Below, one piece after another: positions 1-64,000 of a stretch of DNA of 64,000 nt (position 1 is the first letter of the stretch; every line of letters starts with the position of its first letter). The stretch spans positions 5,641,001 to 5,705,000 of the forward strand of contig OZ004584.1 in assembly GCA_963924555.1 (NCBI GenBank), in the 5' to 3' direction. A program made the translations under genes and the position numbers. The notes beneath the pieces were generated by a model. The model worked only from the letters and a program-made list of their open reading frames with translations, searched no databases and was not told where the DNA came from. The DNA comes from Crambe crambe. Taxonomy: Eukaryota; Porifera; Demospongiae; Poecilosclerida; Crambeidae.

Positions 1-1063
1 AGCTCTATAGCAAGTCTATTTACTAGCCATAACAAGGGTGTATCCACCACTCCAGTTGGTCCGGTTTTCACCGGACCACTTTCATTATCCAATGCACCTA
101 CGTATGAAATACCGTGACCCATAGCATGCCTTAATCATTTATTGGTACTTAATTTTCATCAAGATCTCACACACGGTTGAACATAGAAGTTATAACTGTT
201 TTTGCAAAATTCACACTAGCATAGCTTCCTTATAAAAGTGGGTGTGGTGATAAAGGGTAAAGTGGGCATGGCCATCAAAAATTTTTCCACACACAAGCAC
301 ACCGAACCACTCAAAATTCACCCCTACATAAGCAATAGCCCCCGGCTATATAATGGTGTCTAACAATTAAGCTTATCAGCTACTTTAGCTAGCTACTATC
401 ATGATTAGCTATGTTGAAATTGAACTTCTTAACCGACCTCTGTCTGTGGCTGTCAACCGAACTCTGTCTGTGACTGTCACTGCTAACAAACAATTGCCTG
501 ATGACTGACTGGTGAACTTTATTTTTATGCTTGTCTATTAACTAGCTATAGGCTAGTCATAATCACAACTATAATCATTCACAATACAACTTTTCATCAT
601 TTCATTACCCTCATAATTACTACGTAGCATGTACATTGCAACTGTTGTGGACTTGTGGACTACACATAAGCCAAAACAACTTGGCAGCATAGCTAGATAC
701 TATGCTTGTAGCTGGTTACACAGGGGCGGAGTATAATTATAACAAAAAATGAAGTAGTCAGGTGACTACATAGTGCGCCAGGTGGGTCTGGGGGCGTACC
801 ACCCAGAAAAGTTTTGGGCTTTAGAGCTGTTTAGTAGATTGAAGCTGATGCATTCTCATTGGCAAGATTAACGCATTCAGAGTGAAAAAAAGTGGTCAGG
901 TTGAGATCTGACTAAACCTGACCAGCCACTGTAGTAGCTACAGTCAGATAATGTTAAGATTCTTTACCAATTGTACTTGTGCAATTGTTTTGAAGACCCT
1001 TTACCCACCCAACATGACTTCTATTTCACCATGGTAAACAGGGGCAGAAACACCACAACAAAA

Positions 1064-1101
1064 GTGTGTGTGTGTGTGTGTGTGTGGGGGGGGGGGGGGG
1101 G
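1064..1101. repeat. (TG)11 microsatellite running into a G16 tract
   Basis: Eleven TG units (1064-1085) are followed directly by 16 G. Short ORFs across it are artefacts of the repeat. Confidence 0.95.
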
Positions 1102-1862
1102 CTGGTGGCACATACTTCAAAAAAACGTTTGCCGTTCATCATTCTTTTGCAACTGAAATCAAATCGATAGAGTCTGTTTGCTCCTTGTGGATATGGAGAA
1201 GTAGCTACAGGTTTCTGTCATTTTTGTCATATGCATATCATATGGGAAGGGGCCCCTCCTGCCCCCTGTTTTCTCCATCTCGCAGATCAAGAAGAACCTC
1301 CATCACACAACTGCCATGTTCATTTGAGTCAGCTGCCCTCCTTTAGTACACTACATCATGCAAAGTATGTACGTATTATCAAGCTAAGCCTAAACATAGC
1401 TACTATTTTTATAGTCCTGGCATATATAAGCTAAGCTCTCTTTTTCGTGGGCCCAAAATGTTATTGGGGTTTCAAGAAGCAGGAATTTACTATTCCATGT
1501 AGCTAGGACAGTGGAAAGTGAGTCTGTGGCCAGTGCCAATGAGAAGAAGAGAAAGAGACCCTGGCCTTACTGCTCTGATGTCCAGGTTTCCTGAAGCGAA
1601 CTGCACCAAGTTGCACACTAGATATGCTTGCAGATCTTGTAGTGACCGCCTGGCTAACAATTTGCAGAGTGCACTGCCCATTCTTTCCAAGTTTCAGTAG
1701 AGTTGCCCACGTGTTTACTCTTATCGGTGCTCGTGAGTATTATTAATGTGATAAAAAAACAAAAAACAAATCACACTCCCATCAAGCAATACACAATATT
1801 GATGTTCACATCAGGAATTAATACAGAGGTCGTGAAAACCTCCCAAACCTAGAGTGTCCCCT

Positions 1863-1891
<29 letters not shown>
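1863..1891. repeat. Poly-C tract of about 29 bases
   Basis: An uninterrupted C run. Its length is probably variable and hard to sequence accurately. Confidence 0.95.
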
Positions 1892-1893
<2 letters not shown>

Positions 1894-2199
1894 CTATATT
1901 ATATCATTGAAAACATAAAATACAGTTCATGCGTCTATTTTTGTAATTAAAAAATGTCTAACATTTCACTAAAGTTTACTTCAAAAAGTTCAGGGCCTTC
2001 AATACTTCAAGAATGGCAAGCACAAAATTACAGTATAGATAATAAGCTCCTAACACAGATCTGACATTCAGCGTACATGTCGTCCATACAAAATCCTGTA
2101 TCAATCCAGATGAGTAGCTACCATTGAGGCAACTGAGGCACTCACCTCTGTAAAAAATTTAGGCATGATCAACAGGGCAGAACATTGCTGACCCTTCCT

Positions 2200-2216
2200 G
2201 ACATAAATAAGTTGCT

Positions 2217-2265
<49 letters not shown>

Positions 2266-2470
2266 AAATGACCAGATGAAAATGGCGATTTTTGAAGTTG
2301 CTATAAAATGATACTGCTTTGTTCTCTGCTCTTCATATTTGAGTCCTAGCACATTGAAGGTGTTCTGTCTTCAAGTTAGGAGTTGCTGACTGCAGGAGGT
2401 AAGGAGTTATGAAAGAAAATATTAAGTACTACTCCAATGGAGAATCTGTGCCAGCCCATCCCTACTTAGA
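2200..2470. mobile_element. Non-autonomous element carrying a (GAT)16 tract
   Basis: A (GAT)n tract at 2218-2265 sits at one end of a segment that recurs in inverse orientation at 58146-58370. Shared unique sequence includes the stretch around TACTCCAATGGAGAATCTGTGCC-like sequence near 2430-2452. It ends in CATCCCTACTTAGAGAG, which is also a terminal motif at 44133 and 58165. This suggests a mobile unit with an embedded microsatellite. Confidence 0.6.
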
Positions 2471-2473
2471 GAG

Positions 2474-3333
2474 CAGGCCTGTAGCCAGCAGGTGGCTCAG
2501 CGGGCTTGAGCCCCCCCCCCCCTTTGATTCATTATAGCATAAGAATAGTAGCTAAGGAAAATGCTTGCCTTCCATATGCTCAAGAGTGCTAGTGATGTAT
2601 AATTCTGAGATAGATGAATTGCTAATGTTGATTCAACTTAGCATACTGGAAAGTTGAATCAATTCATCTATCACAGATGAAATACCCTTAACACTGTTCA
2701 TGTTCAGTTGCTTCTATTAGTTCTTCAAGAGACCAGAAACATCAAGGGACAGACCAAACCCATCAACTATCATTATACACACTCTCCTGAGGGTTTCATG
2801 GTGAGCACTTGGCATGCATATGACAATTAATACAGTGATCCCTGGATTATAATACCCGCCTTATCAGACCACTTTCTAATGCGTTGGTCCTTTTATTTAT
2901 CTTTTTATTATAGAGACCACCTGGAATTAATATAAGACCACTTTCCACTTTCTACCATCCCAAGGGGTGGGGGAAAGCAATAGCCATTTCTCAGTATCAC
3001 ACTATTATCATCTCTTTCTATATTCTAGCTATGATTATTATAGGTTCAAAAGTGGTGTACTGATTTACCATATCACCACTTTCTCGGCCTATAGCTAACT
3101 TCCCTCTACCTCTAAGTAAATGTGACACAAGAAAAATGGCACAAAACTAAATCACTCAAACAAGGCAATGAAGCAAATCTAGATATATAACCTACATGAT
3201 ACCATCCAATGATATGATGCATAAAAAAACTGAGGTAATTAGGGTGTGGTTAGGCAAAAGTGGGCATGGCCATAAAAAATTTTTCCCACACACAGTCAGC
3301 CACCCCTTTTCTAAAATCCTGGCTACAGCCCTG
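2474..3333. mobile_element. DNA-transposon remnant with CAGGSCTGTAGCCAG ends
   Basis: The left end reads CAGGCCTGTAGCCAG and the right end CTGGCTACAGCCCTG, forming an imperfect terminal inverted repeat. Both sides carry GAGAG, a likely 5-bp target-site duplication. The interior holds a poly-C run (2511-2522) and, near the right end, the GTGGGCATGGCC/AAAATTTTT module. No transposase ORF is visible. The terminus resembles hAT-type non-autonomous elements. Confidence 0.6.
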
Positions 3334-3375
3334 GAGAGTACTATTGTACTAAAAACAAAACAGTGTGTGTATTGG

Positions 3376-3508
3376 GTGTGCAGTAAACACTTTCATTTGG
3401 GACAAAATGGTGTGCAGTAAACACTTTCATTTGGGATAAAATGGTGTGCAGTAAACACTTTCATTTGGGACAAAATGGTGTGCAGTAAACACTTTTATTT
3501 GAGGCAAC
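3376..3508. repeat. 34-bp tandem repeat, about 4 copies
   Basis: The phrase GTGTGCAGTAAACACTTTCA starts at 3376, 3410, 3444 and 3478. The unit is related to the interior of the TA-flanked foldback at 53281-53398, so it probably arose by expansion of an old copy of that element. Confidence 0.9.
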
Positions 3509-4206
3509 AATTATGGTGTGCAATAATAATTATCATCATATCAATGAATGATCAATAACAATCGAGTAAAGCTAAATCAACTGTTATGGCTAGTTGGACA
3601 AAAACAAAATAGATGGTGAGTAGCAACACTCACACACTTGGCTACCAGGGACGGGTCCAGTAATTTCAGTAGCTATGAGAAGTGTAAACCTTTTCATTAG
3701 TGAAACACTGAACAAGATCTCGATCAAACTTCCCCCCTCCCACATTGCTATAGCGCTAGTGCTCTCATCATGCTCTCAGAAATTCCATTAGAGCTGGGGA
3801 TTCCATATTCCCTGAGGGGGTGCTACAGGGAATGCAAAATACCAGTGTATTTGGCTCGGGGATGCCAAATACCCCTAGGTGGGGGGTGACAAAACCGGGC
3901 ATGCCAGATTCCCTGTGACACCAGTATACAGATCATATATATACTTAGTGTACAATATATGCCTCCTGCCTGATGGACATGGAGAATCTTCCACAGCAAC
4001 TTTCTTCATCAGCAAATTTGCTGAAACTATAGATCAGATGGTACTATCCTTGAAATCGAGCCTTGGAAGTATCATGGTCAATTTCTTGCATGCATGCGTG
4101 ATAGATGTATAATTCATGGATTAAAATTTTGTTGATTTAGGCTATCCACAGAAACTGAACAAAAACAAAAACAACAACTGATGTTCAGTAGCCATAGCTC
4201 CATACA

Positions 4207-4216
4207 GTATAAAAAC
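4207..4216 (+). promoter_or_regulatory. TATA-like box upstream of the gene at 4318
   Basis: GTATAAAAAC lies about 105 bp before the ATG, at a plausible core-promoter distance given a leader of about 75 nt. Confidence 0.45.
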
Positions 4217-4317
4217 AGCTTCAGCTCACAGCAATAAGCAGTTGTCATAATTATTGACATTTCCACACAGTCAATTGTGAACACAAACTATCATTCTCTG
4301 CCTATCTCTCATTAGTC

Positions 4318-5625
4318 ATGGAAGAAGATGTTTATGAAGTGATAACTCCTGACAATCAGTGTTATAAAGTTCCTCCAACAATCGAACCTCAAAATTTGTC
4401 TGCATCCGAAAATCAAATTCCTTCAAGAGGCAAGCCTCAAAATGCATCTGTATCTGCAAATTCTCATGAAATTAAGTCACGATATAAAATGTCTGCTTGT
4501 AGTTGGATGTGTGCAATTTTACTGGCTGGATTCATCTTAGTAGGTAGTGGTGCATTTATTAGCTTCGGTATTCCCTTATGGAGTATCAATTCCAACTTGA
4601 AAACACAAACTATGGGGCTTCAGAAGACATCAGAATATGAAAGAAATATAATGGAGCTTCGGAATTCGGTAAACAATAGTATATCTGAACTCAAAAGAAG
4701 ATTAGCACAGCTCCAGGTTTCGGTGAAAAATAATGCATTGGAATGTGAAAGAAAAATAACGAAACTAGAGAATTCTGCAAATGATAGTATATCTGAACTC
4801 AAAAGAAGACTAATGGAACTTCATTCATGTTCTGCTATCTTTGCAATGTATCCATCCTCCCCATCAGGTCTGTACTGGATCAGGTCCTCCAATGGCTCTG
4901 CTGTACGTGTGTATTGTGACATGACCAGGTCCTGTGGTAACATCACTGGAGGGTGGATGAGAGTGGCTAGTCTGAACTGGAGCAATAAATCTTTTCCATG
5001 TCCCGATGGATTCAAAGAACGTGATAACTCTGGCATTCGCACTTGTGGAATCAACTCCACATCAACTGGTTCGTGTCCTTCTTTGATTTTTGAAACATAC
5101 AGTACTGTGTATAGTAGAGTCTGTGGCAAGATAAATGCTTATCAATTTGGTACTCCGGATGCATTCAGTACAATGCAAGGGCGTGGTTCAAACATAACAA
5201 TTGACTCTAATTACGTGGATGGTGTTAGTCTCACACATGGAAACAAGCCTAGGAGACACATCTGGACTTTTGCTGCTACTCACGATGATGACAGCAGTAA
5301 TATACAATTTTCAACTACTCACTGTCAGTGTGTGAAACCAAAAGATATGAGCATCATGGCCCCTCCTTCTTTTGTAGGAATGGACTACTTCTGTGATACA
5401 GCAAGTCGGAGATCAGGTTCATCACTAGGTTTATTTCTTGCTGATGATCCCCTGTGGGATGGGGCTGGGTGTGCTTCTACTAGCACATGCTGTTCTTTCA
5501 ATAAGCCCCCGTGGTTCCACAAGCAACTCCCATCAGCCACCATCGACGACATAGAGATGAGGGTGTGTTGTGATGAGAGTGGTGAAGATATTGCCATGTC
5601 GAATGTTGAAATTTATGTGCAGTAG
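4318..5625 (+). CDS. Type II membrane protein with coiled-coil stalk and fibrinogen-like/lectin-like ectodomain
   Basis: This intact 435-residue single-exon gene probably encodes a cell-surface receptor or lectin-like protein. The cytoplasmic tail (1-60) starts MEEDVYEV and contains a second tyrosine in NQCYKV. A hydrophobic anchor spans about 61-86 with no signal peptide, implying type II topology. Residues 95-169 form a coiled coil with an internal duplication, SISELKRRL occurring twice. The ectodomain opens with SPSGLYWIRSSNGSAVRVYC near 181-200, the motif that begins fibrinogen-related domains (C/PSG.Y.I....VYCDM). It closes with a cysteine cluster (DPLWDGAGC, STCCSF, PPWF, DDIEMRVCC). 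It is the only paralogue on the plus strand and has a single PSGxYWI module where the array at 42-62 kb has two. The start is fixed by alignment with the MEEEN starts of the array. Ligand and function are unknown. Confidence 0.85.
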   Translation: MEEDVYEVITPDNQCYKVPPTIEPQNLSASENQIPSRGKPQNASVSANSHEIKSRYKMSACSWMCAILLAGFILVGSGAFISFGIPLWSINSNLKTQTMGLQKTSEYERNIMELRNSVNNSISELKRRLAQLQVSVKNNALECERKITKLENSANDSISELKRRLMELHSCSAIFAMYPSSPSGLYWIRSSNGSAVRVYCDMTRSCGNITGGWMRVASLNWSNKSFPCPDGFKERDNSGIRTCGINSTSTGSCPSLIFETYSTVYSRVCGKINAYQFGTPDAFSTMQGRGSNITIDSNYVDGVSLTHGNKPRRHIWTFAATHDDDSSNIQFSTTHCQCVKPKDMSIMAPPSFVGMDYFCDTASRRSGSSLGLFLADDPLWDGAGCASTSTCCSFNKPPWFHKQLPSATIDDIEMRVCCDESGEDIAMSNVEIYVQ

Positions 5626-7088
5626 TTTGCTGAGACATTGACAATATAAAGTAGTTTAGTGACTTTATTTATATTGTGTAGCTAGCACTATATATGATAA
5701 TGACATGAATGCTATCGTATATGTATACTTTTACATGTGCAAACTGTTGTGTATTCATTGTAGAACTCTTTCTTTTTGTAACTGTAGCTAGTAGCTATGT
5801 ATTTGGTGGATGAATCATGTGACAGATGGTCAGGTCGACTGCAATTTGTCTTGTGATGGATGAGATCATGTGACTATCATATGACTCCAAATTCCACTGA
5901 CATGAAATCATGTGACTATATCGGTACAGATGAGCAGAATGCATTTAAGGAATGGATAAGTCCAAGTAGACCTTGTAGTAGACTCAGAGAGCCTACTCAC
6001 CAGAATGCAGCCAGACCAACAAGAGAGGTATGGCTTCATTGTCAAGATAGCTGGACAATAATATACCATATTTCTTAGGGAAATTTTTAAGCATTTGCAA
6101 CAAGTTTTAAAAAAAAAGAATTTGGTAAAGGGTCACTTCAACAACTCTCTACATTCTGCATTGAAGCTGTGATCTAAAATAACACTTGGGATCTGGGGTG
6201 AATAACTACTTGATCATCACTAGCTATGTACTCTCATTTGGTTCCAGTGAACTGGTGATCATAACCTCCAGCAGGTGATGCGAAGTTCAGCTCCTACAGT
6301 GGACGACGATCCAGGACACATGCTGAGAGGGAACTCTCTCCTCTGGAAAGGGACTCCTCCATGTGCTACAACTGTACATGTGTCTAATTTCATGTTCAGA
6401 AATGGTTTCGTTTTCGAATTGTTGTTAATTTTTTATTTATCAGAGAGAGCGGTAGCTCTTTTTATGTATAGGGATGGTGTGGATGCCCTAATACAAAAGT
6501 GAAATTCCAGTTCCCCCTGGACTCTACTCTGAATGATTATCCTGCTTACTGTACCTACTAGCTACAAGGTGCAGAACAAGTTTCAGGACCAGGGAGCTTA
6601 TCATATGGCAAGCATGAATTCTTCTTCTCTATTAGTCTTGATCCAAGGATGCCTCTTCCTGGAGTCACATCTGGGCCTGCAAGGTCTGTAGGAAAAATCC
6701 AACGAGAAATCCAAATCAGGGACAGGGAGATATGTAGCTACACCACATGCATCATTGGAGCACCAGAGCACAACTGTGGCAGCTAGATGAAGATATGGGA
6801 TGCTACCATAGATTCAGGCCCAACTTGGATGTAGCTAGCTATCTGACCTGGGAAATTATTTTCATCGTTTCATTAAACACCTGGCCGACTTGTCACAAGT
6901 AGTTGCCAACTACAGACACAAAATCATATAACACAGCTAGTCTCCTCAGACTCTATCACTGGCTAGCTAACTCTTTGTTTTATCTATAATAATATAATTT
7001 GCATATGCCAAGAGGCTTTAGTACATTTATTACAAGGGCACATGAAATGAAATGAAATTTAGAAGAAATTTTTTGCGCTCATTATACT
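5626..7088. other. Intergenic region, nothing recognised
   Basis: Only short, unsupported ORFs (for example 5860-6078 and 6275-6502) occur. The words CATGTGACTAT(C/A) recur near 5867-5915. No family, RNA gene or complete transposon end is visible. Confidence 0.5.
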
Positions 7089-7559
7089 AGCTACAAGAAA
7101 ACAATAACCAACTAAGTAGTTACTATAGCTACAAGAAAACAATAACCAACTAAGTAGTTACTATAGCTACAAGAAAACAATAACCAACTAAGTAGCTACT
7201 ATAGCTACAAGAAAACAATAACCAACTAAGTAGTTACTATAGCTACAAGAAAACAATAACCAACTAAGTAGTTACTATAGCTACAAGAAAACAATAACCA
7301 ACTAAGTAGCTACTATAGCTACAAGAAAACAATAACCAACTAAGTAGTTACTATAGCTACAAGAAAACAATAACCAACTAAGTAGTTACTATAGCTACAA
7401 GAAAACAATAACCAACTAAGTAGCTACTATAGCTACAAGAAAACAATAACCAACTAAGTAGTTACTATAGCTACAAGAAAACAATAACCAACTAAGTAGT
7501 TACTATAGCTACAAGAAAACAATAACCAACTAAGTAGCTACTATAGCTACAAGAAAACT
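7089..7559. repeat. 38-bp minisatellite, 12 copies, with a 114-bp higher-order unit
   Basis: The unit begins AGCTACAAGAAAACAATAAC and starts every 38 bp from 7089. There are twelve complete copies and a partial thirteenth. The only variation is TAGTTACTAT versus TAGCTACTAT, in strict order T,T,C repeated four times, so the real amplification unit is three monomers (114 bp). The four 114-bp units look otherwise identical. Confidence 0.97.
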
Positions 7560-8011
7560 ACTAGCTAGCTATGTCGCTGCTTTATTTCTTCTTCTGCCCA
7601 GAAATACAGTCATTCTTTGATGGGCAAAGAGAAGACGACAAATGTATCTGGTATTTTGTAATGCAGTTGCACTAGGCTTTGCCTCGTGCTATTACCCCTG
7701 CGTTACTAATCCCAAATACCACAGCTAACCATACAAGGCTGATTGTGGCTCAAATCCATAATGTACCACAGAGCCTATAGTGCTGGCCACATGGGCCCAC
7801 ACCTACTCTGAGAAGGACTGTCCTCCTGTCAGCTGATTGTGTTATACCTTCAGGCCTAGGAGTTGCAGGCGGGAGTTAAACTCCCACAGTTCAATGATTA
7901 AAAAAACAAAAACATTCATAAACACAAAATAACAACAACAACAACAACGATAACAACTAACTATAAAGAGCTGCAAATAATCAGTGTGACTTATTCTTCC
8001 TGGATACTGAT
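7560..8011. other. Intergenic spacer downstream of the Pmp-like gene
   Basis: Contains low-complexity AAC repeats (about 7925-7965) and short dispersed-repeat fragments. It must include the 3' untranslated region of the minus-strand gene that ends at 8012; no clear poly(A) signal was identified. Confidence 0.45.
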
Positions 8012-11000
8012 CTAATGATTATATTCAGCACTCTCTAATAAAGTTTCACGCAGTTCCACAAAAGTGGTTGTAGGTGGCATTCGAGCGGTAATTTTTGGTG
8101 GCATTTTCTCAACAGACGTTTTCACTTTCCTGATTGTATTAATCTTATGACGAAACCTTTGCAGTGAATTGCAACCCTTCATCTTATAATAAATGTGACA
8201 TGCTATTATGGCAAAGAATGTCACAAGTGCCACTGAAATGGAAGCAGTGAGGCAATGGCATACTTGAGGTGAATTATCTCTGTTAATTCCTTCCAAGTAG
8301 TAGACTGTAGACGCAAGTAATCCAAGGTTTATCAGAAAGATATTTTCGAAAATATTTGCTAATGAACTTCGATATATTCCATTCTTGATGGAAGATTTGA
8401 ACACAAGTAATATCATAGTAACAATGGCAGTAGCAAATGTGTTGGATATTAAAGAGTTGACCTTATAAGAGACAACGAAAGTTATGAAGAGAATGCAACG
8501 TATGAACAAAAGGACTCCAGTCCAGTAACGATGACGTCTGTTGAAAGGGGCGTGGTATGCATCTATTATGGAGATGAAGGCTGTACTGTGTAACAGAGTT
8601 AATCCTTTCTTCCTTGGCAAGGAACGAAGACATTGTCCAAAAGTGAGTAAGAGTGTGTATGGAAAGAAGAGAACGACTAGGAACAGCAAGGCCACTATGA
8701 AGAGAGGAATGTGCTTACCTCTGAGGTAGTCTACATTTCCATCGTAAGTCCAGACCTTATGAGGTACCAGTTCATCTGACGTGTTGTCTGCATCACCTCT
8801 TAAGACCAGCATGAAATCAAGTGCTGTTATGATTGTCCTTAGTATTTTAGCATAAGATAGCAGAAATAGAGTTGCCAATACAGGAACGACTTTTCTTCCA
8901 AGAAGTCTCATCACTCGTGTGGAGTAGTGACTGAATATGATGATCAGACCCACTAGTAACCATATGTACAGGGGAAAGGCTAACTGTAGCCATGCTTTCT
9001 GGTACATGTCCATTCCTGAATAGAAACATATCTCGATCCCGAAGTCCATATTTACCCATGATATGAAAACAGAGAGTGGAGGGTGAATGGAACATGTCAA
9101 GCCAGTTATTGATAAAATGTTGGAATAGAATATCAAACCATTGATGAGTCCAATTGAAACAGTTAGGTCTACAAATAACATGCTTAGGACTAGAATTAAG
9201 CCCATGAATGCAAACAGGGGGACTAACCATAGAATAAAGTACTTGTGAGGACCCGAACATTCATAGCATTTAGAACTCCCTAAGACCACACTGAAGAAGT
9301 CTTTACAAGCTCCACAGGCAACCCCTGAACGATTATTAGCACACTGACTGTCATTGATATCTTTTATGAGTATGAATGTTTTGTCTTTGTCACAGTAATC
9401 CAAAGGACAATTCTTGCATACTTGGAGTGTACCATTATCATATTTAAACCAACCATTAGAATTCAGCTCTATTGCTTTGTTATGTATGTGGCACTTGATA
9501 AAGAATGTTGATGCTAATCTTTTATCACACTCACATCTATCCTCACTTGTGGCTAGCTGGAAGCCTTGTGGACATTGTTGAAATGCTACCTTGACTGTTA
9601 ATTTGTTCATTTCTCTGCATGGTCCTTCAGATTTTATTACAAGATTCCCAATTGATTGTTTTGAATATACATGAATATTCACATTTGTACATGGATTATC
9701 TATGTTGTAATGGCACTCTCCCTCACCAAGTGTCAATGTTGAATCGTCACAGTTGCTTATGAGGGATTTTTTGAAACTTTTATTTTGATCAAGAGTTATA
9801 ACTAGGAGTGATATTGATTCACCTCGTATTGCTGATACATATTTATGTTTCAAAGAACAGTTAGGTCTTTGCTCATTATCACAAAAGCAAAAGTCAACCA
9901 CATCAGATGTAATTGACTGTTGAGTAAAATCAGTTGATGATGTATTTGATATACTGATGAATATTTGAATTGCAGATAATGACTGGATGAAATAATGGCA
10001 GCTATTTAATAGACCTCCATAAAGAATAGGTCCTTCATTTGCCACGTTTTCTTGGAAATATAAACTTTGTGATCTATGATGATCAGCATAGAAACATTTA
10101 GACTCTTTTTCACAATTTTCACTAAAATCTTCTATGAATAATGCTCCACCAAATGCCGCCATATTTTGTATGAAATATAATTCCTGATTAATAGTATGAA
10201 GGAATGTCTTTGATAGGAAGAGTGCTCCACCTCTTTTGCTTGCTGTATTATTTTCAAAGAGGTAAAAGTCTCTGTTGAAAGTGATTCTGGATCTAGACGC
10301 TTTTAATGCTCCACCATTGGAGTTAGCCTCATTATTAATAAACTCTGATTTCCCAAATAGAGTGAGCATAGTGTTTTCTATGGATAGAGCACCACCATCT
10401 TCAGCTGAGTTTTCTCTGAATATCATGTGATTTTCAAAGCATACAGCTCTTGTATTAATGTACATTCCACCTCCAGTTTTTGCTGAATTTTTTTCAAATA
10501 TTACATTGTTTAATTGTACTTTACTGCTGACTAGTCCATCCAATAAATCAAGCATCATTCCACCTCCTCTCTCGGTACAAGTGTTGGCCAAAAAGGTACA
10601 ATCAGTTATATTCACATTATAGAACCTGCCTCCTCCCTCAATGGATAATTTAATTGCGCCACCATCATTTCTAGCCATATTGTTGTAAAATGTACAATTT
10701 GTTATTTTGATGGATGTTCTTCCAATGACAGTGAACAATTCTATTGCTCCACCATTTTGGGTAGCTACTGTATTATTATGAAATTTACAGTCAGTTAAGG
10801 AGAGTGATATGCCATTACCATGGATATTTATTGCACCTCCTTGAAGTGAAGATGTATTATTAATGAAAGAAGTTTTTGTGACTTTGATATAAAGGGATCG
10901 CGAGCTTTGTGGTAGACGAAACAATAGTGCTCCAATTAAATTATTAGTAAAAATGCTATCACTGATATTAGCTGTGATTCTACTGGTGTGGTATGGATTG

Positions 11001-11593
11001 GATGTGGCTGCTTTGACCACATTGGCTGCACCTGTCTGAGAACTTCTGATAAATTCGAATCTGGATCTTACTATTGTTAGTTGTAATATGACAGTATCGA
11101 TAAAGATAGCACTTCCAATGTTACCAATGAATGAAGAGTTCAGTATCTGCACAATATTTTTTTTTGTAGAACCAAGCACTCTAATAAAGTAGTCTTCTCC
11201 ACCACAAGAATAGAACTGGACAGATGCTATGATGATTTTTTCTACTGCACTGATGTCGATGATCATTTCAGCATAACACTTGATACCTATAGCACTTTCA
11301 TTCTTGTATGGGCTAAGAATAATTTCATTCAAAGATCTAAATTTTAAGTATGTATCATTTCTGATGACATAGCTCCCAGGCAGGAATAATAATGTTAAAT
11401 TTCCATCAGGATTTCTGATTGCAGTCCTAGAATTAACAACCAAAGTTTCTAGAGTAGTACATGGGTCCAATGGTCTTCCTTCAAAAAAACAGGTATCATT
11501 ACCAGCAATGGTGTCATATGAAGGTGTGATATAGTAAGGAGTACCTCCTGAGGAGGCCAACAAAATCACCAAGAGACTGACTTGAAGTAGCAT
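8012..11593 (-). CDS. Pmp-like repeat ectodomain fused to a polytopic membrane domain, 1193 aa
   Basis: An intact intronless gene. A signal peptide (about 1-17, MLLQVSLLVILLASSGG) leads into a secreted region. Residues about 240-510 carry about ten FxxN elements alternating with GGAI, GGAL or GGGM, the signature of chlamydial polymorphic membrane protein repeats, which fold as a right-handed parallel beta-helix. A cysteine-rich segment follows (about 670-780), including SGVACGACKDFFSVVLGSSKC, a motif I associate with large invertebrate membrane proteins of unknown function. From about 785 to 1150 there are eight or nine hydrophobic segments (such as FILWLVPLFAFMGLILVLS and IPLFIVALLFLVVLFFP), then a short basic tail. 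The layout suggests a surface adhesion protein or receptor; GPCR-like topology is possible but no GPCR motif is seen. A decayed partial copy lies at 20145-20545. Horizontal origin is not required, because the repeat is widespread. Confidence 0.85.
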   Translation of the reverse strand: MLLQVSLLVILLASSGGTPYYITPSYDTIAGNDTCFFEGRPLDPCTTLETLVVNSRTAIRNPDGNLTLLFLPGSYVIRNDTYLKFRSLNEIILSPYKNESAIGIKCYAEMIIDISAVEKIIIASVQFYSCGGEDYFIRVLGSTKKNIVQILNSSFIGNIGSAIFIDTVILQLTIVRSRFEFIRSSQTGAANVVKAATSNPYHTSRITANISDSIFTNNLIGALLFRLPQSSRSLYIKVTKTSFINNTSSLQGGAINIHGNGISLSLTDCKFHNNTVATQNGGAIELFTVIGRTSIKITNCTFYNNMARNDGGAIKLSIEGGGRFYNVNITDCTFLANTCTERGGGMMLDLLDGLVSSKVQLNNVIFEKNSAKTGGGMYINTRAVCFENHMIFRENSAEDGGALSIENTMLTLFGKSEFINNEANSNGGALKASRSRITFNRDFYLFENNTASKRGGALFLSKTFLHTINQELYFIQNMAAFGGALFIEDFSENCEKESKCFYADHHRSQSLYFQENVANEGPILYGGLLNSCHYFIQSLSAIQIFISISNTSSTDFTQQSITSDVVDFCFCDNEQRPNCSLKHKYVSAIRGESISLLVITLDQNKSFKKSLISNCDDSTLTLGEGECHYNIDNPCTNVNIHVYSKQSIGNLVIKSEGPCREMNKLTVKVAFQQCPQGFQLATSEDRCECDKRLASTFFIKCHIHNKAIELNSNGWFKYDNGTLQVCKNCPLDYCDKDKTFILIKDINDSQCANNRSGVACGACKDFFSVVLGSSKCYECSGPHKYFILWLVPLFAFMGLILVLSMLFVDLTVSIGLINGLIFYSNILSITGLTCSIHPPLSVFISWVNMDFGIEICFYSGMDMYQKAWLQLAFPLYIWLLVGLIIIFSHYSTRVMRLLGRKVVPVLATLFLLSYAKILRTIITALDFMLVLRGDADNTSDELVPHKVWTYDGNVDYLRGKHIPLFIVALLFLVVLFFPYTLLLTFGQCLRSLPRKKGLTLLHSTAFISIIDAYHAPFNRRHRYWTGVLLFIRCILFITFVVSYKVNSLISNTFATAIVTMILLVFKSSIKNGIYRSSLANIFENIFLINLGLLASTVYYLEGINRDNSPQVCHCLTASISVALVTFFAIIACHIYYKMKGCNSLQRFRHKINTIRKVKTSVEKMPPKITARMPPTTTFVELRETLLESAEYNH

Positions 11594-11621
11594 TTCTATA
11601 CTTATGGACTGACTTCAGCAG

Positions 11622-11634
11622 TTTCTTTTATAGC
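11622..11634 (-). promoter_or_regulatory. TATA-like box for the Pmp-like gene
   Basis: On the minus strand it reads GCTATAAAAGAAA, 29-41 bp before the ATG at 11593. This implies a very short 5' leader. Confidence 0.5.
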
Positions 11635-11882
11635 TAATTATGTAGCTATAGCTAGACTGTATATATATATATAGAGCATTCACTGAAATAAACTTAGCTA
11701 TTGTCTTTCAATATATAGTTTATAGTGTATACTTAGTTGCATTTCTGTTTCAGTCAGTTGAATAAAATGTTATAGAAACAGAATCTAATATTTAGAATAA
11801 TTATACTTTTCATCATAACTAGTTCATTGCATACAAATTAATTCCCAAGAGTTTCTTATTATTGGTAACCACATGGGAGTTA

Positions 11883-12105
11883 CACACACACACACGCACA
11901 CACACACACGTGCGCACGCACGCACACACACGCACGCACACACACACACACGCACACACACACGCACGCACACACACACACACACACACACGCGCACTCA
12001 CACACACATGCACACACGCACACACACGCACACACACACACACGCACACACACACGTGCGCGCGCGCACACACGCACACACACACGCACACACACACACA
12101 CACCT
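11883..12105. repeat. Long interrupted (CA)n microsatellite
   Basis: About 220 bp of alternating CA with CG/TG interruptions. It is purine-pyrimidine alternating and so prone to form Z-DNA. The apparent ORFs on both strands are repeat artefacts. Confidence 0.97.
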
Positions 12106-12179
12106 TAAGTTATGTTTAGTAAAGCTTAAGTCAAGCTACAACCAGTTAATTTACACTACATACCACAAACTTATACATT

Positions 12180-13379
12180 ATGCATGAAATTAAATGACAT
12201 GTGCAGTAGAGCACATGGTGACTGAAAAAAGAAAAGCTGAATCAGATATGAGAATCCTCAGCCATCAGGTACATAATTTAGTCTATGTAGTATAACACAC
12301 AATAACAACTACTCAGACTCACATTTAGATAGGAAAACCCAATCAGACCTAAGAATCAACCAGCGTGGTAGTTAGCACACCAAAAGCCAACAGACTAAGC
12401 ATGTGTCTCTCAAAACACAAAAACAACAGTCAAGTTCAAGAGACTACAACGACACAGTCCGGACTCCTGTGGGAGTGGTCCCGCCCTTTTCGTAGCTGGT
12501 CATGGGTTGGGTGATGATCAAACTGGTGATGACCGGATAAGAAGCTCTCAAAGAAAAACTCAAACAACTCAGTAGAATCATCTCGCAATCACACTCTCTC
12601 AACATAAGTATAGTAATGGTCCTAAAGGTTAATTATTAAGTAAATAGGTGACCTCTACCTGTGATAAAGCGATGGACAAAGGTCTTACCAAACCTATACT
12701 TTTGTTTTTCTCCTTTTATTTTTCTTATGATTCTAACACACACACACACCATTATGCATATAAGAAATGAAGAAGAGTTAAATACTACACAATAATACCA
12801 CGAACTAATTATGCATGAAACTGTAAGATTTTAAAGAGTCAGAGCACATGGTCAAAAAAAGTACATGAAGATCCTCTTTCATCAGGTACCTAGCTTAAGA
12901 TTATGCTGTACAATATAAGTATTTGTTAGCTAAACTTGCATATTTTGGTAGATACAATATAAGTAGGTCAAGTTTGACTATCTAAAATCAACCAGTGTGG
13001 CAGCTTGCAAACCAGAAATGATCATGACTGAGTTATGGGTCATGTGAAGTAGTGTGAATTGCCACGTGATAGGAAACAGCTTCTCAGGCTTTCTAATCAT
13101 TGATACTACCGGACTCCATTAGTGGGAGTGGTCCCCCTCCCTTTCCAGGAGCTAGCCAATGGGTCAGGAGATTAATGGGACCGAAACCCATGGCTTAATG
13201 TTGATCGGATCGGGTTCTTCCCTGATGACTGGTATCAAATGGTGGCTAACTTGGATCAATGGGAGTTTTAGGCTTTACTACACAAATAGGCTCCCAATCA
13301 GCAGCGCAGTGGACAAGATCATTTCCAAAGTTATATTTTTATTTTCATTTTTTTGTTTCTGTTTAAACAATCCCCTCAA

Positions 13380-13417
<38 letters not shown>

Positions 13418-13434
13418 CACATACACACACACAC
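12180..13434. repeat. Diverged tandem duplication of a roughly 600-bp unit ending in CA repeats
   Basis: Two diverged copies (about 12180-12755 and 12800-13434) share ordered landmarks: AGAGCACATGGT, CATCAGGTAC, AATCAACCAG(C/T)GTGG, CGGACTCC with GGGAGTGGTCCC, and GATGGACAAAG/CAGTGGACAAG. Each copy ends in a CA microsatellite (12733-12750; 13382-13434). A third partial copy in inverse orientation lies near 27080-27190. The unit is probably a dispersed element, possibly SINE-like. Confidence 0.6.
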
Positions 13435-13468
13435 TGAACAGAAGATGAAGAGAGAAAGCTAAAAAAGA

Positions 13469-14010
13469 TCAATTCAGGCAATCTCTAAAATCAACAGCTG
13501 GTATGATTTTCACCTCTTCACTGTGATCATGAGATTGCTCCATTAACTGTCTTATGATGAAATTTTGTCCAGTTTGACTATAGCCAGTGGCGGATTTAGA
13601 GTGGTTTCTGTGGTTTCCATTGAAACCCCCTTTGCTCCGTGCTAGCGCGTGCAATAGGTGGCCAGTCTATAGCGCATGCTATTTTAATACCCACGCTCGC
13701 TCAGAGTCTTTTCAAAGAGCCTTCAGTCATCTAGAAATGGCTAGCTAGCTGAAGCTTACCATCTTCACCACTCATGTACAAACAATCCAAAAAGGTATGG
13801 TTACAGGAAAGTGAGCATGGTCAGACAAAAATTTTCCGCGCATAAACACGCAGATAGCTGAAACTCCCTTTTAATTTTTCTAGATCCGCCACTGATAGAT
13901 GCTTCAATGTTGGAAAAAGTGACCACAACACACCTCTGTTCCAAGTTGGCTAGTAATTTTTTATCGATACTTTGTGTGACGACACTTTGATCTTCTCTGA
14001 TCGAAGTTAA
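13469..14010 (-). pseudogene. GIMAP-like GTPase pseudogene fragment split by a transposon
   Basis: Two pieces on the minus strand match the second GTPase domain of the gene at 31149-32873. The part at 13469-13584 encodes NFIIRQLMEQSHDHSEEVKI, matching NFIREQL...DYSEEVKI. The part at about 13895-14010 encodes IREDQSVVTQSI and VVVTFSNIEAS, matching IREDRDDVTQII and VIVLTFANIEDYE. They are separated by the inserted element at 13585-13894. No promoter, first GTPase domain or P-loop remains. A second copy of the same fragment is at 40536-40884. Confidence 0.85.
13585..13894. mobile_element. CAGTGGCGGAT-ended MITE inserted in the GIMAP pseudogene
   Basis: The ends CAGTGGCGGATTTAG and CTAGATCCGCCACTG are inverted repeats of the hAT-like type. 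The insertion interrupts an alignable pseudogene. The unsplit copy at 40670-40700 shows the approximate empty site. The interior carries the GTGAGCATGG...AAAATTTT module near the right end. A related element is at 47459-47890. Confidence 0.8.
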
Positions 14011-14842
14011 AAACACCTAGCTATAGTGTTTCAAATAGAGAACCATTGCCTGAAGTAGAGCAATGTCATGGTTCTCTCTCATCCTAGACATGTTTTAAAG
14101 ATGTTATCATGTAATGAGATGGTGAAGGAGGATTGAAGAAAAACTGGCAACCCAAATGACCCCACAACCCACCAGCTGAGTTGAACCAGCAGCAACTGAC
14201 TTTAGCTGTCATAGCCACAGGACCCAACCGAATGAGCCACCAGGCACCCAGGAACCAGCTCTCTCCAATCCACCTTAAAATAGAGCAATGTCATCTGATA
14301 TTATATACCACACCCCCTAGAAGGGAAGGAGGGATGTGGCTAGGGTGGAGCTTCCACTTAATTTTAATTGCCATATCAAAATATGGCTAAGATGTAATCA
14401 TAGATAAGGTTTCTATTGCTCTGAGTAACTAATGAAGTAACTGCTATCCTTTTATCATCAAAACTTGTGAGACCATTCGGATCTGGATTCATCCACACTC
14501 AGTTCCTGACTGGAAACAGGCAAGGAGATTTCTCCCATAATTATCTTGAGCTTGTCTAGTGCGTGGGCATCAAGTCAACCTTAGGACCTTTATCACTTTT
14601 ATGTGTACATCATTTTAATTATGACATTCAAAAATAAACACACATTAGCTACATAGATAATAGTTATTTTGATAGCAAACTCTTTTTTTCAAGATGCATG
14701 CATGATAATAGCTAACTATAGCATGTCATAATCACATAACACTGAAGATGTATTATGATAGTGAGCTAAAGCTATTTCTAATCTCAGTCTACAAGTATGC
14801 TCTCACTGATATAGTTATGAAAGGAAAAAAATTCATGCTAAA

Positions 14843-15062
14843 TAAAAAGGCCATGTAGGGTTAGTCTGTACTTTGTCAACAAAAATCAAAATTATGCTGC
14901 CTTCAATAATAATCCCTCAATCACTGCCTCCCACCAAGCTGCTTTAATAGTTCATGTCAGTATAAAAGTGTTCTGCTTGGTTTAGGCAGTGATGTAGGGA
15001 TTATTATTGAAGGCAGCATAATTTTGATTTTTGTTGCAGACTAACCCTACATGGCCTTTTTT
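14843..15062. mobile_element. Foldback MITE, about 220 bp
   Basis: Arms of about 70 bp (AAAAGGCCATGTAGGGTTAG... and ...CTAACCCTACATGGCCTTTT) are near-perfect inverse complements. They include TCAATAATAATCCCT and its complement. A degraded single arm occurs near 45638-45660. Confidence 0.9.
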
Positions 15063-15354
15063 CCTTTCACTTGTTTGTTTACTTTTTTTACAACCTTAGT
15101 AAAATAGCTGGTTGGCACGTGCGTACGTGCATGTGATAGTGACAGACACGCGTGCATGACAAATATGATGTCATTTTAAAATGGCTGACATAGAAAAGTC
15201 GTTCTATATGAGTGATTATTTTGAAGGGAAACTCTGGATATAACGATGGTAAAAGCACATTGTGTGATAATAACTGCATAAGTTGATATGAATTTCATTG
15301 TCGTATGTGGAAGGATCTACAGCCGTCAAAGAAGATGAATCTGAATGAATCGGT

Positions 15355-15356
15355 AA

Positions 15357-15398
<42 letters not shown>
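15355..15398. repeat. (ATT)n microsatellite
   Basis: About 14 uninterrupted ATT units. Confidence 0.95.
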
Positions 15399-15401
<3 letters not shown>

Positions 15402-16101
15402 ATATACTATCTATGGTGCTACCGCACTCTCTGATCAGATGATAGTGAACTAAAGCTAACTGTTTACAGCTTCACAGCTTACATATAGCTAGCTTACAAA
15501 ATATGGGCCGGATAAGCGAGGGTCTACTGTACTTAACTGGACTTCAGTCTTCAGTTTGACCTGACTCATTAGAGAGTAATACATGCTCGAATAATGTTAT
15601 TATCCATTGAACATAATGTAGCTAGTCATCATCATAATAATAATAGAGGGATAAGAAAAAACTAAAACACAAGATATAAGAATAAAATAGAGGATAAGAT
15701 TGATAAGAATAAAGTGATTAGTTTGTATTATCCATCACAGTTATATAGCTAGAGTGCTCTTGGGGGGAAAAACTTTAGGTAGCTATTTGGAATAACAATT
15801 GTGGCTGAATCCCATTAAACTAGCATTTCAATTTGATAAGAATGCAACAATTATTATCAACATCAAGTAAACTGTAAATTTGGGACTATTTTTGTTCTGC
15901 TTGCAGAGTGCATTCTACTCAAGATGGTCTGTAGCTACATGCTTCATTTAGCAATCAGGGAATGATATTTTAGATAGCATAGCTACAGTTGGTGAAAGGA
16001 ATGGAAGAAATGTTTATCATAATCTTTGTTCTGCTGCTGACTAATTTCAGCAAAAGCAAGTTGACTACAGTTAGCCACATATTTGATATGCTAATAGATA
16101 C

Positions 16102-16917
16102 CTAAAAGTCTATTCGCGTTCACCTCGACCCCGGAAATAGCTGTGGTGTAGTAAGCTTACGTAAGAACGCGTATTAATCCAATTAGCCACATAGTTATGG
16201 CTAGAAGTATGCGCGGGTAATTGAAGCCAAGCCACATGTTATCAGTTTAGATCAAGTTATTTTCTCGTTTCTTTTCTCGTTTTTGCGTGACTTTCTCTCA
16301 TGCCTGCCATGACTCTCCCTGGACTTCTGCCTTGTTCTTCTACTGGACAATCCCCAGAGAGGTAGGGTGGTTCAGCTGACATCTCAAGCCTGCTCCTTCC
16401 TTTCCTGATCCCAGCAACTCCTGGAGGGTTTAGCAATGAATGTTCTGTATAAGCTAAACTGCCGGGAAGATTAGCAGTGATTCGAATATTGTAGTTAAAC
16501 TTGAAAATGTGACTTCTCATTGATTCTATCGATCTAGTTAGCTAAAAGATTCTGTGATTCAGTTTTCTAGTTAGCTGAACTATTCTATAATTCATATTTC
16601 TTAGTTTTAACCAGCAGCTACTTGCGTAAGCTAGCTAACTTACTCGAGATTCAGTAGCACCTGGCAGCCATTGTTGTTGCTCTATCGCGCGCAATGCGCG
16701 CGCACTACATTCCTTGTGGTGAATGGCAGCTCCATACTTTGCTTATGGGACATACAGCTAACTTCTTACTGGTAAGGATTGAGTCTTTATAAAAAGTATC
16801 ATCATAAATCTCGGATAATTAGCTAGCTGCTGGTGTTTGAAATTTTGAAATTGGTCAAGAATTGAGCAAGTTATCGCGGATATAAAAAGGTCAAAGTGAA
16901 CGCGAATAGACTTTTAG
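16102..16917. mobile_element. 816-bp element with 22-bp terminal inverted repeats
   Basis: CTAAAAGTCTATTCGCGTTC at the left and its exact complement at the right bound the element. The interior has CpG-rich stretches (GCGCGCAATGCGCGCGC near 16686) and no transposase. It lies immediately 5' of the first recognisable exon of the Ig/FN3 receptor pseudogene, so it probably landed in an intron or promoter. Confidence 0.85.
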
Positions 16918-16943
16918 TGATATACTATTTTTATTAGCTACAG

Positions 16944-18655
16944 AAAATTCCATGTCATCACAAGTGATTTGTGGTCTACATCAAGTGGCTGAATTCAATT
17001 GTCAGTTTAAACCTATAGGTGATTATGCAATCATGTGGACTGTCAATAATATCTCAATAAACTATATAAAAGAACAATCTCAAGTCACCGCTACATTTGA
17101 GCACTGAATGCTGCATTTGAACTGTACAGAAACATTTCAGAACTCTGTAGTCCAATGTGAAAGACATAATCTCTTTAATGTTAGTGACCCCACAGTACTC
17201 TATGGTGAAGTGTTCTTTGTCCAGATACAAGGAAAGTATCTCATCACATAGTCATTATTAAACTTTTGATACTTATAGGACTGCTTGATGAAGTCAAAGA
17301 AGTGAATGTTTCCACCAACTGTTCCTCTATCACCCTGACTTGGCAGCCTCCCTTCTCCCTGGACTGACCCAGACATGACGTTCTGTGTGGAGGTGTACAA
17401 TGTATCCGAGGGAGAGAGAACTCCACTTCACCATCTTGGACAATGCTCCATTGTAGCTCCTCAATACACTTTATTGACTAGCAACTCAGTCCTCAGATCA
17501 GTGTTGGAGTATCAGTTCATAATCACAGGAATCAATGTAGTCGGTCGAGGAGCTCCCAATGATCCAATAGATGTGATGTTTCATGATGGTTAGTTGTCTT
17601 TCATCATAATACATAGTAACTATACTATAGCGACTGATGTGATAAAATTATAGATTATTTCATTGGATTTCATGATCCAGATGTACACTTATCTAATTCT
17701 GGATTGAAGGTAGCTGTTGTTATTTGTCAATTCATTAGCTATCTAGATAAAATTAATTTTATCCAACAGGTTGAGTCTAGCAAGATCTGACTGTTTACAT
17801 GGAGTATGAAGATGGCACACATTGCAACTCTCCTGCACATCTCACTGATGCATTGAATAGGATAGAATATTTGATTTTCAATGCCACCTCCAGAAAGTGT
17901 CCCAATATTTCCAATATTTCGTATCTGTTAGTAAACTATGCTCTTCATATCAAAATAAACTCATCTTCAAGCAATTTTACAGTAGTGTATCTCCCAACCT
18001 CAAGTAAGTAGCTATACATGTAGGGCTTTATTTTGATGGCTATAAGTGTAGCAATAGCTATACTTAGCCATGGACCAATATTAATTATTTTTGACCCACA
18101 ATATCGATAATTTTAGACCTAAGAATGTTTATCTTAGGTATCTGCTTCACATAAAAATCTGATCTGGACACCCCTAGTAAACAATGGGTTATAGCGCTGC
18201 TCCTGTCCTTATTTATTTATACAGCTAGCTACATATGTAAACAGCCTTCTTGGTGTTGTAGCAATTGCAGGTGTTGGAATAGGTATACGGTTTACAGTTA
18301 AACAATGTTCATCACAGGGCAATAGAATTACATAACTATTAATTTTTCCATTGTTCTAGCTGTCATAGTGAGCATTATGATAGTGTTGGCATTTTACTAC
18401 TCACACCACAGGAAGGAAATGAAAAAGGTGGTAATTAATAAAGAAGAGGTATAAGTATAGTTCTGTAATGTTGTTATACCTTCCAGACATTCCAGGGGAA
18501 TTGGTTAATATAAGTATTCACACATACGTATCCTATTATTTGAGTGTTGATTAATTGAATGCATTATCTTCTTATAACAGAGATCTTCTGAAGTAATAAT
18601 CACTGACCGGGATAGGTTAAATGACCCAGAAATAGATGTTGGTAAAGTAGAGGTG
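16944..18655 (+). pseudogene. Ig/FN3-domain type I receptor, multi-exon pseudogene (copy 1)
   Basis: Recognisable exons on the plus strand are as follows. An Ig-like domain at about 16944-17230 (CGLHQVAEFNCQF, IMWTVNNISI) carries an in-frame TGA near 17105. An FN3 domain at 17279-17588 (SSITLTWQPPFSLD then TFCVEVYNVSEGERTPL) has a deletion frameshift between these parts at about 17366. A diverged extracellular segment follows at about 17785-18003 with several N-glycosylation sites, ending at a GTAAGT donor. A transmembrane piece is split over about 18262-18283 and 18359-18449 (IAGVGI and VIVSIMIVLAFYYSHHRKEM). A cytoplasmic exon lies at about 18580-18650. After the Ig exon the expected donor reads AAG/GAAAGT rather than GT. 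The stop, frameshift and donor loss argue against function. The 3' flank to about 19050 also aligns with copy 2 at 40.9-42.4 kb. Confidence 0.75.
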
Positions 18656-19159
18656 ATGAGAAACAAGAATCTTTAGGGGGCATGCAGTACCTGTCTAGCA
18701 AGCTTTCACTGAGGTGGAATTTCTGTAGCTGTATGGAAGACCCTTGCTGCAGTGGAGCTTCTCACTGCATGTAGACAATTTTGAGACCTCCTGAAATGTT
18801 TGGTTTCTGGGATCAATAAGTATGATATTCTATATAGATTTTGGATTTCAGGGGTTAATTTCTTTATTGAGGGCCTCCACCATCCTCAATCTCTTCTATC
18901 ACCTAGGAATTTCATCAATACTGCAGGAAATTAGATGGTGCTGTCAAGGCCTGTCATCTACGTATGCCATGTTCAACTTCATCCCTCCTTTTTAAAAAAT
19001 TTTTCTTCATTATTATAGTCCCTGTAAAACCCTCTTGTTTAGCTACTCTTGTGTCTAATAGCTACGTAATATTATTTTTGGCTAGAATTCTCCTTGCCTT
19101 ATTTATTCAATTCTTACTATTAGCACACACAGTAGTCATAGGCATTCACATTGACTGAT

Positions 19160-20144
19160 TGTTAAAGTTCATCAGTTAACTTATAGTTCTACGTAGTTGG
19201 AATTCACACTGTTAAATTTATCACAATTACAAGTTTACATTCCACTGACATGATGATTTTGGACTGTCTAATACATTATTACTGAATGTTTCACCAGTAC
19301 ATTATCTTGGCCATGTATTTCATGTTGTCATGTAGATCATTGCAGTGGCTTCCGTCCATTTGCAAGCAACTTTGAACGGAAACAAGGATTGTTTAGTATA
19401 GCTCTCTTTTACAGACACCTCTAGCTGATGTGATGCCTTCCATGCCAGTACTAGTCACATTTCATTATTACGATTAGAGTAGTCATAAGAGATTATCTTT
19501 GGTGATGTTGTAACTAGTAGCTATAGTAATAATAATTATAGCTAGTATAGCTCCCTGCTGTGTTATTCAGTGTCACCATAGCCACCCTTAACCACAATCA
19601 TAATGTCTGAATTTGCATTCTTAATCTCCTCGTAGTAGGTTGGAATCATCATGTGCATGAATAAATTGTCCATGGTTGTTAAAGTTTCACTCATGAGTCA
19701 CTATGCTCATAACCAAGGACAATTTCAGAACTCTATTCTTCCCAAATATATAGCATGGCTGACCCACCTTGATGCTAATTCAATTATCCAACCACAATTA
19801 TCTGGATTGTCCAGGTTTATAATGACTTATCTAAAAATCTGGATAATTTAGGTGCCAGTTGGATAATCACTGTATGTTGCATCCATTCAATGTGACTGCA
19901 TATACATAAAAAAAGTGCTGGGGAGATACACGGAGTGATGCAACATTGCAGACTGACTCAATTAATTAAGGAAGGAAAATCACCTGTGTATTGTCATTAT
20001 TGCACATGCACATACGTAATTGGTATAACCAAATTGGTAAGGGTTACCATTGTGCATGTGATAGACTATGATGTAATGATGTGATAATAGGCATTGTTAT
20101 AATATAGACCTTATAGCTTATACTTATCATAATATTACGTACCT
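19160..20144. other. Intergenic, dispersed repeats only
   Basis: The segment 19873-20100 is a diverged copy of 59905-60075, sharing TTGCATCCA(T/C)TCAATGTGACTG and GCAGACTGACTCA. No gene is recognised. Confidence 0.5.
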
Positions 20145-20545
20145 ACCTGCTTCCTCCCTCAATGGATAATTTAATTGCGCCACCATCATTTCTAGCCACA
20201 TTATTGTAAAATGTTAGTTTGACGGATGTTCTTCCAATGAATGTGAATGATTCTATTGCTCCACCACTTTTGAGTAGCTACTGTATTATTATTATGTAAT
20301 TTACGGTCAGTTAAGGAGAGTGATATGGATATTTATTGTGCTTCCTTGAAGTGAAAATGTACTATGTCACTGTGATATGATCTCTGTGGTAGAATCACCG
20401 ATATTAGCTGTGATTTTACTGGGGGAGTAGCTATCATGGACAGCACCCGAGCCAGAGGACTTGAATCTGCATCTTAATAGCTGTAATGTAACAGTATCAA
20501 TAAAGATAGCACTTCCAATGTGTTACCAATGAATGATGCAGAACA
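20145..20545 (-). pseudogene. Fragment of the Pmp-like membrane protein gene
   Basis: Aligns on the minus strand with 10625-11125 of the intact gene, covering its early FxxN/GGAI repeats. Shared stretches include TCAATGGATAATTTAATTGC and TAAAGATAGCACTTCCAATG. Several deletions break the frame. It sits just outside the left end of the 20.6-40 kb inverted duplication. Confidence 0.85.
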
Positions 20546-21438
20546 TGCATGGTGTACATGATGCAGAACATGCATGATGCAAAATTCCGGCAGAAATTTA
20601 TGGTGATAAGGTAAGGGTCGTCACAATAACTGGCATAAACGCGCGCGTTTCGTCCTCATGGCTATTTCTAGTAGTTTCATTTCTTCCAACCAACAGTTCA
20701 CCCTATAGACGATCGTAAAAGTGAGCGAATCCAAAATAATGGCTACAAAGCCCAAAAGGCTCATCACTGAGTTTGGCTGATCAGCTGATGTTCCTCCAAA
20801 GTTCTACTGTAGTTCTGAATTTCTGCATTGGAGGAATCTAATGTTGACTACTTTCTAGTTAAACATCACCCTGGTTCCTCACCCTTCATTTGGGTACACC
20901 ACAGATACTCAGGTGACTCAGAGACAAATGGAAAAAAAACCAGTAGCACAGAATTAGCTATATATCTCTTGGCATTAGAAAAACTAAGAGTACTGGAAGT
21001 TAATTTTATCTGGTAAAGGGTTGCTGTATATTTGAGTATTAGTAAGGGCACATTCTATACCGTACTCACGGGTTATTAGGCGCATCTCGCTAGTAAGTTG
21101 GTGCTCCTTGCTTATAAGTTCTATTTCAGCTTCTTCATTTTTTGTTTTCTTGCTGCTTTTTGCTAAGCTTACCTCACTTAAAACTTAAAAGTGTATTTCT
21201 GCATGGAACTGCCAGGTTCTTCACGCGGTAGCTACTTAAATTAATGCCTACCCAAATTTGTTTTTCAGCTACCTTCTATTATTTTGAAGTTAAAAAAATT
21301 ACGGCTAGAAATGCTATGATCTCTATTAGCTAGATACTTTTTCATCCCATTCATAATCAGGCATGATCATACTAACTAGCTAGCTATATGCTTTCAACTA
21401 TTATCATGTAGGGATAACAAGAACAGCTGCGTCAGAGA

Positions 21439-21588
21439 AGTAGGGATGACTGTGTGCGGTTCAAAAAAGTTCAGCAACAAGATGGGAGTGGAATAGTTAC
21501 CTCATAGTTGGTGATGGGTAAGGGGTTACTTGACTGAAGTTCACTCTCTTGTTGCTGAACTTTTTTGAACCGCACACAGCCATCCCTC
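21439..21588. mobile_element. AGTAGGGATG foldback MITE
   Basis: Arms of about 45 bp: AGTAGGGATG..GTGCGGTTCAAAAAAGTTCA at the left and the inverse complement ending CATCCCT at the right. The interior GTTGGTGATGGGTAAGGGGT is shared with the element at 58729-59029. Confidence 0.85.
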
Positions 21589-22427
21589 CATTGGTTTCAC
21601 TGATGAGACTGGTTGATCAGGTCCAGAGCCGCTAGAGTTGAGTCTGGATAGAACGTGCATGCTATTTTAGTACATCATTCACCATGCACACAATTATACC
21701 AGCTCCCACGTTGCGTAAAAAGCTGTGCCTGGGGACGAAACTAATCGCACCATTTTTATTGTATCCTGAACTTTTCTTCCCTCATTTTCTAACTGAAGGG
21801 GTCAGTGGAAGCCTATAATGATCAAATCATATAGAACTGACACACTGTTATAATGGCATGCTTCTGAGTAAAGATAATAATGGTGGAATGAAGTGTCACT
21901 GATAGCTACTGTAACACACCTGCACTTGGCTTCTAGCAGACTTATACGTATCATGCATGTAAATTGTGTGCACAATATGCTACATATTGCAAGCCACAGA
22001 AACCCTACCTCTTCATGAAAATATATGCATGACATGCCAGACAACTAAGTTATACAGTTAGCTAGCTAGCTTGAGGTTGCATCAAAAAATGTTTGGCTGA
22101 TGATATTCAATGATAATAAACATGAGGTTGTAGACCATCAAAGAGATATAATCATCCTAGCTGAATAACACCTACAGATGTTATGCCAGACTATTGGTCT
22201 ATAATTAATTAGGAATATGCCTACATTCATTTGAATGACAGATGTTATGATAAACAATAATAGCTAGTGCATTGTTGTTCCAGACACAATTTTATGTGCA
22301 GGGTGTCATTCATGATTCATGTGACAATAATTGTTTTCATGATTAATTTTTGATAGACATTATGCCAGACAATTAACTTATTCATGTGAGCTTATAGTAA
22401 TCATAGGCAAGCTTGTGTGGGGTGATC

Positions 22428-22875
22428 CTAGTTTGGGTGAGCAGACCTTTCGACCTTTGGGGGGTGGGGCAGGAGGAAAAGAAAGGTCTGGAGACTCTTG
22501 ACACTATTCCGTGTTCCGGAGGAATGTATATCACATGTAAAGAATGCATGTGCGCCTGCGTGCTCACACCCATGCACCATAAGGCATAGCTAGCTAGCTA
22601 TAATTATCTAGCTCGAGCTCGATCGATCGATGAGAGATAAGTGTGTCTGGTAGATTTACCCATAGCTAGCAAAAGAAGAAGACCGCTTACTAGCTTCACG
22701 CATGTACTGTGCTCGTACATGCGTGCTTATTATTATCTGGTCATGTGGCTACTCGAATCTGATTGGCCTATCAAAATTCCTGCAGAGAACACAAAACCAT
22801 GTCGAGTGTCTCCAGACCTTTCTTTTCCTCCCGCCCCACCCTCCAAAGGTCGAAAGGTCTACTCGCCCAGACTAG
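22428..22875. mobile_element. Foldback element with 7-bp target duplication GGTGATC
   Basis: Ends CTAGTTTGGG...CCCAGACTAG, with arms of about 75 bp including GAGCAGACCTTTCGACCTTTG and its near-complement. GGTGATC flanks both sides. The opposite arm of the inverted duplication near 33485-33500 continues through the corresponding position without it, giving an empty site. Confidence 0.88.
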
Positions 22876-23358
22876 GGTGATCCATGGCTATTCTATAATG
22901 AAGGAATGTGTATAACTATTGTGCTGAACTAACTTGTGCATCACTATCATGTAGTTATGGGTGGGCAATTTCGGTGATAAAATTAATGTCAGCTATAACT
23001 TACTGACCAACAAGATACTGTAATTGACAAGTTTATATATGTAGCTATATACATGCATGTATGCACACCTTTCGAAAAGAAAAAGTTACATTAACCGCTA
23101 AACTTTTGAACACATACAGTGATTGCTGCTGTGACAGTCATGTAATAGTTAGACACCTCGACCAATGGGATTTGTGGTATTTGGAAACCCTCAGGCCCTT
23201 GCTACGCTCAGGCTGTTATAGCCCAGGGCCCTGCTAATTAGTACCATAGATCCCTAGGTCTCAGTGTTTATTCTATACTTGATATAGTTATATCTTCCCA
23301 TAGGCAAAGTGTGAGATAACTGCTAGCCTGCTTGTAACCACCATTTATATGACTCTGT

Positions 23359-23659
23359 CAGATATTACCATATCTAGCAGTTCGTCCTTCAAACTTGTAT
23401 AATTCCATTGGCACAGATCCAGGGGAAAGGTTTCCACTTTGGCTACTATTCCAGCAGCACACGCTTGAAAGCTGCATGTGCCTACTGAGCATCCTCAGAT
23501 GTAAGCTGATGATTATATGTAAATCGAGCCATGTGTGCAGCACATGCTCAGTAGGCACAACTTTCAAGCGTGCACGCTGCTGGAATAGTTGAAACCTTCA
23601 TACCACCCTGGATCTGCACCAATGGACTTACACAAGTTCGAAGGAAGAGATATCTGAAG
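23359..23659. mobile_element. Foldback element, about 300 bp
   Basis: Imperfect arms: GTCCTTCAAACTTGTATAATTCC... against ...ACAAGTTCGAAGGAAGAG, plus an inner pair (TTCCAGCAGC...GCTTGAAAG with CTTTCAAGCGTG..GCTGCTGGAA). No coding potential. Confidence 0.8.
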
Positions 23660-23850
23660 GCCATGCACACATATATGTGTGCCCAGCATTGATGCCGTAA
23701 TAAATGTTCTGCGCATGTGCCTGTGGGTTAATCGTCAGGAGATTAATGCATGTTTAACTAATGAAATTGCACAACTGACGCACACCAATAAAATTAGTAT
23801 AAACCACGAAAAGGTGCATGTATAGCATGTATACATATAGCTACATGTAG

Positions 23851-24954
23851 TTAACTGTTATCCTTCTCCCTCTGCTTTTCTTTATGTACAGTGATTACTG
23901 CTGTTGTCGCTGTAGCTGCTCCCACACCAATCCCGCCCCCAATAAGAGCACCCAAAACTAGACCAACTCCAGCTGCCACACCAAAGCTTGGAATACCGAT
24001 AGCCAGAGCTCCTATGGTAGCACCTGTACCAGCTCCTGCAAGACCAGCTACTGTACTAGCACCTGCACCACCACTGAGTATCTTTATTTTGTGCTTCTGG
24101 AACCAGGTTCCATGTGGCATAATTAAAGCTTGTTCAGCAGCATCCATTTTAGGTTCCACATCACCCGTCACCTTGATGCGTTCATTATTCATCAAGAGGA
24201 GAGCCATTTGCCCATCATTAGAAAGTTTACCAAGGATAGTGAACCATAACTCACTCAACCATGATCTCTCATCATTAAAAAAAGATGGTTTACGAGAAAT
24301 TCCAGCTGTGACTATAGGAATTAGATCAGGATTCATGATAGCAGCTTCCTTGAGTGCGACTTCAACTTTTCCTTTCCAATGTGATAATTTTATTTTAAAG
24401 TTCTTCTTCACATCCTTTATTCCCTGCTGTTGAAGCGTCGAAATTATGGTATTTGCAAAAGTCAGAACTATGACGCAATGCTTCCATATGTCGGCATCCA
24501 AGGCTGATTTCAGTAGCTTCAGCAATTTTATGTCTTTATCCATCACAGCTCTAGGTGGCTCAACTGATATACAATATATAAGCACATCCACATCTTTGGA
24601 ATGCTCTTTTATTTTTCTAGTGTATTCATCTTCATCTTTATGAAAACCAGGAGTATCATATGCAATCACTTCAGCATTACAGTCTGAAACAATTTTTTCC
24701 TTCTTTCCAACCTCAACTGTCTCATCATTTAAAGTGTCTCCTTCCTTGAATAATTTTTCTCCAATTATACCATTCAGAATCGTGCTCTTGCCTTTACCTG
24801 TTAATCCACATGCCATGATGTGAACCTTCTTTTCCCCAGCTAAGGTAGCAAACACAATTTCTTTCTGTTCTTGAGAGATAACATTCTCTTCAGCTAAGTT
24901 TTCAATAATTTTGATGATCGATGGCGGTTGTTGCTGAGTAGCAGTCATACTCAT
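23851..24954 (-). CDS. AIG1/GIMAP-like GTPase with glycine-rich hydrophobic C-terminus
   Basis: A GTP-binding protein of the AIG1/GIMAP class, about 367 residues from this start. Numbered from here, the P-loop GLTGKGKST is at about 50-58, the G3 motif DTPG at 100-103, and LTFAN at about 164-168 stands where many AIG1 proteins have a TKxD-type G4. The last 80 residues are a glycine/alanine-rich hydrophobic stretch with GxxxG-like spacing (GGAGASTVAGLAGAGTGAT, LVLGALIGGGIGVG) and a basic end, a likely membrane insertion or oligomerisation segment. The frame is open upstream to an ATG at 25044. I prefer the start at 24954 because the extra 30 residues derive from AT-rich sequence and are not conserved in the paralogues. 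It is divergent from the gene at 25249 with under 300 bp between, so the two may share regulatory sequence. Vertebrate GIMAPs act in lymphocyte survival and vesicle traffic; the role here is unknown. Confidence 0.85.
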   Translation of the reverse strand: MSMTATQQQPPSIIKIIENLAEENVISQEQKEIVFATLAGEKKVHIMACGLTGKGKSTILNGIIGEKLFKEGDTLNDETVEVGKKEKIVSDCNAEVIAYDTPGFHKDEDEYTRKIKEHSKDVDVLIYCISVEPPRAVMDKDIKLLKLLKSALDADIWKHCVIVLTFANTIISTLQQQGIKDVKKNFKIKLSHWKGKVEVALKEAAIMNPDLIPIVTAGISRKPSFFNDERSWLSELWFTILGKLSNDGQMALLLMNNERIKVTGDVEPKMDAAEQALIMPHGTWFQKHKIKILSGGAGASTVAGLAGAGTGATIGALAIGIPSFGVAAGVGLVLGALIGGGIGVGAATATTAVITVHKEKQREKDNS

Positions 24955-25192
24955 GGTTAATAATAATAATAAATAATGAACACTATCCTTAATATAGGAA
25001 AGGAGTGGACTACATCCTACATATGCATATAGTATGGTGATCACACCACTTTTTTTATCACCCCATAGGATTAGCTAGTCTGATCATGCCACTTTTTATC
25101 ATCCCATAATTATGACAATGATACAATCAAGTCAATTGGGCACCATGCATAATGAAATTCATCATTTATCATGAATCAACAGCTAGCTATAG

Positions 25193-25205
25193 CTATATAT
25201 AAATA
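25193..25205 (+). promoter_or_regulatory. TATA-like box for the GIMAP-like gene at 25249
   Basis: CTATATATAAATA lies about 45-55 bp before the ATG, in the short divergent promoter region. Farther upstream, ATCACCCCATAGGATTA and GATCATGCCACTTTTTATCA also occur, as inverse complement, upstream of the paralogue at 32873. Confidence 0.4.
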
Positions 25206-25248
25206 ACATCATTCAATGAAAGCTGTAGGAAGATTGTGAAAACCTACG

Positions 25249-26931
25249 ATGGCTTATACAGACCAAGAAGTAACCCTCTTGATCAAAGAAATAGCTGAAT
25301 GGGAAATGAACAAGAGTCGTAAACATGTAAAAATAGCAATAGTTGGAAAGATAGGAGTTGGAAAATCTACTTTGGCTAGTTTTCTAACAAACTCTCAATC
25401 AACAGAAAGTAATGATATAGTTCCAACTACATCTTCCAGTGGAAAAATCATCAATACAGTGGGCCAAGATGAAATCATAGTGTGGGACACACCTGGTATC
25501 ATGTCAATTACTGATATCAGTAGTGCTAGTACACGATACATGAACGAGCTCAAGAAAACATGTATTGGCAAGGAAGATTGTGATGCGTTTCTATATGTAA
25601 TAGATATGAGAATAAAATGTTTCACAAAGGATGATGAAAATATTGAAATAATGAAAAGGCTCACTGAAGAGTTTGGCATGAAGATTTGGAAGAATGCTGT
25701 TATTGTCTTAACATTTGCCAATGCATACATCGAATCCATGAAAAAACCTGAAGATGATTTAAAGATACAGTATGATGAGAAACAAGAAGAGTTGGATGAT
25801 AAAATCCATCGCTTTCTCAGATATAGGGTTTTACCTGAAGAATTGGCCCAGAATGTCAAGATTGTACCTGTCGGCTTCAGAACTGAAAGTCATTTGAAAA
25901 CTGGACCAGAAGGAGCTTCATGGATGAATGAGTTGTGGTTTTCTATTCTGCATGCAGCTAAAATTGACACAAAACCAGTCATTATGAGAATTCTCATGAA
26001 CAGAATTTTCGATATGGACCCAAAACTTGGGGGTTATAACGGAGAAATGCTTATACATTTGATTCCTAAACTCCGATGCATATATCAACAAAAAGCAATA
26101 GTTGAAAGTGGTGAGAAATTTAGTCTTGCTTGGAGTTCTTTGTACCTTCAGAAGGTAATGTTGAAGAATATAGATGCTTTACAGCATCTAGAATCTCGTG
26201 ATGATTCACTTGCTTACTGGAAAAGCATCAGCTCCTCAGTTGACATTACTGTAGTGGGTCTATCAGGATCAGGTAAAACCTCCCTCGTGAATTCGCTATT
26301 TTATGGGAAAAAAATCCTCAATGAAAGAGAAAGGCCTGAAATATATCATGAAGTCATAAAGCATGAATATATCAAATGCCGTGTATGGGATACCACCAGT
26401 TTGCAGACAGACTTCAAAAATATAAAACCAATGATTGATTCCAAATCGTTAAAAACATTAGGTCTTTTTTTATTTTGTATTCGGATTAGAGAAGATCGAG
26501 ATGACGTCACACAAATCATTGAAAAAATAACTTGCGAACTTGGAAAGGAGGTGTGGCGTCATGCTGTTATTGTGCTCACTTTCGCCAACATTGAAGATTA
26601 TGAAGATAAAGTCGAACCGCAGATAAATCTCATCAGGAAACTATTAAAAGAAGCCATGCTTATGGAGCCCAAAAATGACTACAGTGAAAAGGTAAAAATT
26701 ATACCAGCTGGTTATCACAGGAATGACTCCATCCCCACAGGCTCCAAGCAAACATATTGGGCGGTTAAACTCTGGACAGAAATGATAGTTTCAGCAAGAG
26801 CTAACTTTAGACCAGCACTGTTGCAGATTTTTTTCCAGCGTTTCAATTCAAGTTCTGTTAAGCCAATGGTGGCATATTTTCAACGTCAATTCGTTAAACT
26901 ATTAAATATTACAAGTATTACACAGACTTGA
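25249..26931 (+). CDS. Two-domain AIG1/GIMAP-like GTPase, 560 aa
   Basis: An intact intronless gene with two AIG1-type G domains in one chain. Domain 1: P-loop GKIGVGKST at about 33-41, DTPG at 80-83, LTFAN at about 154-158. Domain 2: P-loop GLSGSGKTS at about 338-346, a degenerate G3 reading WDTTS instead of DTPG near 379-383, and LTFAN near 442-446. The altered G3 suggests domain 2 binds nucleotide with weak or no hydrolysis, or acts structurally. No membrane segment is seen. It pairs with the inverted paralogue at 31149-32873 and is divergent from the single-domain GIMAP gene. The start is supported by conservation of MA.T(D/E)QEVTL with the paralogue. Likely cytosolic; by analogy with GIMAPs it could scaffold on membranes, but this is inference. 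Confidence 0.88.
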   Translation: MAYTDQEVTLLIKEIAEWEMNKSRKHVKIAIVGKIGVGKSTLASFLTNSQSTESNDIVPTTSSSGKIINTVGQDEIIVWDTPGIMSITDISSASTRYMNELKKTCIGKEDCDAFLYVIDMRIKCFTKDDENIEIMKRLTEEFGMKIWKNAVIVLTFANAYIESMKKPEDDLKIQYDEKQEELDDKIHRFLRYRVLPEELAQNVKIVPVGFRTESHLKTGPEGASWMNELWFSILHAAKIDTKPVIMRILMNRIFDMDPKLGGYNGEMLIHLIPKLRCIYQQKAIVESGEKFSLAWSSLYLQKVMLKNIDALQHLESRDDSLAYWKSISSSVDITVVGLSGSGKTSLVNSLFYGKKILNERERPEIYHEVIKHEYIKCRVWDTTSLQTDFKNIKPMIDSKSLKTLGLFLFCIRIREDRDDVTQIIEKITCELGKEVWRHAVIVLTFANIEDYEDKVEPQINLIRKLLKEAMLMEPKNDYSEKVKIIPAGYHRNDSIPTGSKQTYWAVKLWTEMIVSARANFRPALLQIFFQRFNSSSVKPMVAYFQRQFVKLLNITSITQT

Positions 26932-28340
26932 TTTTTCTCTGTGTGTGTGTGTGTCCAGTGTTTAAAAGAAAATTAAAGTTGATATGACCTTGGTTCGTCT
27001 CCTTTCAATTCTTTATAATTTTTTAATGGGTAGCTAGCTATAGTTCATGATAGATAATAGCTAAGATGATAGAATTCAGTTCTTCCGGTCATCAGGGGAA
27101 AACCCAATCCAATCTTCACTAACCACAGGTTTAGGTCCCATTAATTTCCCGGCTAGCTATGGAAGGGTGCGACCACTCCCCATGGGAGCCCAGACATAAC
27201 ATAATCCTTTTCCTTGCTTTGGTGATTTCATTGTAGAACAGAAAGCATGTGACATATGACTATTAATTTTAGCTTTGTGGCTTTTGCTTGGTTGGTATGT
27301 TACCTTACTTCCACCCTAAGATTAGATATGCAAAAGAAGTTTATTATTGGAAGTATAGATTACCCTTAAGCCACCCAGATTATGTACCTTGGTCTTGTAG
27401 CCATTCTTCTTTAATTGTGGTTTGTGGTATTATTTTAAGCTCCCTAGCTAAGCTATTAGCAGTACAGCTGTGTGTTTGTGTGTGTGTGTGCGCGCGTGTG
27501 TGTGTGCTTTTGTCATTTTAAGTGTCGCTATTATAATAAATAGCTGTACAAGGATAATTTTGACCAATTAATTTTTTGCTGTGGCATCACATAATAATGC
27601 ATGTGTTTAGAGTAAACTGAGGGGAGAAAAACCCACTCAAAGCCACTTAGTGTGAACAAAGATGGCAAGAAAGTGATGAACAAAAAAGTGCAGATGAGAG
27701 AGCCATGACTATGACTTCAAATAGTGCAATTGACCAGGCAGCAAGAGAGTCAAGAACAGCAAAATACAGTCTCATAAAGCTAGGATAACCATTCAAAACA
27801 ACAATCAGAAAGCACTGAACAGCAAAAAAGGCATTTTCATGTTGATATTACAGCTTACTTTTAAACTATTAGCTAGCTACGTATAATTTTCATCTTCATT
27901 GTTGAACCAATAATGAAAATTTCCCAATTGTATACATGACTGTCACTGCATGTGTCCAAAAGCTTGGTGGATAAAGGGTAACTCAAATGAAAAAAAATCA
28001 TTCGGATCCTCATTTTGGATTGTTTGTATGTTACTGGGAAGAAATAATTATGAGAAGCATTGGTGGAAGTCTCACTGGGCAGCAGAAGTTGACCATTTTA
28101 TTTACATCCTGTTTAGGGTGGGGCTTACATGTGATGTCATAGTCATTGTACAATCCTCATTGAAAAGTATTTCACACGTGGTTCAGTGTATTCCCTCCAA
28201 AGTTAGCACAGGTTTAGAAGTGATACTTCAAAATGTAGAAACAAGCTCTCAGAGTTGATAGCCAGCTTAGCATGCTAGGTGGACTGGAATTCTTAGAGTG
28301 TACTGAGAATGTGTGAGCTATATACAGCACATACCTACTG

Positions 28341-28359
28341 CCCCCCCCCCCCCTCCCCC
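28341..28359. repeat. Poly-C tract
   Basis: A C13 run with one T interruption, then C5. Flanked by sequence resembling 2508-2690 (GATTCA...GGAAAGTTGAA.CAATTCATC), so it belongs to a dispersed element. Confidence 0.85.
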
Positions 28360-28588
28360 TTGATTCAGCCAGGAATTGTTGAGTCAACAATCTAACGATT
28401 CCTGGAAAGTTGAAGCAATTCATCGATCACAGAGGAAATATAGCTAATGCAAGTATTCATGTTCAGTTGCCATGAGCATTGCATCATCTGATACAGAGGC
28501 AATATGATCTGGTTGAAGGCATGAAATACTCTGCATACACATGACAAACAGTACATAAAAGACCCCTTGCCCCCTGCAGGGGTGGTTT

Positions 28589-28600
28589 GGGGGGGGGGGG
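28589..28600. repeat. Poly-G tract
   Basis: A run of 12 G just after CCCCTGCAGGGG. Probably length-variable. Confidence 0.9.
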
Positions 28601-30484
28601 TACTCGCATGTTATTAAGTGCATCTCGTTTATTCACTGTTAGGGGTAGTTTGCTTGCTGCTACCATTTGTTAACTTGTTAAAATATCTCTATTTCAACTT
28701 CTTATGCATTATTTACTGGTTTAGCAACTCGTTGCTAAGCTTCCCCACTTAAAAGTGTCTATTTCTGCATAGAACTGCCACTTTCTTCTTCATGTTACTC
28801 TAATTAATGCCACCCAAAATTAATTATATCTCACTGTTAGGTTAAGCAGTGGTTTGCTTCCTGCTTGTGGAGATATAAGTGTATATGCCTAATAATGTGT
28901 GAGTATGGTATCACATCAACCTTTGTGCTTTGTTATGTGGGTAGTCAGGTCCACAACTAACTAAACAGGTATGAATGAATCATTGTCGGTTGGCTATTGT
29001 TAGTCTACTTTTGAATAATGAATGACATAGCTAGCTAGTTATCACTGTATATAGCTAAAATTGTGATTCTTTGAGACAACGGTGCATGCACTGTAATTAC
29101 AGCATCTGTCATTTGAATGAATGTTGGTATATTCCTAATGATTTGGTTTGAATATTTGATTTGTCTGGCAAGCTCGTGATTGTCTGACATGATAATATCT
29201 GTCAAAGTCATGAATAATTTTATGGCCAGAGTGAACAGCCATAGCTATATCTTACCACTGACAAGTATAATAAGTGGCAGGCACGTAACTTATAATTATG
29301 TTTCCTTGTTGCCCGGAAACCCCCTTTTAGTTTGAGTGGGAGCTGCCAGGGCTATGCACTGGAGATCGATCAGAAGGGGCCAGGCTCCGCATTCTGCACA
29401 TGCGCAGTCCATGTGCAGCTGATCATAGCAAAATGAAACGTTTGGATTAGTCAACCCGCATTGCCAATATGCACTATGAAATACGCCAATACGCACTATG
29501 AAATTGTCTACGGAAAAATGTATTAGTGGGCATGGCCAACCCCAAGTAAAAAAATTATTGTATATGCAGTAGTGACAGTTGTAAAAGTTGTCACACCAAC
29601 AAATTTAACAATTTGGCAAGGGGGTAAATCATACACAAATAACACAAATTCTCACCAAAATATAGCTATAAAAATTTTTTTTTTCTACTGTCTTGGCATG
29701 TTTCTTTTATTACATGACTGGATCTAGGAAAAGGGACTTTATGGAGCAAAAAGAGTTATTACACTCATCTAGACGAATAAAAAAGAATTAAATTTATAAC
29801 TGCCATAGCTAGTTATGGTGGTTTGTAAATTTCACTTTAACTCCAATTCAATCATTAGGCATATACCCTTCAACTAGAAAACACAAGAAGGAAATTCAGT
29901 ACAGTGTACATGTTTTACTCAGTAGGTTGCTTTGAATACAATTAATAAATCATAGCCAGTATTTAAAATTTGATACTCTGTCAGCTAGCATTAAATTTTC
30001 ATGTAGCTAGTTCATGAAGTTAATAATTATAGCAGCTAAGAATTAATTTATCCTTAATTAAGTAACTTCAAAATAGAAAAATGCATCCGCTCTTACAGGC
30101 TTTACTCATCTCAGTACTTGCTACTATCATACTTATTAGAGCCAAAAATTATAGCTATGTCTATAGTTCTCTGACAAAACATAATATTCAGACAACATTT
30201 AGAGTTTAGAAAGCCTTCACTAAAGCTACAGCTCTATAGTCAGCCATGAAAGCTTCCATAGCTACTGTAATTGACGATGGCTTCGCCACAAGTTGACTAT
30301 AATAATTTTTTTTGTGAAAAACAAACATCAACCACTAAACTGGGGACGAGGCTACCCATGTACAGGTTGAAAAATTTTTGTAGAGTAAGATTTGTTATAT
30401 AGTGGGCTCTCCAATTATAGAACAATTTCAATGAGTCAGAGTCAGCTCATTTGCTGAATTTTTTTCCCCAATTTAGGGGTATAG

Positions 30485-30864
30485 TAGTCTCGCGTAGCCA
30501 GACCCAATTCTTTCTTTTTGTATTGGGCGGGAGAAAGAAAGGGTCTGGTTGACTGCCATAGAGCATTTTGTTCAAATTCTAGTGCACACTAATTGACCAC
30601 AGCAGTAAGGCGATAACCACCGTGGTTACTATGAATCTCATTAAAGTCTGAGCCCAGTTGAAATGGAATAACAGGAGACAGAGCTAGCTTGTAGTGATTG
30701 CAGCTTTGTTCAAACTGGGCTCAGAGATTCATAGTAACCACAGTAGTTATCATCTTACCGCTGTGGTCAATTAGCGTGCACTGGAAAATGCTCTATGGCA
30801 GTTGACCAGACCCTTTTTCTCCTACCTATAAAAAGAAAGAACTGGGTCTGGCTACACGAGACTA
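30485..30864. mobile_element. TAGTCTCGCG-ended foldback MITE, 380 bp
   Basis: Arms over 150 bp long run from TAGTCTCGCGTAGCCAGACC inward through GAGCATTTT, TTGACCACAGC and GGTTACTATGAATCTC, and return in inverse order to the end at 30864. This is the longest member of a family also seen at 39506-39584 and 53848-53893. Confidence 0.92.
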
Positions 30865-31148
30865 AGGGTACACTGCTGTCTTGAATCCTCATGCATAGTT
30901 TTAAGACTGAATTCTTACAATTGCACTATTATTCATCATGGCTCTCTCATCTGCACTTTATTTTTTTGTTCATCACTTTCTTGCCATCTTTGTACATAAC
31001 TAAGTGCCCTCAATTAACATTGTTATGGGATATCATAGCAAAAAAGATGCAAAAATAAGCTTGGTCAAATAGCAAGCATCCTATACATTTTAAATAAGAT
31101 CACTAATTTAAAAGGCAAACACACATAGCTACACAAAGAAGGAAAAAA

Positions 31149-32873
31149 TCAAGTCTCTGTAATTTTTAACAGTTCTACGAGTTGACGTTGAAAATATGCC
31201 ACCATTGGCTTGAGAGAACTTGAATTGAAACGCTGGAAAAATATCTGCAACAGTGCTGGTTTAAACTTGGCCCTTGCTGAAGCTATCATTTCTGTCCAGA
31301 GTCCCACCACCCAGTATGTTTGCTCGCGATCACCAGGGTTGAAGTCATCCCTGTGATAACCTGCTTGAATGATTTTCACCTCTTCACTATAGTCATTTTT
31401 GGGCTCCATAACTCCTTTTAACTGTTCTCTGATGAAATTTATCTGCGGTTCGACTTTATCTTCATAATCTTCAATGTTGGCGAAAGTGAGCACAATAACA
31501 GCATGACGCCACACCTCCTTTCCAAGTTCGCAAGTTATTTTTTCAATGATTTGTGTGACGTCATCTCGATCTTCTCTAATCCGAATACAAAATAAAAAAA
31601 GACCTAATGTTTTTAACGATTTGGAATCAATCATTGGTTTTATATTTTTGAAGTCTGTCTGCAAACTGGTGGTATCCCATACACGGCATTTGATATATTC
31701 ATGCTTTATGACTTCATGATATATTTCAGGCCTTTCTCTTTCATTGAGGAATTTTTTCCCATAAAATAGCGAATTCACGAGGGAGGTTTTACCTGATCTT
31801 GATCGACCCACTACAGTAATGTCAACTGAGGGGCTGATGCTTTTCCAGTAAGCAAGTGAATCATCACGAGATTCTAGATGCTGTAAAGCATCTATATTCT
31901 TCAACATCACCTTCTGAAGGTACAAAGAACTCCAAGCAAGACTAATATTTGCCTTCATTTCATTACTACATTCAAGTTCAGAAGCAATTGCTTTTTGTTG
32001 ATATGTGCGTCGGAGTTTAGGAATCAAGCGTGTAAGCATTTCTCCATTATATTCCCCAAGTTTTGGGTCCATATCGAAAATTCTGTTGATGAGAATTCTC
32101 ATAATGACAGGTTTCGCATCAATTTTAGCTGCATGCAGAATAGAAAACCACAAATCACTCATCCATGAAGCTCCTTCTGGTTCAGTTTCCAAATGACTTT
32201 CAGTTCTGAAGCCGACAGGTACAATCTTGACATTTTGGGCCAATTCTTTGGGTACAACCCTATTTCTGAGAAAGCGGTGGATTTTATCATCCCACTCTGC
32301 ATGCTTCTCATCATAATGCATCTTTAAATCATCTTCAGGATTTAAGCGTTCTTTCGTGGATTCGATGTATACATTGGCAAATGTTAAGGCAATAACAGCA
32401 TTCTTCCAAATCTTTATGCCAAAATCTTCAGTGAGCCTTTTCATTATTTCAATATTTTCATCATCCTTTGCAAAGCGTCTCTCTGTCATATTTATTACAT
32501 ATACAAATACATCACAATCTTCCTTCCCGATACATGTTTTCTTGAGCTCTTTCATGTATCGTGTACTAGCACTATTGATGTCAGTAATCGACATGAAACC
32601 AGGTGTGTCCCACACTATGATTTCATCTTGGCCCACTCTATTGATGATTTTTCCACTGGAAGATGTAGTTGGAACTATATCATTACTTTCCGTTGATTGA
32701 GAGTTGGTTAGAAAACTAGCCAAAGCAGATTTTCCAACTCCTGTCTTTCCAACTATCACTATTTTTACACTAGGATCGGAAAAAAAACTTTTACGACTCT
32801 TGCTTATTTCCCATTCATCTATTTCTTTGATCAAAGTTACTTCTTGTTCTGTATTAGCCATTGTAGCAATCAC
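31149..32873 (-). CDS. Two-domain AIG1/GIMAP-like GTPase, 574 aa, inverted paralogue
   Basis: An intact intronless gene, closely similar along its length to the gene at 25249 and oriented toward it. Domain 1: P-loop GKTGVGKSA, DTPG and LTFAN. Domain 2: P-loop GRSRSGKTS, still fitting GxxxxGK(S/T), the same degenerate WDTTS at G3, and LTFANIEDYE. Between about residues 350 and 485 the two proteins differ at only a few positions, far fewer than in flanking parts, which suggests recent gene conversion. Differences include an insert in the inter-domain region (SELECSNEMKANI against VESGEKF) and a longer N-terminus (MIATMANTEQEVTL). The ATG at 32861 would align with the paralogue's start, so the first four residues may not be used. 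Function as for its partner; unknown in detail. Confidence 0.87.
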   Translation of the reverse strand: MIATMANTEQEVTLIKEIDEWEISKSRKSFFSDPSVKIVIVGKTGVGKSALASFLTNSQSTESNDIVPTTSSSGKIINRVGQDEIIVWDTPGFMSITDINSASTRYMKELKKTCIGKEDCDVFVYVINMTERRFAKDDENIEIMKRLTEDFGIKIWKNAVIALTFANVYIESTKERLNPEDDLKMHYDEKHAEWDDKIHRFLRNRVVPKELAQNVKIVPVGFRTESHLETEPEGASWMSDLWFSILHAAKIDAKPVIMRILINRIFDMDPKLGEYNGEMLTRLIPKLRRTYQQKAIASELECSNEMKANISLAWSSLYLQKVMLKNIDALQHLESRDDSLAYWKSISPSVDITVVGRSRSGKTSLVNSLFYGKKFLNERERPEIYHEVIKHEYIKCRVWDTTSLQTDFKNIKPMIDSKSLKTLGLFLFCIRIREDRDDVTQIIEKITCELGKEVWRHAVIVLTFANIEDYEDKVEPQINFIREQLKGVMEPKNDYSEEVKIIQAGYHRDDFNPGDREQTYWVVGLWTEMIASARAKFKPALLQIFFQRFNSSSLKPMVAYFQRQLVELLKITET

Positions 32874-32926
32874 GGAAGTATTTTGCGGTTATTTTTAATC
32901 TTTCTGCAGCCTTCATCAAGTAGATG

Positions 32927-32937
32927 CTATTTTTATA
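32927..32937 (-). promoter_or_regulatory. TATA-like box for the GIMAP-like gene at 32873
   Basis: On the minus strand it reads TATAAAAATAG, about 55-65 bp before the ATG. Confidence 0.4.
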
Positions 32938-33075
32938 CATTATAGACTGATGATGAATTTATTTCTGGTGCCTAATTGACGTAATTATTATGAATAATGT
33001 GCCAATCCTCATATCATAACATTATGGGATTACAAAAAATGGCATCATAATGATTATGGCTACGTAATATAATCC

Positions 33076-35402
33076 TATGGGGTGATCATAAGTGGCATGA
33101 TCACTATGCTATAATTATGCGTGATAATAAGCTGGTTACTACTCCATTCTTAAGTTGTGCTACAACTTGCACACTTTTAAATTGCAAGCAGAGAAATGAT
33201 GAGAACAATGGTCTTATAGCCTCTCACTGCAGAAAAATAATTATGCATTATAATTAGCTATTAATTTCATGCATGCAACAACATGATAGATAAAAATGGC
33301 ATCTCACTAGCCTCCCTGAACTATCTATACATTTGCAGTTCCTATTTGGTCAGTAAGTTATATAGCTACATAGCTTAGCATTAATTTTATCACTGAAAAA
33401 GTGCTACAACTGCCTGCCCATAACTACATGATAGTAATGCATAAGTTAGTTTCCTGTTCTGCACAAACATTCCTTCATTAGAATAGCCATCACACAAGCT
33501 TGCCTGTCAAATTCATGAGGATGGTTACTGATACAAGCTCACATGAATAAGTTAATTGTCTGGCATAATGTCTATCAAAATCATGAAAGCAATTATTGTT
33601 GGTGTAATCAATACTTGATACAATATGCTTACACAATACCATCGTGTTGCTCTTATTCAGTGTAGTGAATATGCAATATTTATGCAGTCATGTAATTGGG
33701 GAAAGCTAAGCGGGCCTCACACTAGGGAGTTGACAGAGAGATTTCTACTTGTACGTATGTACATGCTTAGTTTATTTCCAAGATGATCTTGATGGATAAA
33801 CTAAGCGTGCATGTTCACCCCACAATTCCCTAGTAATTATTTTCACTGCACTGACTCCAACGTACCTGTGAACTTTGATTTCAGTATAATAATAAAGTGC
33901 TCTCATTTTTAGTATTTTTGGCCAAATTTCAGTAAAAATACTTATCAGTATTGTTTGAACCTGCTAGTCTTGTACCTAGGCCTTTCTCATGAGATTTTTT
34001 TTTCAAAAAAAATAACCCCTTATTCATGAAGTTCATGAAATTTTGTTCCTCAAAATTTTTCTCATAATAATGGAAAACCAAAAAAATTATTGCATGCTAC
34101 ATGTAATATTATACAAGTAAGGGAAAAATATTTCTGTGAAATGAAAAAAAAAATGTAGAGATGAACATTGCCCGAAAAAGTAAGGAAACAAGGATATAGC
34201 TAGGGATGAAGGATGGAAATGGGTTCTGTATATCCAGCCAACAATCCCTACATAATTATATGTACATTACTGCACTATAATCTGAAGCTACCCAACATAT
34301 ATGTAGGGATTGTTGGCTGGATATACAGAACCTATTTCCATGCTTCATCCCTACCCTTGTTTCCTTACTTTTTCGAGCAATGGTCATCCCTACATTTTTT
34401 TCCATCTCACGGAAATGTTTTCCCCTTACTTATTCCTGGTCTTTTTTTCTCTCTTTATGGTTTTAAAGAGTTCATTCTTCTATGTGTATGCAGGGACAGA
34501 AGTTTATAGTTCTCCAATAGCATACCAGCCCTTAGCCTCGTACCCAGGCTCTAAAATCATGCGGAGGCGGAAAATAGAGCCTGGTACCCACTGTTTGCGC
34601 ATGCGCCAAAAATTTCACACGAGTGTCCCGCCTATTACACTTTATGACGGTGTGTGATGTCACAGCACAGTAAATACGTGTATGAGCATGCGCATAAGAT
34701 ACCAAGTTATTGCAATGTAAATTCTCTGGAGAAGAGAAGATAAGACTGGTACTTCTAAAACTATTCATAGTGGCAAGAAAGCCGCTCTCCTTTAATCCAG
34801 AGATGATCACAGCCTCAGCTCTGCACTATTCCCCAACAAATAAACGAACGGAAAGAATTGCTTGCTGCTGCTCTTTGTTCAGTACTAGGTGGGGGTTGTC
34901 CCAGCACTAAAAACACAAACATACATAGAAAGCTGTAATGCTTACCACAAAGCACTTGATAAGCCTGACTGTAGAAATTGATCAAAAATTAATTGGAGCA
35001 TGTGCATTATGCACACAGCATGGGGCTCACAACATGTTGGAGTGTAGACCTATATAATGAGTCATGACCTGAGAGTCGGCTTGCTTGCTCCGCTCGTTCA
35101 CTGAATTAAAAGACCACTAATCACAACTAGTGAGGTATGTACGTATGAATACCTGTTGGTTGGCTATTATTGGTCTACTTGGTCACATGAATCATGAATG
35201 ACACTGTACATACAATCGTGTCTGGAACAACAATGCACATAGCTATTATTGTTTATCTTAGCATCTGTCATTCAAATGAATGTAGGCATATTCCTAATAA
35301 ATTGGTTTGAATATAGACCTTAATTAGACCAATAGTCTGGCATAACATCTGTAGGTGTTATTCAGCTAGGATGATTATCCCTTTGATGGTCTAACCTCAT
35401 AA
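33076..35402. repeat. 2.3-kb tandem duplication, copy A
   Basis: Starts TATGGGGTGATCATAAGTGG and ends at CTAACCTCATAATA. It is nearly identical to 35403-37710, with only scattered small indels (for example CTTACTGATACAAG present at about 33527 and missing from copy B). No gene; it contains the foldback at 34114-34433. Confidence 0.93.
34114..34433. mobile_element. Foldback MITE (AAGTAAGGG ends), copy A
   Basis: Arms of about 125 bp: AAGTAAGGGAAAAATATTTC through TATCCAGCCAACAATCCCT, and the inverse complement from AGGGATTGTTGGCTGGATA to CCCCTTACTT. One arm of a related element is at about 47905-48035, with another trace at 50006-50045. Confidence 0.9.
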
Positions 35403-37710
35403 TATGGGGTGATCATAAGTGGCATGATCACTATGCTGTAATTATGCGTGATAATAAGCTGGTTACTACTCCATTCTTAAGTTGTGCTACAACTTGCACA
35501 CTTTATTGCAAGCAGAGAAATGATGAGAACAATGGTCTTATAGCCTCTCACTGCAGAAAAATAATTATGCATTATAATTAGCTATTAATTTTATGCATGC
35601 AACAATTTATTTCGACCTGATAGATAAAAATGGCATCTCACTAGCCTCCCTGAACTATCTATACATTTGCAGTTCCTATTTGGTCAGTAAGTTATATAGC
35701 TACATAGCTTAGCATTAATTTTATCACTGAAAAAGTGCTACAACTGCCTGCCCATAACTACATGATAGTAATGCATAAGTTAGTTTCCTGTTCTGCACAA
35801 ACATTCCTTCATTAGAATAGCCATCACACAAGCTTGCCTGTCAAATTCATGAGGATGGTTAGCTCACATGAATAAGTTAATTGTCTGGCATAATGTCTAT
35901 CAAAATCATGAAAGCAATTATCGTTGGTGTAATCAATACTTGATACAATATGCTTACACAATACCATCGTGTTGCTCTTATTCAGTGTAGTGAATATGCA
36001 ATATTTATGCAGTCATGTAATTAAGTGGGCCTCACACTAGGGAGTTGACAGAGAGATTTCTACTTGTACGTATGTACATGCTTAGTTTATTTCCAAGATG
36101 ATCTTGATGGATAAACTAAGCGTGCATGTTCACCCCACAATTCCCTAGTAATTATTTTCACTGCACTGACTCCAACGTACCTGTGAACTTTGATTTCAGT
36201 ATAATAATAAAGTGCTCTCATTTTTAGTATTTTTGGCCAAATTTCAGTAAAAATACTTATAAATATTGTTTGAACCTGCTAGTCTTGTACCTAGGCCTTT
36301 CTCATGAGATTTTTTTTTCAAAAAAAACAACAAAACAACCCCTTATTCATGAAGTTCATGAAATTTTGTTCCTCAAAATTTTTCTCATAATAACCAAAAA
36401 AATTATTGCATGCTACATGCAATATTATACAAGTAAGGGAAAAACATTTCTGTGTAATGAAAAGAAAAAAAAATGTAGAGATGAACATTGCCCGAAAAAG
36501 TAAGGAAACAAGGATATAGGGATGAAGGATGGAAATGGGTTCTGTATATCCAGCCAACAATCCCTACATAATTATATGTACATTACTGCACTATATAATC
36601 TGAAGCTACCCAACATATATGTAGGGATCATTGGCTGGATATACAGAACCTATTTCCATGCTTCATCCCTACCCTTGTTTCCTTACTTTTTCGAGCAATG
36701 GTCATCCCTACATTTTTTTTCCATCTCACAGAAATGTTTTCCCCTTACTTATTCCTGGTCTTTTTTCTCTCTTTATGAGTTCATTCTTCTATGTATATGC
36801 AGGAGTTTATAGTTCTCCAATAGCATACCAGCCCTTAGCCTCGTACCCAGGCTCTAAAATTATGTGGAGGCGGAAAATAGAGCCTGGTACCCACTGTTTG
36901 CGCATGCGCCAAAAATTTCACACAAGTGTCCCGCCTATTACACTTTATGACGGTGTGTGATGTCACAGCATGTAAATACATGTATGAGCATGCGCATAAG
37001 ATACCAAGTTATTGCAATGTAAATTCTCTGGAGAAGAGAAGATAAGACTGGTACTTCTAAAACTATTCATAGTGGCAAGAAAGCCGCTCTCCTTTAATCC
37101 AGAGATGATCACAGCCTCAGCTCTGCACTATTCCCCAACGAACAAACGAACGGAAAAAATTGTTTGCTGCTGCTCTTTGTTCAGTACTAGGTGGGATTGT
37201 CCCAGCGCTTAAAACACAAACATACATAGAAAGCTGTAATGCTTACCACAAAGCACTTGATAAGCCTGACTGTAGAAATTGATCAAAAATTAATTGGAGC
37301 ATGTGCATTATGCACACAGCATGGGGCTCACAACCATGTTGGAGTGTAGACCTATATATAATGAGTCATGACCTGAGAGTCGGCTTGCTTGCTCCGCTCG
37401 TTCACTGAATTAAAAGACCACTAATCACAACTAGTGAGGTATGTACGTATGAATACCTGTTGGTTGGCTATTATTGGTCTACTTGGTCACATGAATCATG
37501 AATGACACTGTACATACAATCGTGTCTGGAATAACAATGCACATAGCTAGCTATTGTTTATCTTAGCATCTGTCATTCAAATGAATTTAGGCATATTCCT
37601 AATAAATTGGTTTGAATATAGACATTAATTAGACCAATAGTCTGGCATAACATCTGTAGGTGTTATTCAGCTAGGATGATTATCCCTTTGATGGTCTAAC
37701 CTCATAATAT
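35403..37710. repeat. 2.3-kb tandem duplication, copy B
   Basis: A direct repeat of 33076-35402. The copies abut with no spacer, and the sequence after copy B (from about 37711) matches the left arm of the inverted duplication, so the duplication is specific to the right arm. Confidence 0.93.
36430..36752. mobile_element. Foldback MITE (AAGTAAGGG ends), copy B
   Basis: Tandem-duplicated version of 34114-34433. The short differences between its own arms are shared with copy A, so the element predates the duplication. Confidence 0.9.
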
Positions 37711-38870
37711 TTATTATCATTATGATTATCTGTCAAAGTCATGAATATAATAGCTATTATGAAATCATCAGCCAAACATTATTTTTTTTATGCAACCTCA
37801 TAGCTAGCTACGTGGCTAATTGTAGCTATAACTTAATTGTCTGGTATATTAAAATCATGAATGTATTTTTATGCATGCACTGTGGCCTACAATATGTACC
37901 ATTATGCATTCATCAAGCACACATTTTACATTAGAAGTCAAGTGCATATGATAAAGGGGATGTGTATTAGTGACATTTCACTCCACCATAATTATCTTTA
38001 TTCAGAATCATGCCATTATAATAACAGTATGTGATAGCTATAAGATTTCAATTCTATAATGATTTGATCAGCCTTTGGCAGTGAGCAAGTGAGCAGGAGT
38101 TAATTTGTATGGCTTTAAAGCCAGAGCTGATATGCTCCAGCTAACCATTGAGTTATGTAAGTGGGCAGCTGCATGTATAGACATAGGAGGCTGAGGGTGG
38201 GGGCTAGAGGGACTAGAGCCCCCCTCCAATAATTCAGAAAGGGGGGGGGGGGGGCTTCAAATTTTTTTGCCTATACATTACATCTTTTTCATTGAACCTT
38301 TCATTGAACTGTTAGACTTGTTAGAATGTGCAATGCTCTGTTAAAACAATCACATGATTAGCAATGAACTTACATATAGCTGATTAAAAATTTGCAGCTG
38401 CCACAATCAAGTCAGTGGGTTACCACTGCATTGAGTGATATTGAGCTTGATGTTATTAGCTTAGCAAAGCTTCTGCTTAGACTTCCTAGCTAACTACTTT
38501 CAATGGCTTGGCCCATATCTGGTGCACTTTCTACATTACACCTCATCTTCAGCCCCCCCAAAACTCAAGTGCCTCAGCCGCCTATGATAGAGAGCTGTAA
38601 TGCGTACCACAAAGCACTTAGATAAGTCTAGTGCCTACAATCTACTATCTATCATGCTACAACTAAGTGTTGTACATTGTAAGCAATTACAATTGGAGCA
38701 TGCACGCAGGGCGCTACTATTGCACCACACTTACGTACATAGCCTAGGGCATTTTGGAGTGTAGACCTATAATATATATATATTTTTTACAATTTCAATG
38801 AGTCATGACCTGAGTCAGCTCGCTTGCTGAATAAGGTTGTATAAACTCTTCCACTGACAGGAATAAAAGT
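37711..38870. other. Intergenic, decayed repeats
   Basis: The first part matches the left arm (about 21800-22080) in inverse orientation. A G14 tract at 38241-38254 sits in a segment with AGCCCCCCTCC, similar in style to the poly-C elements at 2511 and 28341. No gene is recognised. Confidence 0.5.
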
Positions 38871-39505
38871 TCAGGATACAACATAAAAATTAGCCTTGTT
38901 TCCAGGCCCAGCTTTTTTCACAGCATGGGAGAAAAGCCAAAGGGCCTGGTATAATTGTGTGCATGATGAAGATGTATACTTATTAAAATAGCACACACTT
39001 TCTATCCAGACTCAACTCTAGGTCTGGACCTGATCAACCAGTCCCATTAGTGAAACCAACAGAGGCACAACAAGAATAGTCATCTTGCTGCTCAAAATAA
39101 CGATGTAACCAATGTTTGTGTAACAGACCTGTGCACGAAAATCCCCTCGATTCTTACTGTGACAGCTAATTAGCTATGAGTACTGGCTATGATTATAGTT
39201 GTAGTTATTGTAACTTACTGAACAATTCCCTAGAAGACCTGTTGTTTTTTGCAGGACGGTACTAAGAAAAGTGAAAGGCCGGGCCTGGTAAAAATTGTAT
39301 GCACATATGCTCCATCCCCATACACAGACATGAAGTATCATAGCTATCAGGAGGACCTCTATTAAAATGCACTATAGAGTCAACACACTAAGTCTTATGA
39401 CAGTAACCCTTTACCAGATGCTACTTAAGTAGCATCTGGGGTACCGGGTTTGACCGTTCAATACCCTTAATTGCTTCATGCATCTCAGATCACCATTAAA
39501 ACATC

Positions 39506-39584
39506 TAGTCTCGCATAGCCAGACCCAATTCTTTCGTATCACCAGATATAAAAAGAAAGAATTGGGTCTGGCTACGCGAGACTA
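39506..39584. mobile_element. Minimal 79-bp TAGTCTCGC MITE
   Basis: Two arms of about 30 bp (TAGTCTCGCATAGCCAGACC and its complement) with almost no loop. It is a deletion derivative of the family represented at 30485-30864. Confidence 0.92.
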
Positions 39585-39990
39585 TGAAATCAAACATCAA
39601 CTTTTTGTAGTGATTGGGTGATTTCTTCCAGCATGGGTTTACTTTGAAATTGTCTACCAATTGGTCCCTCAACCAGTTAGATTCTTCCAATATGAAATTC
39701 TGATTTCAGAACTACAAAACCTCGCTTAGCTGCGCTAGGCTGTAGGACAAAACGCGCGCGCATTTACGCCAGTTATTTGATGACCTTTACCTATTAAAGT
39801 TTCTTCTAGTCAACATACATCACTTATCACAGTCTCATGTCTCCCTGGCCGTTAGCTGTGGCCATAGAGAGGTTGCTGCTTCCTGGAGGCACTAATATTA
39901 ATATTAGTAGCGATCCTGTGTCAACTCTGGTAAAATATCCCATAGCATTGAAGTGAGAGGAATGGTTTATTTTGGATCTTACATGATTTA

Positions 39991-40535
39991 GTTTCGTACG
40001 GGCCAATGAGGATATGGCTGAAGTGCTGAAAATAACACATTGAAATTGTTCACTGGATTCTTTAGCTGCTTGATAAAAAAAACAATAATAATCATGTCCA
40101 ACAACTATGGAGAATCTTTAGTTACGATATAGCTACCTAGTCTCTCTTTGTAATCCATTTTCCTCCCATAAATAGTACATATAACTCCCATGTACTCCCA
40201 TGTACTACCGTGTACTACCACAAAAGAGTTACAGTAACTATAGGTAGAATTTACCTAATCATCATTCTGCAAATTTCATGATAATAGCTAAATGCATTGA
40301 AGTCTTCCTCTATTAGCATGATTATTATAGGAGTGACCACTGCATGTGCCATAATGAGATGATAGAGCTAGCTAGCTACAAGTTATAAGTATACTGTTGG
40401 TAATGCTTTCCTTGTGCCATATAGCTAATGATATCATAGCCATCTTGGTCAACATATATATGTAGCTATCAAAAATAAACACTTGAGGACACACACTGAA
40501 GAAGAAGAAAGAAAGCTAAAAAAAAAATCAAAAAA
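39991..40535. other. Intergenic, nothing recognised
   Basis: Only a short CATGTACTCCC/CATGTACTACC tandem motif near 40188-40220 stands out. Confidence 0.4.
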
Positions 40536-40884
40536 AATCAAGCCTCTAAAATTAACAGCTGGTACAATTTCATCTCTTCACTGTGATCATTATCAGGTCG
40601 CTCCATTACTCCTTTCAACAGTTACTATCTTCTGATAAAATTTGTCCCACAGTTTGACTAGCTATAGCTAGATGCTTTCATAATCTTCAATGTTGGAAAA
40701 ACACACACCTCTGTTCCAAGTTGACTAGTAATTTTTTTTGATACTGTGTGATGCCATTTTGAATCTTCTCTGATCTGAATACAAAGTAAATTTTAAAAAA
40801 CCCTGATATTTCAGCAAATTGCAGTCAATCATTGGTTTTATATTTTTGAACTCTGTCTGCAAACTTGTGATACCATACAAGGAA
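40536..40884 (-). pseudogene. GIMAP-like GTPase pseudogene fragment (copy 2)
   Basis: Matches the second GTPase domain of 31149-32873 on the minus strand, from the region encoding EEVKI (TTCATCTCTTCACTG) to that encoding SLQTDFKNIKPMID (TGGTTTTATATTTTTGAACT). It is frameshifted and lacks the P-loop. It is the same fragment as at 13469-14010, without the transposon. At its 5' end it runs directly into the FN3 receptor pseudogene. Confidence 0.85.
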
Positions 40885-42131
40885 AGTAGCAATTAATTAT
40901 CTCATTACTTAGTCATCATTAAACTTTTGATACTTATAGGACTGCTTGATGAAGTCAAGGATGTAAATGTTTCCATTAACTGTTCCTCCATCACCCTGAC
41001 TTGGCAACCTCCTTTCTCCATGGACATCACTAACACTGCTACACTGTCCAAGACATGACATTCTGTGTGGAGGTTACATGGCATTTTAGCTATATATTCA
41101 TATAATGCTTAGACATTTGTGATAATTCCATTTCATTAACAAAAAGTCTTAGACAAGCATCCTTTTTTATGGTGATGAGATGCATGAAGTACAGGTGATA
41201 AATTTTTATAACCCACCATGATCAGTACCCCTATAGCTACTAGAGTAACTACATGTTTGTGTACATGCAGTAAGCTTAACAGCATATTTTCGGTTGGAAA
41301 TTATGATTCTGGCAACCGCGATACCCGTCTTTCTCACTACTCCTGCCATATCCTCTGGATGGCCATGTATGTCAAGCTCCTGATCTTCCATCTCTTTGTA
41401 ATCCTGTACCCTACTGAATAACTATAGCACCTCTGGTTTGTCAAATTGAAATGCCTTTGGGGGTTGTAAAAGAACTTTATTTGAGTAGGTACGTATCCCA
41501 CTTCTGACACCATGTAGGATAGGCGATTATAAGAGATACAGTAGGCACATGTAACTTTTTTTGTTGCACTGAGCATGCCCAGAAAGGTTGCTAATGGATA
41601 TAACAATGTTCAGTATGAATCAGTATTATTATGTAGAACGATAATGACAATGTTCAGTTACACCACAGGTGTTACTATGTTTTATACTTTCTTTTCCATA
41701 CAGTGCATGGGATACGTCATCATCTAGCTAAAGTTTTGCTCACCACAATGCTTTGCATTTTCCTATAATTAAAAAAGTCCTATGATTGGTGTGCTTTGTA
41801 ATAGTCACAGTAACGTACACAGTCATAATATTCCTGTCATTCCACATAAAATGTAGCGTATTTTTTAATGTCACCTTACTTCATCATTAGCTATCTTTTT
41901 GTAACAGAGATCTTCTGAAGTAATGACCACTGATCCAGAAATACACCTTCAAGAAAACAGTGCATATGCCATCACTATAGATGTTAGTAAAGTAGAGGTG
42001 ATACTTATAGCTAGTTACATAATTGAATTTTAATGTTGCCATCTCTCATGTAGCCAATTTATGCTGAGATTCCTCCTTTGACTCCAAGAGTTGAAATTGG
42101 ATCTTACTGTGAACACTTTGGGACCTCCTAA
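40879..42131 (+). pseudogene. Ig/FN3 receptor pseudogene (copy 2), with intact-looking tail exons
   Basis: The FN3 start (about 40942-41060; SSITLTWQPPFSMDIT) matches copy 1, but the rest of the FN3 domain and the membrane exons are missing or unrecognisable. Two tail exons remain: 41907-41999 (RSSEVMTTDPEI...ENSAYAITIDVSKVE) and 42054-42131 (PIYAEIPPLTPRVEIGSYCE then stop), with AG acceptors and a GT donor. The Y-A-E-I and S-A-Y-A-I tyrosine motifs resemble SH2-docking sites. Without signal, Ig and membrane exons this copy cannot make the receptor. Confidence 0.7.
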
Positions 42132-42440
42132 GTGTCCTGTTTCAAAGCTCAATATAAGGATATGAAAATGATTGTGCTTCAGTTTGACTATAGAGGGTTT
42201 TTGTAATTAGGGGGTTTCTTTATTGAGAGATTCCAATGCCAACTTATCATCTAGACAGTATGTATTAATTTTTCATCAACTGATTATATAGCTACTGCAG
42301 GAAATTATGAATGTGCATCCCCATTCATCTTCTTCCAATAATCCCTGCAATCCTCTTGTTTCTATTTAGCTCTTTTATAGTTCACTTTTACGACTACTTT
42401 GGATGCAGAGATGCCTGAGTAAATCCCTGACACGTTATAG

Positions 42441-43630
42441 CTAAGTGTATGAACGGTAGGCAGTATCACAAAAATAATCATTACCAGCAAAGCTAGGGAC
42501 AGTTGGTGGTGGAGATAAGTTTATATTGCTGCAAGGACATTGCCATCTCTCGTTAGTTGGTGTTTCATCACGTGTTCCTGCAAAACTCCAGATGTGTTTG
42601 CGAGGACTTCTACCATGAGTCAGGCTCACTCCATAGACATATGAGGAATCAATGCCACGAGAATGATAGTAGAAACCAGGGACAGCACGATTCTGATATC
42701 CGATAATCCTTCCATACACGTGACTGTACTCTACCCCATGGACAGTGAAGGTAGTACTGACACATTCACTAATTGTGTTTGTATCACACACTTTTCTTGG
42801 TGGTGAATTCCTTGTCGATAATGTCAGTCCATTTGGACACTGGTGGCTGGTATTCCTCACGTCTATGTAGGCCACCCTCATCCATCCTCTTGTAAGATTC
42901 CCAGAAGTTGCATTCATATTACAGTACACTCTGACAGGAGATCCTTGTGTACTAATCCAGTAGTAACCAGAAGGGTTCCATGGAGGTAGTGCTTTGCAGG
43001 AACTAGCAGGGTTGTCTTCAGTGAGGCCATGGTTAGAAGGCATTAGTCCATTACAATTATCTGCATACTGCCTGTTGAAGTCACAGTACTCACGCACAGC
43101 AGAACCATTGGAGGACCTGATCCAGTAGTAACCTGATGGGGAGGAGAGATTCAACAGCAAGACATGGCAACATGAAGCAACAGGATTACTAGGATTCTGC
43201 CCAATCATAATGTGTAGTATGTTTATCTTGGAATCCAACGACCTTGAGCTATTAGTTTGAAGTTCAAAGTTATGATCCACCAAGTCTTCAAGCTGAAAAA
43301 TGATCTTGAATGATTTACTTGAAGCTCATCATGATCGTTTCGTAGCTGTGCTAAACTTCTTTTGAGGTTGGATATGCTAATTTCATAACTGGCGGAATTC
43401 TTTAGTGAAATAGCCAAGCTAGCAAATGCTGCACTACCTAATAAGATGATTCCAATTAGTGCAAATGTATAACATACCCAACTATAAGTATGTTTCTTCA
43501 ACTCTGACTTTACTTGCTGAGATTTTACAGCTGTGGAGACTTTCGAAGAAACACCATAGCAAGGATTCCTGTCTAGTGATGTGATATTTCTTGCACCCTC
43601 TACTAACTCATAAGTATTTTCTTCTTCCAT
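42441..43630 (-). pseudogene. Array copy 1: receptor paralogue, frameshifted and 3' truncated
   Basis: Encodes the MEEENTYELV tail, NPCY motif, membrane anchor, stalk and both PSGYYWI modules. It is broken by a one-base deletion near 43300: CTGAAAAATGATC against CTGAAATAATGATC in the copy at 47253. Coding similarity stops at GTATGAACGG (42441), so the conserved C-terminal cysteine cluster (DPLWDGAGC...) is absent. Downstream is the tail of the FN3 receptor pseudogene, so a rearrangement removed the end. Apart from these lesions the frame is well conserved, implying a recent loss. Confidence 0.85.
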
Positions 43631-44167
43631 GACTAGTAGCAAGTCAGTTTAACTAATGTGTCATGGTCGTGTTTTTAGCTAGTTTAACACAAATTGTGTG
43701 TATTAATAATTGTTGAGTCTCAATTGCATAACTATGTTAACAAAAAATCAATACTCTATCTTGTGTGAAATCATATAACCATGTCTACGCTATCCTGTAA
43801 GAATGTGAATGTTAGCATACTGACACGTTATCAAGCAAACTTGAATGTTTATTATAAGAAATAAAAACAGCAAAGCTACAAGTGGAAGAAATAGAGTGAA
43901 CTGCACCATCAATAACTAGATAAAGTGTGTTATAGCTAATCACATGTACTTGTAGACTGTCACTGATGTAGCTACTATTAATGGCTTCGTGATTAGTATT
44001 CTGGGAGACACACTCCTCTCTTTTAATGTGGATGTAATGATTCACTGTAGCCTTCTGAGAACCTGTAGAGTAAGGGTAGAAGAGAAAGAAGAGTTTTTAG
44101 TTTATACAGTCCTATGGACTTTGACCTGCCATCCCTACTTAGAGAGTGCTAGCGCACTCTCTGATAA

Positions 44168-44405
44168 CCTTAGTGAAATAACCAAGCTAGCAAATGCTGC
44201 ACTACCTACTAAGACTAATCCAACTAGTGCAAATGTATAACATGCCCAACTATAAGTAGGTTTCTTCAACTCTGACTTTACTTGCTGAGATTTTGCAAAT
44301 GTGGAGACACTTGTAATCTGGTTTGAAGCAAGATCTTCATAGGAAGGATCTAGTGTTGTGATGTTTTTTTACATCTACCAACTCATAAGCATTTTCTTCT
44401 TCCAT
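44168..44405 (-). pseudogene. Array fragment: N-terminal tail and membrane anchor only
   Basis: Begins at the usual MEEENAYELV start and runs through the membrane segment. There is a frameshift in a T-run near 44366-44373. It stops at 44168, where a CATCCCTACTTAGAGAGTGC/GCACTCTCTGATA palindromic element begins, so element insertion or deletion truncated it. Confidence 0.85.
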
Positions 44406-44849
44406 GACTTTGTAGCCAGTTAACAATTTATATTGAACTAAACGAATCCACTTAGCTACTTTTATGCCAACAAACTAAGTATTATTATTAGCTACTGCAG
44501 AGTAATTCATGTTTATTATAATGAACATATTTGTTTGTGCAACCATGACATCACTTAAATTAATTACTACATTTTCATCTTAGAATGTAAATAATTACTT
44601 TGATAATAGTGTATTTAAAACCCTGCACAACAGCATATTATAATCACAATCATGCATACATAAACCCACAATGTCATAATATTCTCACTGATGTGTCTTG
44701 ATAGCTAATGAGCAATGTTCATTATCAGTCAGTCATGTTTGTGGTCCACTCAGTCATGATCACACACAAACACATGCCATGCATACCCATGCATAATTAT
44801 GCATGACATGCAGATATGTACGTATATGTATGTATGTATGTATGTGTGG

Positions 44850-45200
44850 AGTCACTGGCAGTGAGTGGTTTGCACTCTGGGCTTGTAAGCGGGAGACCAC
44901 CAGCATTAATTTGCTGTGAACATCATGCTACCAGTCCAAATGGGTACCTGGAATTTCAGAATTTCCAGGGTGCATGATCACACTGGCTATCCCTCCAATA
45001 TCAGCTGTGGTCCAGGTGGGACTTCGGGTGCCCACACCACTTGCTGAGAAGAGATAGTTAGTCCTCCTGCAAGTTCCTAGCCCAGGCTCCAGGAGGATGC
45101 CAGCACTGGCTCTTAGTGCCTGCTTATAGTGCACAGGCATCCTGGCTTGACTAGGTGTGAGTGACCACTCAGCGGCAGCTAGATGATTTGCATTTTTTGC
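44850..45200 (+). mobile_element. Candidate tRNA-derived SINE
   Basis: The head TGGCAGTGAGTGGTTTGCAC...GGGCTTGTAAGCGGGAGACC resembles tRNA A-box and B-box spacing. The body (TACCTGGAATTTC..., CTGGTTATCC-like, CAAGTTCCTAGCCCAGGCTC) recurs in inverse orientation at about 54030-54250 without the head. No coding sequence. Confidence 0.45.
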
Positions 45201-45850
45201 ATGCATGTATGTATATATTATGTAGATGCACACACACACACACATGCTGTGTAACTGCTGTTACAACTTAATACAAGTCCCTCCCCATGGACAATAAGTA
45301 TAGTACTTCTCCCTCACTCCTAGTGTGAACATTCCTTACTCCTGAATCACTTTTCATGGATCCATTGATTCACCAACCCTAAATAGTCTCAGGGTTGATT
45401 AGCTATAGGAGGACAAAGTACTAATTGATCAATGTTATCTTGCACAAATACTCAACTGTACCTCGGAGAGATTCAACAGCAAGACATTGAAGCAACAGGA
45501 TTACTAAGATTCTGCCCAATGGAATCCAATGACCTTGAGCTAACTATTAGAAGACAGAAGTTCACTATGATTGTTTTGGAGCTGTACGTACATGCTAAAC
45601 ATCTTTCTTTCTTTTTTTTTGAGGTTGTGCTAATTAAAAAGGCCATGTAGAGTTAGCTTGTACTTTTTTTAACCTATAGCAGTTTCTGTGAACAAGCATC
45701 AAAAGTGCCAATAGGCACTTGCTAGCTAGTACTTTATGAATTAGTTACTAATAACACAATAATAGAATAATACGTAGTATAAAACTAATCTAAGGTTATT
45801 TCACACTCAAATTGTCTCTGTTCATTCCTCAATCTAAGATTATAATTATC

Positions 45851-47253
45851 TCACTGTACATAGAGCTCAACCAATTCTATCGGTGTACTTCCTACAGCTC
45901 TAGGTCGACATAACCTCATCTCCACATCATCAGTGGTGGGGGAGGGAAGGTCCTTGACGAACCATGGTGGGTTATTGAAGGAACAGCAGGTATTGTCAGA
46001 GCCACAACCAGCTCCATCCCAGAGGGGATCAGCAGGTTGGAGTGTTTGGGGTACATTTGACCAACCTATAGTACCAATGGCAGTATCACAGAAATAGTCA
46101 TTATTGATATAGTTGGTGGTGGAGATAGGTTGGTATTAATACAGGGACACTTGCGATCTCGGTTTTCTTGATATCGTTCATCAAGTGCTCCGGCAAAAGT
46201 CCAGATGTGCTTGCGTGGATTTCTACCATGAGTCAGGCTCACACCAGAGACATATGAGGAATCGATACCACGAGTACGGTAGAGGAATGCATCAACAACT
46301 GGTATCTGATATCCTTTGATTTTTCCGTACACATGACTGTACTCAATTCCATGGACAGTGAAAAAGATACTAACACACCCAGTAGTTGTTGAATTGCACA
46401 CTCTTCTTGGTGCTGAGCTCCTTGAGAATAATGTCAACACACTGGGACACTGGTGGCTGGTGTTCCTCATGTCTATGTAGGCCACCCTCATCCATCCTCG
46501 TGTTAGATTAACAGAAGTTGCATTCATATTACAGTACACTCTGACGGGAGATCCTTGTGTACCAATCCAGTAATAACCAGAAGGGCTCAATGGAGGTAGT
46601 GCTTTGCAGGAACTAGCAGGGTTGTCTTCAGTGAGGCCAAGGTTAGAAGGCATTAGTCCATTACAATTATCTGCATACTGCCTGTTGAGGTCACAGTACA
46701 CACGCACAGCAGAGCCATTGGAGGACCTGATCCAGTAGTAACCTGATGGGGAGGAGAGATTCAACAGCAAGACATGGCAACATGAAGCAACAGGATTACT
46801 AGGATTCTTCCCAATCATATGTAGTGTGCTTATCTTGAAATCCAATGACCTTGAGGTATTAGCTTGAAGTTCAAAGTTATGATCCACCAAGTTTTCAAGC
46901 TGAAATAATGATCTTGAATGATTTGCTTGAAGCTCATCATGATCGTTTTGGAGCTGTGCTAAACTTCTTTTGAGGTTGGATATGCTAATTTCATAACTGG
47001 CGGAATTCCTTAGTGAAATAGCCAAACTAGCAAATGCTGCACTACCTACTAAGATGATTCCAACTAGTGCAAATGTATAACATACCCAACTATAAGTGCG
47101 TTTCTTCAACTCAGACTTTACTTTCTGAGATTTTGCAGATGTGGAGACACTTCTAATCTGGTTTGAAGTTGAAGGAACTTCATAGGAAGGGTTTTTATCC
47201 AACGATGTAATGCATTTAGCATCTACCAACTCAAAAGTGTTTTCTTCTTCCAT
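45851..47253 (-). pseudogene. Array copy 2: full-length receptor paralogue with a late 10-bp deletion frameshift
   Basis: From the MEEENTFELV start the frame is open through tail (NPSY), membrane anchor, stalk and both modules to SPPPT. At about 46104, 18 bases of the intact copies (encoding VPSYVG) are replaced by 8, shifting frame and giving a 395-residue product with an aberrant end. The correct C-terminal 82 codons follow intact in another frame (DYFCDTAIGTIGW ... DPLWDGAGCG ... VELYVQ stop at 45851). A truncated protein lacking the last cysteine cluster could still be made; a sequencing error is the alternative. Confidence 0.8.
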
Positions 47254-47344
47254 GGCTTTAGTAAATAGTTACATTAGCAAGTTAAATTAATCCGCTCTGG
47301 TTGTGTCTTTTTTATGTCGGATAACTTAATACAAATGCAGTATA

Positions 47345-47407
47345 CACTGTAAACTGTTATTTAACAATCAACCCATTGGTTTGTTTTTATATATTGTTTT
47401 TACAGTG
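47345..47407. mobile_element. 63-bp CACTGTAAA mini-element flanked by TA
   Basis: CACTGTAAA...TTTACAGTG ends with TA on each side, as for Tc1/mariner-type MITEs. Related to 53281-53398. Confidence 0.7.
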
Positions 47408-47458
47408 TATGTATACCATGGCCTGCATACTTGGCATGTACTATAGGAACATATAACT

Positions 47459-47890
47459 CAGTGGCGTATCTAGCGAGGTGCTCAGGGTGCTCGAGCACCC
47501 CCCTCAGCTGCTAGCTAGCTTTTTCAGTAGGCTCGCTTCTATAGTTATCTATCCTAAAGCTGATCATCTAGCAAGCAGTTTAATATTACACTCACAGAAA
47601 GAGCAGCATTGGGTCAGAGTTCAATAATCACATCGGTGAGGCGCATGCGCCCGGCACGTTTTTACCCTAAATAATGCACATCTCGATCTAAAATTTCTGT
47701 GCTTCTTTATTCAGCCTGCACCTCACTTCTGATCCTGTACGCAGGTAAAGTAGGGTAGCTAATACTTAGGCCATCATCTGGGTATAATAAAGAGGATGTG
47801 GTTAATCAAAAGTGGGCGTGGTTCGAAAAAATTTCGCGCGCGCATTCTCTATCTAGCACCCTCCTAGCTCAAATTCTAGATACGCCACTG
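47459..47890. mobile_element. CAGTGGCGTAT-ended MITE with TAACT target duplication
   Basis: Ends CAGTGGCGTATCTAG and CTAGATACGCCACTG, with TAACT directly on both sides. The interior has the GTGGGCGTGG...AAAATTTCGCGCGC module near the right end and a GAGCACCCCCC stretch near the left. Same family as 13585-13894. Confidence 0.9.
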
Positions 47891-47904
47891 TAACTGTAGT
47901 ACTT

Positions 47905-48035
47905 TCCTATGAGAAAAAAACATTTCCATGAAATAATTTTAAAAATGTAGGGATATATGACCTTTGCTCAAAAAAGTAAGGAAACGAGGGTAGGGATGAA
48001 GGATGGAAAGTCTTTGTTCTGTATATTCAGCCAAG
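47905..48035. mobile_element. Single arm of the AAGTAAGGG foldback family
   Basis: AAAAATGTAGGGATATATGACC..AAAAAAGTAAGGAAACGAGGG...GATGAAGGATGGAAA parallels the left arm at 34140-34220. The second arm is missing. Confidence 0.7.
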
Positions 48036-48190
48036 AATCCATCAATCTTACTACTTGTGCTGCCATGAGCTACCCTGACATTGGAGCTGTGGTGCATAAT
48101 GCATCTTATAGTGACTATACAGGACTTCTCAGTAGATGCCATCCCTACTCCCCACACCTTAATTAATTTCCTAGCTTACATTATATACAT

Positions 48191-48613
48191 TTAGTGCTGG
48201 TCACATGACTTGTGACCAATCAGATTCTCTGAAAAGTGTACTTTAAATCTCATAAAGCACACTTTCATGTGCACTAAATATTTAGTGCACACTTGAGGAA
48301 CTGTGCTGAAGGTACATAGGAGCCTAGTGGAAGATCCACTAGGACTATGACCTTCCAGCCTCAGTCCCTAGTGCTTACAGTAAATCTATACCTTAATGTC
48401 TCCTTTTATAGACTTTAGCATTTCACTTTTTACATTGGGTTTCAAACAGGAAAACCTCAGGAATTTACCTCATTTATTTTTTTGAATATCATTAAATTAG
48501 AGCATTCTTACTGAACCAAAGTGTGTCAGAGCTTGCTAGGGCTAGGCTAGGGCTAGGATTCTGTAAGGACCAACTGGAATTTGATTGGTCACAAGTCATG
48601 TGATCAGCACTAA
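48191..48613. mobile_element. Foldback element with TTTAGTGCTG ends
   Basis: The left arm TTAGTGCTGGTCACATGACT..GTGACCAATCAGATTC is mirrored by GAATTTGATTGGTCAC..ACATGTGATCAGCACTAAA-type sequence at 48576-48613. About 330 bp lie between, with no ORF of note. Confidence 0.82.
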
Positions 48614-48623
48614 AATGTTTAGA

Positions 48624-48727
48624 TCACTCTTTTCTAGCTCCATGTGTTTTAATGCATGGTGCACTCGAATGATGCTATAATGCTCGTGCAGGTGCATTAA
48701 AACACTTAGAGCTAGAAAAGAGTGAAC
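48624..48727. repeat. Perfect-looking hairpin of about 100 bp
   Basis: ACTCTTTTCTAGCTC...GTGTTTTAATGCA and TGCATTAAAACAC...GAGCTAGAAAAGAGT form a stem of over 30 bp directly beside the previous element. Confidence 0.85.
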
Positions 48728-48730
48728 TAA

Positions 48731-49429
48731 ATATTACATAGTTTATACTCACTGCATGGTGTATTATAGACGGGCTACTTCTCAGTAGTTCCTGGGAATG
48801 TGCAATACTTAAAGGCAAGTGAGCTTTTAGAGCTGATAGACTCCAACTTTTAAAATTTTGCTGTTGGAGGTTCCAACCAAGTAGCTAAATACATAGGAAG
48901 GTATAATGTTTACCAAAAAGCACTTAGCACTGATTGCTGCAGAAATCAAGCTGAATTACTGGACACTTAACAGTTTTAATAATGAGTAGGCAGTGGCCAA
49001 TTTAGCATGCGGGTGGTAGTGGACAGGAAACAATGAATTTAATCACACTGGCCTAATGTCCTGTAGGGTATGAATAATGTACAGAGTTATCATTATTAAT
49101 AGACCTCGAATTGTAAATACATGTATTCCAACAACAAACATGTTAGTACAATAAACCGATGATAATTATCAAAAATCCAATTTTTCATGAGTGAAAATAA
49201 CATTCTAACATGGTGTTTAGATAACAATTTCAAAAGTAATTGAAACAATAATTTCAAACCTTGGACGACGACAGCTAGCTATAGCTATAGAGCACACATG
49301 CACGTACGTAAAAGGTCATAGTAATACATAAATATGCCTGCATACACATAATATGCATGCCTGTCCTGTGTCATTTCTATTGCAATTAAGTCTCTCTCAT
49401 AGACAGCAAATTCTACATACCCTATAATT
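48731..49429. other. Intergenic, nothing recognised
   Basis: AT-rich sequence with no gene, tRNA or complete element visible. Confidence 0.4.
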
Positions 49430-49583
49430 TCCTTCAACTCAGACTTAATTCACTTGCTAACATTTTGCAGTTTGCAGATAATTATGGTTTGAAGCATAAT
49501 AGCTACGTAGTTAGCTACATATGAAGGATTACTAATGTGATGTACATTGCATCTACCAACTCATACACATTTTCTTCTTCCAT
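49430..49583 (-). pseudogene. Array fragment: decayed N-terminal tail
   Basis: The minus strand starts at the usual position with the MEEENVYELVDA-like beginning and runs to the CTGAGTTGAAGGAA region that precedes the membrane anchor. Insertions of TAGCTACGTAG-type sequence disrupt it. Nothing downstream of the tail remains. Confidence 0.75.
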
Positions 49584-50085
49584 GACAGTTAACAGTGTAT
49601 GTTGACACTACTTATGTTTGCAGATTGCCACTTATAATGTTCTTATAAATATATCTTATCCAGGTGCTACCTCACATGACAAGTCAATCACGTGAACTGA
49701 ATAAAATGATGACACAGGATAACATGATACAGAATAATAATAATAATACTGCTGAGAGTAATTCAAGTCAAAACTGTCTATGACAACAAACATGTTTATC
49801 ACAAAAATTAATTACTATATGAGTAACAAACAAGTGTGTGTGCATTATAAAAAAATAAAAGGAATGTTATGTAATCACGATCACTTAAAGCTACACAAAC
49901 CTGCATATTTCACATGATAGTGAGCTAATGTTTAATCAGTTTTCTAATCTCAGTCATATTCATTGTCCACTCAATGATGATCACAGTACCACACACACAA
50001 TAAAAAAAATGGAGGGATGATCATTGCTAAGGAAATAAGGGTAGGCTCTCTGATATAATGGAGGTTGTGCATTCACCACTTATTC

Positions 50086-50352
50086 CAGATTATGACTATT
50101 TCTGTGATACTGCCATTGGTACTATAGGTTGGTCGAATGTACCCCAAACACTCCAACCTGCTGATCCCCTCTGGGATGGAGCTGGTTGTGGCTCCAACGA
50201 TACCTGCTGTTCCTTCAACAACCCATCATGGTTCGTCAAGGATCTTCCCTCCTCACCACTGATGATGTAGAGATGAGGTGATGTAGAGATGAGGTTATGT
50301 CGACCTGGAGGTGGAAATACGCTGATAGAATTGGTTGAGCTCTACTATTAGT
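50086..50352 (+). pseudogene. Inverted C-terminal fragment of a receptor paralogue
   Basis: The plus strand encodes DYDYFCDTAIGTIGWSNV...DPLWDGAGCGSNDTCCSFN..SWFVKDLPS, nearly identical to the C-terminal part of the copy at 45851-47253 but in opposite orientation to the rest of the array. A duplicated GATGTAGAGATGAGGT and a frame slip follow. It sits about 75 bp from the broken 3' end of the copy at 50428-51654, whose missing end it probably is. Confidence 0.85.
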
Positions 50353-50427
50353 TACCAGCTGTAAGTATATGATTCATAAAGTGATTTGAGTACTAGCAAG
50401 TAATCAAATTTACTCCTTCATAACATG

Positions 50428-51654
50428 ACGGAGATAGGTTGGTATTGATACAGGGACACTGGTGATCTCGGTTTTCTTTATATTGTTCATCAAGTGCTCC
50501 AGCAAAAGTCCAGATGTGCTTTGCAGGGATTTCTACCATGAGTCAGGCTCACTCCAGAGACATATGAGGAATCGATACCACGAGTATAGTAAAAGAATGC
50601 ATAAACAACTGGTATCTGATATCCTTTGATTCTTTTGTACACATGACTGTACTCGATTTCATGGACAGTGAAAAAGATACTAACACACCCAGTAGTTATT
50701 GAATTGCACACTCTTCTTGGTGCTGAGCTCCTTGAGAATAATGTCAACCCACTGGGACACTGGTGGCTGGTGTTCCTCATGTCTATGTAGGCCACCCTCA
50801 TCCACCCTCGTATTAGATTAACAGAAGTTGCATTCATATTACAGTACACTCTGACAGGAGATCCTTGTGTACCAATCCAGTAGTAACCAGAAGGGATACT
50901 TGAGGGCAGGGTTGTCTTCAGTGAGGCCTACGCTAGAAGGCATTAATCCATTACAATCATCTGCATACTGCCCATTGAAGTCACAGGACACACGCACAGT
51001 AGAGTCATTGGAGGACCTGATCCAGTAGTGACCTGATGGGGAGGAGAGATTCAACAGCAAGACATATGGCAACATGAAGCAACAGGATTACTAGGATTCT
51101 TCCCAATCATATGTAGTGTGCTTATCTTAGAATCCAACGACCTTGAGCTATTAGTTTGAAGTTCAAAGTTATGATCCACCAAATTTTGAAGCCTTGTCAA
51201 TGACCCTGAATTGTTAGTCTGAAGTTCAAGGCTATTACGTATCCACTAAATTTTGAAGTTGCATCAATGATCTTGAATTATTCACTTGTAGTTCATTCTG
51301 AAGCTGAGTTAATAATCTTGAATAATCATTCTGAAGCTGCATCAATGATCTTGAATAACTTGTTTGAAGTTTACCGTGATCATTTTGGAGCTGTGCTAAA
51401 CTTCTTTCAAGGTTGGATATACTACTTGAGGAATTGCTTATTGAAATAGCAAATGCTGCACTATTTAAGATGATTCCAACTAGTGCAAATGTATAACATA
51501 CCCAACTATAAGTAGACTTCTTCAACTTGGACTTGACTTGCTGAGATTTTACAGCTGTGGAGACTTTTGAAGAAACATCATAGCAAGGATTCCTGTCTAG
51601 TGATGTGATATTTCTTGCACCCTCTACTAACTCATACTTATTTTCTTCTTCCAT
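50428..51654 (-). pseudogene. Array copy 3: receptor paralogue with frameshifts and inverted 3' end
   Basis: Begins MEEENKYELVEG with an NPCY motif and a shortened membrane segment (GIILNSAAFAISI). The stalk is expanded (SRSLMQLQND-type repeats), then frameshifts occur near 51235, 51070 and 50845. The second module and the GWMRVAYIDM stretch are readable. Similarity ends at GACGGAGATAGG (50428), after which the remaining C-terminus appears inverted at 50086-50352. Its ATG lies 5-10 bp from the broken 3' end of the next copy, leaving no upstream promoter. Confidence 0.85.
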
Positions 51655-51660
51655 GACTTC

Positions 51661-52947
51661 TGTGGCAGAGATGGGTTGGTATTAATACAGGGACACTTGT
51701 GATCTTGGTTTCCTTGATATATCGTTCATCAAGTGCTCCGGCAAAAGTCCAGATGTGTTTGCATGGATTTCTACCATGAGTCAGGCTCACTCCAGAGACA
51801 CATGAGGAATCGATACCACGAGTACGGTAGAAGAATGCATAAACAACTGGTATCTGATACCCTTTGATTCTTCCGCACAAGTGACTGTACTCAATTCCAT
51901 GGACAGTGAAAAAGATACTAACACACCCAGTAGTTGTTGAATTGCACACTCTTCTTGGTGCTGAGCTCCTTGAGAATAATGTCAGTCCACTGGGACACTG
52001 GTGGCTGGTGTTCCTCATGTCTATGTAGGCCACCCTCATCCATCCTCTTGTAAGATTCCCAGAAGTTGCATTCATATTACAGTACACTCTGACAGGAGAT
52101 CCTTGTGTACGAATCCAGTAGTAACCAGAAGGGCTATTTGAAGGTAGAGTATTGCAGGAACTAGCAGGGTCGTCTTCAGTGAAGCCAAGGTTAGAAGGCA
52201 TTAGTCCATTACAATTATCTACATACTGCCCATTGAAGTCACAATACACATGCACAGCAGAGCCATTGGAGGACCTGATCCAGTAGTGACCTGATGGGGA
52301 GGAGAGATTGAACAGCAAGACATGGCAACATGAAGCAACAGGATTACTAGGATTCTTCCCAATCATATGTAGTGTGTTTATCTTGGAATCCAATGACCTT
52401 GAGCTATTAGTTTGAAGTTCAAAGTTATGATCCACCAAGTTTCGAAGCTGCATCAACGATCTTGAATAATTCATTTGAAGTTCGTCAAAATTATTCTGAA
52501 GCTGCATCAATGAGCTTGAATAATTCATTTGAAGTTCATTCTGAAACTGAATTGATAATCGTGTTTCAAGTTCATCATGATAGTGCTGATGCTGCACTAA
52601 TGATAATTTGCTTGAAGCTCATCATGATAATTTTGAAGCTGTTGTAATGATCTTGAAAAATTATCGTCTTGCATGAAGCTAATTTCATAATTGGTGGAAT
52701 TCTTTATTGAAATAGCCAAGCTAGCAAATGCTGCACTACCTACTAAGATGATTCCAACTAGTGCAAATGTATAACATACCCAACTATAAGTAGGTTTCTT
52801 CAACTCTGACTTTACTTGCTGAGATTTTGCAAATTTAGAGACACTTTTAATCTGGTTTGAAGTTGAAGGAACTTCATAGGAAGGATTTTTATCTAGCAAT
52901 GTGATGCATTTTGCATCTACCAACTCATAAGCATCTTCTTCTTCCAT
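51661..52947 (-). pseudogene. Array copy 4: receptor paralogue, frameshifted stalk and fused 3' end
   Basis: The N-terminus MEEEDAYELVDAKCI, NPSY motif and membrane anchor are intact. A frameshift near 52600 lies within a stalk expanded by repeated LQNELQMNYS-like units. Both PSG(H/Y)YWI modules follow. Two extra bases near 51717 (GATATATCG against GATATCG) shift frame again. The sequence then joins the start of copy 3 after CATCTCTGCCACAGAAGTC, so the C-terminal cysteine cluster is deleted. This is a head-to-tail deletion junction. Confidence 0.85.
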
Positions 52948-53280
52948 GACTTTGTAGCCAGTTTAACAATGTACACATCCACTCACTTTTATGCCAAATA
53001 ACTATTGTGTTAGATACTGCTGAGAGTAATTCAACTCTATAACAACATGGTTGTGCAACCAATGGTATTCTCATGAGAGTATACATGCAGTAGTTTGCAG
53101 AACAGTTGTCATGCATAAGGCTCTTGAATAGCTAGTGGCTAAGAACAATAGGGCTATGAAAACATTTTATTGTTCCCAAGCCACAAATACTTCAAGGCCC
53201 CTGCCTGATGCATGAAAATTGTTCTACAAACTACTGTAATGCTTTGATAACAAACGTGTGTATGCATAAATTCAGCTATA

Positions 53281-53398
53281 CACTGTAAAAATGAAAGTGT
53301 TTACTGCACACCATTTTGTCCCAATACACACACTGTTTTGTTTTTAGTGTGTGTATTGGGACAATTAGTGTGCAGTACACACTTTCATTTTTACAGTG
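53281..53398. mobile_element. TA-flanked CACTGTAAAAATG MITE (Tc1/mariner-like)
   Basis: CACTGTAAAAATGAAAGTGT at the left and its complement at the right, with TA on both sides. The interior includes TGGGACAA and TGTGCAGTA, the sequence amplified at 3376-3508. Confidence 0.88.
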
Positions 53399-53643
53399 TA
53401 GGAATTTTATAATCATAATCACTTATAGCTACACAATTAATCTCATGCTCAGTCAATAATCAGTTTTCTAATCTCAGTCAATGATCAGTTTTCTAATCTC
53501 AGTCAATCAATGATCAGTTTTATAATCACAGTCATGTTTGTGGTCCACTCAGTCATGATCACAGCACCACACACACAATGTACATATGCAATGCATGCAT
53601 GCATGTAAATATGCACAAACTGCATACAATGCAATGGAAATCA

Positions 53644-54010
53644 CATAGTTGCCAACCTCTGGAAATGGAATATAGGGACAGTCTATAAGCGCCATAGGCG
53701 CGCGCGAAAAATTTGTAGACCACGCCCACTTTTTATTAAACACGCCCGTTTTGATTAAATTTGGGATCGGGAATGACGCTGGATTTCATGATGTCATTTG
53801 TTTATAACTTCAGATCACATGATGTTTTATAATGATACAGCTTTAAGTAGTCTCACGGGGCAGACTTGATTCTTTCTTTGGTCCGCGAGACTACCTTGTA
53901 GCTCTATCTGTCGGGACAAGTCATTATTAAAGCACTATGTCGGGCGGGACCGGGACAAGAGGTATAATATCGTGAGTGTCCCGGCCAAATCGGGACGGTT
54001 GGCAACTATG
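53644..54010. mobile_element. CATAGTTGCCAACC-ended DNA element with a nested MITE
   Basis: CATAGTTGCCAACC at the left and GGTTGGCAACTATG at the right are exact inverse complements. The interior has GGCGCGCGCG and a GACCACGCCCAC module. The 46-bp MITE at 53848-53893 is inserted inside. Confidence 0.88.
53848..53893. mobile_element. 46-bp TAGTCTC MITE nested in another element
   Basis: TAGTCTCACGGGGCAGAC...GTCCGCGAGACTA. The smallest recognisable member of the family at 30485-30864. Confidence 0.75.
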
Positions 54011-54029
54011 AAATCATAATAGCTGCCAC

Positions 54030-54372
54030 TGAGTAATCATGCACACCTGGTCAAGCCAGGAGCCTGTGCATTAAGCAGGCACTATGAGCCAGTGCTGGCA
54101 ATCTCCTGGAGCCCAGGCTAGGAAGTCGTAAGGACTGACTATCTCTTCTTAGCAAATCCCGAAGTCCCATCTGGACCACAACTGATATTGGAGAGATAGC
54201 CAGTTTGATTTACACCCTGGAAAATCCAGGTACCCATTTTCAGCTGACATGCACGCATGCACACACACAGGTATGGATGTAAACATGTATACCCATGGAC
54301 AACAAGTACATGTGAACAGTCAAACAACCCCTGTTCCTGAACCACTTCTGGCAGGGGTAGGCAGGCCTTTAT
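54030..54372 (-). mobile_element. Second copy of the SINE-like element, head missing
   Basis: In inverse orientation it matches 44940-45170 and the following tail (CAAACAACCCCTG.TCCTGA.CCACTTCT, also at 57790-57830). It lacks the tRNA-like head. Confidence 0.5.
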
Positions 54373-55789
54373 CCACTAAATTGCCTTGGGCAGTATAGTT
54401 CGGCAAGTGAGTGCAGCAAGCAAGTTGACTCTCAGGTCTTAGGCGGTCATAATCCAAATGCCCTGCATACATGTGTATAATGCACATGCCCATAATTATG
54501 CTCCTGATTGTTTTCTACAGCATCATTGTGGATTGTAAGCCTAAGTGGATTGTAGAAATGTAGCTACTTTGTGTGGTAAACATTACTGTTTCCTAAGTAA
54601 AAACTACCACTTACATGAATGAACAGCAATTAAGGAGTTGAAAGCATAAACAAGTTGGAGCCTTAAGGGTGCAGGCACATAGTAACCAAGGCATGCGCTA
54701 GTACAAGCACTAATTAACCACAAACACTACCGCGCTAAAATAGTAAACACAATTGCAGCTGCTGCTTTGGCACATATAAAATCCATGCTAGCATGAATAA
54801 TGAACAAGTCATTGCAACTCAGGAACTATGCATGGAAATGAGCCAATATTTTGCATATGGCAACTACTTGATAAGGTCTAAAAAGTTACATTTTGGTTTA
54901 GTTTATAGCTAGTACAGAATGTGCAAGACACAAGATCCTATATGGATAAATTGAAAAGTAGAATGTGAATTGACAAAACTAAATGTAATTTTTATGGCAA
55001 TAAGTATAAGAAGCTGTATATCAAAAATCAGCCATTGATTCCAAGTGGTTATTGAGATGCAACACAGTTTACCTTGAGAATGAAATCGGTCATAACATCA
55101 GTCATTTTGATGGGTCCTCCTTCATTTTCTGTGTATGTAGTATTATTCTGATACTTAATACCTTGGCGCAAGTTAGAAATTTCTATCATGAATAGTTTTA
55201 AGTTAATTTTCCCTAGCAACCATGCGTGGGCAGAGTGTGCCTGCACCCTTAACCATTACTAGCTTGCTCACTCACTGTTAAATGTTGCACATAGCCCTAG
55301 TAATATATTCATTTCGGAGGAGTAACTCATCCATGCACACACACTATTCTATTAGAAGCTATGTAGCTAGATGGCTAACCATATACAGGCAGATGGCAGG
55401 TAAGTTGAGCCATGTCCCACCGTTAGTTATATATACAACATTGAAGCACACAAATCAGCTAGCTATAGAGTATGAGCCAGTGGCCATCGTCACATAAAGT
55501 AATTCAAATACCTGGTATAACAACATGATACTAACCAGTCACAATTAGCTATACCTAGATATTTCCAGTGACCCATCTGAATATCAAGTACTAGCTATAA
55601 TGATGACATTTCTAATGTACGTAGCAAAAGCCTGATCCCTGCTACTTGCATTACTGTGCATGCATATATTGAAACCGAGTTGTTGGTAGGGACACTATAA
55701 ATAAACATGATCTCATCAGATCGCACGGTATGTTGCAGCCACAATGTGCACAAGCACTCCCTCCACATCCTTTCTGATCATGTGTATGT
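54373..55789. other. Intergenic, downstream of array copy 5
   Basis: About 55500-55665 is a diverged copy of the left part of 62810-62990 (ATTTCCA.TGAC..ATCTGAAT, GCAAAAGCCTGATC). The spacer therefore duplicated together with the genes. No coding sequence beyond the fragment that follows. Confidence 0.5.
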
Positions 55790-55960
55790 TCGTGTAACAT
55801 ATTCAGGTCATCAGTTGTGGACTGGGGGAGGGTCTTGCAGAACCATGGAGGGTTATTGAACTGGCAGCAAGTGCTGGAGGGACCACACCCCTGACCATCC
55901 CAGAGGGGATCATCGGGGTAGAATGCATTGGAAGTGGCAAAAGTTCCATGGTTACAACAA
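55790..55960 (-). pseudogene. Orphan C-terminal receptor segment
   Basis: The minus strand encodes NAFYPDDPLWDGQGCGPSST, then CCQFNNPPWFCKTLPQ and STTDDLNM, the family's C-terminal cysteine cluster. It diverges from every other copy here and ends in unrelated cysteine/histidine-rich residues (GCGGSACAHCGC). It lies just 3' of the intact copy at 56031. ATATACAG precedes it as a possible splice acceptor, so it could be an alternative last exon or the relic of a lost paralogue. No upstream part of such a paralogue is seen. Confidence 0.65.
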
Positions 55961-56030
55961 ACTAGCTGTATATACATGTACAGAATAAAAAATTGTTCCT
56001 GTTATACTTACATTATTCTACTAACTAGTC

Positions 56031-57434
56031 TCACTGTACATAGAGCTCTACTAGTTCAATTGATAGAATTCCATCTCCAGCTGGTCGACATGACCTCATC
56101 TCTACACCATCAGTGGTGGGGGAGGGAAGGATCTTGGTAAACCATGGTGGGTGGTTAAAGGAGCAGCAGGTACTGGTGGGACCACATCCAGCTCCATCCC
56201 AGAGGGGGTCGGAAGATTGGAATCCCAGGCCAGTGTATGAACGGTAGGCAGTATCACAAAAATAATCATTACCAACATAGCTAGGGACAGTTGGTGGTGG
56301 AGATAAGTTTATATTGCTGCAAGGACATTGCCATCTCTGGTAAGTGTTATCTGGTGTTTCATCACGTGTTCCTGCAAAACTCCAGATGTGTTTGCGAGGA
56401 CTTCTACCATGAGTCAGGCTCACTCCATAGACATATGAGGAATCAATGCCACGAGAATGATAGTAGAAACCAGGGACAGCGCGATTCTGATACCCGATAA
56501 TCCTTCCATACACGTGACTGTACTCTACCCCATGGACAGTGAAGTTAGTACTGACACAGGTGTAGCTTGTTATATCACACACTCTTCTTGGTGGTGAACT
56601 CCTTGTCGATAAGGTCAGTCCATTGGGACACTGGTGGCTGGTGTTCCTCATGTCTATGTAGGCCACCCTCATCCATCCTCTTGTAAGATTCCCAGAAGTT
56701 GCATTCATATTACAGTACACTTTGACGGGAGATCCTTGTGTATGAATCCAGTAGTAACCAGAAGGGTTCCATGGAGGTAGTGCTTTGCAGGAACTAGCAG
56801 GGTTGTCTTCAGTGAGGCCAAGGTTAGAAGATATTAGTCCATTACAATTATCTGCATACTGCTCATCAAAGTCACAGTACCCACGCACAGCAGAACCATT
56901 GGAGGACCTCATCCAGTAGTGACCTGGTGGGGAGGAGAGATTCAACAGCAAGACATGGCAACATGAAGCAACAGGATTACTAGGATTCTTCCCAATCATA
57001 TGTAGTGTGCTTATCTTGAAATCCAATGACCTTGAGGTATTAGCTTGAAGTTCAAAGTTATGATCCACCAAGTTTTCAAGCTGAAATAATAATCTTGAAT
57101 GATTTGCTTGAAGCTCATCATGATCGTTTTGGAGCTGTGCTAAACTTCTTTTGAGGTTGGATATGCTAATTTCATAACTGGCAAAATTCCTTAGTGAAAT
57201 AGCCAAGCTAGCAAATGCTGCACTACCTACCAAGATGATTCCAACTAGTACAAATGTATAACATACCCAACTATAAGTAGGTTTCTTCAACTCAGACTTC
57301 ACTTGCTGAGATTTAGCAGATGTGGAGACACCTTCAGTCTGGTTTGAAGTTGAAAAAACTTCATAGCAAGGATTTTTATCTAGTGATGTGATGCATTTTG
57401 CATCTACCAACTCATAAGCACTTTCTTCTTCCAT
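56031..57434 (-). CDS. Array copy 5: intact type II receptor, 467 aa, fibrinogen-like ectodomain
   Basis: An intact intronless gene. The tail (1-54) has YELV at 7-10, a YxxPhi-type motif, and NPCY at 21-24, an NPxY motif; both are known in other receptors as endocytic or PTB/SH2 docking signals. The anchor spans about 55-81 without a signal peptide, so topology is type II. A coiled-coil stalk (about 85-147) has LQNDHDELQANHS-type heptads and N-glycosylation sites. The ectodomain has two fibrinogen-like openings, SPPGHYWMRSSNGSAVRGYC (about 168-187) and NPSGYYWIHTQGSPVKVYC (about 223-241). GWMRVAYIDM follows, then the C-terminal cysteine cluster (388-450; DYFCDT, DPLWDGAGCGPTSTCC, PPWF). A TATATG-like box sits about 50 bp upstream. 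Probably a cell-surface lectin-like or recognition receptor; the ligand is unknown. Confidence 0.88.
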   Translation of the reverse strand: MEEESAYELVDAKCITSLDKNPCYEVFSTSNQTEGVSTSAKSQQVKSELKKPTYSWVCYTFVLVGIILVGSAAFASLAISLRNFASYEISISNLKRSLAQLQNDHDELQANHSRLLFQLENLVDHNFELQANTSRSLDFKISTLHMIGKNPSNPVASCCHVLLLNLSSPPGHYWMRSSNGSAVRGYCDFDEQYADNCNGLISSNLGLTEDNPASSCKALPPWNPSGYYWIHTQGSPVKVYCNMNATSGNLTRGWMRVAYIDMRNTSHQCPNGLTLSTRSSPPRRVCDITSYTCVSTNFTVHGVEYSHVYGRIIGYQNRAVPGFYYHSRGIDSSYVYGVSLTHGRSPRKHIWSFAGTRDETPDNTYQRWQCPCSNINLSPPPTVPSYVGNDYFCDTAYRSYTGLGFQSSDPLWDGAGCGPTSTCCSFNHPPWFTKILPSPTTDGVEMRSCRPAGDGILSIELVELYVQ

Positions 57435-58145
57435 GATTTATAGCCAGTTAGCAATGTAGCTACATTGGCACTACCATTTTTCTTTATATGCCGTATTAGC
57501 TAATTACTGCTGAGAGTAAAATTATCCTGTTTGTGCAACTAATTACTACAGTGTACATTCTCCATCATGCATGCTTGAGTATTGGACATAGCTGGAATTA
57601 TTTTTGATAACAAACAAGATTATCAATGTGCATTATTAACTTTTGTCACATGTTTGTGGTCCACTCAGTCACGATCACAGATCACAGCAGCACACACACA
57701 CATACATACACACACATGCTTGTCCTGCATCATTTCTATTCTGAGTCCCATCCCATAGATAACAAGTCTAGCATTTTTCCCTTGCTCCTAGTATGGACAG
57801 CCAAACAACCCCTGCTCTTGAGCCACTTCTCATTGTTCTATATAGGTGGATACTTTAACCACAGATGGCTAGATTAGTTCATGATGACAATAATTTAGTG
57901 TGAATGTCTTGGGGTTCAATAGTGGCTATAACACCAGTACTCTGTAAAAATAAACATAGGTACGTACTTTAACCCCACCTAAGCTTGTGCTATGAATAGC
58001 CATCAAAAAAAAAATGGAATGAAGCATAGCAAGGAAAGAGCTACCCAGATGATTTCACTTAGCTGCAATAATCCATGCAACTCAGACTGTGGTTAATTTG
58101 CAGAGTAGAGACCCAATTTTGGCCAAATGTACACCTATTGCCTAT
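57435..58145. other. Upstream region of array copy 5
   Basis: Carries the block TTTGTGGTCCACTCAGTCA(C/T)GATCACA (57651-57680) that recurs before other array members (near 44735-44763, 49955-49985 and 53530-53570, and in part 62110-62125). This shows that promoter-side sequence duplicated with the genes. It also contains short CA repeats and a SINE-tail fragment. Confidence 0.6.
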
Positions 58146-58324
58146 ATCAGAGAGTACGACAGTACTCTCTAAGTAGGGATGGCACGGATGCTCCATTGGA
58201 GTGGTACTTAATATTTACTTTCATAACTCCAGAATACTTCCCTCCTACAGTCAGGAACTCCTAACTTGAAGACAGGACTCAAGTAGGAAGAGCAGAAGAC
58301 AAAGCAGTATCATTTTACAGCAAC

Positions 58325-58360
<36 letters not shown>

Positions 58361-58370
58361 CAACTTATTT
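58146..58370. mobile_element. Inverse copy of the (GAT)n-bearing element
   Basis: Begins TATCAGAGAGTACGACAGTACTCTCTAAGTAGGGATGG and runs to a (CAT)n tract at 58325-58358. The body is the reverse complement of about 2265-2465. Confidence 0.75.
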
Positions 58371-58728
58371 CAGAAGTGGTTCATTCAAATGCTATAATTC
58401 TTATACCAATCTACTCAGAAATCAAATCCTTTACCTTTAACTGGACATGTTCACGTCATTTTCCAACTTGTTAGCTTTCAACCTACAACGAGGCAGACAT
58501 TTTATGCCCCGCCCTGTACACGTGACATTGTCGACCCAGTGCGCTATAGAAACAGCCCCGTGAGCGAATAGTGATCTTGGTTAAGAGTTTCTTTTTGTCT
58601 GTCAAATCAATCTATTTACTGTCACCAACAGTGATAGCTAGCTGCAGGCCTCAATTCTTATGCCAACTGGAAAGATGGACTCCACCATACTTTCGTCTCT
58701 ACTTGAATTACATCAAAAAAGTAGATGA

Positions 58729-59029
58729 ACAAGTAAAGGAAAAAATAATAAAAAAGGCAAGTAGGGATGACCAATGTGTATGGTTCAAAAAGTTCAGGAA
58801 CAAGAGAGTGAACTTCAGTCAAGTAACCCCTTACCCATCACCAACTATGAGCTAACTATTCCTACATCACTCCCTTTATATCTCATCTTGGCCTGTCATG
58901 GGCGTGAAGTAGGAATAGTTAGCTCGTAGTTGGTGATGGGTAAGGGGTTACTTGACTGAAGTTCACTCTGAATTTTTTTGAACCATACACATTAGCCATC
59001 CCTACTTGGTATTTTTCCTTTACTTGTCA
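58729..59029. mobile_element. Nested foldback (AAGTAAAGGAAAAA outer, AGTAGGGATG inner)
   Basis: Outer arms ACAAGTAAAGGAAAAAAT and ATTTTTCCTTTACTTGT enclose a complete AGTAGGGATG foldback at 58760-59006. Arms of the inner part include GTGAACTTCAGTCAAGTAAC and its complement. Related to 21439-21588. Confidence 0.85.
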
Positions 59030-60371
59030 TAATATTATCATGATAATGCATGTGGGAGGGAGATGTGCCCCCTCCCACACAAAGCATGATAAAAATAAGT
59101 AGCCCTGCTAGGTCAACTGAGATTTGTTATCAATATCAGTAGCTACAGATAGACTAACTTGACTGGTCTACTCACATTTTATTCAAATAGTTTCACTTCG
59201 CTAATAGCTAGTTACAATAATCCACACAACTTAGGCAACCAAACCTAATTGAGAGTACCCCACACTTCTATTTTGGAAAGTTGGTGTGTATCTATAAGTT
59301 CCATCTAGAATTAGCTAGCACACCTCAACACATAAGTGTAGGAAGAAGGGCTCCAATAGACTCCCCCCCTTCAATATTATAGGCCAATTACATATGCAAT
59401 TAGAATGCACCAGATTCAATCTAGGACGCCCTAAAATTATGTTATATTATCCTAGGGGGGGAAGGGGGCCAAATATATATGGCATTCAATGAGCTAACAC
59501 ATGTTAGTCAGGGAATTATGGCTTGATAAACTGTCCGTGCTGCCTGAGCCATAATTCCTTGAACATTGTCTTGATGTACATTATAGCTATTACTCAAGAG
59601 GATAACTGGTTGACTCAGTCACTGTGAGGTACATTATTCTTCTTATTTAATACAGGCTAAAATATGTTCTCCAGTTCTCCACATCTTTTAGACGATTATA
59701 GCTAAACTGCATGTGAGGCACATTCTTCAGATCTCTTTACAGCTAAAGAGGAACATCCTCCACATTTTTTTTTCTTGATGACTAATAAACTGTGAGGCAG
59801 ACCCACCTAATAGTAGCTAATAATAACATGCACTAATGATGTGTCTATACTAATCAGGATAAGACAACTGAGGCTAGATAAGCCACACATAATTGAGATT
59901 GCATGCACTGTAAGTTGCATCCACTCAATGTGACTGCCATAAGGTGCTGGGTATAGACATGCAACATAGTTACGTTGCAGACTGACTCAGAACAAGGACT
60001 AATCAAGTCTGTAAGGATAATTATTGATATAGACCATATAACATGCAAACGTATCGCTTATCATAACTATTGTACGAACATGAGGTTTGATCAACTCAAT
60101 AATAATAATAAGGCACTTCAATCCCTCATTCACATGTATTCACTAATAATAATTTATGGCATAATTATATAAATTTACAAATTTCATAATCATATATATA
60201 TAGTACAAGATTAATGACAAGACCACTATAACTACAGCTGAAATTCACAATGATTATAGTAAAAATATTTATAGTACTAATTAAGTACCACAATTATACA
60301 TGTGTAGCTATGACAATCTATCCACAAGTTTTACGTATATGTAGGGGATACATTTATTGATCTCTTTTCTG
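59030..60371. other. Intergenic, dispersed repeats only
   Basis: Includes a copy (about 59905-60075) of the repeat at 19873-20100 and a small palindrome around GGGAATTATGGCT/AGCCATAATTCC (59513-59562). No gene. Confidence 0.5.
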
Positions 60372-61775
60372 TCACTGTATGTAAAGTTCAACTATTTCAA
60401 TCGGTGTGCTTCCATCAGTCGAAGGTCGACATAATCTCATTTCTATATCATCAGTGGTGGGGGAGGGAAGGTGCTTGACAAACCATGGTGGGTGGTTAAA
60501 GGAACAGCAAGCATTAGTGGGACCACATCCCTCTCCATCCCAGAGGGGATCAGCAGGTTGGAATGCTCCAGGTACATTGTTGTAATGTGTGCTGAGGGCA
60601 GTATCACAAAAATAGTTGTTGCCAACGAAATTAGGGATAGGTGGAGTGGGGGATATATTAGTATTGATGCATGCACATTTGAATCTTGGGCTATGTGTAT
60701 TTGCTGTTTCATCAGCTGCTCCTGCGAAGGTCCAAATGTGATTACGGGGATTTCGTCCGTGGGTCAGACTCACGCCAAAGACATATCCACTATCAATACT
60801 ATAAGAATTAAAGTAAAATGCAATGGGGATTCTATTCTGATATGCAATGATTCTTCCATACACGTGACTGTACTCGAACCCATGGACAGAGAAAGTGTTA
60901 CTAATGCATCCAGTACTGTTGATGTCACATGTTCTTCTTGGAGCTAAACCCCTTGAGAGTAAGGTCAGTCCACTGGGACACTTGTGGCTGGTGTTCTCCA
61001 TGTCGATGTAGGCCACCCTCATCCATCCTCCAGTCAGATTCCCGGAAGTTGCATTCATATTACAGTACACTCTGACTGAAGATCCTTGTGTACGAATCCA
61101 GTAGTAACCAGAAGGACTGTTTGAGGGCAGAGCTTTACATGAACTAGCAGGGTCGTCTCCATTGAGGCCAATGCTAGAAGGCATTAGTCCATTACAATTA
61201 TCTGCATACTGCCCATTGAAGTCACAGTACACACGCATAGCAGAGCCATTGGAGGACCTGATCCAGTAGTGACCTGATGGGGAGGAGAGATTCAACAGCA
61301 AGACATGGCAACATGAAGCAACAGGATTACTAGGATTCTTCCCAATCATATGTAGTGTGCTTATCTTGGAATCCAATGACCTTGAGCTATTAGTTTGAAG
61401 TTCAAAGTTATCATCCACCAAGTTTTGAAGCTGCATCAATGATCTTGAATAATTTGCTTGAAGTTCATTGCGATCGTTCTGGAGTTGTGCTAAATGTCTT
61501 TCAAGGTTGGATATGCTACTTGAGGAATTCCTCAGTGAAATAGCCAAGCTAGCAAATGCTGCACTACCTACTAAGATGATTCCAACTAGTGCAGATGTAT
61601 AACATACCCAACTATAAGTAGGTTTCTTCAACTCTGACTTCACTTGCTGAGATTTTTCAGATGTGACAACACTTTTAATCTGATCTGAAGTTGAAAGAAC
61701 TTCATAGGAAGGATTTAGATCTAGCGATGTGATGTATTTTGCATTTACCAACTCGTAAGCATTTTCTTCTTCCAT
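60372..61775 (-). CDS. Array copy 6: intact type II receptor, 467 aa, fibrinogen-like ectodomain
   Basis: Intact, intronless and exactly as long as copy 5. The tail has YELV at 7-10 and NPSY at about 21-24. The anchor is YSWVCYTSALVGIILVGSAA (about 54-73 onward). The stalk LAQLQNDRNELQANYSRSLM carries glycosylatable NYS. The two modules are SPSGHYWIRSSNGSAMRVYC and SPSGYYWIRTQGSSVRVYC, then GWMRVAYIDM. The C-terminal cluster (NYFCDT, DPLWDGEGCGPTNACC, PPWF, DDIEMRLC) ends VELYIQ. The frame is open upstream to an ATG at 61835, but a TATA-like box (61824-61833) lies between, so I place the start at 61775, matching MEEEN in all paralogues. It differs from copy 5 mostly in the C-terminal half, where ligand contact would be expected (inference). 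Confidence 0.88.
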   Translation of the reverse strand: MEEENAYELVNAKYITSLDLNPSYEVLSTSDQIKSVVTSEKSQQVKSELKKPTYSWVCYTSALVGIILVGSAAFASLAISLRNSSSSISNLERHLAQLQNDRNELQANYSRSLMQLQNLVDDNFELQTNSSRSLDSKISTLHMIGKNPSNPVASCCHVLLLNLSSPSGHYWIRSSNGSAMRVYCDFNGQYADNCNGLMPSSIGLNGDDPASSCKALPSNSPSGYYWIRTQGSSVRVYCNMNATSGNLTGGWMRVAYIDMENTSHKCPSGLTLLSRGLAPRRTCDINSTGCISNTFSVHGFEYSHVYGRIIAYQNRIPIAFYFNSYSIDSGYVFGVSLTHGRNPRNHIWTFAGAADETANTHSPRFKCACINTNISPTPPIPNFVGNNYFCDTALSTHYNNVPGAFQPADPLWDGEGCGPTNACCSFNHPPWFVKHLPSPTTDDIEMRLCRPSTDGSTPIEIVELYIQ

Positions 61776-61823
61776 GACTTTAGTATCCATGCAGTTAACT
61801 ATCCACTCAACAATCCACTCATA

Positions 61824-61833
61824 CTTTTTATAC
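61824..61833 (-). promoter_or_regulatory. TATA-like box of array copy 6
   Basis: On the minus strand it reads GTATAAAAAG, about 50-60 bp before the preferred ATG. Its position excludes the upstream in-frame ATG at 61835. Confidence 0.5.
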
Positions 61834-62889
61834 AAAATAGCTAACCAAAATAAATTGTGTAGCTAACTAATGCTAAACAACAAACATGTTTGTGCAACCA
61901 ATGATATCACAAAAATTAACATTCTTGGAGCCATAATCTTGCATAGTTATAACTATATAGCTATACTTCTCATAGCTAGAATAATGCAAACAAGTTTATT
62001 GAAAAATTCAGCTGGCTTGTTATAATCTAGTAAACCTGACATATTTTCACTGATGTATTATGATAGTGAACTAATGTTTACAGCTTAATGATCAGTTTTC
62101 TAATCTCAGTCGTGTTTGTGGTCCACACACACACATGCCATGCATCCATGCAAACATGTCCGCATACACATGTATAGGTGGGACAGGCATGTGTTTACAC
62201 AGGTAGCAGATTCCACTGGACCAGATTTCCTCAGGGGTAGCTTGCTTCATGTGACCACACATATCAGCTAGCTTTAGAGTACATCAATTTCAAAGAGCCA
62301 GTGGAAATGTGAAGGGTACAAGTTAAAATCAAACCATTCGTACAAAATTAAATTTGCAAACTACGTGTTTAAAGTTCATGCAGTTAAAATCACATGCATA
62401 TCAAGTTTGCAGCTGGCAACAATGCAAGGCATTATCATGTCAGATTCACAGGGTTTCATCACCTTGGGGGGGGGATTGATTGCATGACCATAGGCCACAG
62501 TGAGGGGGAGGGTGATGTGCCCCCTCCTGCGTGAAGTGCAACGCTAAAAATGCTTACTACTCTAAACATAATTACTCCCTTTGGTGACTATTGTGGTCAC
62601 CAAAGGAGTAGCCAATAAAAATATTTATACCTTGGGGGGAAGTTGGGTTAGTTTGGGGGGGGGGGGGGGGTTGAGCTTCCCCTGCGCCCCTCCCCTTTTA
62701 CCCTGGACTCAATTCTTCTAGCTACTGATAGTAATTTGCGCGAAATTTATTGTGCAAACATTTTGATAAATACCATCTGAGAATCATAGTCACGTATCTG
62801 TTGCCCTGGTACAGCGACATGATACGTACATGCTGACCCAACCCACGATCATTTCATAATCACATAAAGAATATCCTGTATAGCTATGA
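61834..62889. other. Upstream region of array copy 6 and repeats
   Basis: The block TTTTCTAATCTCAGTCGTGTTTGTGGTCCAC at about 62094-62124 parallels the upstream blocks of other array genes. A poly-G tract at 62655-62670 and an element fragment near 62500-62560 (GTGATGTGCCCCCTCC, also at 59052-59080) follow. Confidence 0.55.
62655..62670. repeat. Poly-G tract (16)
   Basis: An uninterrupted G run. Confidence 0.95.
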
Positions 62890-63227
62890 TATTTCCAATG
62901 ACTTATCTGAATCAAGTACTTGTTTATAATGATCCAATCTACAGCAGCAAAAGCCTGATCAGTTGTGATGCCCCTGCAGGCGCATTACTGCGCATGCCTC
63001 ATAATCGAGTTGGTAAGGGACGTTATTGTCAGCTAGAACTAACTAGGAAGCTTTCTGGTCTAGCGTCCCTTGCCAAAAGATCCTGGTCTAATCTATTATA
63101 TCATCCCTTACCAACTCGATTATGAGGCATGCGCAGTAATGCTGGTGACAGGGGCATCACATCTTATGCTGTACATTTGGAATCATTATGGACCAGGTAC
63201 TTGATTCAGATAAGTCATTGGAAATAC
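62890..63227. mobile_element. Foldback element, 338 bp
   Basis: Arms of over 120 bp: TATTTCCAATGACTTATCTG..CAAGTACTTG...GCATGCCTCATAATCGAGTT, and the inverse complement through AACTCGATTATGAGGCATGC to CAGATAAGTCATTGGAAATA. A partial diverged copy lies at about 55558-55665. Confidence 0.92.
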
Positions 63228-63445
63228 CATGCAATAATTCTGTATGTGAGTATGAAATGATGGCACATAATATTATACAGTCCATTGAACTATAGACCAA
63301 TTATTATTTCCAGCCATCCCCCAAGCAGTTGCAGGCCATAATATCCTTTTTGTCCACAAGCACTGTAGATAACCCTGTGAGGAACTCCTTTCAAGTCTCC
63401 AAACTTAAAAGTGTTTGTACTAACTTGCAGTAACGATTATGGGGC

Positions 63446-63631
63446 TTGAAATTATCAGTATTATGGATAATAACTACGGTAGGCTGCAAAAAAAAGTCCC
63501 CGTTCCGTCCACGTAGAACTGGCGTTGCACGCCTTGACCGTTACCGTTTTCACACAGTCCCCCGTGCGTTTAATTTTCTACACCGTTTAACATCAAGCGT
63601 TGCACGCCTGTTCAACGTTCACGAAGAAACG
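63446..63631 (+). other. Weak exon candidate, CpG-richer than surroundings
   Basis: An open frame with arginine-rich sequence (PFRPRRTGVARLDRYRFHTV) ends at a good donor (ACG/GTAAGA). GCGTTGCACGCCT occurs twice. Composition differs from the AT-rich neighbourhood. No family is recognised; it may instead be part of a repeat. Confidence 0.2.
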
Positions 63632-63867
63632 GTAAGAAGTATAGCCATGTACGTACGTAGGTGAAAAAACGTTATTATAAAACGTAACCCTAAGCCTAAA
63701 AGCTTATAGAACTATGCGTAGCTATCTCTCTAGGCTGACTAGCTATCTCTCTAAGCTGACTAGCTTATGTTGGCACTAGAGCTAGCTAGCTAGCTAGTTC
63801 TGCACTTACAGCTAGCTATAGTATAACACCACCATGATGTTCTATTATCAGTGAGATGAAACTTTAC

Positions 63868-63999
63868 AGACACGATGAAGGCAGAAGAAATTGTACCACC
63901 ACTAGCATGCACAAGTCGATATCTAGCTACGTAGAGCTCAAGGCCTTCCTCGGAGACTGCCTGCAGGTCATCTCGCTGTCGATCTGCTGCTGATGAACG
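63868..63999 (-). other. Weak exon candidate at the right edge
   Basis: The minus strand is open from the window edge and reads DRQRDDLQAVSEEGLELYVA, RYRLVHASGGTISSAFIV..., ending at a possible GTAAAG donor. Its GC content and codon-like composition differ from the local repeats. The protein is not recognised, and the rest would lie outside the window. Confidence 0.35.
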
Positions 64000-64000
64000 T

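Follow-up and report, generated by a model that had tools for sequence, protein, structure and literature searches.

A modular array of lectin-like type II receptor genes in the sponge Crambe crambe, a candidate recognition complex

A cluster of lectin-like receptor genes was analysed in a window of Crambe crambe DNA, the window being the whole 64,000-nucleotide stretch presented here. The cluster is one end of a 95-kb array that belongs to a very large superfamily, and the array is probably (at roughly 0.6) a block of a large type II receptor family whose members exchange modules and are used for surface recognition by defence cells. Architecture, scale, mosaicism and tail conservation can be read from the sequence itself, and the genes of the family are modular mosaics, a property newly recognised here. 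To our knowledge, the genes by which sponges discriminate grafts and microbes have yet to be agreed on; a complex on one chromosome, laid out in tails, joints and heads that can each be tested, would provide concrete candidates.

Gene content and extent of the array

The two intact genes, four near-full copies and fragments of the original prediction were all located by coordinates at 42.4-61.8 kb, and its single-module cousin at 4318 is an intact open reading frame. The features of the window are as follows.

60375..61775, minus strand: W1, intact type II receptor, single-exon ORF, 467 aa
61590..61775, minus strand: W1 cytoplasmic tail, 62 aa, motifs YELV and NPSY
61164..61316, minus strand: W1 fibrinogen-like opening 1, of the type II kind, a joint of low synonymous divergence
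61062..61145, minus strand: W1 fibrinogen-like opening 2, of the kind found in C15 genes; the head starts here
56034..57434, minus strand: W2, intact type II receptor, single-exon ORF, 467 aa, layout as in W1
55798..55935, minus strand: isolated C-terminal fragment
51719..52947, minus strand: near-full broken copy, frame change in the stalk, without the C-terminal end
50429..51654, minus strand: near-full broken copy, several lesions, without the C-terminal end
50076..50345, plus strand: inverted C-terminal fragment, two in-frame stops
45854..47253, minus strand: near-full broken copy, one frame change near 46110-46130
44162..44405, minus strand: isolated anchor (tail and membrane segment) fragment, split over two frames
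42444..43630, minus strand: c1, mosaic near-full broken copy, frame change in the stalk, without the C-terminal end
4318..5622, plus strand: W4, intact single-opening cousin ORF, 435 aa

All copies had been placed on one strand, which is true of both intact genes and the near-full copies (minus), but the C-terminal piece at 50076-50345 lies on the plus strand, so the family is not wholly one-stranded within the window. W4 is the last listed member of a plus-strand cluster at C6:5.42-5.65 Mb. The array of about 19 kb is real within the window, but its extent had been understated: it reaches about C6:5,778,365 and holds 19 anchors, two of them split by a frame change, and 6 intact full-length genes.

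When paralogues were collected genome-wide, the proposed family was confirmed but proved far larger than had been realised. At least 259 exact PLWDGxGC recognition-domain DNA signatures were found, against 0 in the reversed control. A search with the 90-aa tail and membrane anchor, in which 142 of 142 candidates were scored, gave 119 match rows (114 on C6 and 5 on C5, C12 and C17), and two genes occupy two rows each, so these represent at most 117 places. Of the 119 rows, 76 lie within open frames 380 codons long or longer. With tandem copies and pseudogenes both present, the description as a tandem birth-and-death family stands; what it left out is that turnover works largely by module exchange. 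The genome itself contains 14 matches to Wnt exons on C18, C8 and C9, five of them to the C-terminal half, as befits an animal. Of the six qPCR primers published for Amphimedon queenslandica in PMC5118744, three lack any hit when up to one mismatch is allowed, which makes that species an improbable source, although a primer spanning a splice junction would be missed as well.

Protein layout and sequence similarity

Family proteins are encoded by a single exon and start with a short tail bearing a conserved pair of tyrosines; one predicted membrane helix and a stalk come next, and then a fibrinogen-like opening that leads into a cysteine-rich head. In W1 the order is a tail with two Tyr motifs, membrane segment, stalk, opening 1, and then opening 2 with the recognition head. 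Both the type II anchor and the duplicated opening foreseen for the array genes were borne out: in 46 genes a hydrophobic segment follows a tail of 45-93 aa, the topology being a prediction based solely on hydrophobicity and charge. A hydrophobic N-terminus suggests that several relatives, on C15, C17 and C1, may be secreted. The coiled-coil character ascribed to the stalk is weak, with a median heptad z of 1.7 and values above 2 in 20 of 44 stalks.

In a PDB profile search, the opening matched human intelectin-1 (4wmq_A) with an E of 1.7e-6 over profile positions 143-223, followed by XEEL (1e-4) and serum lectin 7e1e (2.7e-4), with COLFI chains also among the hits; W1 as a single sequence reached only E 0.13 against intelectin. 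The distinctive C-terminus held up. The head beyond the opening has no convincing Pfam-A family, and its 228-position profile (19 sequences) found no PDB sequence at E<=10 by sequence search. AlphaFold2 models from window-only alignments of 6 and 8 rows had a mean pLDDT of 29.1 and 29.8.

All 4 receptors scanned against Pfam had a partial COLFI match over the opening, three of them at or above the curated cut-off, with the best stretches spanning at most about 60 of 233 positions, or about a quarter of the domain. No run of 4 or more Gly-X-Y triplets occurs in 52 proteins, and three consecutive triplets occur in 19 of them. Membership among the fibrillar collagens was rejected on both counts. 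No match up to E 1 was found in the four receptors for Fibrinogen_C or for the C-type lectin domain, and membership in the FReD/FREP and C-type lectin families was therefore rejected; Ig domains were likewise without a Pfam match in these four. Pattern searches for relatives returned 20 matches in GTDB genomes and 9 in IMG/VR, none of them confirmed.

Mosaic structure of the genes

The anchor and head trees are in strong conflict, and for 33 of 43 genes the anchor and the head have different best partners. Approximately unbiased (AU) tests were applied to groups selected after the trees had been seen. The head tree rejected W1+L025_7219 (p 2e-11), whose anchors are 92.6% identical and heads 55.7%, as well as L060+L061+L051 (p 2e-7) and L058+L064 (p 2e-4). 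The anchor tree rejected a single clade of all C-type-head genes (p 4e-64) and W1+L009 (p 0.006); in 2 of its 4 tests the head grouping was not rejected (L060+L066, p 0.22; L058+L067, p 0.06), so some tail swaps are based on few sites. Of 16 hand-picked breakpoints, from triplets also selected after the trees were seen, 12 lie at or adjoin the membrane segment or the fibrinogen-like opening; the remaining four comprise two stalk breakpoints, one within the head and one deep in the tail.

A single broken copy illustrates such a switch. From its 5' flank to the openings, c1 resembles L012, located about 58 kb away, with a 1-kb 5' flank 99.2% identical to that of L012, and its 3' part resembles W2. 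The change of partner falls near 42832-42931, informative sites being 560:10 for L012 before it and 13:98 for W2 after it.

Along the genes, synonymous divergence shows two dips, one in the membrane segment and one in the opening. Between clusters, pS was 0.13-0.22 in the opening, 0.20-0.34 in the membrane segment and 0.56-0.81 in the head; the WDG/CC segment, which is conserved in protein too, had a pS of 0.68-0.83. At the membrane joint pN and pS are nearly the same, a sign of recent common ancestry rather than constraint, and the low pS at the joints could be in part nucleotide-level constraint.

The positive selection expected of such clusters was not found, in tests of limited power on genes that recombine. 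Of 28 segments taken from three clusters, 26 had an average dN/dS below 1, 21 of them within 0.2-0.6, and two had values of at least 1; a site-by-site count over the heads of the largest cluster gave 0 of 175 positive and 26 negative sites.

Cytoplasmic tails

The two tail tyrosines are among the best-conserved tail positions. All 41 filled rows have Tyr in the first of these columns, and 95% of 43 rows have it in the second, against 59% for the median tail column. Asn occurs three residues before the second Tyr in 95% of 42 filled rows; strict NPxY is present in 15 of 46 tails, and Pro is absent from 26 of the 41 second motifs found. The first motif is YxxP in 18 of 46 tails and YxxV/I/L/M/F in 25, while the L or I three residues after Tyr of an ITAM or hemITAM (YxxL/I) was found in only 11, and the tails are not classical ITAMs. 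Tail types include YELV/NPSY, YELP/NSQY and YELL. Among 23 pairs with heads at least 90% identical, 11 differ in first-Tyr class (YxxP versus YxxV/I/L/M/F; L066 was recoded to YELP from its tail), and these 11 stem from few related groups, not 11 separate events.

Proposed mechanism and alternatives

We suggest that duplication adds members to the family while pseudogenisation removes them, and that ectopic exchange moves parts between copies, mostly at two joints where the copies are homologous: the membrane segment and the fibrinogen-like opening. Tails, and with them signalling, would thereby be reassorted with heads, and this recombination of tails and outer parts appears to be a means of generating diverse recognition receptors. 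The genes of the window array may have originated in the joining of two parts: a type II anchor with one opening at its end, and an entire head of the kind seen in secreted-looking genes on C15. Two tandem openings would result, and the doubled opening is best read as the scar of such a fusion. The receptors may be used on defence cells against microbial or self/non-self ligands, with tails that recruit SH2/PTB adaptors or drive uptake. We infer cell topology, ligand class, signalling and immune role from these features, an immune or allorecognition role being the likeliest.

A possible though distinctly less favoured account is that the genes encode endocytic or feeding receptors, lectin-like surface proteins that, like type II scavenger or asialoglycoprotein-type receptors, capture bacteria or particles as food and carry YxxPhi and NPxY-like motifs as sorting signals. 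The near-invariant Asn before the second Tyr, the strict NPxY tails and the YxxV/I/L/M/F class agree with it. However, the frequency of YxxP and the missing Pro in most second motifs mean that neither motif is a strict family-wide sorting signal, and it is hard to see what a pure uptake receptor would gain from tail swapping. It is unlikely that these are adhesion or matrix-organising proteins, kin of collagen propeptides or of fibrinogen-like proteins in the matrix, with a structural reason for their expansion: the partial COLFI matches and the COLFI chains among the PDB hits point that way, but the stretches are short, long Gly-X-Y runs are missing, and high turnover with tail conservation would be unusual in matrix proteins.

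The uneven synonymous divergence might also reflect DNA- or RNA-level selection on the membrane segment and opening, the copies being ordinary vertical duplicates. Although each of the three clusters examined has its dips in the same positions, this is very improbable, given the conflicting trees of the two halves, the sharp partner switch of c1 with its nearly identical flank, and pN close to pS at the membrane joint. Within the preferred reading of module-exchanging recognition receptors, a bolder form is put forward tentatively, as something we would not expect to hold in full: that this is the main innate or allorecognition complex of the sponge. It would comprise about 100 type II receptors, most of them encoded on a single chromosome, whose lectin-like head is new and whose signalling tails are recombined with heads at two built-in joints; a paired-receptor system using phosphotyrosine tails would then have evolved independently at the base of the animals.

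Comparison with known systems

A description of the family was not found in titles or abstract openings among the matches listed, subscription journals being mostly outside the search. In a review of Porifera lectins (PMC4557014), 'intelectin' and 'X-type' each occur 0 times, and 31 clustered intelectin genes are described for a placozoan in excerpts of PMC6321704. The likeness to intelectins (X-type lectins) lies in the fibrinogen-like opening, whereas the remainder of the family head is without a PDB match; intelectins are secreted, in contrast to the predicted type II membrane proteins with tails of the array. Collagen COLFI C-propeptides align with the opening, but over a fraction of their domain and without the Gly-X-Y run.

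FREPs, Hydractinia Alr and Botryllus fester resemble the present genes as expanded or variable invertebrate recognition families; the sponge family differs in having neither a complete fibrinogen domain match nor an Ig domain match in the four receptors scanned.

Dectin-1 and CLEC-2 tails have a Tyr soon after acidic residues, as do the family tails. The mammalian NK gene complex is alike in its clustered type II receptors with a short N-terminal tail, a stalk and a C-terminal lectin-like head (excerpts of PMC2704933 and PMC3322459), but the family head is not a C-type lectin, the family genes are single-exon, and the motifs are not strict hemITAMs. Paired receptors with gene conversion (KIR, Siglec-11/16, CEACAM, CD300) likewise have similar ectodomains with different tails, kept or made by inter-gene exchange; they differ in protein family, animal group and scale, and any activating or inhibitory output of the sponge tails is putative. 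If the proposed reading is true, the swapping of signalling tails between heads, as in mammalian paired receptors, has a second, independent origin in a different animal lineage, here with a head that has no solved relative by profile search.

Array organization and protein layout

The interval singled out by the original prediction holds one family, with two intact single-exon genes (W1, 60375-61775, and W2, 56034-57434, both minus strand), four near-full broken copies and smaller fragments, in agreement with what had been described. The intact 467-aa proteins consist of a tail of about 60 residues in which a hydrophobic leader is absent, a strongly hydrophobic segment, a stalk, and the expected two fibrinogen-like openings and cysteine-rich C-terminal part. 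Lysine and arginine together averaged 3.8 in the last 18 tail residues versus 1.3 in the first 15 stalk residues (46 genes), and this concentration just ahead of the membrane segment fits the proposed type II orientation. For the proposed coiled-coil stalk the heptad signal was moderate, with z >2 in 20 of 44 stalks and a median z of 1.7. Other features of the window were as follows.

Other features of the window
2456-2473: partial copy of the palindromic element listed below
7088-7558: tandem repeat, 38 bp, 12.4 copies, 98% matches
8012-11590 (-): Chlamydia-PMP-like repeats (E 9e-15) in a protein of 1,192 aa, C-terminal part multi-membrane by eye
23851-25074 (-): third P-loop GTPase-like ORF, by eye
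25249-26931 (+): single-exon protein containing two AIG1/GIMAP-like GTPase stretches (Pfam AIG1, E 1e-16)
31149-32888 (-): single-exon protein, likewise containing two AIG1/GIMAP-like GTPase stretches (Pfam AIG1, E 2e-19)
44130-44166 (-): short palindromic element ending in AAGTAGGGATGG
58145-58181 (+): palindromic element

The two AIG1 proteins are visibly close paralogues in opposite orientation. For the palindromic element, 0 occurrences were expected in shuffles, with a pattern derived from the copies at 44130 and 58145; one copy adjoins a truncated anchor fragment at 44162, which suggests a small mobile element.

Extent of the family

The genome (143 Mb, 119 contigs; the window is C6:5641001-5705000) was searched for further members. 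The array extends beyond the window to about C6:5,778,365, a total of 95 kb, and contains 19 anchors (tail plus membrane segment), two of them interrupted by a frame change, and six full-length intact genes (W1, W2, L009, L010, L012 and L016). Genome-wide, the PLWDGxGC DNA pattern of the cysteine-rich head occurred 259 times (98 forward, 161 reverse), and the reversed-pattern control gave 0 matches. The 90-aa anchor gave 119 match rows (142 of 142 candidates scored), 114 of them on C6 between 2.63 and 6.55 Mb; the surrounding open frame reached 380 codons or more for 76 rows and fell short of 250 for 29. Two C6 genes with identical match scores, 5548818-5550059 and 5572322-5573563, are probably a very recent duplication.

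Type II members outside C6 include L031 (C17) and L029 (C5). The type II anchor was absent from the examined members on C15 (L037-L039), C1 (L045), C3 (L046), C17 (L043) and C19 (L042); apart from L042, these have a hydrophobic stretch at or close to the N-terminus and look like secreted proteins. The PLWDGxGC signatures on C1 and C3, like L045, belong to short, apparently secreted members, and no opening was found in L045 by the pattern used. Another gene, L044 (C6:7537560-7539100), combines a B-type head with a different tail bearing several YSxI/L-type motifs.

A 32-member profile matched, always within the opening region, human intelectin-1 (E 1.7e-6) and further X-type lectins as well as collagen propeptides, and an angiopoietin-related protein was a weak match there too (E 0.4); W1 as a single query gave nothing below E 0.13. 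For the remaining 228 positions, a PDB sequence search returned no match at E<=10 and a Pfam-A scan of 19 members no convincing family (best E 0.056). On these sequence comparisons, kinship with intelectins is established for the opening only.

Mosaic genes

A set of 46 retrieved type II genes, all with long reading frames, was sorted by the first letters of the head into 7 of type A, 10 of type B and 29 of type C. The head tree recovered types A and C as one clade each (support 100/99 and 100/100, respectively); type B was not monophyletic. The A clade also included the secreted-looking C15 genes L037 and L038, and the last part of W1 matched C15 places (12 of 13 at 62-75% identity and one at 46%, among the matches listed), so the window array bears heads of the C15 kind. 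Two openings occur in 9 of the 46 genes; in the array, opening 1 (SSNGSAVRVYC) belongs to the type II kind and opening 2 (TQGSPVRVYCNMN) to the C15 kind, and L033 joins a C-type anchor to a two-opening B-type head. Such doubling is expected from anchor-head joining, in which an anchor ending in one opening, fused to a head starting with one, would leave two.

Head types required 7 changes on the anchor tree versus a minimum of 2, and a single clade of C heads was rejected there (AU p 4e-64). W1 and L025_7219, 170 kb away on the opposite strand, share anchors 92.6% identical with heads only 55.7% identical, and their grouping was rejected on the head tree (p 2e-11). Closest anchor and closest head came from different partners in 33 of 43 genes. 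With groups picked after the trees were seen, 5 of 7 AU tests rejected the tested grouping; the two anchor-tree tests without rejection were L060 with L066 (p 0.22) and L058 with L067 (p 0.06). For 16 triplets, likewise chosen afterwards by hand and partly overlapping, none of 2000 permutations reached the observed switch in 15, and 7 did in one. Eight of the best breakpoints fell inside the membrane segment or straddled its edge; that of W1 lay two to seven columns upstream of it, that of L066 further up the tail, those of L055 and L033 in the stalk, those of L061, L054 and L012 in the opening or the following stretch, and that of L057 inside the head. Between its 5' flank and a point near 42,900, the broken copy c1 (42444-43630, minus strand) sides with L012 at 560 of 570 informative sites; beyond that point it sides with W2 at 98 of 111. 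Over 1 kb of 5' flank, c1 and L012, about 58 kb apart, share 99.2% identity. The heads of L036 and L052 are identical (1.000) in protein and DNA and their anchors 95.0% identical, reflecting recent conversion or duplication.

Exchange, constraint and selection

An early hint of exchange came from a DNA search in which, among the best candidates scored, three sites in cluster C, 0.6-0.7 Mb off, matched about 125 bp of the opening at 89-93% identity, with no match for the rest of the gene there. In each of the three clusters examined, synonymous divergence (pS) dipped at the membrane segment and the opening relative to the rest of the gene, least sharply in B; between clusters it was 0.13-0.22 in the opening, 0.20-0.34 in the membrane segment and 0.56-0.81 in the head. 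Constraint at the joints could lower pS, but the WDG/CC control segment, conserved in protein, had pS of 0.68-0.72 region-wide and 0.81-0.83 in core windows (B versus C), and pN and pS at the membrane joint were about equal (0.27/0.34, 0.22/0.20, 0.23/0.31). Exchange between copies accounts for this pattern better than constraint does. Since clusters A and B run in opposite directions, gene conversion between them is likelier than unequal crossing-over.

Positive selection on the ectodomains, for which the original prediction had suggested a test, was not found: mean dN/dS was 0.2-0.6 in 21 of 28 segments and <1 in 26, and site counts in cluster C heads gave 0 of 175 positive and 26 negative sites (p<0.05, uncorrected). 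Segment averages nominally above 0.6 are A opening 1 (0.98), A TM (0.77) and C TM (0.66), with very few synonymous changes, and in B the tail (0.85), TM (3.29, pS 0.03), one head segment (1.08) and WDG (0.65). From the low dN/dS and lack of positive sites, diversity seems, within reach of these tests, to owe more to turnover and exchange than to fast point change.

Tails and comparison with known systems

Among 43 aligned tails, the first tyrosine was invariant across the 41 filled rows. The second was found in 95% of 43 rows, and 95% of 42 had an asparagine three residues ahead of it; across 49 tail columns, the commonest residue had a median share of 59%. Of 46 tails, 18 have YxxP at the first tyrosine, 25 have YxxV/I/L/M/F and 3 have another motif; L066 is counted among the last (it reads YELP further on), and the incomplete tails of L060 and L061 were assigned from a later motif, with P the outcome in any case. 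Tail class changed 8 times on the head tree versus 4 on the anchor tree.

A modular receptor family that is real and unusually large is well supported in architecture, scale and mosaicism (probability about 0.9). Signalling by the tails is plausible, at roughly even odds, and a putative immune or allorecognition role may be called likely, with the balance similarly close to even. The nearest published parallel found is the placozoan intelectins, 31 genes, mostly clustered and mostly with a signal peptide (PMC6321704). Near-identical heads on differing tail classes are, as a pattern in sequence, that of paired receptors: among heads at least 90% identical, tail class differed in 11 of 23 pairs, drawn from a few related groups, and the differing tails could carry opposite signals.
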